Part shown: piece by piece, positions 1 to 64,000 of the stretch
How the letters are laid out: each line of letters starts with the position of its first letter
Numbering within the stretch: the first letter of the stretch is position 1
Assembly: GCF_000151665.1 (NCBI RefSeq)
Contig: NW_013171815.1
Location: 75,153 to 139,152, forward strand
Direction: 5' to 3'
DNA length: 64,000 nucleotides
Source of the DNA: Blastocystis hominis
Taxonomy: Eukaryota > Sar > Bigyra > Opalinata > Blastocystidae
The notes under the pieces: model-generated
The model's input: the letters and a program-made list of their open reading frames with translations, nothing else
Database searches by the model: none
Told to the model about the DNA's origin: nothing
Made by a program: the position numbers and the translations under genes

Positions 1-1624
1 GCCCCTACTTCGCACGCTATCCCCCATGGCTACATTTTCCTCCCTTCCAACGCGATCTTCTCGCTCGCCTCCCCATTTCTGCAGCATTCCTCAAACCGAC
101 TCCGCAAATCCGACATGTCCGCCCGAATCGGAATGTAATGCTCGTTCGGCTTCAGCCAACTGCTCCACCAGAACGAGCACTCCGACTCCACCACGAACAC
201 CAGCGTCCCCGTCAGCAGATACAGTCCGATGAACCCCATTTCGGGCGTGTCGGGCGCGACTCTACGTCCAAAGCGACCTCCATTTCCACAGCGCGAAGCG
301 GCAGCGCAGCAGCGACGCGAACATCGCGCCGAACGCGAACTCTCCCTTTTCGTCGAGCAGCGAGCGCGCGAATCGGTCGCTCGGCGCTGCGCGCAGCTGC
401 GCATCGGCGAACTCCGCCACGCCGTGCCGCGGCGCCACCAGGACGCTGCGCTCCGTGCCCGGGAAGGCCAGCGCGTGCAGCGCGAAGTGGCTGGGGTTGC
501 CCCGGAAGAACAGGCAGTTCTGGCGCTGCGCCCAGTCCGCGCGATGCGGCGCGGCGCGCAGCTCCTGCAGCGGAGCGAGGAGGCTGCGGCAATACTCTTC
601 GCGCTCGGGCAAAACGGCGCGGAAGGCGACGACGAAGTCGGGGAGCGTGGGGATGGGGACGTCGAGGAAGCCCTTCTTGGACACGAAGCTCAGCACCGGG
701 AGGAAGCAGGAGCGGTCGGGGAGAAGAATCGAGAAGAGAGGCGTCGTCAGCACGCTGGGCTGCGGCACAGACGCGGCTTCGAGGCGATGGTAGGGGTTGG
801 AGGAGGGGGGCGGAGAAGCGACTGCGCGCGATTCGGAACTCGGAAGAACGGGGTGGTTGATGGGGTTGATCACGAAGACCGCTTTGTGGCTGGGAGAGGC
901 GGCGGCGACCGCGGAAAAGAGCTGGGGCAAATGGGAACAGCGGAAACGGGGAATGTTCTGGAAGTCAAAGCGAGAAGTGCACGGGGATACGATCGAGTTG
1001 CTCATAAGGTACAGGGTGGAGCCATCGCACCAAATGGAGCTGAACTTCAAATAGTCACTGATGGAGTTTTGATTCTGCTTTTTCTATGCGTCAGGTTGAA
1101 CACAGAACACCCACGACCTCCCTAGAAAGGGCCTTGATGGTTTCTTTATTAGACTTCGACAAGTCTTGAAACCAGGAATTCTCAAATTCCATGTTCGTTA
1201 AAAGAATGGAGTTTTCCAAGACGCCCGAAGCAATGGACTCGATACAGCAAAAGCAGAACTCTTCATAGAGATAGCTCACCGAGTGGAATTAAGAAGTACA
1301 TCCATTTGCAATATAGAAAAGATATGTTTAACAGAGCATCAACAAAATGATCCGTTTGCGCGATCCAGCTGTTCTTTAATTCTGAATTGTCTAGGATCAG
1401 AGCTGGAGTGTATTGTTACATAGATTCAACAAGGACTGAGTCTGAATTTCATTTGGGAAGGAAGCTAACCCTGATTCTCCACTCTCCATCATAGAATGGA
1501 TCATTACTGCTGCTGTTTCCCAGTCATAGGCCTCTTCAAATGGGATTTGTGCTGAGTCGTCTTCATGTTTCCTTCTAGAGGTAAAACGGTTTCTTGTTAC
1601 ACACTCGCTCACTTTTTTAACCAT
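1..1624 (-). CDS. Glycosyltransferase family 90 (CAP10/POGLUT-like), 3' end beyond window
   Basis: The C-terminal half is recognisable as a GT90 (CAP10-like) enzyme, a family that transfers xylose or glucose in the secretory pathway. Visible marks are RADWAQRQNCLFFRGN and, after an intron at 262-289, the stretch LKPNEHYIPIRADMSDL, which matches the family pattern PWxHYxPVxxDLSDL. Introns are predicted at 262-289 (28 nt) and 3-31 (29 nt), so the last exon lies left of base 1 and the gene is partial. Two further introns of 29 and 31 nt join the N-terminal exons. One join near 1285-1310 needs a 25-nt intron, shorter than any other here, so the 1282-1624 portion could belong to a separate small gene. 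The first ATG at 1624 is provisional, and I see no clear signal peptide. The substrate cannot be told. Confidence 0.7.
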
Positions 1625-1839
1625 CCCACAAAATATCCCAGACTAGACTAAATTACTAAAACAAACAATCCATATATCCAATAGTTCATCCCCCAAATGT
1701 CAAGCACCCCATACCCAATGTAAACTAGGATCTATAAAGTATTACACATTCACAACAACGTACCAATAAGAATAGCAAAGAAAAACAAATACATAGAAGC
1801 ATTCAATCTTGAGATACCAAATTATACACCATCCTCCCA

Positions 1840-2752
1840 TCATGCATCGCCTTGCCCTGTTTCTTCTTCATCTTCGTCATCTGCCATACTCTCGATCGTC
1901 TTTAATCGTGAACCCATGTCAAAATGTACCCTTTCTCCAAAGCGATTGCATCGATAGGCTGGACTCTCGGGATTAATCGAAAACCCATAAAGTGTTGGTT
2001 TATACGTCATAATCGGTTCGTGGTGAACAAATTCAGGGTAATGAATCAAAAATTCCATCGGAAAGTTCGGTCCGAAGAAGCAACCGTCGATGGCTACACA
2101 TGCAACACAGAAAAAGGGGCGACATTGCGTTGTTTGATCGGATGAAACGTAGATATCATTGCAGCAAGGACAGTAAAACTTTATACTATGCTTTCTACAA
2201 ATAAGTGCAACTGCATTCCACTGCCTTGACTCTGAAGAAAGCCCAATCTAATTATCATTCTGCTCCGTAAATTATACTGGAAGAAGAGGACAGTTTTCAC
2301 ACAAGTAGCGAGGACAGAAACCAAACACATGGCGATCGATCTTGCGTTTCTAGAGAATGCAAAATAAGGATACCAGGTACCATTGTCTCTAACCCATCTT
2401 CAGAAAGAACATATCGTTGGTGAATAAGAGAATAAAGCTCGATAACTGAAGATTGGATTTGATCAATCTTTTTTGTTTCTATCAGTCATTCATTTCCAAC
2501 GCGTAAACCAAGAATTTCACCAGTCAACACACGCATCGAGTCGCTGTAGTTATCAATAGTGTACTTCAACCCATAGACGTTCACACTGTCAGCTACCCAA
2601 TTAAGAGAAAATAAATACGCAATACTCAAGAAACTCTGCGGAATAATACAAATCCCTTCATTTCCTTGGAGGGAACAAAACCACTCAATCCATGTCATTG
2701 GAACAGAAGAGATGATTTTTTGAAAAAAAACTGCAGAAATGGTTCCAAACAA
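1840..2752 (-). CDS. Casein kinase II regulatory (beta) subunit
   Basis: Regulatory subunit of protein kinase CK2; the beta dimer binds and stabilises catalytic alpha subunits and guides substrate choice. The predicted protein (273 aa) has the family core in order: WIEWFCSLQGNE near the N terminus, LIHQRYVLSEDG, the first zinc pair in FCPRYLCENCPLLP, the second in YCPCCNDIY, then FGPNFPMEF and LYGFSIN. All four zinc-binding cysteines are present. It ends in an acidic tail (DDEDEEE). Three introns of 30, 31 and 30 nt at 2479-2508, 2350-2380 and 2248-2277 restore one continuous frame. The start at 2752 (MFGTISAV) is the first in-frame ATG, but family N termini vary. It is divergent from the folate gene, whose start is 150 bp away. 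Confidence 0.93.
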
Positions 2753-2902
2753 TGATCAGGGAATAAGTGGAATTCCACCAATTCCACCGAATTCCCCAAT
2801 TCGATGATTTCCTCGCAGTATATGTATGTATATTTATTAATATATAAATAAACTCATCGTTTTTTTGAAAGAGTTCTTTAGGAATTTTGATTGTCATATC
2901 AA

Positions 2903-4488
<1,586 letters not shown>

Positions 4489-4501
<13 letters not shown>

Positions 4502-4812
4502 AGTCTACAATTGCTGCTCATCCTGTGGTCGTTTTCGGGAAATCGTATTGTCCCTATTGCCACAAGGCTCTTCGCTATTTGTCACAGACGGGATGTCACT
4601 ATCTGAACATCAATTTAGATGAGTAGGGTCATTATTTTCCTTCAACAGTTAGACGTCCTGATGGAGCTGAAATCCAAAGTGCTCTTGCTTCACTCACTGG
4701 GCGAAGAACAGTTCCCAATGTGTTTATTAACCAACAAAGCATTGGAGGAGGTGATGATACGGAATACCTCTACCGTACTGGAGAGCTCCAAAAGTTAGTT
4801 CAGGGATTGTAA
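4489..4812 (+). CDS. Dithiol glutaredoxin
   Basis: Small thiol-disulfide oxidoreductase that uses glutathione to reduce protein disulfides. The 97-aa product carries the classical CPYC active site (KSYCPYCHKAL), the cis-Pro element TVPNVFI and the glutathione-binding IGGGDDTEYL. One 30-nt intron at 4623-4652 splits a GA|A glutamate codon. There is no targeting extension, so a cytosolic location is likely. The ATG lies out of frame inside the last codons of the upstream folate gene, a 13-bp overlap. The stop TAA at 4810-4812 is followed by TGTTTGTC at 4822-4829, a variant of the local 3'-end motif. Confidence 0.93.
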
Positions 4813-4854
4813 CATATGTTCTGTTTGTCCCAATACACTCGTGTAATAATAATA

Positions 4855-7800
4855 ATGGTATCTGAACCACCCGAGGAGAGGGAAATTGACTCACAGCCAA
4901 TCATAACTTCTGTTAATGATCAACTGAAGAGTGTGATTGAGCAATACTTGAGTAATCGTGATCTTGCTCCAATTCCGGTTCCGACACCTTACGAAATTAC
5001 AAAGTACGATGGCCTATTTCTTTTTTCCATTGAACAGCTGAAAGCTCTCTGTGAAAAGAAAAATGTAAAGACGGACGATTGCAAGATCAAGTATCACTAC
5101 GTATCGCGTATAAAATGTATCGATGAAAATCTTCACCTCTTTGAAGACATTTTACTACCAGTGTTAACTGACTCCAGTTTAGTTGATCGGTATCGTGAGC
5201 AATTGCTTCTCTTTGATGGAGCTCCAGGAATTATGGATAGAGTTTCAGCAAGAACTTCAGCTTGTGAACAATTGCGAATTCATTCATGGAAAATGCCTGT
5301 TACTATAGGATCTGTATATTATGTAACTTTTGGTACAGTGATCGGAAATCTTTTCTTTCATAATGATCATTGTCTGTATCCTTGTGGATATCATTCTCGA
5401 AAATTGTATGCATCTGTTTATGATCCGTGTAAAATCGTTTGGTATGACAATTGGATCGAAGAAAAGGATGGTCTCCCGCTTTTTATCGTTTCACTGGAAA
5501 ATGAAACGATTAGCTATGGTAACAGCATTAACGAGGTTTGGTTAGCTATTATTGCGCAAATTCCGAACGGGGAGGATATGGCTGCCTTGCATAATGATCT
5601 TTATCTTGGTGAGTCCTTTTTTGGCCTTACTTCGGAGTTTGCTCAATGGTCATTGGAATCCCAAGAGTCGTCTTTGCAATGTCAACATTATTTGTTTTAC
5701 TACCAGCGAGCTGCTCTGGGAGATGCTCTGGCCATCTGTCAAAAGGAGGAAATGCTGCGGCAAATCGAGCAGGACTATGAACAATCTGTTTCAACAACAA
5801 TTCAAGAGTGCATAGATCAGGATTCTACCTTTGTTCCCTATCACCTGTTGGAATCGATGGCTCAGAAATACTGTAGCTATATGAAAGGGCGTCAAGAAGT
5901 ACTCCAAATGCGAGCAGGGCTCATGCAAGCGCGCGAGAAAGAAATGCAGGAGAGAAATAATCAGCTGGTGAAAGTGATGTCTTCTCAATCAGTGAAGCGG
6001 TCGATTTCATCCAGTGTTGAGAATCAGAGCAAGAGATTGCAATCGAAGGAGAATGAGAGAGCCGAGTTGCCAAAAGAGAAGCTGCCTTCTGTAAAGAATG
6101 AGCCGAAGAATGGCAAGGAAATCGACGGTTGCTCGAAGGAGGAGTCCGCCTTTCAAAGATTGAATGAAAAGGAACCACTGCAATCTGCTAAAGTTCCTCC
6201 AAAGTCCAATACAGTTTCTCCTGTTCTCGCTTCGTCTTCTCACAAACCAATAATGTCTTCTTCTTCTTCTTCTTCTTCTTCTTCTGCTGCTGCTGCTGTT
6301 GCAGCTGCTTTGGCTGCCGAGAAATCACGCGGCTTGCCATCCTATGCAGGAATCCCAGTCATTCTCCAATCAAGCTCAGCGAATGTTTGCCTTTACCAGG
6401 ATGTATCGTCGATTCATAGTTGCATAGAGGCACTTAAAGCGTCTCTAACTGATGTCCATTCCACTAATTCGTTTTTAATCGATTCTATCGATCATCCAAC
6501 GCCTAGCAAGCAGCACTCCTTTTCGCTTTTACCCGATAATCTAGTGGAAACCGCGCTCTCTGCATGGGACTTTTTCTCTACTTTCTCTCTCCAATTTCAG
6601 CTGCCTCGCATTTCCTACGAGGCGTTTGAGTATTCGTTGCGTCATCCTACTCCTGCGGGCGTATTGGAAAGAATGATGTCCGTGGTGCTGATGGTGCTGT
6701 TTACTCAGCTGAAAGCCGTTCTTTTGAAGCATGACAAACTATCCGCAGTGGTGGGATGGAAGCCCTTCTATGGTGGCGCCTTCCATTGTCTTGCTTGGCC
6801 AGAGTTGGCGCGACTATTATTCATTTGTTACTCTTTGTTCTCTTTCGGATTCGACATCAACATGATTGTGAAGTACTTCCAAATCGAGAATCGACATGAA
6901 TCCAAGACAGCGATCGACAAAGGACCTGCAAAGTCGTTGGAGTCCTTATTCTATCATAGAAACAAGGATTTCGATGAGAATGAATTAGGACCGATCGATC
7001 ATCTCAAATACAATCGGTTCCGTGCCCTTCTTCATTATCTTCTTTCCATCGAGTCATTCCAGCAGCTTCGGAACCTTTTGGACATCGGTCTTCTTTTTAT
7101 TACGAAGGATTTGGTTAGCGGAGCGTTTTGTGATGGCAGTCGCTTTTACGACAATATCTGTTACGATCGCCTCAAATACCTCTGGGAACACGCTCCAACC
7201 TCTCTCCATCTTGTCGTGAAGTATTTCCGCACGGTGGTGGACGAGCTTTATCAATCGTGGGTCGTATCGGCGGTTGAGGGGCAGAGAGGTCCTTGGGACG
7301 AAGTCTTCTGCCTGAGCCAGCCGTGCAAAGCGTGCTGGGAGCGTGAGGTTCCAGCGAAACACGCGGAGCCCTGCGTGGTATGCAGCCAATGCCTGGCCTC
7401 CTTCCATTGCTCGTGCCTCACGCCCCCTCTCACGGACAACCAAACAGAAGGATGGTTGTGCGGTTTTTGCTGTGGAAAGAAAACACAAACGGAGTGGAAA
7501 GTTCCATCGAAAGCCGAGCCACAGCCATGCCCCATGGCCACACACAGTGACGATGTCCGACACATTCCGTCCGCCAGTAGGAAACTTTTGAGTTCCTCTA
7601 CGCTGCCGCAACCGGATCGCTGCTTGGATTCTCCTCTTTTCTGGGATTGTTCTGTGTTGACCTCAGATACCTTGGAAGGTATTTTTAATGAGCCAATCAT
7701 TATTCGTGTGCAAAAGCTGTCTCACATCTTGTCTTCATGCGATTTCTTCGAATTGTCAGTCGAAGCTCGCCTAGCCGTGGTTTCCACGATTGCCTGCATT

Positions 7801-10546
7801 GCTCAAGACTATCCGCTCGTCCGCCAAGAAACTCAAAACTCTGAAAAGGCTGTGGTGTCAATGAAAAGCCGATTGAATGCTTTGCAGAACCATTTTTATA
7901 TCTTAGCTAGTCAAATTGTTTCGAATATCATGATTCAATTTGCCGATTATCGTATTAAATTGACTTCTAGTGATAGTTCTGAATCTGAATCTGAATCTGA
8001 ATCTGAATCTGAATCTGAATCTGATTCTGAATTAAAATGTGAATTGGAATCTGGCTGTAAATCAGAATCACTTTCTACCTGTACATCATCATCAAAATCA
8101 CTATCAAAATCGAAATTAAAACTTAGCGCTAGCTTCGAGTCCAACTCTAAAAATAATAACTCCAAAACTAGATACAACTCTCGTTCTCGTTCTCGGTCTC
8201 GGTCTCGTTCTCGGTCTCACTCAAGTTCAAGTTTCATTTCTAATCCTGACGCTGATTCAGATTCAGACGCTGCCTCTGCAGATGATCGTCAGATAACAAA
8301 AAGCTCAGTAGCAAAAACAAAACCATCTTTCAAGAGACATAGGACCAAACAAAACCGGAATAATAAATCCAAAACCAATTATTGGTCGTTCAGCCAGCTG
8401 CAATCGCTAGAGGAAGCGGTTTCGAAACTTGGAGTCGGCAAATGGGCTGCCATTTCGAGGGAATATGGAGACCGATTAGGGAATCGCTCCATTCCAGGTA
8501 GGATCAAACCGTTCGATTTTGATAAAATAGCCATTCAAGGAAAATGGAGAAATATGTATTTGCTGCGATATCTCAAGATTCATCTTCCCTACACTTCCGA
8601 ATATGTAACAGTTACCGTACTTGGAAAATACACTATCGCCAACCCGACAAACAAGAACGAGCTGGTCCCTATCGGCTTTCGTTCGCAGCGTCGCTTCTAC
8701 TCTCTCAGCGATCCCTCCAAAATCATCGTGTACAACAATGAGATCATGGACGGAGGGAAGCACCTGGGTCCCGTGTTCAAGGTTTGGAACACCGAGGGCT
8801 TCTGTCTGGAGGAACTGTCCAGTGATGTCGCATGGCTGGTCATTCTCCGACGCATGGCAAAACTGAAGAACGAGGAGCCTCCTTGCTCTGTCGATGGCGC
8901 TGCAGCCTTCGGCTATTCCTTACCCTACATCGCTTCTGCGATCGAAAAGCTGCCAGTAAGGCAGCGACGCTACCGAAGCTCGACAAAGAAGGTCGCGACC
9001 TCTGCGCCCTTACTGCAGTCCGCTTGGCATCCTTCCTGTATCGGCTACGCGATCTACGACTACATCCCTTCCCTGGAAAACCCGAGCGAGATTTCCCCGG
9101 TGTTTATGGGTCGCCGCTGGATTTTCTGCTTTTACTGCAGCTTGTGCCACTTGCCGGGCCGCTATGACTGCAACCTGTTATCGACAGACGCGGAGAAGGG
9201 CATGATCGAGATCGATAACGCGGACATTCAGCAGAGCAACGCAGCGAAGGTGCTCTGGTCGTCGAAGGAGTATTGCTCGCAAGCGAAGATGTGGGAGTGC
9301 TACAATCAGCCGCTGCGGCAATATACGCTTCCGGTCCTGGACGACACCCGAATCAATTTCAAAAAGACCGTCGAAGCCGCACTCCAGACTCAACAGATCC
9401 AGGAAAATATCGATGCGAAGTCGCTGATTGTTTACAAGGAGCTGCTGCTCCACGAGAACTGTCTGAAAATCTACCAACGCAACATCAAAACCCAGATCAA
9501 CGCAGAAAAAACGCGATTAGAGACGTGAGTGAGAGTGAAATCGGTCATTCATAGAATCGTTAAGGAGTCCATTCAGCGATACAGCTTCTCGATCCACAGC
9601 AACGTCTCTATGCGCACCTTCTGCATCGAAAAAACAGAAAAGGGTACGGAATACTTCGTGTTTCGTGGCGACGAGCATCACATTTTTGTTCACGAGAGCG
9701 ATGGATCTTGGAGCGTCATCGACGACGAATCTTTTTTGCACTCCCAAGTGCGCCAGGCCAAGAAAGACACCGATCTCTGGAGCCACTTGGCCAGTCTCTC
9801 TCTACATCTCACCAAGTATCCCTTCCCCGCGGGAGATCCGGAGAGTTCCGACGGTCCCCGCGGTCCCCGCGAGCCCCTGCCGATGGTGGATTCCATGTGT
9901 TCCGTCGGCATTCCCAGGCTCCGCGCGTTCCTCTCCATCAAGCAGATGTATCCCCAGTACTTCGCAGATGGACGGCTGTCGCAGTGCCCGGAGTGCGGAA
10001 CAGTATTCCTTCCCACGGCACGCTGTCCGTATGGACACATCCGCGCCGAATCTCCGGAGATCGTTCGGTTGGCGCGATGTCTCCTCATCCAATTTGAACT
10101 GGGAATCACGTTTGCCTTCATGTCGAAAAAGAGTCAGGAAGAATGGACTCCGAGGCGTCGACTCATGTGGCTGAAGCAGGGTAGGAATGTGCGCTCGAGT
10201 GGGAATTGTAGTGTCCGTAGCGATGAATCCGAGCCAGTTCATGACGCTGCTGTTTATCGTGGAGCGATTTATCTCGAATACCGCGTACTTGTTGCCTTAA
10301 TGCTCACAACACAGCTATTATCAGTGGAGACGATGGGTGGTGCCTTCGATGCAGAGCCAGGGGGAGATCCGCACATTCAGCTCGTTTTTCATGCGTCTCT
10401 TCCTGAATGATCGGGCGTTGCGCTATTCGATGAGGAGATACAAGGAACCGAATATCGACGATGGAGGAGAAGAGATGAATGCTGAAATGGAAATGGAGGA
10501 GTCTCTGGAGTGGACCAGTGACGGAAATGGGGTGGAAGGTGTTTAA
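4855..10546 (+). CDS. Large chromatin protein: two FYRN-FYRC regions, DDT, PHD finger, SANT
   Basis: Predicted 1866-aa nuclear regulator. Domains in order: a first FYRN/FYRC pair (about residues 150-235, CLYPCGYHSRKLYASVYDP), a low-complexity Ser/Ala run (6256-6310), a DDT-like helical region (about 560-625, AWDFFSTFSLQFQLPRISY), a PHD finger (about 816-873, CVVCSQCLASFHCSC and CGFCCG), an SE repeat and an RS repeat, a SANT/Myb helix set (about 1173, SQLQSLEEAVSKLG) and a second FYRN/FYRC pair (about 1245-1340, IGFRSQRRFYSLSDPSKI). A C-terminal CPECG...CPYGH looks like a zinc knuckle. FYR regions occur in trithorax/MLL-type and KDM5-linked proteins; no SET domain is visible. Three introns lie at 9525-9554, 10181-10211 and 10285-10314. 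I prefer the ATG at 4855; an in-frame ATG at 4816 sits only 3 bp past the glutaredoxin stop. Confidence 0.85.
6256..6310 (+). repeat. TCT/GCT trinucleotide run (poly-Ser, poly-Ala)
   Basis: A run of TCT codons passes into GCT codons, giving a serine tract followed by an alanine tract between the first FYR region and the DDT-like region of the chromatin protein. It is in frame and likely length-variable. Confidence 0.8.
7978..8031 (+). repeat. TCTGAA hexamer repeat (Ser-Glu)
   Basis: Near-perfect TCTGAA repeats encode alternating Ser-Glu. They are followed at about 8175-8220 by an Arg-Ser stretch. Together they form a charged linker between the PHD finger and the SANT region. Confidence 0.8.
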
Positions 10547-11081
10547 CGGTGGAAGTTTGGAAGGTTAGATAAGGTGATCTCCAGACTAAGGAGATTATTA
10601 TTACTAGATGTCTCTAAATCTTTTACAATCATTTTCTTATCATTTATACACCATTGTATGTCATTTTACAAATCCGACTCGAAGTCTTTTGTAAAATTTT
10701 GTTTAGTTTGCGTTTAAGGCATCCTTGGCTTTTTATTTTTATAGTTGATTCACTAAACTGTTTGTTTTCTAATCAAAGATTGTTTTCAAAATGAGCATCA
10801 TTTTTCGAGTTCTCGTACAGGAAAAAAATAAGCGGAACTGAGTACTCTATATTATTCACAGTTTTGCGTATACAGCAATGTGTAGTGAAAGAAACCCTAT
10901 TCCACAGTTTTCAAAACACGAAATAGAATTGTGTGTCCAGTGTGTAATTCGCTTTTCCGTTATTCTGAAGTTTATTTTGTATGTTCTTTACTTGAATCTT
11001 CTGCGTTTCAAAAAACGTGATTACCAAAGCGAATCTAGTAGTCCTGCCGAATTATGTAAATAACCGCGGAATACGACATCA
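10547..11081 (+). other. Intergenic, AT-rich, no gene seen
   Basis: Space between the chromatin protein and the Ca2+-ATPase. An exact TGTTTGTT occurs at 10759-10766, about 215 bp after the stop, and could mark the 3' end of the upstream transcript. A 61-codon frame at 10878 has no recognisable features. Confidence 0.5.
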
Positions 11082-14000
11082 ATGGCAGCTGATCATATTT
11101 TCTTTGTTTTGAAGAATATGAATTCTGGTACTGAATCCAATGTTTCAGGAAATGATAATCCTGTTGCTCAGCCAGTAGCTGAACCAGCGAAGACTGAAAA
11201 CGCTTCCACATCTACCTCCACCACCACTGGTGGCATTAGTGTGGATGCCAAGCAACAGCCTGCCCCAACCTTTCCTGCTGGAGCAGAAGTTGAATTGACA
11301 CAAATTTCTGTTGTAAAGCCAAAATCCTCTGTATAGCCAGAATGTCTGTGTGATCTTTAGAGCCCTGGATTGTTCTGCTATGGCCCTAACGAACTGGGCG
11401 CTCCGACGGCAGAGAACAAGAATACTTTATTTGATTGGCAACTGGAGAACGAGGGACCTAAAGCACTCGAGCGATTTGGTGGAGTGGAAGGATTAGTGGC
11501 TTCCTTGGGATCGAATGTTGAAAAGGTTGGTGTTCAGTTGCACTGTAATGGGTAGGGTTTATCCTCCGAAGAGGCGCGGGATGAGGTGCGTCTGGAGAAG
11601 TACGGCAATAATAAGCCGGAAGAAAAGAAAGGAATTTCGTATTGGGAGATCATTTGGGATGGTCTCCATGATTTGACTCTGATTATTTTAATCATTGCTG
11701 CAATTGTTTCTATAATTTTGGGTATCTACAGCGAAGGCATCCAGTCGGGTTGGCTGGATGGAGCCGCCATTTTGTTTGCAGTGGTCATCGTTCTGAACGT
11801 GACGGCCATTAACGATCTGCAGAAGGACAAGCAGTTCCGCCAGCTGAACGCGATCAACAATCGTCGAAGCATCAAGGTTCGCCGTGACGGAAAGATGGTG
11901 ACCGTCGTGACGGACGACCTTGTGGTGGGCGATATCGTGCAGATCAGCGCTGGAGATACCGTTCCTGCGGATGGTATCTACATCTCAGGAAACAATCTCA
12001 AGATGGACGAGTCCAAGCTGACCGGAGAGTCGGACCAAGTGGCCAAGGGCGCGAAAAACCCGTTCATTGTGTCCTCCTCGGAGTGCCATGACGGTTCGTG
12101 TCTGATGTTGGTGACTGCGGTGGGTCCGAACAGTGTGTTCGGACGCATGAAGACGATGATCGAGGGAGACAACGAGGGAATCACGCCTCTGCAAGCCAAG
12201 CTGTCCAAGCTGTCCACGCAGATCTCCGTGCTGGGCGCGGTGGTGGGCGTGGGAACGGTGGCCATCATGATCATCAAGCACATCGTCAACTTCGCGATGG
12301 GAAATGGTAACGCGAGCTGGAACGCCTCCGACTGGATGTTCATCGTGGATGCCTTTGTGATCGGAGTGACGATTCTGGTCGTCGCCATTCCCGAGGGTCT
12401 GCCCTTGGCCGTCACGATCGCTCTCGCCTATTCGGTGAAGCGTATGATGAAGGATAACAACTTGGTGCGTCACTTGAACGCTTGCGAGACCATGGGAGGA
12501 GCGAACACGATTTGCTCGGATAAGACGGGAACGCTGACGCAGAACCAGATGACCGTGATGCAGGGATGGGTCTACAAACCGGACGCTGAGGACCAGTCCA
12601 AGATGCTCAACGAATACAAGAAGTCGGACGACGCTGAGTACGAAGACTTCCTCAAGAAATGCAAGGAGCTGCCTGAAGGTCTGCGCGAGCTGCTGTTGCA
12701 GAACGCGCTGCTGAACAACGAGGCCTTCCTGACTCAGAACACCGACGGAAAGGAAGTGGGCGTGGGCTCTGCGATCGAAGTGGCCATGCTGAAATGGGCG
12801 CGTCGCATGGGCATCGACTACGTCAAGATGCGCACGGAGTTGCCCCAGAAGAAGGAGGACGACGGAAAGCCGGGCGTGATCAAGCTGTACCCCTTCCACT
12901 CGAACCGTAAGCGATCTTCCTGCCTGGTGCGCCTCCCGAACGGCAAGTATCGTTTGTATGTGAAGGGAGCGCCCGAGATGGTGATCCGTCTGTGCGATTA
13001 CATCGCCTACGACCTGGGAAAGGCCAACCCGATGACCGGAAAGTTCGTGGAGAGCGACGGAAAGGTGGAGGGAGAGGGAAAGCGCAAGAACATCGTCGAG
13101 AACTGCATCTACCCGATGGCGAAGCAGGCGCTGCGTGTGCTGGCGTTCGCCTACCGCGACTTCGATGAGCCTGTGGACTGGGATGAGATGGTCCAGTACG
13201 CCACGGAGGAACAGAAGGGTGTGGGTGACTGCCCGAAGGTGGAGAGCAATCTCACGATGATCGGACTGCTCGGTGTCCAGGATCCCGTGCGAGGCGAAGT
13301 CCCGGACTCGGTCTTGAAGTGCCAGAAGGCCGGTATCTTCGTGCGCATGGTGACGGGAGACAACATGGAAACCGCCAAGGCCATCGCTCGTCAGTGCCAC
13401 ATCTACCAGAACAAGGAATGGACCGACGGTCAGGGAAAGCGCTATCCTCCAGGCCGCGCGATTCTGGGTTCGCAGTTCCGAGAGATCGTGGGAGGACTGG
13501 TTTTGCCGCCTCACTTCTATCATGAGTGCCACTGCAAGGACTGCTCGAAGGACAAGTACTTCGTTCCCGACTACAAGACTCCCGATTACCCCGTGCACTT
13601 CGGTTATCCCTCGATTGTGGGTCACAAGGATCACCACTGCGCCGATTGGACCGAGGAGGCGAAGAAGAAGCGCGGCAGCGATCCCAAGAGCCAGTGCACC
13701 GAGGAGTGCAAGCAGCGTGGGTGCATGTACCAGGTGAAGAACCCCAAGGACGAGCGCCAGCTGCAGCAGTTCTATGTGGTGAAGAACCAGGCTCAGTTCG
13801 ATCAGTTCGTGGACACGCTGCAGGTGATGGCGCGTTCGGCTCCTACCGATAAGCACTTGCTGGTAACGGGTCTGATGGAGCGTCAGCAGGTGGTGGCCGT
13901 GACGGGTGATGGAACCAACGATGGTCCTGCTCTTTCCAAGTCCAACGTGGGTTTCGCTATGGGAATCACGGGTACCAGCGTGGCCAAGGACGCTTCGGAT

Positions 14001-14870
14001 ATCGTGCTGATGGATGATAACTTCACCTCCATCGTGAAGGCCGTGATGTGGGGACGGAACGTGTACGACTCCATCCGCAAGTTCATCCAGTTCCAGCTGA
14101 CCGTGAACGTGGGTGCGTTGCTGTTGGCCTTCGTCTCCGCCTGTATCATCAACGAATCTCCCCTGAAGGCCGTGCAGCTGCTCTGGGTGAATCTGATCAT
14201 GGATACGTTCGCTGCCTTGGCTCTGGCCACCGAGCTGCCTACCGAGCAGCTTCTGGAGCGCGGTCCTTGCCGTCGCGACGAGTCCCTGATTTCCTCGGTG
14301 ATGCTGCGCAACATTCTGGGTCAGATGCTTTACCAATTCACCATGCTGATGTTCCTGGTGTTCCAGGGCTTCCGCTACTTCAACATTCCCAACGGAATGG
14401 ATCTGGGAGAGTCTGCGAGCCCGACGGTCCACTACACGCTGGTGTTCAACATTTTTGTGATGATGCAGGTGTTCAACGAGTTCAATTCCCGCAAGATCAA
14501 CAACGAGTGCAACGTTTTCAGCCACATCTTCGACAACTATCTGTTCTGGGTGATCATCATTGGAACGATCATCGTGCAGTTGATCATTGTGGAGATCGGA
14601 GGTGAGGTGATGAGCACCACCACGCTTTCCTGGAGCGAGATTGGAATTTCGATTCTGCTTGGCGCGTTATGTTTGGTATATCAGCAGTTGATTCGCACGA
14701 TTCCTGGATCCATCTTCCTGGACCTCAACGGAGATGAGTCGAACAGCGTGTCTTCGGTGTGGGAGCGATTCCTGCGTGTTGATTCCTCCAAGTGGGAGTT
14801 GCCCAGTGTGACCACGCTCACCTTCTCCCAGAAGCCTGCGGCGTTGCGACGAATTGATACGACGATGTAA
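11082..14870 (+). CDS. P-type Ca2+-ATPase, plasma-membrane (PMCA/type IIB) class, with Cys/His-rich insertion
   Basis: Pumps Ca2+ out of the cytosol using ATP. The 1242-aa product has a Ser/Thr-rich N terminus, the TM4 ion site AIPEGLPLAV, the phosphorylation motif CSDKTGTLTQ (Asp near residue 459), the ATP-site KGAPE, the hinge TGDGTNDGPAL and a C-terminal group of membrane segments with LLWVNLIMDT. Two 30-nt introns (11331-11360, 11526-11555) lie near the 5' end and the rest is one exon. About 85 extra residues with seven Cys and several His sit between the CHIY segment and ARSAPTDKH. The cytosolic tail after the last membrane segment is short and I see no calmodulin-binding helix; regulation may be N-terminal as in plant ACAs (inference). 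The start could also be the in-frame ATG at 11118. GC-rich, strongly biased codons suggest high expression. Confidence 0.95.
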
Positions 14871-14928
14871 TGGAAGAAGAATGGTTTATCTAGAGTTTGA
14901 AAGTAGTCTTTATATATATTTTTATGCT

Positions 14929-14936
14929 TGTTTGTT
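14929..14936 (+). terminator. TGTTTGTT 3'-end motif of the Ca2+-ATPase gene
   Basis: Exact octamer 59 bp downstream of the TAA. It is the motif known to lie just after poly(A) sites in Blastocystis. The distance implies a 3' UTR of about 50 nt. Confidence 0.6.
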
Positions 14937-15145
14937 GTTGGACACAGCTGTGTATGTGGATGATTGATGATCACGCAGGCTTCGATGATGCTGAAACACG
15001 AATTCTTCAATGTGAATTCGAGCGACACGACCCATTTCTCACCATCGATCTTATCGATTGATGCTATCCATCCCATTCATTTCATCGATTGATGCTATCC
15101 ATCCATCCCACCTATCCATCCATAAATGTATTAACAACAAACAGA

Positions 15146-15153
15146 AACAAACA
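15146..15153 (-). terminator. TGTTTGTT 3'-end motif of the TSR1 gene
   Basis: Exact octamer on the minus strand, 10 bp past the TSR1 stop codon. Confidence 0.6.
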
Positions 15154-15163
15154 AATCCTAATT

Positions 15164-17653
15164 CTAAACAAACGTTTGTTTCTCCTCCTCGCTCGCCTTG
15201 TGAGGATAGATTCGCTTATACAGCGCCAGGCGAACTTCGTCCTGCATCGACAGCTGCTCGTTGAAAATGCACTTCATGTACCCGTGCGTTCCCAGAGGTT
15301 CGCGGATGTGTCCCACCAGCCCCAGCTTCGTGTGCAGCTCGATCGGCTTGAACCACTACAACTCACCGCCCCTCCCTTCCCTTACAAAGATATCCTTGGG
15401 ATCCAAGAACATGTGCCGCACCGTCGCCAGCTTTCTCTTCACCTTGAACGGCGTGCCCGTCAGCACGACCTTCTTCAGCACGATGTCGTCCGTTGCCGCC
15501 TTGGTGAGCTGCCCGATGGCCACCAGCGCGAGGTCCTCCTCCATCGACTGCCTCGGCTTGAACAGCAGCAGCGGGCACGGCCGATAGCTCATCGGCGCGT
15601 AGAACGTGCAGTTGAAGAACCCTGTCGGAGGCAGATACTTGATGTACTTGCTCTTATCGCACTTGAGCCCCACGTCCGCGAAGAGCGGGTGGATCAGGAA
15701 GTGCCGGAACCCCATGTGCGCCACCAGCAGATCTCTCGACTTCACCGTCTGCGGGTACCACGTCGACGACCGCTGGATCGACCCGTGCATCACGGTCAGT
15801 TTCTCCTCGTGCGGCAGCAGCGCGCTGCACACCACCGGCAGTCCGGTCGGCCGCCTCTCCATCCACGCGCGCGAGACGTCGGCGATCACGATCTCCACGT
15901 AGCTCCCCGGCTCGATCATCGGGTCGTGCGTCAGCGTCCCGTCCTCCAGCTCGTGCTCCCAGTCGCACCCCGCCGCCTTCCGCTCCTCCTGCTCCTCGCT
16001 CAGCGTCCGCAGCAGCGCCGCGTAGTCTTCGAACTGGTACAGCGACGCGTACTCCACCGGCAGATTCTCCTTCGGGTCCCACGGGGAGTTGCGGAAGCTC
16101 TGCAGGCCGCGGTACTTCAGGAAGCGGAACCGCGCGGGCTGGTCGTAGGGCACTTCCGTCTCGTCCGGCGATTCCCAGTAGGCCTCCTCGTCCTCCTTTC
16201 GCTCCTCCTCTACGCGAAACGCAGCCCTCTAGCAAACCTGTCATCACCACGCGGTTCCGCTGCTTGTTCTGCCGGTTGAAGTCCTCGTAGTCCTCCACCT
16301 CGAAGTCTTCCTGCTCGCTCATCTCGTCGTCCAGCGCCATTTCTTGGTCCAGCGCCATCAGCGCTTCGTGCGCGTGCCGATCTTCCTCGTCTTCGTACAG
16401 CTCGTCGCCCACCACTTCGCGCCAGATCGCCTCCGTGTTGTCCGCCGTCGCCGCCGCGCCGTTCTCCCCCACATCCGGAATTGCCCAGTGCGGCGCCTCC
16501 ACGCTGTTCGGATCGACCGGGTTTTCCTCCTCGATGGGGTGGATTCGGTTCTGATCGGGGACCCATTCCTGCGGCACGGCCGCCTCGCCGTGGCTCTGCT
16601 TCAGCGGCGAGGGATCGGGGAGGATCCGGATGCACCGGATCGTGTGCGAGCCTTCGCCCGTGATGTGGATGCGGTCGTACAGACTCAACGGCACGCCGTG
16701 CAGATAGCCACGCACGCTCAGATCCGCCACCGGGCTCCCGGCTGCGGCCAGACCGCCGTCGCGCACCTCCACCTCTTCGGCGAGTAAATAGGAGCGCATT
16801 TGCCGCCAGAAGAGCGGGGCGGGCACGCTGTCGCAGAGAGCGCGAAGCAGCTGGTCCACGTGCTGGTCGTCGAACACTTTCACGTCCACGCCCAGCTCGG
16901 ATTGCAGCAGACGCGTCGCGTACTTCCGCATCGCCGCGCTCTGCTTCGCGTTGAGCGAGTCCAGGTTCTGAATCAGACCCATGCTGCTCGGCAGGCCTTG
17001 GTTTCGGAGACTGGTGAGAAGCAGGTCGGCTTGGGGGTTCATCGCCTGCTCCTCGCCGCCGTCCACGCTGGTCAGAAACACGCAGAAGTCGGCGACTTTG
17101 CAGGAATCGAGGACGTTCTCCAGATTTTGAGTGCAGCAGAGAAAAGTCAGACGACGCTTGAATTTCTTCAATACAATCGTCACTGGCTGCGATATACCGT
17201 TCTGTGATTTTCAAATGAAAAGCGTCTTGCGTACATTACCGAGGGAAGAGTAGTGAATGTCGCAATCGGAGCAGTTGTCGATTACTTTCTGCAGGATCGA
17301 GCGAGTGTCGGCGTTTTCTCCAAGAGGAATTAAAGCCACCACAGAGGGAAAGGCACTTCCAGCTCCTAGACCTAATTTACAGAAGACAGTGAAATACCGC
17401 TTTTTTTCTTTTCCAAGAACTCCTTTCTTTTCTTTTCTCGGATCTGCTTCTGCAGATTTGCACGATCTTTCTTTCCGTGAACTCTTTGACATTAACAAAA
17501 TGGCAGTTGAATCTACTTGTCTCGGAACAACGGAGCGAGGACGTTTTCCACTCGTCCTCCCTGTCGGATTTTCTTTGCACGTTTGGAGGTACCGGAATGC
17601 TTGTGTAGCTTGTTTACTTGCTTCAGTGATCCTGGTTTGTGACTGTGATCCAT
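15164..17653 (-). CDS. TSR1: Ribosome biogenesis factor TSR1
   Basis: GTPase-like factor bound to pre-40S particles during late 18S rRNA maturation. The 777-aa product begins with the family's basic N terminus ([18 protein letters not shown]), then [29 protein letters not shown], an acidic middle ([11 protein letters not shown]) and the conserved C-terminal block [41 protein letters not shown] and [17 protein letters not shown]. Five introns lie at 17484-17516, 17366-17397, 17202-17234, 16210-16237 and 15356-15385 (28-33 nt). The GTPase-like fold in TSR1 lacks a working P-loop in other eukaryotes, and I see no classical GxxxxGK here. It is divergent from the PTEN-like gene; the two starts are 94 bp apart and probably share a bidirectional promoter. 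Confidence 0.93.
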
Positions 17654-17746
17654 AGTAATGGTTCAATCACTCGTTTTTGGTCAACTCCACCCTCCCAAAA
17701 TAGTTTTGTTTTTTGGATAATATCATTCTTTTGGCAAATTGCGACA

Positions 17747-19522
17747 ATGTTCTCTAAGTGGATTGAATCGGCGAAAGAGAAGGCGACTACGCTACTATCT
17801 GCTGGAAAAACCGTGTTGGAGGAAGTATGCTTATGTCTTTTGGATTCTATTTTTAGTCGATGAACACGCTTCAGGCGAAGACGGATCAACGTATGGTTGT
17901 GGATTCAGTTTGAGTTTAGTGAATGACACCGCAAACGCCTTTATTCGAGACAATATCCGACCTCCCGAAGATATGACACTTATCACACCGAATCTAGTGG
18001 GTATGAGAGGGACTTTCAGTTCATTGTAGCTATGGGTTTTCCTGGAAACCCGAAGACAAAGAAAGTAGAAACTACGCTGAACAAAGCAGATTCGATTGCT
18101 TACTATCTCGAAACCTGTTACCCAAATCGTTATATGTTGTTTAACCTCGCAGAAGAGACCTACGATACCTATCTATTCCACGACCATGTTCGTTTTTCTG
18201 AATTTGTGCCATCTAGGTGGTCAATTACGACTTCACCGGCTATCCTGCCCCTGCGCTGGGTTTGCTCATCAAAATCTGCACGAACGTGGAAACCTGGCTC
18301 TCCGAAAACCCCGAAAACATCGCCATCATTCACTGCTACGTATCCTCTCCTCTCTCTTCTTCCCTGCAGGACGGCAAAGGTCGCACGATGCTTCTCTGCG
18401 CCTGCATTCTCACCTGGATGGGCTGGTCCAGCTCGCCCCAGGAAGCCTTGGCTCTCTGCCTGAGTCGCCGCGGGCTTTCGGAGAGCGTTATGTGTCCCTC
18501 GCAGCTCCGCTACCTGCAGTACTTCGACAGTTTGCTGCAGAACGTCCGTCCTTCCGCCGACGCGCTTCTGCTGACCTCCGTCACGATCTCCGCGCTGCCC
18601 GACGTCGAGAACGGATCCTGCGCGCCGTTCCTGGAAGTAGGCGCGTTTCCCCGTTTCCACGCAGATCTACAACCAGAACAAGCTCGTGTACTCCAGTCTG
18701 GTGAAGAGCGGCGCGATCTCCCCGGTCAACGCCGGCGCCTCGGTGACGTTTTCGCCCGACGTGGTGCTCCACGGCAACGTGTTTCTCCGGCTGCGCCATC
18801 GCACCGCGCGGCAAACCTCGACGACGCTCTTCCGCGCCCAGTTCTACACCGGCTTCGTCAAGCTGTTCAAGCTGAATCTGGCGGCGAAGGAGCTGGATCA
18901 GACCAAGAACTGGGAGGAGCTGAGCGTGGCGTGCGCGTTCTCCCCCGCGGAAGCCACGGAGCTGATGGAGGATCCGTACGAAGGACTGATCATGAAGGAG
19001 TCGTCCGCGCTGTGGAGCGAAGTGCTGAAGCGGAAGGAGGGCCGCATGGTGAGCATGCAGCCCACGGACGCTTTCGTTGTGGGGCATTCGCGGTCGGCCA
19101 AGCGACTCTCGTCGGAGCCTCGAAAGTCGGCAGACAGCGAGAACCACGACTATGTGAACGAGATCTCGAAGCTGGAGAACGAGCTGAAGCAGTTGGGAAC
19201 AGATGCGCACAAGGCGGAGGATGCAGCGGAGGAGAATCTCCCGCTGGACGAGGGAGTGGACATTGACTCGATCTTGCAAAACTATAAGGAGGAGATTGGC
19301 GTGAATGTGGAGGAGTTCGATTTGAAGGATTTTGAGGATGTTCTCAAGGAGAAGGTGGAGGAGGAACCCAAAGTCGAGGTGAAGGAAGCAGGCGAGAGTC
19401 AGGAAGGTAAGAAAGGTGAAGAAATGAAGGCAGAAGAAGGAATTGAGGAAGAGAAGGGAATTGTTGAGACCAAGGAGGAAACGGAAAAGGAAACGGAAAA
19501 GGAAAAGGGTAGTGAGGCATAA
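17747..19522 (+). CDS. PTEN/tensin/auxilin-type phosphatase with C2 domain
   Basis: Predicted 532 aa: a PTEN-like phosphatase domain (start LITPNLVAMGFP), a C2 domain (from FLEIYNQNKLVYSS) and an acidic, Lys/Glu-rich C terminus with short coiled-coil stretches. The catalytic loop reads HCYDGKGRT, so the nucleophilic Cys and the Arg of CX5R are both present; auxilin/GAK proteins usually lack the Arg, so this may be an active phosphatase. Whether the substrate is a phosphoinositide or protein cannot be told; the second loop residue is Asp rather than the Ala of PTEN. Six introns (17825-17856, 17891-17919, 18001-18029, 18188-18216, 18340-18369, 18637-18664) close the frame, and one interrupts the catalytic loop itself. 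No J domain follows, arguing against auxilin. Confidence 0.88.
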
Positions 19523-19734
19523 ACCATGGAAGTCAGCTAGTATTTGTATCTAAAGGTGTGTGGATACTCTTGTTGATAAACATTTACTCTCTTTTCTACA
19601 GTCATATTTCTTTCGTTGATGATTTCATTTTTCCTGCAAAAGAGAGTGTTCTTACTTTAACACTATTCAATATGATAATAAAAATAATAATAATAATAAG
19701 TATTCAATTCATAATAACAAATATAGAAAAAAAC

Positions 19735-19815
19735 GACAACGACGTGATTCGAACACGCGCGGGAAAATCCCATTAACTTAGCAGGCTAACGCCTTAACCA
19801 CTCGGCCACGTTGTC
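19735..19815 (-). tRNA. tRNA-Ser, anticodon GCU
   Basis: Class II tRNA, 81 nt, no intron. The acceptor stem pairs GACAACG with CGTTGTC, the D-arm reads GCCGAGTGGTTAAGGC, the anticodon loop is CTGCTAA (GCU, reading AGY serine), there is a long variable arm, and the T-arm contains GTTCGAATC. The anticodon stem has one G-U pair. Confidence 0.95.
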
Positions 19816-19877
19816 TTTGAAAGAGGGGGTTTGAAACCTTACTTCAACACCCAAGCCTATTTCTCTCTCTCAGAATC

Positions 19878-20087
19878 ATGGCTCCCGGAATCGAGAAGTT
19901 TATGCTTTATACACTCTCCTTCGCAACGCTCGCTGCCACTTGCGGATTGACCTATTGCCGAAGACATGTAAGTCATGCTGCACTGAGTCTTTTGTAGAAT
20001 CTTATTGAGCCTATCGATTTAAATTCAGATGATTCTGCAAGTTTATTTGGCTTCAAGACACGCTCACGAAAAAGTTCTGATTCCTGA
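19878..20087 (+). CDS. Tiny single-pass membrane protein, 59 aa
   Basis: Two exons of 90 bp each joined by a 30-nt intron at 19968-19997. The first exon encodes MAPGIEKFMLYTLSFATLAA and further hydrophobic residues, a plausible single membrane helix or signal anchor; the second encodes a polar tail with an acidic patch (DLNSDDSASLF) and a basic, Ser-rich end. The exon-intron structure matches every other gene here, which supports reality, but I recognise no family. It lies 62 bp from the divergently placed tRNA-Ser gene. Confidence 0.6.
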
Positions 20088-20362
20088 TTGTGCCCTGTGA
20101 AGTACGAGTACTCGTTTATTTATAATTTTCGACGCCTCAAAGTTCGTTTTCCAAATTTGCTATTTTTTTTGTTATAATACAACCGACATTATTCTACCAT
20201 GAGAATTGTAGAGAAAATGCTATTTTTATAAGATGTAGAAGGGAGGGAACGTCGAAGATGCGGGCAAACGTAGTTTTCTTTGCTTTTTGTTAATCTTTAG
20301 AAGAGGACGTGAATGACCTTATCGAAGGTTTTTATTTTTGTTATGGATAACATTCACTAGTA

Positions 20363-21871
20363 ATGGAGGACGCAGAAATGGATGGCGTGGAAGATGCCAT
20401 TAACTTGGATGATGATGGTATCGTTCGTTTGCTTACATTCATACTATAGAATTGATAGTGATGGATGCAGATGAATTTATAGAAAAGGCGGAGAAGGAGT
20501 GTAATTGCTATTATCACCTGATTAAGTAGTGAAAGAACAGGGCAACAATATGGGAGATGACCAAGACAGTGTGGACGACCCAGTTGAAGACGCTGCACTT
20601 TTAGGCGACGAATGTGAGATTAAGCGTGACTCGATTTGTGTATATTTTGTTTCTCTCTTTCTTTGAATTAGTCCTTTGAAGGACACACAGACTCCGTGCT
20701 CTGTGTCGCTTTCAACCCGATGCATCCTCTCCAGCTCGCTACCGGAGGCCAGGACGAGCAAGCCTTTTTGCTCCAACTTTCTGATAAAGAAACGCCTTCG
20801 GTCTCCTCTTGTCACCTCACCGGCCATCAAGACAGCGTTTGCAGTATCGCGTTCAGCTATACAGGTGAGTATCTCGCGACTGCGGATATGAACGGCGTCA
20901 TCAAAGTGTGGAAGAGCAGCAACGGACAGCTCTTGAAGACGCTCCAGGGACCGGAAGATTTGGAATGGATTCGCTGGCACTCGAAGAGCAACGTCCTGCT
21001 CGCTTCGGGCAATGACTACACGATCTGGAGTTGGAGCCTGCCCAAAGGATTCGCGTTGCCTGTAGGGCGAGGGAGGCGGTGAGCATGTAGCTGCTCTGCG
21101 GCCACACGGACTCGGTAACGTGCGCGGTGACCAATCCTTCCGGACAGCTGCTGCTCACCGGCTCGATGGACAACACGCTGAAGGTTTGGAAGCTGAAGTC
21201 GCACGAATTGGCCTACACGTTCAAGGAAGGCGAGTATGCTTTCGAACCAGGAGGGGGATCATGGAATAGACATCGCTTCCACGAAGGCGGAATCGTGTCG
21301 GCCGACGTGCATCCCAAAGTAGGGTCGGATGGCGCGTGTCATGTCCAGACCACGCTCTGCGTTACGGGCGCGCGCGACGGCTCGGTCAAGCTGGAGAACG
21401 TGAAGACGCACCGCGTAGCGAGCAGGGAAAGCGATTGAGTGTAGGTGCTGGGAGGATACGAGCACAAGAGCGAGAATCCGGAAGAAAACTGCTCGGTGGA
21501 AGTGTAGCGATCGTTGTCGTGGGTTCGTGTGTAGCGTGCGGTTCAATCCCGAGTTTAATTGGGTGGCCTCGGCGAGCATGTGCGGCACTGTGATCATTTA
21601 TGACTACGATTCGAATCGAATTCGACAGGAGATCAAGCACAACGGAGGCGTGATTCGAATGGTGTGGCATCCCAACAACGTCGTGCTTGTCACAGGGTGT
21701 TTGGATGGGTGCGTGTATGTCTGGGACGCCCGCACAGGACGCAATTTATATAAACTGTCCGGACACACCGATATCCTGCTAGACATGGACATTTTCGTGC
21801 AAGATAAAATGCTGTACATCGCGTCTGTGAGCGATGACAAGACCTGCCAGCTATTTCGAGTGCGAGTGTAA
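20363..21871 (+). CDS. AAMP/Sqt1-type WD40 protein
   Basis: WD40 propeller of the AAMP/Sqt1 family; yeast Sqt1 is the dedicated chaperone of ribosomal protein uL16 (Rpl10). After a short acidic N terminus the 431-aa protein shows the family sequence SFEGHTDSVLCVAFNP, ATGGQDEQAFL, LTGHQDSVCSIAFS, ATADMNGVIKVWK, DLEWIRWH and LLCGHTDSVTCAV, ending with NLYKLSGHTDILLDMDIF. Seven introns (20418-20449, 20501-20529, 20640-20671, 21062-21090, 21319-21348, 21415-21444, 21504-21534) are needed, and the summed exons are divisible by three. It is convergent with TFIIF-beta; the two stop codons are only 21 bp apart. Confidence 0.92.
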
Positions 21872-21874
21872 AGC

Positions 21875-21889
21875 TGTTTGAAACAAACA
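21875..21889. terminator. Palindromic 3'-end element shared by AAMP and TFIIF-beta
   Basis: TGTTTGAAACAAACA reads as the 3'-end motif on both strands. On the plus strand TGTTTGAA begins 5 bases after the last base before the AAMP stop's poly(A)-ready T. On the minus strand an exact TGTTTGTT (21882-21889) follows the TFIIF-beta TAG by 3 bases. Confidence 0.6.
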
Positions 21890-21892
21890 CGA

Positions 21893-22880
21893 CTAAGTGG
21901 ATTTGGGCGTGGTGTTGAACTACACGATCAACCATTCGATTCATTCCGACTCTGTACATGTCACGAAGGTGGTACTTGTTGACGTATCTTCCGTTCTTCT
22001 GCAGCTGCGCGACTTCCTTCACAATATCCTGAATATACAACTGCATTCAATCGACCCATCCGAACCTACTCGAGGCGCGTTGATCAGTTCCACCAGCTCG
22101 TTCAGCGATAAATACTCCCGTTCGCCCAGATAGCGAATGACCAAGTTCCGAATCTTGTCTTTGTCCTCTTCGCGAAGCATCTGGCGCTCGCGCATCGCTA
22201 CGCGGTTCGCCAATTCTTTGCTTTCATTCAGTTTGGTCTCGCGGATTCTCTGGATATCAGCCACAGCGCAGTCACCCACTTTACTACGCTCTTCGTTTAG
22301 TCTCTTCGTGAATTCTCGACGCTCCGATTCTGGCATATAATGAATTGTAGGTCTACGCATCGAGCATTCCGTGAAAAGAGTACAAGCTCTCCGATGAGTT
22401 TTGAATTCGGAAAATCGCTTTTCGCGCTTGCATCGTTTCACGATTTGCTCTTGCGTTTAGGGTCACAGAGCGAGTTCCCTGAAAGGAAACGATTTTGTTT
22501 GCTGGATCACTCGAAAATAAATACATATTCTTCGAATCTGGGTTTTGGGAAAGTGAAAAGATGCAAGAATACTCCGAAGAATTAATTCCTTTTCGATCCA
22601 TTAATTCATGGTCTATCATCATAATATCCTAGAGTGAAAAGTCTCCTGCATTCATACGGTATTGTCGACTTTCTTAATCGTGCCAAAAGTCTCAACTATT
22701 GCTAAAACCACGAATAATATGTATTACCGTCAAAGGAATCAATTACCTTCGATAGCTCGTCCTACAGCTCATCCCAGAAAACCAAAAGGATACATTCACA
22801 GCAATGACGATAAACTTGTCATTCTGGTGTGTGCTATCTACCTTCCAATCTCCTTTTCCGAAAAGAGAAGCGTCGTCCAT
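21893..22880 (-). CDS. TFIIF small subunit (RAP30/beta)
   Basis: General pol II initiation factor subunit. The 258-aa reconstruction shows the three-part plan of RAP30: an N-terminal dimerisation region (GDWK... FGTIKKVDN), a linker with NKIVSFQGTRSVTLNARANR and SSESLPTIHYMPESERRE, then the C-terminal winged helix IRNLVIRYLGEREYLSLNEL...IQDIVKEVAQLQKNGRYVNKY. Identity rests mainly on the winged helix and overall order. Seven introns of 27-32 nt are predicted; total CDS is divisible by three. The final 31-nt intron removes an alternative open end and brings TAG into frame at 21893-21895. Confidence 0.8.
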
Positions 22881-23039
22881 TCAAACGCTACGATCCTAAA
22901 AAACTGTGAATGTTTTTCTTCTTGAAACAGGTCGAATCAAAACGAGAAAAGAAGATTGGTTCCAGCATTATCTGTAGACCACGGAACAAACGTATATCAC
23001 GAATGAAAAGAGACAACCACCCTCCAAAGACTTGATTTC

Positions 23040-23047
23040 AACAAACA
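23040..23047 (-). terminator. TGTTTGTT at fixed distance after D-serine dehydratase stop
   Basis: Exact octamer on the minus strand. The T of the stop TGA is at 23052, leaving exactly four bases before the motif. Confidence 0.7.
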
Positions 23048-23049
23048 CT

Positions 23050-24315
23050 TCACCAAAACTTGGCAGGAATCCACTTATCGACCACTTTATCCCCCTCCAC
23101 AATCAAGAACTCCTTATGCTGCGCGGCCGTCATGCATGAATGATTCGGCAGAACCTCCAGCACCGTTCCCACAGGATACTTCGAGTAATCGATCGGCTCC
23201 TTCGACGTCAGCAACGCGTGCTCCTGACTCAGCCTATCCTCCACCCTCCTCCCCGCCCCTACTTCGCCACGAACAGTTCCGGATGATCCCTCACGGACCC
23301 CCAATTCTCCAATCCGCCTTTATCTTTGCTCAGCGGAATCCCGCCTCCGTCCGTCAGAATCGTATTCCGGCTCGGATACACCGACAGCACGCGCATCAGT
23401 AATCGTGCCGCGTTGTTCCGTTCCGACGCGCAGCTCCCGATCGCCACCTGCATTCGGTCGTAGCAGCAATAATTCCCCGCGTGGATCTCGTTCACGCCCG
23501 TCCAGTCCTCGTTCAGCGAGCACGCGGGCGTCGAGCCGCACGAAACGATCGGCACAGCGATCCCGTTCTCTTCGAGAGCCGAGCGAACGCGCGCCATCGC
23601 GTCTAGAGGGAAAGGAGGAAGCTGAGGAAACCTCGCTCTTCACGTGCTACGCGAATGACGTCGTCAATGGAGGGCTGGTCGTAGGAGTGGCCAGCGTGGC
23701 TGTAGAGACCCAGGAAATGACAGTTGGGGCTTTGAGTGATTCGCGTTGCCAGTTTTATGATGGAATCGAAGTCGGAAGCGTCGATACCGGCACGATGATA
23801 CCCTGTATCGATCTTGATGAAGAGATTGTAGTGGCCCTTCGTGCCTTCGAGGAGAGACACGTGCTCTTCGAGATCTACAAGAAGATTCAGGTTGCGGACT
23901 TTCTGGGAGTAGGCAGCTAGGTCATTTAGCTGGTGGGTTCCAAACGGGATTCCAAGACTACATTCATATAGAGTAATGAAAGCAAACGTTATATCCTGAA
24001 ATCCATTGTCCGCGAAAAACTTCAATTCCGCCATGGTGCTCACGATAATGGCTTGTTCTTCCTCTGGAATTCCTTCTAGCTGGATTTTGGCTCCTTCGAT
24101 CGTCTTGTGCGTCTATTCCATAAAGTTGATCCTAAGGTAGTTGCCTTCACATGGACACGCAGTTTCAGATTCTGCTTCGAGGCTCTTTCAACCATCGCTT
24201 TACAATTTTCCTATCCTTAAGGAAAAGCTCTCGACACAATTACACGGAAAACGGAAAGATCTAGCGCATACGCAGGAGTATTCACGTCCTGAATGGGATA
24301 GGGAGTGAAAGACAT
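23050..24315 (-). CDS. D-serine dehydratase / D-threonine aldolase family (PLP, Zn)
   Basis: Fold-type III PLP enzyme that breaks down D-serine or related D-hydroxy amino acids. The 370-aa product starts with NTPAYALDL, has the PLP-lysine region RVHVKTHKT, FIKIDTGYHRAGI, GLYSHAGHSY and EIHAGNYCCYDRMQ, and ends with the DSD domain sequence EVLPNHSCMTA, where His and Cys bind the catalytic zinc. Five introns at 24211-24243, 24113-24144, 23958-23987, 23603-23631 and 23234-23262. The 24113-24144 intron begins GC rather than GT. The 30-nt intron 23958-23987 contains no stop and preserves frame if retained. D-serine versus D-threonine as substrate cannot be decided from sequence. Confidence 0.9.
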
Positions 24316-24387
24316 GAGATAACAAAGATTTTGTATGTGATGGCGTATCCTCCGTCCCTGTTTTTCCCTGGCCAGGAGACAAGTTCT

Positions 24388-24772
24388 ATGTCCTTTTCTG
24401 GGATTGACGACGAATATGATCCCGAGTTCCCTTTGATCCTTTCAATTTGAAATAGGAAACCTAACTCGTATTTGTTAGTGCGTGAAAAAAGAGAAAAGGA
24501 GGAAGAAGAGAACCAACGCGTGTTTTTGGTGAAACAACAGCTAGCTGAGGTATATATACCTGACTTTTTATAAAACGCAGAATGAAAAGCACCAAAGAGA
24601 AGAAAGAAGACGATTAGAAGAGAACATTCGCAAGGGAACTATTTTTGACGCCATTCCAACCTCAGGTATTGGACGTGGAACCCAGATGACGCTCCCTGCA
24701 TGGATGACAGAAGTAAGTGACACGACATGGACTTGACAGTAGGGGAAAGCCCATTCAGAAACGAAATTGTAG
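24388..24772 (+). CDS. Short charged protein, 97 aa, unrecognised
   Basis: Four exons separated by introns 24426-24455, 24550-24580 and 24713-24742 (30-31 nt). The product opens MSFSGIDDEYDPEKPNSY, continues with a long highly charged helix (REKREKEEEE..., RREERRRLEENI-like) and ends GRGTQMTLPAWMTEGKAH. The EYDPxxPNSY opening resembles the N-terminal segment of SPF45/RBM17-type splicing factors, but no G-patch or RRM follows, so this is only a hint. It is divergent from the D-serine dehydratase, with 73 bp between starts, and convergent with the CstF64-like gene. Confidence 0.65.
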
Positions 24773-24798
24773 TCATGTAATAGTAGTATACATGATGC

Positions 24799-24813
24799 GT
24801 TTGTTGAAACAAA
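24799..24813. terminator. Palindromic 3'-end element between convergent genes
   Basis: GTTTGTTGAAACAAA lies between the stops of the 97-aa gene (24772) and the CstF64-like gene (24821). It carries motif-like arms for both strands, with one mismatch to TGTTTGTT on each. Confidence 0.45.
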
Positions 24814-24820
24814 TTCCCAA

Positions 24821-25391
24821 TCACTCCGTTCCTAACAAATAATCCATTCCGGGAACTGCTGTAGTCAGCATTCCCAGTTTATGCTCGGCTTCTAACAAGG
24901 CATACAAGAAACTTGGGTTCTGCTGCAACAAACGCTGCGCCTGAATAGGATTTCGCTTTGCTACTTCTCCCAATTTCTGTAATTTCGAATGTAGCTCCTC
25001 ATCAGTGAATTCCTTTAAATAAATCGGCTTTGAGTCATCCGTCGTTGCTCCACTCTCTGCTTCTTCGTCTCTTTTCATCGCATCTTTTGCCATTTTAGCC
25101 GTCAACCTCTCTCCGCAAAATGCTTCTCGCTTGCAATATTGGATCGCTTTTGTGCATTCTTCGATTGACTTAAATTCGATAAAGCCATATCCATTGTTAA
25201 GATTCTTATCTTCACGCATTGAAAGGCTACATTTAACAATAACATGCTACTCGTACTTTATTGAGACGGGTTTGACGCATGGGAGAAAGAAAAGAACGAG
25301 ATCCTTTCCTGTGGTTTTATATGGTATATCTTCTACTATGGCATTATATTCGAACAAAGGATAAACAAAAAATTGTATTTTCGATTTGCAT
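24821..25391 (-). CDS. Short CstF64/Rna15-like RRM protein (3'-end processing)
   Basis: CstF64 binds the GU/U-rich element downstream of poly(A) sites. The 169-aa product has an RRM (NTIFLEDIPYKTTGKDL; RNP1-like NGYGFIEFK) followed by the hinge-like helix NPIQAQRLLQQNPSFLYALL, which matches the CstF64 hinge that binds CstF77. It ends soon after, lacking the Pro/Gly region and C-terminal domain of animal CstF64, so it is unusually small. Two introns (25336-25366 of 31 nt; 25227-25256 of 30 nt). The ATG is about 10 bp after the TGTTTGTT motif of the same-strand upstream gene. This is a natural candidate reader of the TGTTTGTT motif, which is inference. Confidence 0.82.
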
Positions 25392-25400
25392 ATTTCATAG

Positions 25401-25408
25401 AACAAACA
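25401..25408 (-). terminator. TGTTTGTT after the coiled-coil gene, no genomic stop in spliced frame
   Basis: Exact octamer. In the spliced frame the last codon before it is AGT followed by a T at 25413, then four bases, then the motif. Poly(A) addition after that T would give TAA. Confidence 0.65.
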
Positions 25409-25412
25409 AATG

Positions 25413-26246
25413 AACTCATCACTTCTTCTCTCGCTTTGCTACATTGCTCACACTACAAATAGGTAAAACACATTTAGTGCATACATGAGAAATAATCCCC
25501 TCCAAATGGTTGATGTACTCAAGACTCTGAGAATATCCGCTTTCCAGCTTATTCAAATATTCCGATAACTCAGAGAATTCTTTTTTGAGCGATTTCATTG
25601 ATTCGTCCTGTTCTTCCTTCTCTTTCACGACCATGCGATACAGCTCGTGATTCCGTATTTGCTCATTGGTCAAAGGTACGGAGAGGTCTTGTGGAGACGA
25701 GCCATGGAAAAAACAGCTCTAATTTCAACCATCCTAAGAAAAGGGAAACCATCTTCTCGTTGATTTGGTCGATCTCTTGGCGGAAAGATTCTCTACAATA
25801 GGGAAGAGGATTGATAGTACCTTTTCTTTTTGTATGCTTCGCTTTCTTCCGAAAAGCGATGCTCCAATACCCTCAATTCTGTCAGTCTCTTGTCCAAATC
25901 TTTTTTCAGAACTCTAAGCGTTACTGGAGAGCAATTTCAGAGTACTCATAAGAGCGATCTTTTAAAGAGCAGCTCTCAGTCAAAGCGCCAACCTTCTCAC
26001 ATAGCCGAATTTTCTCTTCCACAAGAATTGCAACCTCTCCTCTCACTGAACAAGAAATAAAATCTAATAATACACTTTTCCATATCCTGACGTGTTTTCT
26101 TGTGCTTTTCGATTTCTGTTTCTAATTCCATTTGCTTTAAGCGATAATTCTACGCAATAATTGGCAAGAGTTACAGCTACCTCCTCTAACTTGGAGATCT
26201 TGGATAGCAAATCACGGACATCTTCAGCAGAAAAGGAATTACTCAT
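25413..26246 (-). CDS. Coiled-coil protein, stop likely made by polyadenylation
   Basis: Predicted 217 aa, nearly all charged heptad-like helix (for example EKIRLCEKVGALTESC, KRLTELRVLEHRFSEE, KEFSELSEYLNKLESGY). I recognise no family. Six introns of 28-32 nt restore a continuous frame. The last one (25453-25484, GTATGC...TTGTAG) matches the local splice consensus closely. After it the frame runs CEQCSKAREEVMSS and meets no stop before TGTTTGTT. If the last intron were retained, the frame would instead end at TGA 25419-25421 with VAKREKK. A CxxC pair near the C terminus exists only in the spliced form. Confidence 0.7.
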
Positions 26247-26974
26247 TGTCCCAATGCGGATAACAATAACGATGAAAAGAAGCCATATGGAGGGAAAGAA
26301 AGGACTTGGAGGGAAATTGGATTTATAGTCATAATATCAAAAATCTCGCGAGATGGTAACATAGAAACGTGAAAAACAGTTGCGAGGAGGTGGAGAACGC
26401 AAATAACGAAAATGGAGTAGCCATAGGACAAACTGGCTATTTTTTCTGTGAATAGCATTCACAGAAAAATAGAGGAATACAAGTAATGGGTTAGATTACA
26501 TAACTTTATAAAAAAACACGTTTCAGCTGAATCCTATAGAATATTGACATGTTGCTATGACCAAATAACACAATGAACGATCGTCGTTGCATTTAAAAAG
26601 GTATTTGGGATAGTCAAAAGAGATTGGAATTTATTACTTAAATATATGTCATAGAGCGCAATAGAGTCAAAACAATGATATAATGACCCATTCTGGAGTC
26701 TAACGAAGATTATTAGAGTTGCTCTAATTCCATAATGTTGTAGTAGTAAGAAGAAATACGTGTATATTTCAAGAACACATAAATGACTAGTATCACATAC
26801 TCTCGTTCGTATTTACATAGCTGATTGCTGTATTCACGTAAAAAGGCTTGCTGCAACTAATAACCAAAATTAAAGCTCATTAATCCGGAAAATCTTAAAT
26901 GAAGAAAAATGACACATTACAATCCATTTTCATCATTTTGCGATAATACCCTTGCATTAAGACAAAATAACGTA
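26247..26974 (+). other. Intergenic, AT-rich, no gene seen
   Basis: No splice-consistent coding frame found. A 71-codon minus-strand frame at 26243-26458 is hydrophobic but lacks exon continuation or family features. Probably contains the divergent 5' regions of the coiled-coil and MORN/LRR genes. Confidence 0.5.
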
Positions 26975-29555
26975 ATGGTTACGAATCTAAACGGTTTGAT
27001 ATAAAATTGGATTTGATAAATAGGCGTATTACAACATACAAAGGAATCAAGGTATTTGCTGAGTGATTATGTAAGTGATAAACGAATAAGAACCAAAATT
27101 GGTGGGGTAGAATATGAAATCCAAACATACCAAGGGAAACACTCAAACGAGTATTTGTTGAGCGAACTAAGAGATGGAAAGATTGAAGGTCGTTGCCAAT
27201 TATTCAAGCATGGAATTTTACACTTAGCGTGGACAATGAAAAATGGAAAACGAGAGGGAGAAATAACTGAATATTGGGATGGTAAAGTATTGCACAAAGA
27301 AAACTGGAATTCGATATTTGGAGAAGATGGAAATCGAAGAATGATTGAGAATACGAAAGAAGGGTTGATAATGACAATTCGATGTACAGTGAAGCCTGAA
27401 ATGAATGATAATAAATACGAAGTGAGAAATGATGCAGAAAGTAACGTGAATGCTGAAATAGTGATTTATCGAGGCGGATTTGATAAAGAAATGAATCGCC
27501 ATGGACATGGAATTGAATATGATATGGAAAGTGGCAAAGAGAAGCTTGAGGGATATTGGGAAAAGGATAAATTGGTCCAAGTCATTCGTGAGTTTGATGC
27601 AGATAGTAACCAAATGATCGAATATGTAGTGAATGATAATTTGGAGATGTGGAATCGAATTCCTGTTTATATTGGAGGATATTGTGAGATGCGAGGAACA
27701 TTTTTAAGACATGGACTCGGATATTTGATTGATGAAAACAATGGAACAGCTATTCGTGAAAGTGAATGGAACTGCGGTGAAGAGATAAAGGGAACCGATT
27801 TGTATGAAGGATGGTATATGAAAGGATTGCAAGAAAGTATTCGAAGCGTATTGAGGAATAAGAAACCGGAAGAGATGAAGAATGAAACAGATGATGTAAT
27901 AGGCGACAAAATTACAATTAGTAAGAATGAAGAATTGATAGTCATTGATAATAAGGTGAATGACTTAGTGATAAGTTCCAATTCTTGTAATGAGTTTAAT
28001 AAACTTCATTTGAATCAATTTAACTGGCTTCGATCAATCGAAATCGGCGATGGATGTTTAGGATCAGTGAAATCATTTGAATTGAAGGGATTGAATCGAT
28101 TGAAAACTATCAAAATCGGCAAGAATTCATTTACGCAGAAAAAGAATAGTAATGGAGACAATAAATCGAAATCGCTCTGCATACTGAATTGTGAATCATT
28201 GGAATCTATTGAAATTGGACAATATAGTTTCAGTGATTTTGGAGGAGACTTTGAATTGAAGAATCTACCACAATTGCAATCCATTCAAATTGGAAACAAA
28301 AACAACTATTATGATTACATGTACAGCAGTGAAAAGTATTGGTATAACTTCTATTCCTGTTCAATTCTAATTCGAGGTATTGATATTATAATGCATGTGT
28401 AATGATTAGATCTTCCAAATCTACAATCCATTAAAATAGGTGATGCTGCATTCGGTAATTCCCAATTGATGAATCTATCCAATTTGATTTCTCTGGAATC
28501 AATCGAAATCGGCGATGAATGCTTTAAATCGTTGAAACTATTTGAATTGAATGGATTGAGCAGATTAAAGAGTTTAAAGATAGAGAGTAACTCTTTTTGT
28601 AATACTGAATTGATGAATCTATCCAATTTGATTTCTCTGGAATCAATCGAAATCGGCGATGATTGTTTTGGATCAGTGCAAACATTCAAAATCGATGGAT
28701 TGAATCAATTGAAAACGATCAAAATCGGCAAGAATTCATTTACTCAGAAAAAGAATAGTAATGGAGATGATGAATCGAAATCATTCCACATATTGAATTG
28801 TGAATCATTGGAATTTATTCAAATTGGTGATTTCAGTTTCAGTGATTTTGCTGGGGACTTTGAATTGAAGAATTTACCTTTGTTGAAAAGTATTATTATT
28901 GGTTCATATTACCAATCAAATTCCTATAGCTATTCATATTTGAGTAACAGCAATTCCAATAGAAGTTATTATTACGTCTCACACAGTTTCTATCATAATT
29001 CGTTTGTGATTCGAGGTATTGATTTGATATTGAATTGTTGAATGATGCATAGATCTTCCAAATCTACAGTTTATTACATTAGGTGATCGGGCATTCAATT
29101 ATTCCTTATCAACAATAATTGAAAGTATTGAATAAATTCGAATGAAATGAGTGATGTAGATCTTCCATCATTACAATCCATTCAACTCGGTTATAAAGCA
29201 CTTGCTGGAAGAGATGATGATGATTCAACCTCATTGATAATGCGAAGTATGATTGAGATCATTTGAAATGATTTGCTTTGTAGATCTTCCAAATCTAACG
29301 TCCATTGACTATTATGAAGGATGTTTCCAATCCCCCAGTACAGTGACATTAGAGAGTAGTTCTGAATACTGAATACTGATAGTATTTAGATATTCCAAAT
29401 CTTCAAAATGTCAATCATCGTAGAAAAGAAGGTGATCTCTATAACTATTACCCTCCTTTCCACAAAGTTCAACGGAAAACAATTACCAGTATTCCCTCTA
29501 TTCTCTTGTTCCATTTCTAGATGTCTCACCTACACTTTCCAATCTGTTAAAATAA
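26975..29555 (+). CDS. MORN-like plus leucine-rich (BspA-type) repeat protein
   Basis: Predicted 780 aa. The N-terminal ~300 residues contain MORN-like units (GRCQLFKHGILHLAW, GTFLRHGLGYLIDE). The C-terminal ~450 residues are irregular leucine-rich repeats of the kind LESIEIGxxxFxxxxxFELxNLPxLxSI. The motif KIGKNSFTQKKNSNGD occurs twice, showing recent duplication. Seven introns (26994-27023, 28377-28409, 29016-29052, 29125-29159, 29247-29283, 29356-29389, 29489-29520) are mostly 33-37 nt, longer than elsewhere, and five sit at the same place and phase just before a D/N-LPxL unit. The DNA is much more AT-rich than its neighbours. No signal peptide or anchor is visible, so surface adhesion, a common role of BspA-type LRRs, is not supported here. 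A 36-nt frame-preserving GT-AG segment near 29430 could be an extra intron. Confidence 0.75.
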
Positions 29556-29567
29556 TCCACCAACTGC

Positions 29568-29583
29568 TTGTTTCAACAAACAA
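29568..29583. terminator. Palindromic 3'-end element between LRR gene and PFOR
   Basis: TTGTTTCAACAAACAA between the stop codons at 29555 and 29624. The minus strand contains exact TGTTTGTT (29575-29582), and the plus strand has the near-match TTGTTTCA. Confidence 0.5.
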
Positions 29584-29623
29584 CGCATTAATTACGATAA
29601 ACGGACACACAAAATAAGCAAGC

Positions 29624-32600
29624 TTACTTCTTCTCGAACTTCTTCTGGAGATATTTATACAATTGTTTATCCGACATGGCCATGCGCACTCTATCCTCGT
29701 GTCTCTCGATCAGCTGCTGCTTCAGCGTGGCGTGCAGCGACGTCGCCACATCCGGCAGGCTCTTGTCCAGCGTCGTGAATCGGTTTTCTCCCTTCAGGAA
29801 GTCGCCCACGTCCGTCTTAATCTTCTTGAAATCCAGCTGGAACGGGTTCTCGCCCTTCTCCGCGCGGCGCGGATCGTAGCGGTACAGCGGCCAGTAGCCC
29901 GAAGACACCGCCTTCTCGGCCTCCTGCGCCATGCAGGACATTCCCGTCGAGGCGGGCATTCCGTGCTGCATGCACGGCGAGTAGTTGATCACCAGCGAAG
30001 GTCCGTCGTAGCTCTCGGCCTCCACGATCGCCTTGATGGCCTGGCGCGGGTCCGCGGCCACCGCGATCGACGCCACGTACACGTTCTTGTACTGCATCGC
30101 CATGCGGCCCAGATCCTTCTTCATCAGCGGCTTGCCGCCCGCAGCGAACTTCGCCACCGCGGACATCTGCGTGGCCTTCGACTGCTGGCCTCCCGTGTTG
30201 GCGTACATCTCCGTGTCCAGGACCAGCACGTTGATATCGTCGCCCTGGGCGAGCACGTGGTCCACGCCTCCGTAGCCGATATCGTAGGCCCAGCCGTCGC
30301 CTCCGACCACCCACTGCGTCAGCTTGGGCATCACGTCGATCACCTCCTCCAGCAGCTCCAGCTCCTTGTGGTTCTTCTTCTCGTTGGCCAGCAGCGCCAC
30401 GCAGTTGTCGTAGCACACCTCGCACTTGTCCGCATCGCGCGGGTTCTCCAGCCAGGTCTGCAGGTTGGCGCAGAGCTCCTTGCTCTTGGGGATGGAGTCG
30501 TCCTTCAGGATGCGCTGCACGCGCGTCGCCAGGTTGCGTCGCTTGATCAGCGTGGAGGTCATCATACCGAAGCCGAACTCGGCGTTATCCTCGAACAGCG
30601 AGGAGCCCCAGGCGGGACCCTGGCCGCGCTCGTTCACCGTGTACGGGTTCGAGCAGAAGGTGCCTCCCCACACACGCGAGCAGCCCATCGCGTTCGCCAC
30701 CATCAGGCGCTTGCCGAACAGCTGCGTCAGAATGCGCACCGACTGCGTCTCTCCGCAGCCCGCGCAGGCTCCGGGGAACTCCAGCATGGGCAGCTGGAAG
30801 GCGCAGCCCTTCACCGTGGTCTTGTCCACCAGGTCGCCCTTGTTCTTCACCGTCATCGCGAAGTCCCAGTTCTTGCTCTCCACCTCCTGCACATCGCGGA
30901 AGTTGGTCATCGTCAGCGCGTTCGTCGGGCAGTTCACCGAGCACACCTCGCACGACGTGCAGTCCATTGGCGACACCTGGATGCGGTAGTTCAGACCCTT
31001 CAGCTCGTCGCCCACGGCGGGGATCATCTTGAAGGTCTCGGGAGCGCGCTTCGACTCCTCCGCGTCCATCAGGAACGGACGGATGCACACGTGCGTGCAC
31101 AGCGTCGCGCACTGGTTGCACTGCGTGCACTTCGAGGGGTCCCACACGGGCACCTGCGTGGCGATGCCGCGCTTCTCGTACTTGGAGGTTCCGGCGGGCT
31201 GCACGCCTCCGGACACGAACTTGGACACCGGCACCTTGTCCGCCTCCATGTACAGCGCGGGGTACAGCGTCTGCAGGAACTCCGGAGTGCCCGCGGGCCA
31301 CACCTTCGGAGCGTCGTCAGGCAGGTTCGCCCACGCGGCGGGCACCTCGATCTTGTGCAGGTTGCTCAGCGACTGCTTCACGGCGTTCAGGTTCATGTCC
31401 ACGACCTGCTGGCCCTTCGAGCCGAAGCGCACAGCGATGTCCTTCTCCAGCAGCTTGGGAGCGCGACCCTCAGGCAGGATCGGGCAGAGGTTGAAGAACA
31501 CGCTCTGCATGATCATGTTGATGCGCTGCTTCAGACCCACGCTCTGCGCCACGCCAGTAGCATCGATGTTGTAGAACTGGGCCTTCTTGTTGGCCAGATC
31601 GCGCTTCAGATGGTTGGGCAGGTTCTTCTCCAGCTCCTCCAGCGTGTTCCAGGGCGAGTTCAGAACGAAGATTCCGCCCTCCTTCAGCTGGTTCACCATG
31701 TGGAACTTGCGCACGTAGGTGCTGTTGTGGCAAGCGACGTAGTCCGCCTGCTGCACCAGGTACTCCGACTGGATCGGCTCCTTGCCCACACGCACGTGGG
31801 ACACCGTCAGACCGCCCGACTTGTGCGCATCGTACACGGAGTACGCCTGCGCGTTGAAGTCGGTGTTCTTCACAATCAGCTTCACCGCATCGTGCGACGA
31901 ACCCACCGTTCCGTCCGATCCGTAACCCCAGAAGATGCACTGCTTCACATCATCGGGCAGCGTCGGCAGCGGCTCGCCGTACTCCAGAGACGAGTGGCAC
32001 AGATCGTCGTTCACACCCACCGTGAAGCGGTTCTTGGGCTCGGGCTTCTTCAGGTTGTCGAACACCGCCTTCACCATCGCGGGAGTGAAGTCCTTGCCTC
32101 CCAGACCCATCTGGCCTCCCACGATCGTCACCGGACGCTTCAGCTGGTTCATCGAAGCCACCACATCCAGGTACAGAGGCTCTCCGGGAGCTCCGTCCTC
32201 TCGGCAACGATCCAGCACGCACACACTCTTCACCGTCTTGGGGATCGCCGCGTCCAAGTGCTTCTGCGAGAAGGGACGGAACAGGTGCACCTTCACCACA
32301 CCCACCTTCTCTCCATGCTTGTTCAAGTAGTTCACCGTTTCCTCCACCGTGGTTCCAGCACCCATCACCACGATCACACGGTCCGCGTCGGGAGCTCCAG
32401 CATAGTCGAACAGATGGTACTGACGACCCGTGATGCTCGCCACCTTGTCCATCGCCGCCTGAATCTTCTCGGGAGCAGCGTCATAGAACGGCTGAGCCAC
32501 GATGCAGTTCTGCATGTAGATATCCTGAGACTGAGCAATTCCGCGCTGATACGGGTGATTCGGATTCAAGGCTCGCTTGCGGAAAATGTTCGCATCTTCG

Positions 32601-33295
32601 TAGGGATAAATCTTGGCCACCTCGTCGCACGGAATCGTATCAATAGAGTTCACCTCGTGAGAAACTCTCCAGCCATCGAAGAAATGCAGGAAAGGAAGGC
32701 TCGTGGTGATAGCAGACAGGTGGGCCACCAGCGCGAGATCGTGTGCCTCCTGGACACAGTGCGAGGAAAGAATCGCAAATCCAGTTTGTCTCGTAGCCAT
32801 CACATCAGAGTGCTCGCACAGCAGCGACAGAGCCTGCTTAGAAACCACACGAGAAGCCACGTGAATGACGGCGGGCAGCAGTCCTCCAGCAATACGATAC
32901 ATGTTGGGAATCATCAGCATCATGCCCTGAGAAGAGGTGAACGTTGTTCCCAGAAGACCTCCCACAAGAGCGCCATGCAAGGCTCCGGCGGCACCTCCTT
33001 CAGACTGCATTTCGGTCACTTTCAGAACGTTTCCAAAAATGTTCTTTCTTCCCTTCACCGCCCATGCGTCGGCATGCTCTCCCATAGGGGAAGAGGGAGA
33101 AATGGGATACAAAATTGCAGCATCGCTCACATTGTAAGCAGAAGACGCCGCAGCTTCGTTTCCATCGATAGCCGCACGGACCTTCTTATACTCGGAAAAG
33201 AGGCGAGTAAAAGTAGACTTAGCAACACTTCCATTCAAAGAACCAGCCAGCATAGCTGACTGTCTAAATGACTGCTTAAGAGCCACCGCAAGCAT
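29624..33295 (-). CDS. Pyruvate:ferredoxin oxidoreductase, organelle-targeted
   Basis: Oxidatively decarboxylates pyruvate to acetyl-CoA and reduces ferredoxin, the anaerobic replacement for pyruvate dehydrogenase. The 1223-aa, intronless protein has all PFOR parts: YPISPSSPMGEHAD at the N terminus, two 4Fe-4S sets (CTQCNQCATLC; CTSCEVCSVNCPT), the proximal-cluster cysteines (CAGCGET, later CYDNC) and the TPP site GGDGWAYDIGYGG. It begins MLAVALKQSFRQSAMLAGSL, Arg/Ser-rich without acids, a typical mitochondrial presequence, so a mitochondrion-related organelle is likely. It ends soon after the TPP domain and lacks the flavodoxin/cytochrome-P450-reductase fusion of PNO enzymes. Very GC-rich biased codons suggest high expression. 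Confidence 0.97.
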   Translation of the reverse strand: MLAVALKQSFRQSAMLAGSLNGSVAKSTFTRLFSEYKKVRAAIDGNEAAASSAYNVSDAAILYPISPSSPMGEHADAWAVKGRKNIFGNVLKVTEMQSEGGAAGALHGALVGGLLGTTFTSSQGMMLMIPNMYRIAGGLLPAVIHVASRVVSKQALSLLCEHSDVMATRQTGFAILSSHCVQEAHDLALVAHLSAITTSLPFLHFFDGWRVSHEVNSIDTIPCDEVAKIYPYEDANIFRKRALNPNHPYQRGIAQSQDIYMQNCIVAQPFYDAAPEKIQAAMDKVASITGRQYHLFDYAGAPDADRVIVVMGAGTTVEETVNYLNKHGEKVGVVKVHLFRPFSQKHLDAAIPKTVKSVCVLDRCREDGAPGEPLYLDVVASMNQLKRPVTIVGGQMGLGGKDFTPAMVKAVFDNLKKPEPKNRFTVGVNDDLCHSSLEYGEPLPTLPDDVKQCIFWGYGSDGTVGSSHDAVKLIVKNTDFNAQAYSVYDAHKSGGLTVSHVRVGKEPIQSEYLVQQADYVACHNSTYVRKFHMVNQLKEGGIFVLNSPWNTLEELEKNLPNHLKRDLANKKAQFYNIDATGVAQSVGLKQRINMIMQSVFFNLCPILPEGRAPKLLEKDIAVRFGSKGQQVVDMNLNAVKQSLSNLHKIEVPAAWANLPDDAPKVWPAGTPEFLQTLYPALYMEADKVPVSKFVSGGVQPAGTSKYEKRGIATQVPVWDPSKCTQCNQCATLCTHVCIRPFLMDAEESKRAPETFKMIPAVGDELKGLNYRIQVSPMDCTSCEVCSVNCPTNALTMTNFRDVQEVESKNWDFAMTVKNKGDLVDKTTVKGCAFQLPMLEFPGACAGCGETQSVRILTQLFGKRLMVANAMGCSRVWGGTFCSNPYTVNERGQGPAWGSSLFEDNAEFGFGMMTSTLIKRRNLATRVQRILKDDSIPKSKELCANLQTWLENPRDADKCEVCYDNCVALLANEKKNHKELELLEEVIDVMPKLTQWVVGGDGWAYDIGYGGVDHVLAQGDDINVLVLDTEMYANTGGQQSKATQMSAVAKFAAGGKPLMKKDLGRMAMQYKNVYVASIAVAADPRQAIKAIVEAESYDGPSLVINYSPCMQHGMPASTGMSCMAQEAEKAVSSGYWPLYRYDPRRAEKGENPFQLDFKKIKTDVGDFLKGENRFTTLDKSLPDVATSLHATLKQQLIERHEDRVRMAMSDKQLYKYLQKKFEKK

Positions 33296-34521
33296 CTGGT
33301 CGAACTAAGTTTTTTTTTATTGTTACCACTTTTCGGTTTCCCCTTTAACCACAGTTTCTGCCGCGGTTATTTTGAATCAGTGTTATACAAATGCCTTTGA
33401 TTATTATAGGGTTGTGGATCACTGTATGGTAATCACTGATGTTGCGACCATTCGTTGTTTGCTAGCAGTTGTTGCGATGGAAATCACTTCTGCTTTATGC
33501 CACCATTTGAGAACAATGCAACTAGAGTGGAATGGAGCTAGAAGACCCGATTTTCCTATTTTGTACAAACCCTTTATTTGTCAAATTGAAATACACTTTA
33601 AACCAGCTCGCTTTGTCAACACCTTATCCATTTGTCCTAACACGTTTTTGTGTGCAAATGTATCATTTGATCTTTTCTGCATGGGCAGTGCATTTTGCGT
33701 TATTCATTAACGTCGAAACATTACCACACGTATTGTGTCAGTTGTGGTTTACAGTATTTTGACAATATGCTATGCTACCATTGGATGTGACCGGTTATGC
33801 TATTTTTATGCGGTTTGTGAAGTGTTCTATACGATGTGTACACTCAACCTGTTTTCATTTCAGATAGCTGTGTAAACGAGTATGCCACACATTTATATTA
33901 TATATTCATGGCATTCTACCATGTGTTCTGAACTGAGTGTGGGTCTGGGTACACTAACTTCAATATGAGTGTGCAATTAGTATTTACAAATCGAATGAAT
34001 CTTATTTTCTCTCACATCTCAAGTCATTATTAACTCAAAGGACTTAGTCATCCAGATCCATGTATGGTATTCACCTACATGTGGTACGTTCAGAAATGAT
34101 GGCAGAACACTCCACTGAGCCATTATCATAACAGTGTTCCAAGGGATGATCTCAAAGTATTTAACCTTAAAACTGTCATGGTTGTTCTATTTCAAGTATA
34201 TGCAATACACTGAACTCGAATTAGATGTCTCTAGAAAAGTGGAATGATGCTCGTATTCACTTCAATACGATTATTTTGAATATCTCTATGTTTAAGCAAA
34301 CCTACAATCAATATCTGTTCTCATCACGTTCGAAATACATGTAATTGTCTAGACTATGCGTAATATTCCAGTACCCCTTTTTTGTGGTCATGAGGATAAA
34401 ATTCTCCTCCCTGTTGCTGCGTTCCTTGTTAAACTGGTGAATTGTGTGTAGGTAAAATAACCACGGGAATCATACAATCCGAGTACTGTCATTCTTTGTT
34501 TTACGAAATATTATCTCAGCC
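33296..34521 (+). other. Intergenic 1.2 kb, no gene seen
   Basis: AT-rich DNA between divergent PFOR and the BAR-SH3 gene. A 112-codon frame at 33372-33710 shows no domain, codon bias or splice continuation. Likely promoter and spacer sequence. Confidence 0.5.
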
Positions 34522-35681
34522 ATGTCCGGCATTATGAAAGCTCTGAAAACGTCAAAGAGACGTTTGACTCAGCAGATGAAGGTAGCGATCGGTAGAGCTT
34601 CTAATTTGCTTGAACGGTAGGCAAAGCCGATGTCACGTCTGATGCCACCTTTGATATCTTGCATCGTCAGTTTTCTGATGTTGAAAAAAATCTATCTCTT
34701 TTCAACAACCAGTGCATTGCCTTAATCGGTAACATCGAGAGCTGGTGCGATACGAACAGAAAACTAGCAAATGAACTGAAACGGTTCACTAACTCTGCGG
34801 GAACCTCCTCGGATGATATGGAATCTTATAAGGACACTGTCATGAACCTTGATACGGTGCTCCAGGCTGAATACAACTACACGCGAAGAGCTCTGTGCTG
34901 TATTCTTCGTACTCGTATCATCAACCGCATCGACCGTTTATTAAAGAACGAGTTTGCGCAAGTCGGGAAGGTCGTGAAAACACGCGAACACATTATCACC
35001 GACTATGACTCCCATCGTCAAAAGTGCTCCACCTTCGAGCGGAAAGGCGATGCGGAGAAGGCGGATCGTTTCCGCCGGAAGGCGGAGCACGACAAAGAGA
35101 TGCTCGACGAGCACACCGCCTATCTGGAGGAGCGTTTTCAAGAACTAATCGACATCGGCTCTTCCATTCTCCGCATCGAGAACGCCACGCTCATCACCTG
35201 CGAAATGTACTTAGTGAAGCGCCAATACGAAGCCATGGCGGAGATCTGCAACAATCTGGGCGAGGACACTGTAGGCGCGGTCACATACGACATTGACGAC
35301 GTGATCAATCGAATTCAGGAGGGCGAAAACATCGAGTCCACCTACCAGGCTCCCGAGCTCGATCTCCCCGAACCCCGCAATTTGGAGATCCCCCGAGTGA
35401 CGGACTTCAAGGACGTCCCGCGGGAGAGACGTCGAAGCAGCGAGGATTATGATAACGGCGCGTATGAATCGCGCAGAGCTCCCAAGAAACCGCTGCCTGC
35501 GCCCGGAAAACGGAGCTATGTGGTCGCGATGTATGCGTTGGAGGCGGAGGAGGAGGGTGAGCTGTCGTTCAACGAGGGAGATCGCATTGAAGTGATTCGC
35601 AAGGATCCGAGCGGATGGTGGGAAGGACGATTGAATGGAGAGGTCGGGCTCTTCCCCGAAAACTACACGCAGCCTGCATAA
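34522..35681 (+). CDS. BAR-SH3 membrane-curvature protein (amphiphysin/Rvs167-like)
   Basis: 376 aa with an N-terminal BAR domain (RRLTQQMKVAIGKADVTSDATF, then long charged helices to about residue 220), a Pro-rich linker (YQAPELDLPEPR, KKPLPAPGKR) and a C-terminal SH3 domain (YVVAMYALEAEEEGELSFNEGDRIEVI, WWEGRLNGEVGLFPENYTQ). Such proteins bind curved membrane at endocytic sites and recruit actin or dynamin factors. One 29-nt intron at 34592-34620; the start ATG precedes SGIMKALK, which may form the amphipathic helix of N-BAR proteins. A GTTGTTTGTTGG motif about 55 bp after the stop likely marks the 3' end. Confidence 0.92.
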
Positions 35682-35799
35682 TTATGATGCGTTTTACCTT
35701 TCACGCGCGTTTGCTCAGTTCAGAAGATCTGTTGGTTGTTTGTTGGCACACATTATTTGGCTCTCCTGCGGGCAGACAGGGTACTCTTTTTAAAACGTC

Positions 35800-37224
35800 A
35801 TGCAGAACCTAAATATCGATCGAAGCATCGCACAAATCGAGGAGAAGTTACGGGGTCGGCACTGTTTGAAAGATTTGGTGATTCTCGCAAAGGAACACCC
35901 CGAAAGCATCAATCGGTTTATTTGCCTTGCTGAAGCGATCGAAGATGACTTGAACAGTCGCGGTGCGTTATTTTGGAATTGCGTCATTTCTAGACGGCTC
36001 GGTTCGTGTCACAGAAGCCAGAGAGAATTGTATTGCTTGGTTCCTAGTATGACTGTAGATGACGCGTTTTTTGTCATGACAAACATATCTGCAATGGTTC
36101 CGAAAGGCAAGTTTTCTATCGCATTTTGTGATACTTGCTTTTATCTGGACTCATCATCCAGACAGATCCGAATTGACTATTCAAAGTAGTTTTGCCATGT
36201 CCTCCTCCCGTAGTATCCGAAATATTATCAATATCGGTTCTCTCGAAATGAAGCAAGTGTCAAACACGGTGGTCGCACTCAAGTCCCCTCTGATTGTATT
36301 CGTTTTCCATTTCTATCAAGATAGTTGGGGAAACGCAAGTTAGATTGCGTGTGTCTGACGTTGGACACGAGTACTCCGAAGGAAACCTATTTCACAGACA
36401 AGAAGCGCAAAATCAAAGGAAAGGACTACTCCATCTTCATTACAATCCTCAAAACCAAATTCACGTTTTCTGTTCACTTGCTTTGCTTTCTATCTCACTT
36501 AAAGGTCATTAAGCCCGACTCCTCGTTTTTCATCAGCAACTCGAGAACAAGCTTTGTTAAATGCTATCATGGAGTTTTGCGCTGTTTGTTTGCCTTTCCA
36601 ATAGACCTCTCCTTCCTACTTGGTGCCTTGCAGACCGGGTCTGGTGATCGCCACGTCGTCCAACGTGCATTATATTCCGCACGAAGACGTGATCGCGTTC
36701 CCTTCTCTCTGAAGCGTGAATTGTAGGATGAATCTGGACCGGTTGGGAGGAGGCACGTTCGATTTCATGGTCAAAACGAGTACTCAAAAGCAGTACGATG
36801 TGTGGTTGGTGGAGTGCGGTGATGGATAGTTCACGATGGTGGCGCGGGAAGAACGAGCGTGTCTGGAAGAGTCGATTTGATTGGATGAATCGAATGTAGA
36901 TACAGCAAGGAAGTCATTCGGGAAAACCGAATTCGACGTAGAGGATGGGACGATCGGTAATTTGTAGAGGGAGGAAAGGGAAATGAGGTGGACGAAGACG
37001 ATTCGAGGTGGGGCTACCTGATGCGTGTGATGTAGTGACGACCCGTTCTCTCTACAGTCTGAAGATGAAAGCGATAAAGAGAAGGACGCAGAGGCCCTGA
37101 AAGAATTGGTGAAAGAAGATTCGGAGGAAGATGCAGATGGCAGCGATAGTCCTACTTCATTTCTAGTAAAACTGTAGGTAGTCCTGATGATGACCTTCCT
37201 TCTAAAAGGCAAAGAACGATTTAG
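35800..37224 (+). CDS. Rtt106-like histone chaperone
   Basis: Reconstructed from 13 exons (12 introns of 28-34 nt) as 353 aa. The C-terminal half fits the Rtt106 PH-like module: CYHGTSPSYLVPCRPGLVIA, YIPHEDVIAMNLDRLGGGTF, then DFMVKTSTQKQYDFTMVARE. It is followed by an acidic tail (EDESDKEKDAEAL, EDSEEDADGSDS) as expected of a histone chaperone. The N-terminal part (ARENYDAFFVMTNISAMVPKG...) would be the first PH domain. Rtt106-type proteins deliver H3-H4 during replication and transcription; SSRP1/Pob3 is an alternative relative, but the order fits Rtt106 better. TAG at 37222-37224 is followed by TGTTTGTT at 37229. One intron (about 36570-36605) itself contains a TGTTTGTT, evidently ignored. 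Confidence 0.72.
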
Positions 37225-37228
37225 CATT

Positions 37229-37236
37229 TGTTTGTT
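37229..37236 (+). terminator. TGTTTGTT 3'-end motif of the Rtt106-like gene
   Basis: Exact octamer four bases after the TAG stop codon. Confidence 0.65.
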
Positions 37237-37306
37237 AAAATCATTTTTGCAGATATCTCTTTTTGAGAATACTATTCTTCTGGTTTTTCACCGAGACTGC
37301 ATTTCC

Positions 37307-38550
37307 ATGAGTAATTCTGACTACGAAGAAGAGGGGTATAAGGGAAGACGCAAAGGGCGCTCCCTTGGTCATTCTGGTAGAAACGTCGTTAGTTTTACTT
37401 CAGGAAATTCTGGACTGACTGGCGATGCTAAAATGGATGAAGAGATTCCTTCTATCGATTTGACGCCTATGTACTTCAAAGGCTTGTTTCCTTTAATTTT
37501 GTAGGGATTATAACCCTATTAAGGAGATTCAGCGCAAACAGAATCACAACGAGGCAGAAAAGAAACGAGTCCGCAATATCAACAAATGTGTGGATGATTT
37601 GAAGGAAATTCTGGATGTACAATTGTTTCTCCTTCTACTACTCATAGAAGGCCAACATTCCTCATAAGAGCGACAAAGTTTCCACCTTGGAATCTGCTGT
37701 AACATACATGCGCGATTTAATTAAGGAACGAGACCGTCTAAACACCCATCTCGGCTGTACCCATCTTCTCTATACTTTTCACCTCCAGATGTCAGTAATC
37801 TCTTGGCCGATGGAATTGGCGGAGAAGACGAAGTTCTTTCGGACGAAGACGACAACCACTTCCTCCAGGGCGAGGTCAATCACGCCTCGCTCGGCGCCAC
37901 CGGGATCACCGTCGATTCTGCGGACAAGCCTTGCGTCATGTATCCAATGAACGCCCAAGGCGACGCTCCGACGGCAGGCGACTTCCCGTGCGACAGCACC
38001 GAAGTGAACAAGCGTGCGGTGAAGGAAATGAGTCGCAGCGTGCGTCGCAACGGAATCGATTATAAAGGCATCTGGATGAACAACAGCATGCCGTGTCTCA
38101 TCGTTCAGATCAACTCGGGCAAGTTGCTCAAAGGCAACAGCTTCTTTATGAAGCTCTTCCAGTTCGAATCCATGGAGCAGCTTAATCAGCTGTCCTTCTT
38201 CGATATCATCTCTCCGTCCGACCTCTCGCTTTTCTGGAGCGAGTACAGTCAGCTCGTCAACGCGCAGCACCAAATGATGCGATCGTTCGTTTGCCCCATT
38301 AAAAATCCCGCTACTTCGGTGAGCAGCTTTGCGACGAATGAGATGTAGATCGAGATTCCTTGTCTGGTTACCATGGGATCCATCATGGATTATGATGGAC
38401 ACGTCTTCCAGGTCGCTGCTACTTTTACGCCCTTGCAGAGAGTTGATTCCGGAGCTGGAGCCACACCGACTGCAGGACTGATGCCCGGGAATGGCCAGAG
38501 ACCGATAAAGACGGAGCCCGTTCCAAATGTTCATATTTCTAAGTTTATGT
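37307..38550 (+). CDS. bHLH factor with PAS-like domain; stop codon not in genome
   Basis: Predicted 372 aa. After an acidic/basic N terminus comes a bHLH: basic region KQNHNEAEKKRVRNIN, helix 1 CVDDLKEIL, loop and helix 2 KVSTLESAVTYMRDLI. The E-box contacts His and Glu are present but the position usually Arg in class B (CACGTG binders) is Val, so a CANNTG-type site is more likely. A PAS-like domain follows (MPCLIVQINSGKLLKGN to FQVAATFTPLQ). Introns: 37471-37504, 37617-37647, 37757-37788, 38319-38348. In the final exon the frame runs through VHISKFM without a stop into TGTTTGTT at 38555 and then across the start of the next gene. Poly(A) addition after T38550 would create TAA. Confidence 0.8.
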
Positions 38551-38554
38551 GGGG

Positions 38555-38562
38555 TGTTTGTT
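38555..38562 (+). terminator. TGTTTGTT following the stop-less bHLH gene
   Basis: Exact octamer with four bases (38551-38554) between it and the T that poly(A) would turn into TAA. The next gene's ATG is 14 bp downstream. Confidence 0.7.
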
Positions 38563-38575
38563 TACAATCATTCGT

Positions 38576-41169
38576 ATGTGCGGAATAGGAGCGCTTATTA
38601 CGGTATCCGGAGGGACGAGAGAGCAGGACCTGAAGGAAGTGAATGAAATTGCCAAGAGTATACGGAATCGAGGACCCGATTCCTTTGAACAATTAGCATT
38701 GGAAAATGAATCGATCCACTTTTTAGGATCCGTTTTGCATATGCAGGGATCCGCAATTTGCAAGCAACCATTGATCCACCCCGATGGTGATGTTTTCCTA
38801 TGGAATGGAGAAGTGTATGATGGAATTGAAGTAGAGGTGCAATGTATCTTCGCCGTAGATCCTCCCTGGTGAAAGTGACACTGAAGCTGTTTTTCGTTTA
38901 TTAAATAATGAAGGAGACATTTACAGCATCCTAAAAAGAATCAAGGGTCCTTGGGCTTTTATATATTATCGTGTTTGCCTTTATCCTTCATCTAAATCAC
39001 AGAAAACAGAGCATAAAATCTATTTTGGGAGGGATGCTGCGGGTAGGCGCTCGCTTCTCCTCCGAATTTGTGATTTGGGAGATTCCATAGTCATTGCCAG
39101 TTGTCTTCCTCGCGATACACGTCCTCTTCCTCCTCCCCACCCTGCTGTCACCTTTTCTCCCGCAGCTCGTAAAGCAATCTACGAAAACGAGCTCAACCCC
39201 ACCTGTTTCGCCACGATGGACATTGCTCCATTAGGCATTTACTCAATCGATTTCTCTTCATCCTCCCTCTTCGTAGACCTCCTTCCCTTCAATCTCCCTC
39301 TCTCGACTCTTCACGTCGACACGAATTGCTCACCGCCGCAGCGTCTCAGCGCAGCGGAAACGCTTTTATCGCTACTAGAGCAAAGCATAAGGCGAAGAGT
39401 GTCTACGATCGCTTCCCTACCTGCGACTCGCGCTGTGTGTGTGATGTTCTCAGGAGGAATCGACTGCTCGATCCTCGTCTGCGTGCTGTGTCGCGTGCTG
39501 CAGTCGCTTCACATTTCTTGTGTCATCGAGCTCGCGAATATCTCGTTTGGATCGAAGGTCGAAGCGATCGAATCGCAGTCTCTTCGACAATTGCGAGAAT
39601 TGTACCCGGATCGATACACAGCGCGTGGTTCTAGTGTTCGAATTCGATATAGTGCGGTCGTTTGCGGATATTCAACAATTATACCCTGAGCAACAATTCC
39701 GATTCGTGGAAATCAACGTAGCAAACGAAGAAGTGATGCAACACGAACACGAAATACTCGACTTCGTCTCGGTTTTTCGCTCCAAGTTCCGCTCACTTCT
39801 AGCCAGGATTTTCGCAAATGGACTTCCAAATCGGCTGTTGTTACTGGTTTCTGTCGCGAGGCAGGGGCCGATGTCTGCAATGGAATGAAGAGATCAAGCA
39901 ACAATTGTTGGAGCTGGATCAAGCTTCAAACGAGCAACGACTGACCAGCGATCCAGTCGAATCTTGTACACTCCCAACTCCCTCTGCTGACAAGTGCAAA
40001 ACTCGCAACTGTCGCAATAGCCGCGAGGAGGGGTGTAGAATGCAGATGTGTTCCAAATGCTGCATTCGTGTACAACGAAAAACCGCGGAATATAACCGGG
40101 CAAATCCCACCAAACCACGGGTTGTGCTGAAGCATTCAATTGATTTTAGAGAACGATCGAATGCCCATGTCACACGATCCCATTGGATTGCTATCCAGAT
40201 GGAATCCATTGTGAAACAACACGAAAAGCACAGTACGAAAATGAAATCGAAACGAACACCCGACACGAAACCGAAACCGAAACCGAAACCGAAACCGAAA
40301 CCGAAACCGAAACCGAAACCGAAACCGAAACCGAAACCGAAACCGAAACCGAAACCGAAACCGAAACCGAAACCGAAACCGAAACCGAAACCGAAACCGA
40401 AACCGAAACCGAAACCGAAACCGAAACCGAAACCGAAACCGAAACCGAAACCGAAACCGAAACCGAAACCGAAACCGAAACCGAAACCGAAACCGAAACC
40501 GAAACCGAAACCCGACACGAAATCGAAACCGAAACCCGACACGATATCGAAAACGAAACCAGACACGAAACCGAAACCGAAACCAAAACCAATGCTGCCA
40601 CTGAAAACCACAAGGAACATCAGCCACACAACGCTGCACAATCCCAGCGTCCAATTCCACCCGTTGCGCGAACTTGTAACGACGTGGGTCTTTCCTGCCA
40701 ATTCCACGAATATTCCCTCCAATCCAAGGTCCTCTTCTCTGGAATCGGAGCGGATGAATTGTGCGGAGGGTATGTGAGGTACCAAACCGCCTTCACGAAT
40801 GGAGGTAGAAAAGCCAGCTGGGAAGAAATGACGAAGGACTGGAGCCGTTTGTGGATTCGAAACCTGGTCGATTTTGGAAAGTCGTCTAACTCATAGGGGA
40901 GAGACGATCGATGCATTTCTGAGTTCGGAAGAGAGATGAGAACACCTTTCCTGGATGAGGATGTGAGCGACTATCTTCGAAATACGTGTTTCGATTGTGT
41001 AATGGAATGGAGTGAAACTAATGAGCAGATAGTAGATTTTTCGATTCCGAGGGGCGAGGGAGACAAGCTGATCTTGCGAAACGTTTCTTCATTGCTAAAC
41101 CTGTCCTTTTGTAAGTCTCTAAGCAAACGGGCAATCCAGTTCGGTAGTAGGATCGTAAAGTCGTCATAA
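38576..41169 (+). CDS. Asparagine synthetase domain protein (ASNSD1-like) with large repeat insertion
   Basis: 805 aa in seven exons (introns 38831-38858, 38973-39002, 39625-39652, 39772-39802, 40121-40149, 40867-40896). The N-terminal glutaminase-like part starts MCGIGALI with Cys2 and has [10 protein letters not shown] and LWNGEVYDG. The synthetase part has [10 protein letters not shown] (the usual SGGxDS Ser is Cys), [11 protein letters not shown]-like [18 protein letters not shown] and LPRGxGxK-like IPRGEGDKL, ending [10 protein letters not shown] as in ASNSD1. Two elements interrupt it: a Cys-rich segment ([14 protein letters not shown]...MCSKCC...ECPCH) and a long Glu-Thr repeat at about residues 515-597. 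The family is not proven to make asparagine. The repeat-bearing frame is fixed by the 29-nt intron at 40121-40149. Confidence 0.88.
40267..40512 (+). repeat. (GAAACC)41 perfect hexanucleotide microsatellite
   Basis: About 41 uninterrupted GAAACC units inside the ASNSD1-like coding region, with degenerate copies continuing to about 40590. In the spliced frame it encodes Glu-Thr repeats. The other plus-strand frame encodes Lys-Pro, and none of the frames has a stop. Confidence 0.97.
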
Positions 41170-41579
41170 GTGGGAGATGTGATGAATAGAGAATATAATC
41201 AGTTTATGAACAAAAGCGCTCGAGGGTCCAAAGGCACATCTGTATATAAACCAATGAGTGAAATGTGAGATTGTGAAATGTTTACAAATTTCCGATTGTT
41301 TCCTTTGACAAACACTACTCTAGAATGTATATTGAGTAATTTGGGTGAAAGGAATAAGAAAAAAGGGCGGGAAATTCCCAAATAATATTTGATGTTGACG
41401 ACTTTTATTGATTTAAGTGAAGTCCCATACTATACATTTTTAAACTATTCGAGAACTATTTCATCAAGTGATAATTGTTATCTGAGAAAAAATTCTATGT
41501 CAAATTTATATACAGAATCAGAGCTCAGATCGCATGAAGGTATATATTTTGAGTGTCTTTTTTTGAAGGTAACACTCAA
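41170..41579 (+). other. Intergenic, no gene seen
   Basis: AT-rich spacer between the ASNSD1-like and Pumilio genes, presumably 3' UTR plus promoter. No exact TGTTTGTT present. Confidence 0.5.
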
Positions 41580-44015
41580 ATGATGGGAATAAATCCATCA
41601 ATCGTTTTTGCTGGAGGACCTCGCTCCGCCTCTGCAGTCTCTGGAGGATCCCAGTACTTGTTTTAATTAGGCACTATTCCTTGTAGAGCTTCCCCATTTT
41701 ATCAAATGCAAGGACGTCCATCCTTTGCTGAATCGCTAGTTGTTAATTCGCCACTTTCTTTCGACGGTTCCAAATCTTACTTTACCCCTGGTTATAGCAC
41801 ATATAATAATGAATGCCCTCATCCTTCTGCACAGAGTGATGTTAGCTTTATTGGCTGTTTTTAGGTATAGTTTTCTCAATCTTCTGTCGGAAGGTTTTAT
41901 CCACGTCCAAGATCTGTGTATGTTTTTATAATTTAATTTTAGCTCGATAGGTCGCCTAGAGATGAATCCCATTATGACCCGTTCATCTCTTCCGGTCCTT
42001 TCATGTCTTTTGGGGATCTAGCCATGGACTCTTCTTCAACTCGCGCCTCTGCAGCCTATCCCCCCGATTCCTACTTCCATGACCGTTATACCCCCTCTGC
42101 CTCTCCCTTCCATCGTTCCGATTACTTCAGCGCGCCTCGCTCTTCGCTCCCCGACGCCTCGTCTCCCTCCTACATGCCCCCTCGGGGCCCCTCCTCGTTC
42201 GCAGCCGTTCCCTATTCGCGTTTTTCTCCGCACGAGCGAAGCTTCGAAGCGGATCCATCGCCTTCTCCGATGATTCGCAAAGGCCATCGACCCGCCTCTG
42301 CGCGATCCGAACGATCCGAGCGATCTGAGCGATCCGAGCGATCCGAGCGATCCGAGAAACCGGAGAAACTGGAGAAACCGGACAAACCGGAGGGGCTCGA
42401 CATGCAGGAGCGTTCCGAACGAATGCTTCGTCCAGGGAGATGCAGTCGATCCGAGCGATCCGAGCGATCCGAGCGACCGGATCGCGTCCTGCGTCCTGTG
42501 AGACCTGAACGATCCGACAAACTGGACAAGCCCGACAAGCCCGATAAGCTGGACAAGCCCGAGCGATCCGAGCGATCGGACCGGTCCAGACGACCCGATC
42601 CAATGATGCGTCCCATCCGAATGGACCGTCTGGACCGTCTGGACCGTCTGGATCGTCTGGATCGTCTGGACCGTCCCGATCGCTCGGATCGCTCGGATCG
42701 CTCGGATTGCTCGGATCGCGCGGGAAGCGAGCGGCCGCACTCGCGAAAGCATCGCAAGGCTTCGAAGGAGGACGGAGGCGCGGAGCGGGAAGCCGAACCG
42801 CCTTCGCTCGCGTCGCTCCGCCACGAGATCGAAGCCAACCGAGGCGAGCTTCTGACGATGGCTCTGCAGCAGAACGGATGCAGGTAGGAGTGGCGAGCGG
42901 GTTCCATCGCAGACATCTGCAGTTAGCGCTGGACCAGGAGGGAACGTCGCTGGTGGATGTGCTGTACGAAGAGATGGGCGAGCGGATCGGACTACTGATG
43001 ACCAACCAGTTCGGAAACTATCTCTTCCAGAAGATTCTGGAGATGAGCAGCGATCAGCAGCGGCGACAACTCGTAAGTCTTGCTCTTCGCTGGAGAGTGT
43101 AGCTCGTCATGGTGCAGAGCCAGCTTCGCGAAGCCTCGAAAGACGTGCATGGAACGCGTTGTGTGCAGAAGCTGATTCATGTACCCCCTCGTTTCACTCC
43201 TCACCTCCCAGCTCTGCCGCCTTCCCGACATGGTCAACCGCATCCTGGACGGTTTGTGTCCCTTCGTCGTCGAGCTCTGTGCCGATGTGAACGGGAACCA
43301 CGTGATTAAGTGCTGTCTGAAGAGCATGGCCGCCGAGCTGCGCCAGCGATTGCTCGACGAAGTGGTGGACCATTGCATCGAGGTAGAGCCGCGCCGAGGC
43401 GTTGAGAGTAGATCAGCAAGGAGATGTACGGCTGCTCGATCATTCAGAAATGCATCGAGATCGCGTCGGGAGAGAGCGCCGACCGCCTGTTCGACACCAT
43501 CGAGGCGCACGCGCTCGATCTCATGCGCGATCGCTACGCGAACTACGTCATCCAAGTTCGGATTCTCTTCTCCATTTATCGTAGTACCTAATCGAAAACG
43601 CGCGGCCGAGCGAGTCGCTGCGGTTCTGCCGCTGCGTTCTCACACATGTGGAGGAACTCTCCAAGGAGAAATGCAGCAGCAATGTCGTCGAGAAGAGTCT
43701 CAATCGAGGCGACGAAGCCACGCGCGATTCGATTATCAACGAGATCGTGAACGCTTCGGACCTTCGCTCCATGTTGCTCGATCCTGTAGGCGCCAATCTG
43801 TTCGTTCATTCGCGTAGTACGCGAACTATGTGATTCAAAAGGCTCTCGTGCTGAGCAATGCCGATCAGAGAGGGCGACTGAAGCAGGCGATCGAGCCTTA
43901 TGCGAAGGATCTCGCGGATAGCAAGACAGGGAAACACATTTTATCGAAGCTGCCCGAGTTGTGCGGCGGCGGTTCTTCGGAGCCTTCTATTCTAATTAGC
44001 AATTCTAACAAATGA
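41580..44015 (+). CDS. Pumilio/PUF RNA-binding protein
   Basis: 721 aa in ten exons. The C-terminal half is a PUF domain with about eight repeats; examples are NQFGNYLFQKILE, DVHGTRCVQKLI, ADVNGNHVIKCCL, EMYGCSIIQKCIE, DRYANYVIQYLIE, EKCSSNVVEKSL and DPYANYVIQKAL. Such proteins bind UGUR-type sites in mRNA 3' UTRs and repress or localise the message. The N-terminal half is Ser/Pro-rich, then a long RSE/KPDK/LDR low-complexity tract. Introns: 41654-41686, 41841-41870, 41916-41942, 42884-42912, 43073-43102, 43181-43211, 43383-43411, 43556-43584, 43786-43817. Several repeats are split by introns in their outer helix. The start could be either of two adjacent ATGs (41580 or 41583). Confidence 0.94.
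42302..42730 (+). repeat. GATCCGAGC / CGTCTGGAC 9-bp repeats (Arg-Ser-Glu, Leu-Asp-Arg)
   Basis: Imperfect 9-bp units produce RSE and LDR/SDR tripeptide repeats in the linker of the Pumilio protein. Confidence 0.85.
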
Positions 44016-44200
44016 ACGTGTATATTTTAGGGTGAAGATTTGTTTTATGAAGTCTTTGGAGACTTTTGTGTTCGCTTTTTGTTCGGAAACAAGCAAGGAA
44101 TCAATCAATCAAACAAACAAACAAACAAACAAACAAGCATTAGGACTAAGCAGCAATCGAACACACATGCCAACCCCAGCACGCCTTGGCTCTCACTCTC

Positions 44201-45117
44201 TTATCGCTCCTCCTTCCCCTCCTTCACTGCCTTCTTCGGAGGAAACATCAACTGGCACGAATTGGCCACCAGCTTGCTCAGAACCAAAATCGCGGCCAAC
44301 GCCAGAACCACCAGGATTACCACCGCGTAGATGCAGCCCGAAGACACCTGGTTGAGCAGGGTCTATCAATCCAGATTTTATTCTTCACCTACCACACAGC
44401 CCTGGAGAAGATGAAGAATGCACACGACAATCGCGGTAGGCCAGTACTTCGATGAATACGCTCGCAGAGTGAGGTACGTCCACAGAACATGCAGTGGCAT
44501 CACGCACAAACTCTCAATCGCTATCACTACATACAAGGACATGCAGTTGCATTGGGGCATATAGTAGTCTGCTGCATATCCAGCAGACGTGAGAGGAACC
44601 AGCGCACTAATGAATAGCACCCAACTGTAAATCGTACATGCTGAACACGGTGAGCAGTCCAGTGCCCATACCGGCGCCTACAAAGATAACCATCAACCAT
44701 AGCTAAACCTACAGACAGAGAGCTTGAAAAGCTCCGTAGGAGCTGTAATGGAGAGAGGAATATCCACTTCGTTCAACTTTTTGCATGAAAAATTCATAAA
44801 CTTATAGACAAACGGGCGCAACAGCTCAAAAAAAAGTATCGACAGAACCATGGAAACCGGAAGTGGAGGAGTCTACGAGTGGGACTGAAATCTTGCGTGT
44901 TACACTCCAAATATTCCATATTGAGAATATTGCCCCGCTTAACACAAATGATAACATACTCCACAGGAATCTAAATCATCACTCACGGAATCACCGAGCC
45001 ATACCCGAACAGACTGACTACCAAAAGATAGGGTCGTCTGGACACCGTGGTCACGTAAAAGATGGATGAAGGCCCAAAGGCTATCAGTAGCGATCCTACT
45101 AACAAAGGAAGACCCAT
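44201..45117 (-). CDS. APH-1, gamma-secretase subunit
   Basis: Multi-spanning scaffold of the gamma-secretase intramembrane protease. The 251-aa reconstruction opens GLPLLVGSLLIAFGPSSIF (APH-1 N termini have FIAFGPA), contains a glycine-rich segment GAGMGTG equivalent to the GxxxG helix and the two conserved membrane histidines in MPLHVLW and VCILHLL, with six or seven hydrophobic segments and a basic tail. Five introns of 30-35 nt are needed; the 35-nt one near 44665-44700 is the least certain. Presenilin, nicastrin and PEN-2 are not in this window. Likely in endosome/ER membranes. Downstream of the stop lies a TTTG repeat at about 44110-44137. Confidence 0.78.
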
Positions 45118-45183
45118 CGGCAAGAATAAAACACTCAACGAAAAAAAGTGAGCGATCCTTTCATTCAACAAACACTGTTGCAA

Positions 45184-48100
45184 CTATTCAAAACACAGAT
45201 ATTTCCTGCGGATCCGAAAAGCCATCGCCTTCGACCCCGATCCACTCAGCAGAATGCACAGATTGTACGCCGCAGCCTTTTCAGGAGAATACATCTGCCA
45301 AACTCTTTTCAATGACCCCGGAATCGGTCCAGCTTCCTCTGACTCCCTCAGCACCGCCCAGTAATACATAGCAGCGATATGGAACAGCCCCATCTATCTA
45401 ACACTCCCCATCAGCTCCTCACCTGATGAAACGCCCGTCCCAGATTAAACAACACTTCCATTCGATACAACTCTTTCGGCAAGGTTATGGACCGCGTGTA
45501 GAAGTCCTGAGGCTCGTCGGGACTCTGCGGATATTGCGAAACGCTCTTCACACCGAGCGATTCGATTTGTTTTTGTCGATTTTTCGCATAATTCTGCAGC
45601 TCTGTAAAGGCTCGAAGAAGCGTTTCGCGCTTCTCACTGTGTGTCAAAGAGAGAGCTCAAACAAACAAGTTCGATCGATTATTGCTGTGCGTCAGCTCCG
45701 AGGCGCCAACGCTCAGCAGAAGCAGCGGATCCTCCAGCAGCACGCTTTCCAGCGACTCGAAAAACGGTCTGCACGACGTCGGATTGCGGTACAGCGCGAT
45801 CTGCCCCAGCAAAATCTGCGAGTACACGCTACTTCACACCTCTCTTCCATCCCAACTTCTGCGTCGATTGCCGCTGCAGCTGCTTAAACAGGTTCGTCGA
45901 AAACGAGTAGTTTACCCGCGGGAGAAGCAGCGAAACCACCGACGTCACGTACGAAATCGACAGCTCGCACACCACGAACTCGAACCCGGGAGTTACACTG
46001 ATGCGCTGACCCACCGACGTTTCGCGGATATCCTTGTCATTCGGCGGCGGAGGCGAACTCAGCAACGAATCCATCGGTCTTTCCGATTTCCCGCGGCAAA
46101 CCAAGAATTGGAGTTTCTGGTCGGTGGAGGCGGCGGTTACCACGATTCCACGAAGCGCATCGGCGGCAATCCGCGGATCCTGCGAAGAAACCGTCATGCA
46201 GAGGAGCAAAAGCGTGTTTTGGAACGCTGGCGTGGCGAACTACAAAAAACTCGTGCGCCAATCAAAACGCGGAAAACCGTGCGGATCACATTGAGATAGG
46301 CAGCCGCATAGTGAAGCCCCTGCAGCAAACAGTGCGCCTACAGCTCACGAAAAAGCCGCGGGGATGTACGCGCGTGCAGTTCCACACCAAGAAAAACAGC
46401 ATGATTTGTCCGAGAACCGCGGGGATATCGAGCACGGCAGCGAGTTCGACGATTTCCTGCGCGGGCTGAATGGAATCGTAGTACTGCGCAGGAACCTCTA
46501 AATGGAGAAACGTGGAAACGTCGAACCGATCATGCACATGGTGCGGAGAAGCGGATCGACGACGCGCACGATTTCACGGGCCGCGTTGATCGGGTTTGGA
46601 TCCACGTCGATGGCGGGGACTTGGTGGAGCGAATCGAGAAGAATCGCGGCTAACGCGCGCGACTCGGTTCGATTCCCGCTCTGTTTGGTCTTTCCCTACG
46701 CTCGAGGTTTCTCGGTTTCCCCACAAAATGGCGCGTTTTCGTGATGTACTTGTTCGTGACCTCCACGGAACGCAGCAATTCTCCCTTCTCGTCGTACAGC
46801 TGCGACAGCGCCAGCGCCAATTCCTGCCGCTTCTCGCTGGACCCTTCCGGGAGAAACTCCAGCGCCTTCGTGAGATATTCGATGCATCGGTCGGAGTCGT
46901 TGCGCGCCTGGCTGTAGCGATAGGCCAGCTCGAACGTCGCGGCGTCCGAATTCGATGGAAGCGTGAGCAGCAGATCCGACAACACCGCGCCCTGCTCGAT
47001 TAAATGGCAGTCGATCAGCGCCGAAGCCAGCGTGAACGCGGCACTGGCGACTTCCTCGCTGAAGTTCTCCGCGATCTGGAGAGAGTCGATGATTTCCAAC
47101 GCGTCGTCCGTGCGGCCGGTGTACAGCAAACTCACAGAGTAAATCACGGCCATCTCCAAAGGCAGCGAGATCGAGCAGATCGAGTTCACTTGGTCGATGA
47201 GGCGGATCGCCTTCGAATATTCCTTTTTGTCCACAAATCTAGATTCGATGGACCCTTATTCCGCTACAATTGGGACAGGACTGCGAAGGAGTGCAGGAGG
47301 GGCATGAGCGGCGTTGCTGCGTCGTTTTGGTTCAGCATTTCCAGACCCGAGTAGCGTTCGTATCGATTTTCTGCTCGTCATTTGGAATTCCAAAAATCGG
47401 ACTTAATTCTTGAATCATCGCCGAATAGTTCTCTTCGAAAAACGCTAATAGCTCGGGCTGTCGATGATTTGCAGTGCACAGCGTGTACAATTGGCTGATG
47501 TAATGGTCCAAATCGTGCGTTAAGCGGCAGAACGAAAGCAAATCGGAGGTCGCTCGATTCTGCTGGTTCTCTTCCATATAGAGCTGGTATCGCTTCTCGT
47601 AGTAAATTGGGTTCGATGGATCCAAGTGAATGATCCGAGACAAACAGTAGATTTGACGTTTGTGAAGATTGAGCTTGACGCTCATTTCGTACACCACCTC
47701 CCATTTTGCTGGATCCTTTTTCACAATTTCAGCTTCGATAAAGTAACAGTCACACGCTTTCGTGATATTCTGCTCTGCTTCGTAAATCAGCCCAAGAACA
47801 TTCTATTCGTAAACTATCTGTCAAATAGTTTACATAGATATCAGGATACTCCGGAACATTCTTAGTCACCTCGCTCAACAAGAGTTTTGCCTATATTCTA
47901 ATAAAATCCGAATTAGCACTTTATCATAGTCCAAATTAATATAGCAGCGCATTGCTTCATCATATATTCGCTGAACTTGATCAGGGAGCTTGGATACTAC
48001 TAATCAACACATTAATATTGGTAGACCTCGTGGTTTTGTAGTGCTTCTTTTCTTCCTCCCCTTTCTTCGTGTCTTGATGAAGGTATCCATAGAAGGGCCG

Positions 48101-48237
48101 AAAAGAGAGGTGTCATTCGAATTATCTTGCTCCTTTTCATTCGCCTCCTCCATGATATCATTGATCTACACTCAGGAACTCCACTGCAGTAAAACCGGCA
48201 TAAAATCATCTTGCGTTGATTCTGAATCGGTGTCCAT
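45184..48237 (-). CDS. TFIIIC TPR subunit (Tfc4/GTF3C3-like)
   Basis: Largest-TPR subunit of pol III factor TFIIIC, which binds tRNA-gene promoters and recruits TFIIIB. The 877-aa product has an acidic, basic-rich N terminus (FIKTRRKGRKKRS), then TPR units through its length (NVLGLIYEAEQNITKACDCY, IIHLDPSNPIYYEKR, FELAYRYSQARNDSDRCIEY). The C-terminal hallmark EVLFNLGRAFHQMGLFHIA...EKAAAYNLCIL is what identifies the family. Fourteen introns of 28-33 nt, the most in the window, sum to a divisible CDS. One of them contains TTGTTTGTTTG without ending the transcript. Confidence 0.87.
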
Positions 48238-48524
48238 GCTTCTGAGTAAGTATCTTCCAAAGTTTGAAGAATGCCAATTCAAAAAGTGTTTTGCAATGTT
48301 TTTCCTTGTGAATTTAATAGAATTATTATAAAAAAAAAGAATGCTGATACATGTTGAAAAGTGCTGATACTCCTATTGCTGGCTAATGAACCAAGAGGGT
48401 ACTCAATTTGTTTAGCTGTAGTTTTTTCAGAAAATGAAAGCATTTCTCCTCGCTCTCCACTGTCTTGAACAAACAAATCTCAAGCTATCAGCAACTAAGC
48501 CAGGCGAAATCCGGCAAAAACAGC

Positions 48525-49416
48525 TTACTTAAGCTGGCCATAGACCTCTCCGTTCATTTTCTTATACTTGGGCTTAAAGACCTTCACCTTCTTCTGTCTC
48601 TCAGGGACCACAAGCTTCTTGCTGAGATCCTTCAGTCGGCTTCGCGCCGCCTCTTCCTCCCAGTCATTATCGACATCGCTCACATCCACCTCCGCTTCTT
48701 CCGGCTTGTCCACATGCATCGCAGACAGCTTCTCGTCCACATGGTCGAACATGTGGCGCTGGCTCATGTCATCTTCGGACATCATGCCGAAGCCCTGCGA
48801 AGACAGGTAGTTACGATGCTTTCGGTTCAGCATACGACGCTCAATGGGAGCCTCGAACTCCACATTGTCGTCCTCATCTTCAGAACCTTCAGAAAGCACT
48901 TCAGCAGGACGAGAAGTCTTATGATGCTTCTTCTTCTTCTTGGGAATCTCGCCTCGCTCAATGCAGAGACGATCTTCTTCGTCCAAATCGAACAAACTAA
49001 TCAAGTTCATGTAGGGAATGCCATCGACGAAGAGATCTGGAAATTACACCTCAAAAATAAAAATTACCATAGATATAATCTCCGTTTTCCTTGACAAAAC
49101 TGATTTCCATCAAATAGTTATCCACGGTAAAAGACGTTGAGAACGATGTCTTCAACAACTACCAATCAGTCAAAAATATAACACGTACACCTCTAGACTC
49201 GTGGATTACGACCTCATTCACACGAATTAAACGCTTTCCAGAAACGGTAGAATGCTTCAAAACGACCTCTACCTTCTTCATATTAATAATGAAACCCCAT
49301 TTAATCATGCGCTTCGATGTGGGAACCAACTTGCCAATATTTCTTCCCATCACCTCACTATTTGTGAATGATACCAACTACCCTCACGTTCGGAATAAGC
49401 CATGCAATTGAACCAT
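48525..49416 (-). CDS. FAIM-like beta-domain protein with charged C terminus
   Basis: 266 aa, three introns of 30-31 nt. Residues about 25-110 match the FAIM fold: KWGFIINMKKVEVVLKHSTVSGKRLIRVN, then MEISFVKENGDYIYDLFVDG; the HxTxSGKR element is the family's best mark. FAIM proteins are small cytosolic proteins linked to stress and protein-aggregation control. The remaining part is not FAIM: a Lys-rich stretch (IPKKKKKHHKTS), acidic segments and a basic end (KVKVFKPKYKK), suggesting a nuclear or nucleolar role. Function is uncertain. The frame ends at TAA 48525; TTTGTTTGTTC follows about 50 bp on. Confidence 0.65.
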
Positions 49417-50898
49417 TCTTTTCGACTAAACAAAATAATGAAAACATAGGAAAATCAACGCATCTAACTGTTTAGTTATTCATGATTATTAATGTTCCAG
49501 TAATTTCAAACAACAAAAAGTTGTTTTTCCGGCATTCTTCCATTCTTGTACATCGATAGAGAATGCACTGATGTACTTTCTCTGTCTATACAATACATAA
49601 TTGCTTATTAAAGAATCTAGCTATTTTACCTCGTTCATTGCTGGATAAGTCTATGTTGGCTGTTAGCTATCCTTTTCTATAAAATTACTGTGTTTTGTAT
49701 GGTAAATTCGTACTTTTTGTCTTTTTGATTTTGCTTCGTTTCGGGATGAATACTTTGAAATATATATATTTGCTATAGCTTGTTGAAAAACGAAAATGCT
49801 GTGTTATAGGATTGACTGAACAGGCAGAAAAGGTGAGGAGAAGTGAAGTGAAGAGACCTAAAATGATTAAAGTTTGATAGAGTGACTGTGATAAGAAAAA
49901 GCATAGAGCCATGAATGATTACAATTTCTCTGTTTGAGTGTGTTTGATCGTATCGATTCACTCGGATGCTTTGGCGGATATCACCAACCAATTCACGAGG
50001 CTGCTGGTAGATGCCAATATGTCTATTTGTTTCGAAGATATGACCTGAGGTAATATAAATACTCTTTCTGAAGGGCATATTCGACTCATTTTTTATTGGT
50101 GTTATCCAAATGGATCAATCCAATATCATTCCTCTATCAACCTTCCAAAAACATGAACATGTTGAAAAGAATGAATTCATGGTGAGAAGAGGAGGGTTTG
50201 TTTATAGAGGTTCATTCAATAGTTGATCTCGTTTAAAATAGTTGTTGTCTTCGTTCAAATCACCTTTCATAGAATAATGAGAAAACAATGAATGATCGTA
50301 AGCTTCTACTACCTTGTAATTAATTAGTCAAACAAATTGAATAAAAATTGTTATGATGGCATCCATAGGTGTCGAAATACCCAAACAAAAAAAATGACCA
50401 CTATTTCAAATAATAGACATAAGAATAACCATGTTTCACATCACACACACACCATATACGTCCAAATTATGATAATTCTGTCACAAAAATAACGATACAA
50501 AAGTAGAACCAGAAAAAGGAATACCCTTGATTTTTGGCATGAAAGGATTCATGCCAGAATCATTCGTTAAATCAAACCATACTTATCTGGTATCATAAAA
50601 TACGTTTTTCCATAACATCGTTACACACTGATTGACAACTGACAATGATTGTTTTCAGTCGAAACACACAAAACCCATATCTACACACTTCGTTCTTATA
50701 ATACCTAGCATTGAAGTACCTTATAGGATAGCCACAATTATTTTGTTTCAAACTAGAAATTAGGCGGGTTGTGCATCTATTAATCTGAAAGGATCACTGG
50801 TGCACTGATTTGAGATGAATGAGTAGGGTAGCGAAGTTGTGGCTCATATTGTAGTACTGTATTATCTGTACATAGAATCGATAAAGCTCCTATGTACA
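49417..50898 (+). other. Intergenic 1.5 kb, AT-rich, no gene seen
   Basis: Spacer between two divergent genes. Short frames only, with no splice-linked exons or RNA gene that I can recognise. The longest non-coding stretch in the window. Confidence 0.5.
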
Positions 50899-53080
50899 AT
50901 GATGAAATTGCCAATAAATCCGCCATATCGCGTTGTAAGTGATTATTGGGTTTTTCGATTTCTCACTTTGTGTAGCTCCAAGAAATAGAGTAATTGTTCA
51001 AAGAATGATAAACGAAAATACTAATAATACACAGAATAACAGTTATGTTCACAAGAATGATTTTTCTTCAAATTATACTCGAATGTATGGCAATCATTTG
51101 GAATATGAATATCTAGTCATCAGGGAAGGCAGCTAAACAATTTAATGGTGAATGGAACGAATTCCTCTTTTCTTCGTGCAAATGAACTGAATCCTGGAAA
51201 TTTTGTTGAAAGTGATTTTGATGTGAATTTTTAATTGTATAGAGCGTGCTAGAATCAATCGACCAAATAGGGATCGAGATCGAATGTACGACAGGATTGA
51301 TTTTCTCCCTATTCAGCCCAAACCAAAGCCTTTGGATTCGAACTCATTTCCTGAACCAGTTGTTCATAAAGAACCGATTGTTGTGAAGTTCGAGAGCATC
51401 AAATCAAGAGACAAAGTGGATCATTGGCAATACAAAGTTCATATTGAACGGAAATATATTGACTTTCCTTTTCGAGCGGATTCGATGGAACCTCTTCCCA
51501 TCTATTATTATAACCCTAAAACGTATCCTAGTTTGGTTGGGAAGAAAGAATCCTCCTTGAAAAACGATCGAAAATCGACTTTAGACTCATCCGAAATGAA
51601 TGAACATGCGTTGAAATTGGCTGAAAAGTATCAGACTCTCGAATCGAGAGTGTTTGATTATTTTGGTTATGAGGATTTGATTCCGACGTGCGGGTTTTCT
51701 CTGCACAGAGATTTGGCTGCCTGTACGAAAGTGGTGAAGGAAGAACGAATCATCTACAAATTTGTTGATGTGGTGGGCGAAGTGTATGATGGAAAAGAAT
51801 CCGAAAGTGTGCGAAATGGCGAATCATTGGAGAACAAAACAAAGGAAAAGTCGATGAATGAGGAGCATTCGAAGGGAGGCGAAAGTCGAAATTCCATCGA
51901 CAGGACGAGAGCGAAAGCGTCTGAAAAGCCCATAGCCATCAACCAGAAGGAAAAGAAGGAAATCATTGTCAAAAAGGAGGCGATGGACATCAAAAAGAAT
52001 CGAGTCGTCGGAGAGAACGAATCCTCCTCCTCAACCAATCCTCTCTCTTCGACAGAGGATCGAAATCCTCACGAATTTGGTGAATCTTCCTCTTTCAAAT
52101 CTCCTCACTCGGAGCCAGAATCGCTCCAGCCGCTTCCCTCGGCAGAATCTGGTTCGGGTCCGGGATCCAATCCTCATTCATCGCTCCCTCATTCAACGGC
52201 GTCGCCTTCGACGCCTCCTTCGACGCCTCCGCAGCTTCCAGCGGAGCCAACGCTTCCGAAATCGCCTACCATGAAGCCTGCTTACAATTACTTTCTGTGT
52301 CCTCCTTTTCCATTGTTGTCAATGCCTCCCACGTCTTGTTTCCCACCCTTTTCGATGCTCGGTGTGAACGATTCGAATATGTATAACATGCCTCCCTCAT
52401 TGATGCCTTCTTCCTGCTTCCAATTCCTGTCCGTCCCGCCTTCTGCTTCGATGCAGGGGCAGATGCAGGGGCAGATGCAGGGGCAGATGCAGGGATCGAT
52501 GCGTCCGTTTCTCGCTTCCTCGCCTGCTTCTTCTATGCAGTCCCCCGCAATGATGCCCTCCGTCCCGCCGATGGCGGCGAACGGACAACCGATGGGAGAA
52601 AAGAGGAAACTGGGCGAAATGAAGCGGGGCGGAAGTGAGTCAATGAATCTTCCGAACCCTCCGAATTCTCCGAACTCATTGAACAACTCATCAATCCCGC
52701 CAAAGGCGTTGAAAGCGTCTCCATCGAACCCTTCCCAGTATGGATCTGCGTCAAGGGATGCGGTGGGCTGTCCCGAGAGGAAGAAGGGGCAGTTTTTTCT
52801 CTACTTCCCCTCGCGACCATCCAATCGAGACAGCATTCAGTGTCTGCAGACGCATCTCGGGGTGGGCAGTTTTCGGCGAAGAGACTTGCCGCCAGTCTTC
52901 GCGCCGCCTCCTATTGAGCCGGTGCAGTCCGCTGTCGCGACGCAGCGCGAAGCGAACGTGGACTCGCTGTACTCCACGCTGGTGTCGCGCTACGAGTCGA
53001 TGGCGTCGATGGCGTCGATCATCAACATTCCTCCCATATATCGTAACTTTACCAAGAGACCCTTGCCAAAGATTAAGTAA
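50899..53080 (+). CDS. Unrecognised 693-aa protein, Ser/Pro-rich
   Basis: Four exons; introns of 37, 32 and 31 nt in the 5' part, total CDS divisible by three. The N terminus is Asn-rich and basic (RARINRPNRDRDR). A middle block looks globular (VDHWQYKVHIERKYIDFPFR, RVFDYFGYEDLIPTCGFSLH). It is followed by a charged region and a long Ser/Pro/Met-rich tract with four MQGQ units, and a compact C-terminal part (QFFLYFPSRPSNRD to IYRNFTKRPLPKIK). The composition suggests a nuclear regulatory or RNA-binding adaptor, but no family is recognised. It is convergent with the giant WD40 gene, whose stop is 54 bp away. Confidence 0.75.
52451..52494 (+). repeat. 12-bp tandem repeat (Met-Gln-Gly-Gln)
   Basis: Four near-identical copies of ATGCAGGGGCAG within the coding region of the unrecognised 693-aa protein. 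Confidence 0.9.
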
Positions 53081-53133
53081 TCCTCCCTTCTTTGTTCCAT
53101 CAAACACTCGCAACACATCAACACAGCGACTCT

Positions 53134-56100
53134 TTACTTTCGGATCGGGCTTCGCGTCCACTCCTCCTCGTCATCGTCCACATGGCGGCCCATCTGCGGT
53201 CGAATCGGCGACTTCGATCGCGAGAAGCCTCCTCGGTTGGCTCCGAATCTCGCCTGTCCGAACATCGGTGGATTGTTGTCATCGTCCGAATCCACCATGG
53301 CGGCATTTCGACTCTTGTTTGCAGCTCCATAGCGCGAGAACGGCGTGCTGCGGTCGGCTCCGAAAGGCTTCACGAAGGTTCGTGTCCTACCCCTCACTCC
53401 TTTCCCTTATATTTCCTACGGCGTCGTCGATCGAATCGCTGCCGTTCCAGCCGACGGTCCCGCGCCTGCTCCCATTCCCGCGCGCGTCGTGCCAGCGAAG
53501 GACCGCATGCCCAGCTTCGACAGCGTGCCCGTGATCTCCAGGTCGTCGTCCTCGTCGATCTGCTGCACCTTCTGCGACGACGGCACGAACCGGCGATTCG
53601 GCGCCGTGACCGTCGCTCGGCGGACCGGTGTCGGCGAGCGCGAAATCCGGGAGATGGGCGCGCCGAAAGTGTAGGTAGGCACGTCGTCCTCCGAGGAAGA
53701 ACTCGCGATCGCCTCCTTCTCCTCCTTCTTGTCCAGGCCAAAGTTTCCGAGCATCGCTTCCTCGTCCTCGGGCGACTCCACGGGACGCTCGCTGCGACGG
53801 TCGCGGTGTTTGTGATGGCCGTGGTGCTCGCGGTGCTCGTGATGTTTGCGGTGGCTGCGACCCTCCGGACTCTTGTGGTGGTGCTTCTTTGGCTCCTCGC
53901 TCGGCGTCGCGCGCGGACGATTGCTGCGGTTGCGCACCACGGGGCGCTCGGCGGGCAGTTCCTCTTCCTCCTCCTCCTCTTCGGGGACTTTGACGGTGCG
54001 CTTGGGCGCTTCCTCCTTCGCGCGAGGCTTCGGCTGCGGCTCCTCCTCGGAGATCTCCGGGGACTCGGTCGGCATCACCGAGCGCACGGGGGCCTTGCCA
54101 CGCGACTTCTTCGGCTCCTCCTCCTCCTCGAAGTCCTCGCTTTCGGCTTCCTTCGGCTCGGGCTCTTCCTTCTTTGCGGCAGGCTTCTTCTTGGGCTTTT
54201 CCTCCTCCTCTTCCTCGAAGTCCTCGCTGACCGCTTCCTTGGGCTCCTCCTTCTTTGGAGCAGGCTTCTTCTTCTCCTCTTCCTCCTCCTCGAAGTCTTC
54301 GCTTTCAGGCTCCTCCTTCTTGGGCTCAGGCTCTTCCTTCTTAGGCTCAGGCTCTTCGCTTTCAACTTCTTTAGGCTCCTCCTTCTTGGGCTTAGGCTCT
54401 TCTTCCTCATCGAAGTCAAAGTCTTCCTCTTCAACTTCTTTAGGCTCGGGCTTCTTCTCCTCCTCCTCCTTCTTGGGTTCTTCCTTCTTGGGCTCTTCTT
54501 CATCGAAGTCAAAGTCTTCCTCCTCGGGTTCTTTAGGCTCGGGCTTCTTCTCCTCCTCTTCCTTCTTGGGCTCAGGCTCTTCCTTCTTGGGCTTAGGCTC
54601 TTCTTCCTCATCGAAGTCAAAGTCTTCCTCGGCAATAGCCTCCTTCTTGGGCTCCTCCTTTTCCTTCTTACCGGCCTTCTTACCCTTCTTTCCAGCCTTC
54701 TCCTTCTTTCCGGCCTTCTTCTTGCCTTCCTTCTCAGCAGGCTTCTCCTCCTCCTCCTTCTTGGGCTCTTCTTCCTTGCCCTTACGACCACGACGACCAC
54801 GGCGACCTCCAGCCTTCTCGGGCTTCTCCTCCTCTTTAGCAGGTTTCTTCTCCTCTTCGACAGGCACAGGCTCCTCAGCGAGCTTAGCCTCCTCGACAGG
54901 TTCAGGGACAGGCTCAGGCTTCTCCTCTTCGACAGGCTTCTTCTCTTCGATAGGTTCAGGTTCAGGCTCAGGTTCAGGCTCAGGCTTCTCCTCTTCGACA
55001 GGCTTGACTTCCTCAACAGGTTCAGGCTCAGGTTCAGGCTTGGCCTCCTCAACGGGCTTGGCCTCCTCAACGGGCTTAACCTCCTCTTCGGCAGGTTTGA
55101 CCTCTTCAACAGGCTCAGGCTCAGGCTTCTCCTCTTCAGCAGGCTTAGCCTCCTCGACAGGCACCGGGCTCTCAGAAACCTCCATAGGCGTCTTCTCCTC
55201 CTCATCGAAGTCGAAGTCCTCTTCCTCCACAGGCTTCTTCTCCTCCGCCTTCTTCGGAGCAGGCTTCGGCGCTGGCTCCTCCTCGTCAAAGTCAAAGTCT
55301 TCGTCGCCAATCGCCTCCTTGGGCGTCTCCTCCTTCTTCACAGGCACAGGCGCCGGGACATCGTCGAAGTCACCGAAGTCATCATCTGCAACATCGGCCT
55401 TCGCCTTCTCCTCCTTCTCCTTCTTTCCAGCCTTCTTACCCTTCTTGCCCTTCTTCTTGCCTTCTTCACCCGCCTCCTTCTTCGCCTTCTTTCCGGCCTT
55501 CTCCTTCTTCTTACCCTCCTCTTTGCCTTCTCCTTCCTCTTTCTTCTCCTCCTCCTTCTTGGGCTCTTCTTCCTTGCCCTTACGACCGCGACGACCACGG
55601 CCTCGCTTCTTTCCTTCCGCCTTGGCTCCTTCCTCCTCTTCCTCTTCCTCTTCCTCTTCCTTGGGAGTTTCCTCGGCCTTCTTCTCCTCCACAGACACAG
55701 GAACAATTTCAGGCTCAGGCTCAGGCTTGACCTCTTCCACAGGCACGGGGCTTTGGACGACCTCCACAGGCACAGGCTTCTCTTCCTCCACAGGCACAGG
55801 CACAGGCACAGGCTCAGGCTCCTCTTCCTCCACAGGCGCAGGCACGGGGCTTTCAGCGACCTCCACAGGCGCAGGCTTCTCTTCCTCCGCAACCACCGCG
55901 ACAGCGGCAGCAGTAGCAGCAATCTCTTCATCCACATTCAGCGGCTTTTCAATCTTCACCACTTCGGCCGGCTTCTCTTCCACGACTTCTGCCGGAGCTT
56001 CTGCAGCCGGCTTCTCTTCCACTACCGACACATCCACCATGATCGGCTTGCTGGCTTCCTCCTTGGCAGCCGCGAGCGCCTCCTCCGCAGCTCGCTTCTC

Positions 56101-59100
56101 CATCTCGGCTCTCTTCTGTTCCTCCGCGATTCTCTTCTTTTCTTGCAGACGAGCCATGCGCTCCGCTTCCTTCGCAGCACGCTCCTTTCTTCTCGCCTCC
56201 TGACGCTCCAGACGCGCCTTGCGGGCCTCTGGATCCTCCTCCTTGTTCGAACGACGACGAATCGGAATGCGAATCACAGGCTTCAGCTCCTTCTTCACTT
56301 CTTCCTCTTCGCCTTCAGCGTCCTCGAACTGATCGCCCACTTCCACTTCGATCTTCATCGCCTCCTCTTCCTCGGCCTTCTTCGCCTCCTCTTCAGCCTT
56401 CTTCGCCTCCTCCTCGGCCTTCTTCTTCGCTTCCTCCTCTTCCTTTCGCTTCTCCTCCTCTTCCTTCGCCTTGCGGCCACGACGTCGTGCAAATCCTTCT
56501 CCAGTACCCGCGTCACGAATCACCATGCCCTTCATCTTGCCCTTCGTCTCAGCCAAGTCCAGATAGTTCTTGTAGAAGTCGCGGATCTCATCCTCCGATC
56601 GTGCCGAGGCCCAATAACGGACTTCCGTGATGCGCGCGAAGGTTCCCGGACCTCCGATCACGATCTGATCGTTTTCTTCGAGAGGCTCGCGCTCAGGACT
56701 CGCGATCTTGCTCTCTTTCACCTTCACTCCGTCCACGAACAGAGTCACCTTCGTCTCCTTCTTGTTCACGCAGTCAATCGTGGCTGCGATGTGCTTCCAC
56801 GTTTCTCCAGGCACCACTACGTCTCATCCCTCGCATCCTCCACTCACACGACTGGTCCGTGAACATCTTTCCGGTGGTCGTCTGGAACACCACGTATCCG
56901 TTCTCCAAACCGAACGACCACATGCGGTCCTGCGGAGGTCCTCGCGAAATCAGAGGCTATGCATTACTTTCCACGCACAGACTCCAACCATGTATCCATT
57001 GCGAGGATCGCGCTTCACCCACATTTCCAGCGTGAAGAAACGACGCTGCGTATCGGGGTGGAAGTAACCCACACGCAGCGTGTTGCGCTCCATGGTAATC
57101 GGCGTGCTCAGCGTGCCCGGGTCTTCCTTTCCGTCCTTGTTCCAGCCCAGCACCAGCTGCTGCAGCGTTCTCACCTTGTCGCCGTCTCCCTTGTCCATCG
57201 GCGCATCGCAGGGCTCAATGTGCGCGGAACCGTTGATCGTCATGTTGTTCGCCTGGTTACTGTTATCGTACACCACCGTGGGGTTCGGGTCGTCACGATT
57301 CTCCATTCGCAAGTACAACACCACCGAATCTTCGCCTTCGTTGCCCACCATCAGAGCGGCGCCTCCGAAGCGAGGATCGTCCTCTACGTCTCATTTCCTT
57401 CTCTCGCGCATACCGGCCTCGCCCTCTTCCTCTTGGATCTCCACGATCTGACGCGCTCCCACCCAGGCAGCGATGTTGCTCATCTCCAGCAGCGGATAGA
57501 CGGACGGCAACGGCTCCGGCTTGGGGATCTCAGGCACCTACGCATCACCCACCGGCCTCCGAATCTACCTTGGGAATTCGCTTCTGCTTCCAGACGGGCA
57601 GCTGCGCCTCGTTTCCGCCCACCAGCAGCGTGGGGATTCGCTGCGGCAGACTCAGCGCGACGATGCTGTCATTGCCTCGCTTCTTGCTCTTCTGCAGCTT
57701 TCCAGAGAGAATCTCCGCGGCCTCCTTGATATCCGGTCGCAGACCATCGGCTCGCGAAGCCTGCTGCTGCAGCAGGGCGGAGGTTTGCTCGCCTCCGATG
57801 TTCAGCAGCTGCATCAGCGACCAGTCATCTCCGCACAGATCCATACACTTGCGAGCCGTGTTGAAGTCTCCGCAGATGGCGGCCAGCGACGCCAGCGACC
57901 GCAGACGCTCGGCCAGCGTGGATCGCGGATGAGGCAGCAGCGCCGTGAAGGGCTTTCCATCCTCCGCGGATCGGAGATACTCCTACAGAAATCAGCACAC
58001 ACGCCGTCCATCGCGCCTACCATCAGCTGGGGAGAGTTCTGAAGCAGCTCCTGCAGGGCGTCGTCCAAGCGGTGCAGCGAGATCGCAAGATCGGACTTGA
58101 TCTCGGGGGCGATTTGCGGGTGATCGGGGAACTCCTTGTTGCCTCCACTTCGCACAATGGCGTAAGCCACGCCCAAATAGCCCTTCTTTCGAAGCTCTCG
58201 GATCAGCTCGCCCGTCACTCCAGCGTTGTAACCGGGACCCACAGGCTTGGGACCCGTCGGATCCTCCTCCGCGGGTTTGTACGCGTACTGCTTGATGATC
58301 CTCATCATCAGCTCCTCGCGGTTCTCCACGTAGCCCTCGGGGGCCTTCAGCAGTCCCATCACCAGCGGCTCCAGCGGCACCAGAGCGCGCGACAGCAGCT
58401 GCGTGAGACGGTGGTCTCGGTGCTTGCAAGCGTAGAGCACTCGATCGGGCAGCACGGACATCAGCATGGGCTCGGTAGCGTAGATATCCAGCGAGCCAAT
58501 CGGTCGCTCCTTGCCGTCGGCCATCATGTAGTAGAGACGGTTGTCCGAGCACGTGTACATGATCGTGTAGCCCAGCCACTGCATGGAGGTCGTCATACGC
58601 GCCGTTCCTCCAATCAGCACGATGGAAGGACGGCTCGCAATGATGTTGTAGTCCATATCCACCATCAGCACTCTCTGCCCCTCACAACCCGTCCTTCGTT
58701 CCTACCTGGTTCGTTCGAATCGCCAGCAGGGGACACTCGTCCTTCTCGATCTGCTGCCAGGCCGTCTCGCACACCACTTCGCCCGCGTGGAAGTGCAGAC
58801 CCTTCGATTTCTGCATCGGCACGTAGGAAGTGTTGCCCTCCTCCTTGTTCTTCGAATACACGAGCCACTGCGTGCCGTCGGTGTCTTCCAGCACGTACTG
58901 CACCACAGCCGAGCCGTCCTTCTTCTTCAGAGGCGTGTACATGATCTTGCGAACCACCGAGGTCAACTTCCACATGCGCATCGTCTGCGAGACCAGCTCG
59001 TACGCGTTGTCTTCCTTGTCCTTCCGACTCGTGGGCGTCTTCAGATTGGACAGCTGGCAAGTACGATACTCCAGCTGGTTTCCTTCCTGGTTCACCATCA

Positions 59101-61111
59101 GATAGCTATATTTCTCACCCTCTCCACTCACTCCTACCAGCTGTTGTTCAGAGGCAGCACATCCTGGCAAGGCTCTTCCTTGGGCATCTCGCTGTACATC
59201 ACGCTGCCGTAGAAGTGGCTGAGCTCCTCGTCCGTGGGCTCTTCCTCCGTATCGCGCTCCTCCCACTCCTTGATCATCTTGTACGCCTTCTGCGCAGGCA
59301 GGAAGATGAAGAATCGACGCTTGTCGTCCTGGGTGTCCGGCACGTACATGTAGTTATTATCGTTGTTCGGATCGAAATCAGGAGCGTTCGTATCCACCAT
59401 CGGATTCAGCTGCTTCACACGCGCTACATCTCACACAGCCTCGTCAGTACACTACGCTTCTCGGAAGCCTCGGGACGCATGAACAGCACCACATCCATTC
59501 CATCCTCGCTCACACGCAGTCCATCCGATCGCACGACGATGGCTTCCTTCTCCGCGCCTCGCACCACCGTAGGCAGCTCGACCAGATAGTGCGAGAAGTG
59601 CTCACGCATGCCTCGATAGTTCACCACGAAGCTGGGACAGGGCTTGTGGTCCTTCAGCTCCAGCTCGTAGTTCGTGAAGAAGTGGATCAAGGGCATCGTC
59701 AGCGGTGCGAGCGTTTCCTCTGTCGTTCCCTCGTAGAACGCGCGGAACGGGACCTGGCGAGGCGAGGCGGAGGTCATTCCTCGGCCCAGATGCGTGTACT
59801 TATCCCAGAGAGACAGACCCACGACGTGGCCGTTGGGGAAAGAAAGCATGATCAAGTTCTCTCGAGGGTGGCAAGACAGAGACGGAACGACGTACGCCGG
59901 TTGGTCGTCCATCAGCTCGTTGATGCGGTACAGCTCGCACAGTCGCATGGCCTTTCGCGGAGCATATCTAGCGCTCATTCCCCGGCCGCGGTCCTACGTC
60001 CAGATGGTCAGATACGTGCCTTGGTCGCCAGTGACAATCGCAAACAGCAGCGGCTCGGTGGGGTGGAAGCACAGCGAGACGATGTTGTCTCCGTAAGGAC
60101 AGGCGTTCAGACGGCAGCACCACGCACCCAGAGGGCACGAGTACACGACGATGCTGCTGTCGTTGCAGCCCACGGCGAAGATCTTCATCTGGGGATGCCA
60201 GCAAATGCAATTGATGTTGTACACCTCGCCCTCCACGCTGTGCAGACGATCTTCACGCGCCTCCAATCCACGACGCATATCCAAAACCTTCTCCAGCGTC
60301 ACTTCGGCTATGCATTACGATCCGGACCCGATCACTACGGTAGTCCTCTTCCTCCTGTTCATCTTCCGGAACATCGCCGAATCCGCGCTTACCGATCTGG
60401 TACAGCAGAACCAGACTGTCGCTCGTTCCCACGGCTAGCGTGCAGCCACGATAGGAGCAAGCGGCAGCAGTAACGTAAATATCGTATTTAATTTTGGATT
60501 GAGAGAGGTCGTACTCGGACATCATACCAGTCAGGCAGTAACCCTAGCGGTGAGCCGCAGAAACTGCCTCCTACTCCCATTTCTTGAGCGTTGTATCCAC
60601 AAGCAAAACCAGATGGGTTGATTCCTCCGTGAGTAGCAGCAAACACTCCGGAGAAAGACTCTTCCACTCCGTCAGTAGTAGCCACATAGTGGTGGCGAGT
60701 CATATCGTAAATAGTGAGAGCAATGTTATCTTGGCAAGCGACAACGTATTCCTGTCCCTTTTTCGAGAAGGACGAAAGCAGCTGCACTACACTTCGATTC
60801 GAAGGTACTCCAGAAGGAATGGTCGAAATCAGGCCTCCAGTGAATAAATCGTACTCCTGGATGCACTGCTTTGTGTGTACGTAATATGATGGCTTACGAC
60901 TATTGAAACAGACTGGGATAGGAATATCTCCAGTGTAATCAAATTGTCGTTCAAAACGCTTCTGCAAGAACATTCCTAGACGATTAGCATACACAAAAAT
61001 CAAGCCCAACTGCGCTAAGACGCTTTGAATAATAAGATATGAGAAACAACAATCATGGAACTCATGAACCGCAATACATATGTGTTTTCCATGGGACGAC
61101 ATGCAATACAT
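53134..61111 (-). CDS. Giant WD40-solenoid-LamG protein with KE/PE-rich tail
   Basis: Predicted about 2,530 aa from 13-14 exons (introns 29-38 nt; CDS divisible by three). Residues 1-740 form WD40-type propellers (FAVGCNDSSIVVYSC, SLCFHPTEPLLFAIVTGDQG). Residues about 750-1150 are an alpha-solenoid like coatomer alpha/beta' (LLSRALVPLEPLVMGLLKAPE; CGDFNTARKCMDLCGDDW). Residues about 1160-1400 are a LamG/concanavalin-like domain (VLYLRMENRD, TLEMWVKRD, WKHIAATIDCV, LFVDGVKV). The last ~1,120 residues are Lys/Glu/Pro repeats with many DFDFDEEE blocks, a His-rich patch and a basic, Ser-rich end. A coat-like trafficking role is suggested only by the propeller-solenoid plan. A 36-nt in-frame GT-AG segment near 61030 may be an extra intron. 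The start at 61111 is the first good ATG; a nearby one is in frame. Confidence 0.8.
54110..55880 (-). repeat. Imperfect KE/PE and DFDFDEEE repeats
   Basis: Low-complexity coding sequence of the giant protein's tail, dominated by GAG/AAG/CCT codons. Several copies of EDFDFDEEE separated by Lys/Glu/Pro runs suggest expansion by duplication. The codon bias leaves a long antisense open frame. Confidence 0.85.
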
Positions 61112-61208
61112 GATTTGCTTTCGATTCAATTATCAAATATAGAGTGAATATCAACAAAGAAAACGCATAGAGAAAAGTGGAAAAGGAAATCAAAAATTGG
61201 ATTCCTGC

Positions 61209-61918
61209 TCAAAAGACTTGGCGCGAGGCAAATCGAGAATAGAACACATTGCGTGCACTCTCTATCGAGGAACCATTCGAGCGATTGCGTACTTTGGGTC
61301 TAGGAGGAGTTTGCAGGGCAATTTCCAAGGAACGAGCACGCTTCTTCGATTCTTCTACTGCATTATTTAGCTTTTGGTAAATCGAATCGATCTAGCCAAA
61401 AAAACACGAACAAAAATTATGTACAATAGACTCCATAGAAGGGAGGGATGACTTTTTCGAAGCACTGGATCGCAGTGATGCACTGGAAACATAGGACGAG
61501 GTATCGATTTCAAAATCAATCGATGGTTGGCGTAATTGAGTCATCGATCCTTCTTGAAACTACATAGAACAACGATGTGCTGACTCACGATGCGTGGAAT
61601 GTCGTCCATGGAGTAGTCTATGGATTGTTGAGAAGGTTGAAACAAGTGTAAATCGGATAAGTGAATTGTCTCAGCTTCAGAAAGAGTCGAACCTCCTGTC
61701 TATTCCGAATCAAAAGAGAGAATGAGAATTCACCTTCGAGAGAATGCTTTCCTTCAAAACACTATTGCAATCGATGATTTCTGTATCATTGGACTATACG
61801 TGGATAGCTATACAAATTAGGCTACTTTGACAGAGAATGAATCCTCTTGCTTATCTTCAGTAATGTCAGAGAGTTGCGAAATATCCCCAGACAAAGGATC
61901 TCCATTGCACTCCGACAT
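61209..61918 (-). CDS. Unrecognised 193-aa protein, Ser-rich
   Basis: Five exons; introns of 32, 34, 29 and 33 nt; CDS divisible by three. The N-terminal part is acidic and Ser-rich (MSECNGDPLSGDISQLSD), the middle is Ser-rich (SYVSSASLRSSASKKSS), and near the C terminus a helix (SIYQKLNNAVEESKKRARSL) is followed by a basic tail ending FYSRFASRQVF. No domain is recognised. It looks disordered and could be a regulated adaptor. Confidence 0.65.
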
Positions 61919-62009
61919 CCCTACATATACTCAAAACAAATAAGAAATGAGAGACACGAAGATTGTCAACAAACAGCACACTATATACAGAACTATATAT
62001 TACAAACGT

Positions 62010-62769
62010 TTAAGGCATCGCATCTCTTAGCATCTTCATAATAGAAGTGATCTCTCCCCGAATCAGAACTTTTTCCGCAGTACTTAAACTCTCCTAATCC
62101 TTACAAAAATAGTTTAAAAAATCACGGTTTTCGACTTTGTTAAATCATATGAATTGCTGTTCTTTGTCAGACGAACAAAGGTATCCACACTCCCTTGGTT
62201 GCGCAAAATCTGTATTCTACAAGTTACACTACCACTATTGCTGAAAACTTACTGAGATAAACATTCTGGAGCAGACACCTATACATCAACTGCAAACCAA
62301 ACAATTACAGGCTTCACCTCGGGAGGATGGTCCATCACATGCCTTCTCTGTACCGTTTTAAAAACATGCGTATACTGACCTTGTTCCGGACTAAAGTGAA
62401 TCGCCAATCCCGTGAGTACATGGAGTCATCATCAACGAGAGCTAAATTTCCATCGATTAGCTCAAATCCGAATTCTTTGCAAAAGTCAGAAACCTAGATT
62501 GCAAATCTCACAAAACCACACTTTCATCTTTTGTACACGAGAAGATAGTTGAGATATAAGGATAATAAGGTTGTCTCGAATAATTTTCGCTTCCTTCATA
62601 GCGTTATCCTGTAGCTCTGCGCAATTCAGTTGCACTACACGGATCACTCTATCCCACAAATCGGTTGCTTACATTTTATCTTTAGTTGGTCAAAAAATTC
62701 CTTCTTCTTTATATACTCAGGATCGGAGCAAATATCAATATCTTTTATCGCATTTCTTGTCTCAGCCAT
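62010..62769 (-). CDS. Unrecognised 187-aa helical protein
   Basis: Seven exons; introns of 38, 28, 32, 30, 36 and 32 nt; CDS divisible by three. Charged helices dominate (YIKKKEFFDQLKIKLQLNC, NAMKEAKIIRDNLIILISQL), with a central FCKEFGFELIDGNLALVDDD. No family is recognised; size and helix content would suit a small kinetochore, motor-adaptor or centrosomal subunit, but nothing specific supports this. A TGTGCTGTTTGTTGAC motif about 70 bp after the stop separates it from the next gene. Confidence 0.65.
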
Positions 62770-62837
62770 GCTCGGTAATTCCGGATTGGTACGAAGTGAT
62801 TCCATACAACAGGAATCAATCTAATTTTGGATTTTCG

Positions 62838-62845
62838 AACAAACA
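62838..62845 (-). terminator. TGTTTGTT at fixed distance after ZMAT5-like stop
   Basis: Exact octamer on the minus strand. The T of the TGA stop is at 62850, leaving exactly four bases before the motif. Confidence 0.7.
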
Positions 62846-62847
62846 AT

Positions 62848-63432
62848 TCATCCCCACTCGACGGGCGGTGCACTTTCAAAAACACTTGAGTGGACAGGCA
62901 GAAGGGAAGGTGGCAAATCCACGCGCAAGGGTAAAAATCGTTCGCGGAATGTTTGGGGGGCTGATTCTTGATTTCCTTCCTCCGCATTGTTTGTCTCTCG
63001 TGCATCTGCTGCAGCCAGCGTGCAGTCTGGATTGGCTTCAACAGGAACCCAGGGCGTATCCTCGATTGGGCGCACGGTGGTCTCCAGCATTCCATCTACG
63101 ATGGCACACTCTGCAAAAGAATACCTGGAATTACGCTAAAACCATCTCGAATATCGTCCGTGATCCCGACGTGGCGATAAGGACATTTGTTTCCTAGTCG
63201 GCAAAACCCACTCTTTTTAAAAGTCATGCAGACTTGCTGAGTCTTGGAACGCTGAACAGCAGCTGCCGTTTCTATTCAAAATAGCAAAGAATCAAGCCTT
63301 ACCTCGCTTCGATTCGTACCACATGCGCACATTGTTTTGATGAAGCTGAGATTGAAAATGCGCGTCTCTTTTCTCCTTAGAATCAATAAATGACCGTCCA
63401 CAATAGTCGCAGTAATACCTTCGCTGAGGCAT
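62848..63432 (-). CDS. ZMAT5-like (U11/U12-20K) zinc-finger protein
   Basis: 174 aa, two introns (31 and 29 nt). The N terminus is a U1-type C2H2 finger, RRYYCDYCGRSFIDSKEKRD with HFQSQLHQNNVRMWYES, followed by a CCCH finger CMTFKKSGFCRLGNKCPYRH (C-x8-C-x5-C-x3-H). This two-finger order is that of ZMAT5, a protein of the minor-spliceosome U11/U12 snRNP in animals and plants. The C-terminal half is acidic and unstructured. U1-C is the main alternative but lacks the CCCH finger. Confidence 0.82.
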
Positions 63433-64000
63433 CTTCAAATTAGGTTGTTATGACGTAGGAATGAACAGAGCTTCTCGATTCCAATAGTTTCCAGAGAAGA
63501 TGGATAAAATACACTGAACCTCAAAAAAAGAATGCCCTATCTACCATTTGCACTTTATCTCTTCTATTCTATTTGTAACTCTTTCAGTATCTATCAAACT
63601 CTCTGTTTTCGTTCCTTTGTGAATCCACCATTGTATATGGTTCCCTGCATCTTATTGTAGTTGCAACAGTGGTTAATCATTTCGGATAGTTGAATGGAAC
63701 TGTGTAACCCTGATGAGATCGATTATTGTTCGTTCTGTCTGAATTGAGCTTGAATAGTTTTGTTGCTGCTAATTTGTGATCGTTTCTCCAAAAGAAATTC
63801 AAAGAATCGGAGAGGCGGAGTTTGTTAAATAGAATCAGGATTTCGATGGTACTACCTTGTTTCCACTAATCATCATGTGTATAAAGAATACGCTCGGTTT
63901 TCTCGTGTTCTAGTTTCGATTCCTGTTTTTCCCAATTTCCAAGCGTAGTAACGAATTTTTATTGAATTGTTGCTTACTATTTTGTGCATTTCTCGTGTTG
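63433..64000 (+). other. Window end, no gene seen
   Basis: AT-rich sequence upstream of the ZMAT5-like gene with no splice-consistent exon on either strand. May hold a promoter or the start of a gene beyond the window. Confidence 0.5.

Follow-up and report, generated by a model that had tools for sequence, protein, structure and literature searches.

In Blastocystis, the poly(A) tail is added exactly four nucleotides upstream of the motif TGTTTGTT, as published in 2014 (Klimes et al. 2014, PMC4159000), and the same motif has been described by an independent published study. The ESTs of ST7 place the motif, with up to two substitutions, exactly four nucleotides from the tail in 2,333 of 2,419 genes, and sites that are one base off fall within the residual 4% (PMC4159000). 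In the same set, polyadenylation creates the stop codon of 372 of the 2,419 genes, and the tail turns an encoded UAG or UGA into UAA in a further 90 genes (PMC4159000). For ST1, the published figure is 26% of genes. Joint mutation of the motif and of two Ts upstream of it lowered a published reporter 324-fold. The published model holds that shrinkage of the 3'UTR brought a T to the tail site (PMC4159000). The system matters for annotation, since gene callers lengthen stop-less genes or make up introns in them (Klimes et al., PMC4159000).

We analyzed a window of 64,000 nt of Blastocystis hominis (NW_013171815.1, positions 75,153-139,152), and both strands were scanned for exact copies of TGTTTGTT. 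The window contains 23 copies, five of which form a single repeat array (44112-44135), whereas 100 dinucleotide shuffles gave a mean of 2.14 and always fewer than 23. A previous sequence-only reading of this DNA had proposed that the T of the stop position is followed by four bases and then TGTTTGTT in four genes, and we found this spacing to be exact at all four positions (T38550, T25413, T23052 and T62850). The triplet starting at the T is TGA at T23052 and T62850, TGG at T38550 and TCA at T25413. Homology supports a frame in which the T opens the terminal codon for the bHLH, D-serine dehydratase and ZMAT5-like genes. Among the four sites, a 3-periodic order-4 coding model was confident for D-serine dehydratase only and unclear for the other three. 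Spacing and motif were read from the DNA, whereas the tail base at the four Ts and the need for the signal were taken from the published work, and cleavage at these positions is predicted on that basis. The phenomenon is already known, and the window supplies further examples of this published departure from the rule by which nuclear genes carry a stop of their own.

Two of the genes encode a stop at the T. The D-serine dehydratase gene, on the minus strand, ends with a TGA at 23050..23052 whose T occupies the tail position, with the exact motif at 23040..23047; its frame is backed by the Pfam domains PF01168 and PF14031. The ZMAT5-like gene, also on the minus strand, presents the same arrangement (TGA at 62848..62850 with the T at the tail position, exact motif at 62838..62845) and is supported by a zf-U1 domain and by its alignment with human ZMAT5. 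Residues 4-174 of the spliced 174-aa prediction align with residues 3-170 of the human protein (8r7n_E, 170 aa; E 1.3e-11). This alignment reaches the last residue of both proteins, which places the end of the gene exactly at the T-locked TGA. The possibility that TGA is a sense codon was rejected because the ZMAT5 homologue terminates at the same place. Both encoded TGAs belong to the published class of converted stops, and the suggestion that they sit where tailing would produce UAA in any case fits the mechanism and the 90 converted genes described there (PMC4159000).

The bHLH gene extends on the plus strand from its ATG to the tail-taking T (37307..38550, with introns of 34, 31, 32 and 30 nt) and ends on the codon TGG, with no encoded stop and with TGTTTGTT at 38555..38562, four bases after T38550. 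Its product contains an HLH domain (PF00010), and its last exon aligns with protein P0010 of Blastocystis sp. NMH at 46-48% identity. The frame is open from 38349 through T38550, one TAG being spliced out with an assumed 30-nt intron that is backed by the P0010 alignment. The coiled-coil gene, on the minus strand, has its T at 25413, four bases before the exact motif at 25401..25408. This T is in frame, as the first base of TCA, only when a putative 32-nt intron (GT...TAG) is removed; unspliced, the gene reaches an encoded TGA at 25421-25419. Comparison with relatives of this gene neither backed nor contradicted the intron, and the gene may end at this ordinary TGA instead of T25413.

The four T positions, their spacing and three of the frames thus stood, but the five-base spacing described for TFIIF-beta and AAMP did not hold as written. 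In the TFIIF-beta end region (21882..21896, minus strand), TGTTTGTT lies at 21889-21882 and the site codon in the frame backed by PF02270 is TTA (21896-21894), which the tail cannot make into a stop. Fitting this gene to a tail-made stop would require a putative 31-nt intron. At the end of the putative AAMP gene, named so by the sequence-only reading (21869..21882, plus strand), five bases do come after T21869, but the first of them is an A that itself sits four bases before the two-mismatch motif TGTTTGAA at 21875-21882. The tail site therefore follows TA and precedes AAGC, the TAA is read as TA plus A, and a loose five-base spacing was rejected for this gene.

We then considered the distance between stop and motif in a sample of 264 kb, including 2,500 N, in which 110 exact motifs were reduced to 89 sites by merging copies within 12 nt. 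Codon-triplet log-odds were too weak to define the frame, and the 3-periodic order-4 model was used instead, yielding 26 confident sites, 62 unclear sites and one without a candidate. The sequence-only reading had named a broad range of distances as evidence against its claim. Such a range was found for 21 of the 26 confident ends, whose upstream stop lies at 5-82 nt, while the other five ends are at distance zero and none is at 1-4 nt. The T lock is a property of a subset of genes. When one mismatch was allowed and a tail-score filter applied, 9 of 54 confident ends were at zero, compared to means of 3.9 of 36.8 for 12 permuted motifs, which indicates that part of the created class with one mismatch is due to chance. 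A reversed-pattern control was set aside as a null, since its word sits in the same repeat and T-rich context.

Base composition at the T was counted across the genome without regard to frame, such that the counts include motifs outside gene ends. Of 7,304 exact motifs, 4,298 have a T at the four-base place and 3,329 have one a base earlier, with repeats counted in both figures. In 45% of sites this T is followed by G, which accounts for encoded stops at the T being mostly TGA. Stop triplets start at the four-base T in 574 of 3,524 non-repeat sites (16.3%), with no excess of TGA. Indeed, A follows TG in 402 of 1,573 cases (25.6%) at the four-base T against 238 of 717 (33.2%) at non-T sites, a deficit (p 0.0002). 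These counts are consistent with the idea that redundant stops are free to decay. However, stops at chance-level frequency are gained as easily as they are lost, and the proposed one-way route from encoded to stop-less genes is not supported. Across the genome, encoded stops at this T occur roughly as often as local base composition predicts, and the redundant ones resemble chance outcomes of a preference for T followed by G more than relics or backups. The verbal idea that redundant stops may decay is thereby turned into a testable null, in which encoded stops at the tail T match local composition.

These results are very probably explained by the published Blastocystis 3'-end system, in which encoded stops look like neutral by-products of the T-then-G preference. 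Under this explanation, a GU-rich element, UGUUUGUU, located just downstream would set the cut site of the primary transcript, the last base kept being exactly four nucleotides before UGUUUGUU. The missing As would come from the tail, and a T (or TA, TG) there would be all that the frame needs for UAA (or UGA). An encoded UGA or UAG at the tail T would become UAA and would hence be redundant. We regard it as an even call whether selection fails to see the encoded stop of T-locked genes, leaving it at mutational equilibrium, freely gained and lost, with TGA prevailing only through the T-then-G preference and the stop signal in effect shifted from a codon to a GU element and one T.

Alternatively, encoded stops at the tail T could be kept by selection as a backup, since the stop would be lost wherever cleavage came one or two bases too late. 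The published ratio of 90 converted to 359 created stops exceeds the 57-62 expected if the tail followed T in all of them (p 0.0003-0.0016), unless it follows TA in 24-33% of the created ones; this type represents 0 of 6 created ends in our one-mismatch set. Given these published counts, a mild excess of encoded stops over composition is possible. Our gathered set points the same way, with 3 of 8 T-locked ends encoded (23052, 62850 and C2:134840) compared to 16.3% (p 0.13), although this set includes sites picked by the sequence-only reading; the ends without an encoded stop are 38550, 25413, C2:40163, C2:91100 and C2:127995. Selection for a backup nevertheless appears unlikely in view of the genome-wide deficit of TGA after the four-base T and of the published confinement of one-base-off sites to a small residue (PMC4159000). 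The same mild excess could instead reflect relics of a recent 3'UTR shrinkage that are still decaying, as the sequence-only reading proposed, and shrinkage is part of the published model (PMC4159000). We consider this improbable as well: genome-wide, composition alone yields no fewer stop triplets at the T than are counted, which suggests that most T-locked ends are equilibrated. Finally, the alignment of T and motif might be a coincidence in T-rich ends of genes that stop at ordinary stops elsewhere. T is indeed frequent ahead of the motif, occupying -5 in 52%, -6 in 43% and -7 in 44% of the 89 sites, and an ordinary TGA lies near the site of the coiled-coil gene. However, the motif is about tenfold overrepresented relative to shuffles in the window, exact motifs show an excess of ends at distance zero and none at 1-4, the ZMAT5-like gene ends where its human homologue ends, and tails are placed by the published ESTs (PMC4159000). 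Coincidence is therefore very improbable.

The window also encodes a 169-aa protein (24821..25391, minus strand, with two assumed introns of 31 and 30 nt) that is a candidate for binding and reading the UGUUUGUU signal. It has an N-terminal RRM (RRM_1, 38.3 bits for a cut-off of 20.7), and the protein matched 23 PDB sequences, among which the CstF-64 RRM (1p1t) ranks sixth, behind PABP and others. Its CSTF2 hinge domain is just above the cut-off (27.5 bits vs 27), and weak matches below the cut-off were also found in 2 of 14 control genomes. CstF-64/CSTF2, the reader of GU-rich downstream elements, shares the RRM and the hinge with this protein but differs by its CSTF_C domain, which was not detected here; we therefore call the protein CstF-64-like. 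An exon-by-exon search for CSTF_C returned no match in the genome at E 0.01, although an intron within this 41-position domain could hide one.

Other systems also complete stops through polyadenylation. In the mitochondrial case named in PMC4159000, the As of UAA likewise come from the tail, but these are organelle transcripts, whereas the Blastocystis genes are nuclear and carry a downstream GU-rich signal. In mammalian PAY*, alternative polyadenylation turns a tyrosine codon into a stop (as described in PMC4159000); a sense codon similarly becomes UAA through the tail, but the product is an alternative truncated isoform, whereas in Blastocystis this is the regular end of the gene. The closest system remains that of Klimes et al. 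2014 (PMC4159000) and Gentekaki et al. 2017 (PMC5608401), which shares with the window the motif, the four-base spacing, the created stops and the stops converted to UAA. We found no difference in kind from this system, and our additions to it are the genome-wide counts of composition at the T and the account of TGA by the preference for a T followed by a G.

At four genes in the window the T of the stop position lies exactly four bases ahead of an exact copy of the signal, as the sequence-only reading had claimed: a bHLH gene (T38550), a coiled-coil gene (T25413), a D-serine dehydratase gene (T23052) and a ZMAT5-like gene (T62850). In three of these, bHLH, D-serine dehydratase and ZMAT5, the reading frame is supported by more than its openness. 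PF01168 and PF14031 cover the last exons of D-serine dehydratase, and its final exon is open up to a TGA whose T is T23052. The spliced ZMAT5 prediction aligns to human ZMAT5 (residues 4-174 of 174 to 3-170 of 170) and both proteins end in WG, which indicates that the encoded TGA is the true gene end. The TGA codons claimed at the locked T of these two genes are both present, in frames backed by homology. The bHLH prediction carries the HLH domain and its last exon, past a 30-nt intron with an in-frame TAG, aligns to a protein of Blastocystis sp. NMH. The record of this relative is tagged partial, yet the protein starts with M and the contig spans 623 kb; judged from the record alone, the tag would fit a missing stop. 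In the coiled-coil gene, T25413 comes in frame only when 32 nt are removed, and the unspliced protein would stop at TGA 25421-25419. Three of its relatives (83, 96 and 99% identity) do not settle the intron.

The five-base spacing attributed to the putative AAMP (as identified in that reading) and TFIIF-beta genes gives no sign of loose spacing. The AAMP gene ends in TA, followed beyond the tail-addition point by AAGC and then TGTTTGAA, so that the base four away is an A and the T stands one base earlier. TFIIF-beta is a misfit: the PF02270 frame gives TTA at the site, from which a poly(A) tail is unable to form a stop, and removal of a 31-nt GT-AG stretch, a putative intron, would put in frame a TA with G beyond the tail-addition point. 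Signals are also shared between convergent gene ends at 21869-21896, where a plus-strand motif variant (21875-21882) has a single base in common with the motif of the minus strand (21889-21882).

The window contains 23 copies of the motif TGTTTGTT, where 2.14 would be expected; the whole genome (18,707,701 bases, 40 contigs) contains 7,304, with 3,601 and 3,703 by strand. The motif is also present as tandem (TGTT)n arrays, for example at 44112-44135 on the minus strand; TTGTTTGTTTGTT, the tandem-array form, has 774 matches genome-wide. Distances were measured in 264 kb, comprising the window and C2:1-200000 (another contig), by applying a 3-periodic coding model to the 89 exact motifs that lie outside repeats. 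Under confidence thresholds of our own choosing, 26 were confident, 62 unclear and one lacked a candidate; among the four genes above, the model was confident for T23052 only. An encoded stop lies 5 to 82 nt upstream in 21 of the 26 confident ends, none lies at 1-4 nt, and five are at distance zero (three stops created by poly(A), two encoded TGA). When one mismatch was allowed, with a stricter tail filter and 12 permuted motifs as control, 9 of 54 ends fell at zero and one at distance one, against a mean of 3.9 of 36.8 at zero for the permuted motifs (encoded stops, 3 versus 0.33; created stops, 6 versus 3.6). The histogram proposed as a check is therefore broad, yet with an excess at zero; what is fixed, according to published data, is the distance from tail to signal.

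Base composition was counted genome-wide and blind to reading frame. Of the 7,304 motifs, 4,298 have a T at the four-base place and 3,329 have one a base earlier (repeats included). Subtracting the 774 TTGTTTGTTTGTT copies from the former leaves 3,524 T sites. G follows immediately at 1,573 of them (44.6%), compared to 717 of 3,006 sites (23.9%) where the base is not T, whereas A follows at 320 (9.1%), compared to 15 to 18% after T across the sample. Within the sample, T is followed by G at position -5 in 21 of 46 cases, against 23.8 to 24.8% TG overall and 12 to 31% at the other positions from -16 to -2, save -11 (11/25). Stop triplets begin at 574 of the 3,524 T sites (16.3%), 402 being TGA and 172 TAA or TAG. 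TGA outnumbers the other encoded stops at the locked T because the site favours G after this T and A seldom comes next.

The suggestion that these encoded stops are redundant and free to decay is supported in part. In its favour, TGA shows no genome-wide excess after the locked T: where G comes next, A follows it at 25.6% of T sites versus 33.2% of non-T sites (p 0.0002), the reverse of an excess. Against it stand published ST7 counts, in which 372 stops are created (359 UAA and 13 UGA) and an encoded UAG or UGA becomes UAA in 90 further genes (PMC4159000). The ratio of 90:359 exceeds the 57 to 62 predicted by composition for ends that keep only T (p 0.0003 to 0.0016); this surplus disappears if 24 to 33% of created stops keep TA, but none of the six created ends of the one-mismatch run does, and a mild excess of encoded stops over composition is thus possible. 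The set of eight T-locked ends gathered is too small to weigh against the genome-wide 16.3% (p 0.13) and contains the original picks: three are encoded (23052, 62850 and C2:134840) and five created (38550, 25413, whose frame needs a putative splice, C2:40163, C2:91100 and C2:127995).

Encoded stops at the locked T may drift, and tight gene packing may promote loss of the 3'UTR. The next putative ATG with an open frame follows the signal by 13 nt at bHLH, 32 nt at ZMAT5 and 9 nt at the coiled-coil gene; unlike these, D-serine dehydratase has it at least 71 nt away. The ORF downstream of bHLH (38576 onward, plus strand) starts with MCGIGALIT, which we take to resemble class II glutamine amidotransferases; its first 98 codons have no Pfam match.

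The ATG beyond the coiled-coil signal is the putative start of a CstF-64-like gene (24821-25391, minus strand), whose product, from its domains, is a candidate reader of the signal. A genome-wide search for the CSTF2 hinge (PF14327) gave three matches, and weak sub-cut-off matches also appeared in 2 of 14 control genomes. The best (C1:100012-100170, window 24860-25018, minus strand) belongs to this gene, a spliced 169-aa prediction with RRM_1 at 38.3 bits and the hinge at 27.5 bits (cut-off 27). Several other RRM proteins in the PDB match its RRM better than CstF-64, which ranks 6 of 23, so the assignment rests on the hinge. RRM and hinge are also paired in a second CstF-64-like protein, at G000:C37:676933-677043 (40.5 bits, and 26.7 bits, just below cut-off), and the third hinge match, also on C37, scores 21.4 bits. 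The genome search gave no match to CSTF_C (PF14304), which was detected in neither CstF-64-like protein. Such an RRM and hinge protein would bind UGUUUGUU and position the nuclease. Klimes et al. suggest the same role for their single short CSTF2 homologue of 142 aa (PMC4159000); among the matches listed for Blastocystis CstF, theirs alone mentions Blastocystis.

Both the phenomenon and its mechanism have already been published, as has the class of redundant encoded stops. Among 2,419 ST7 genes with mapped poly(A) sites, 2,333 have the motif, with no more than two substitutions, at exactly four nt beyond the site, and precise cleavage was proposed to have allowed the 3'UTR to shorten until only the first base or two of the stop remained (Klimes et al. 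2014, PMC4159000; news article, PMC4159010). For ST1, poly(A)-made stops are given for 1,693 genes, 26% (PMC5608401). The motif was found independently, with U as the main attachment base (PMC4360255), and the need for the signal region is known from a reporter, which fell 324-fold after joint mutation of the motif and two upstream Ts (PMC6395660). PMC9896827 restates that poly(A) creates stops, and PMC5203790 deals with the organelle genome. The first observation is mostly right and known in kind, and its interpretation partly supported; beyond what is in print, our analysis contributes the composition test and the explanation of encoded TGA by the preference for G after the locked T.
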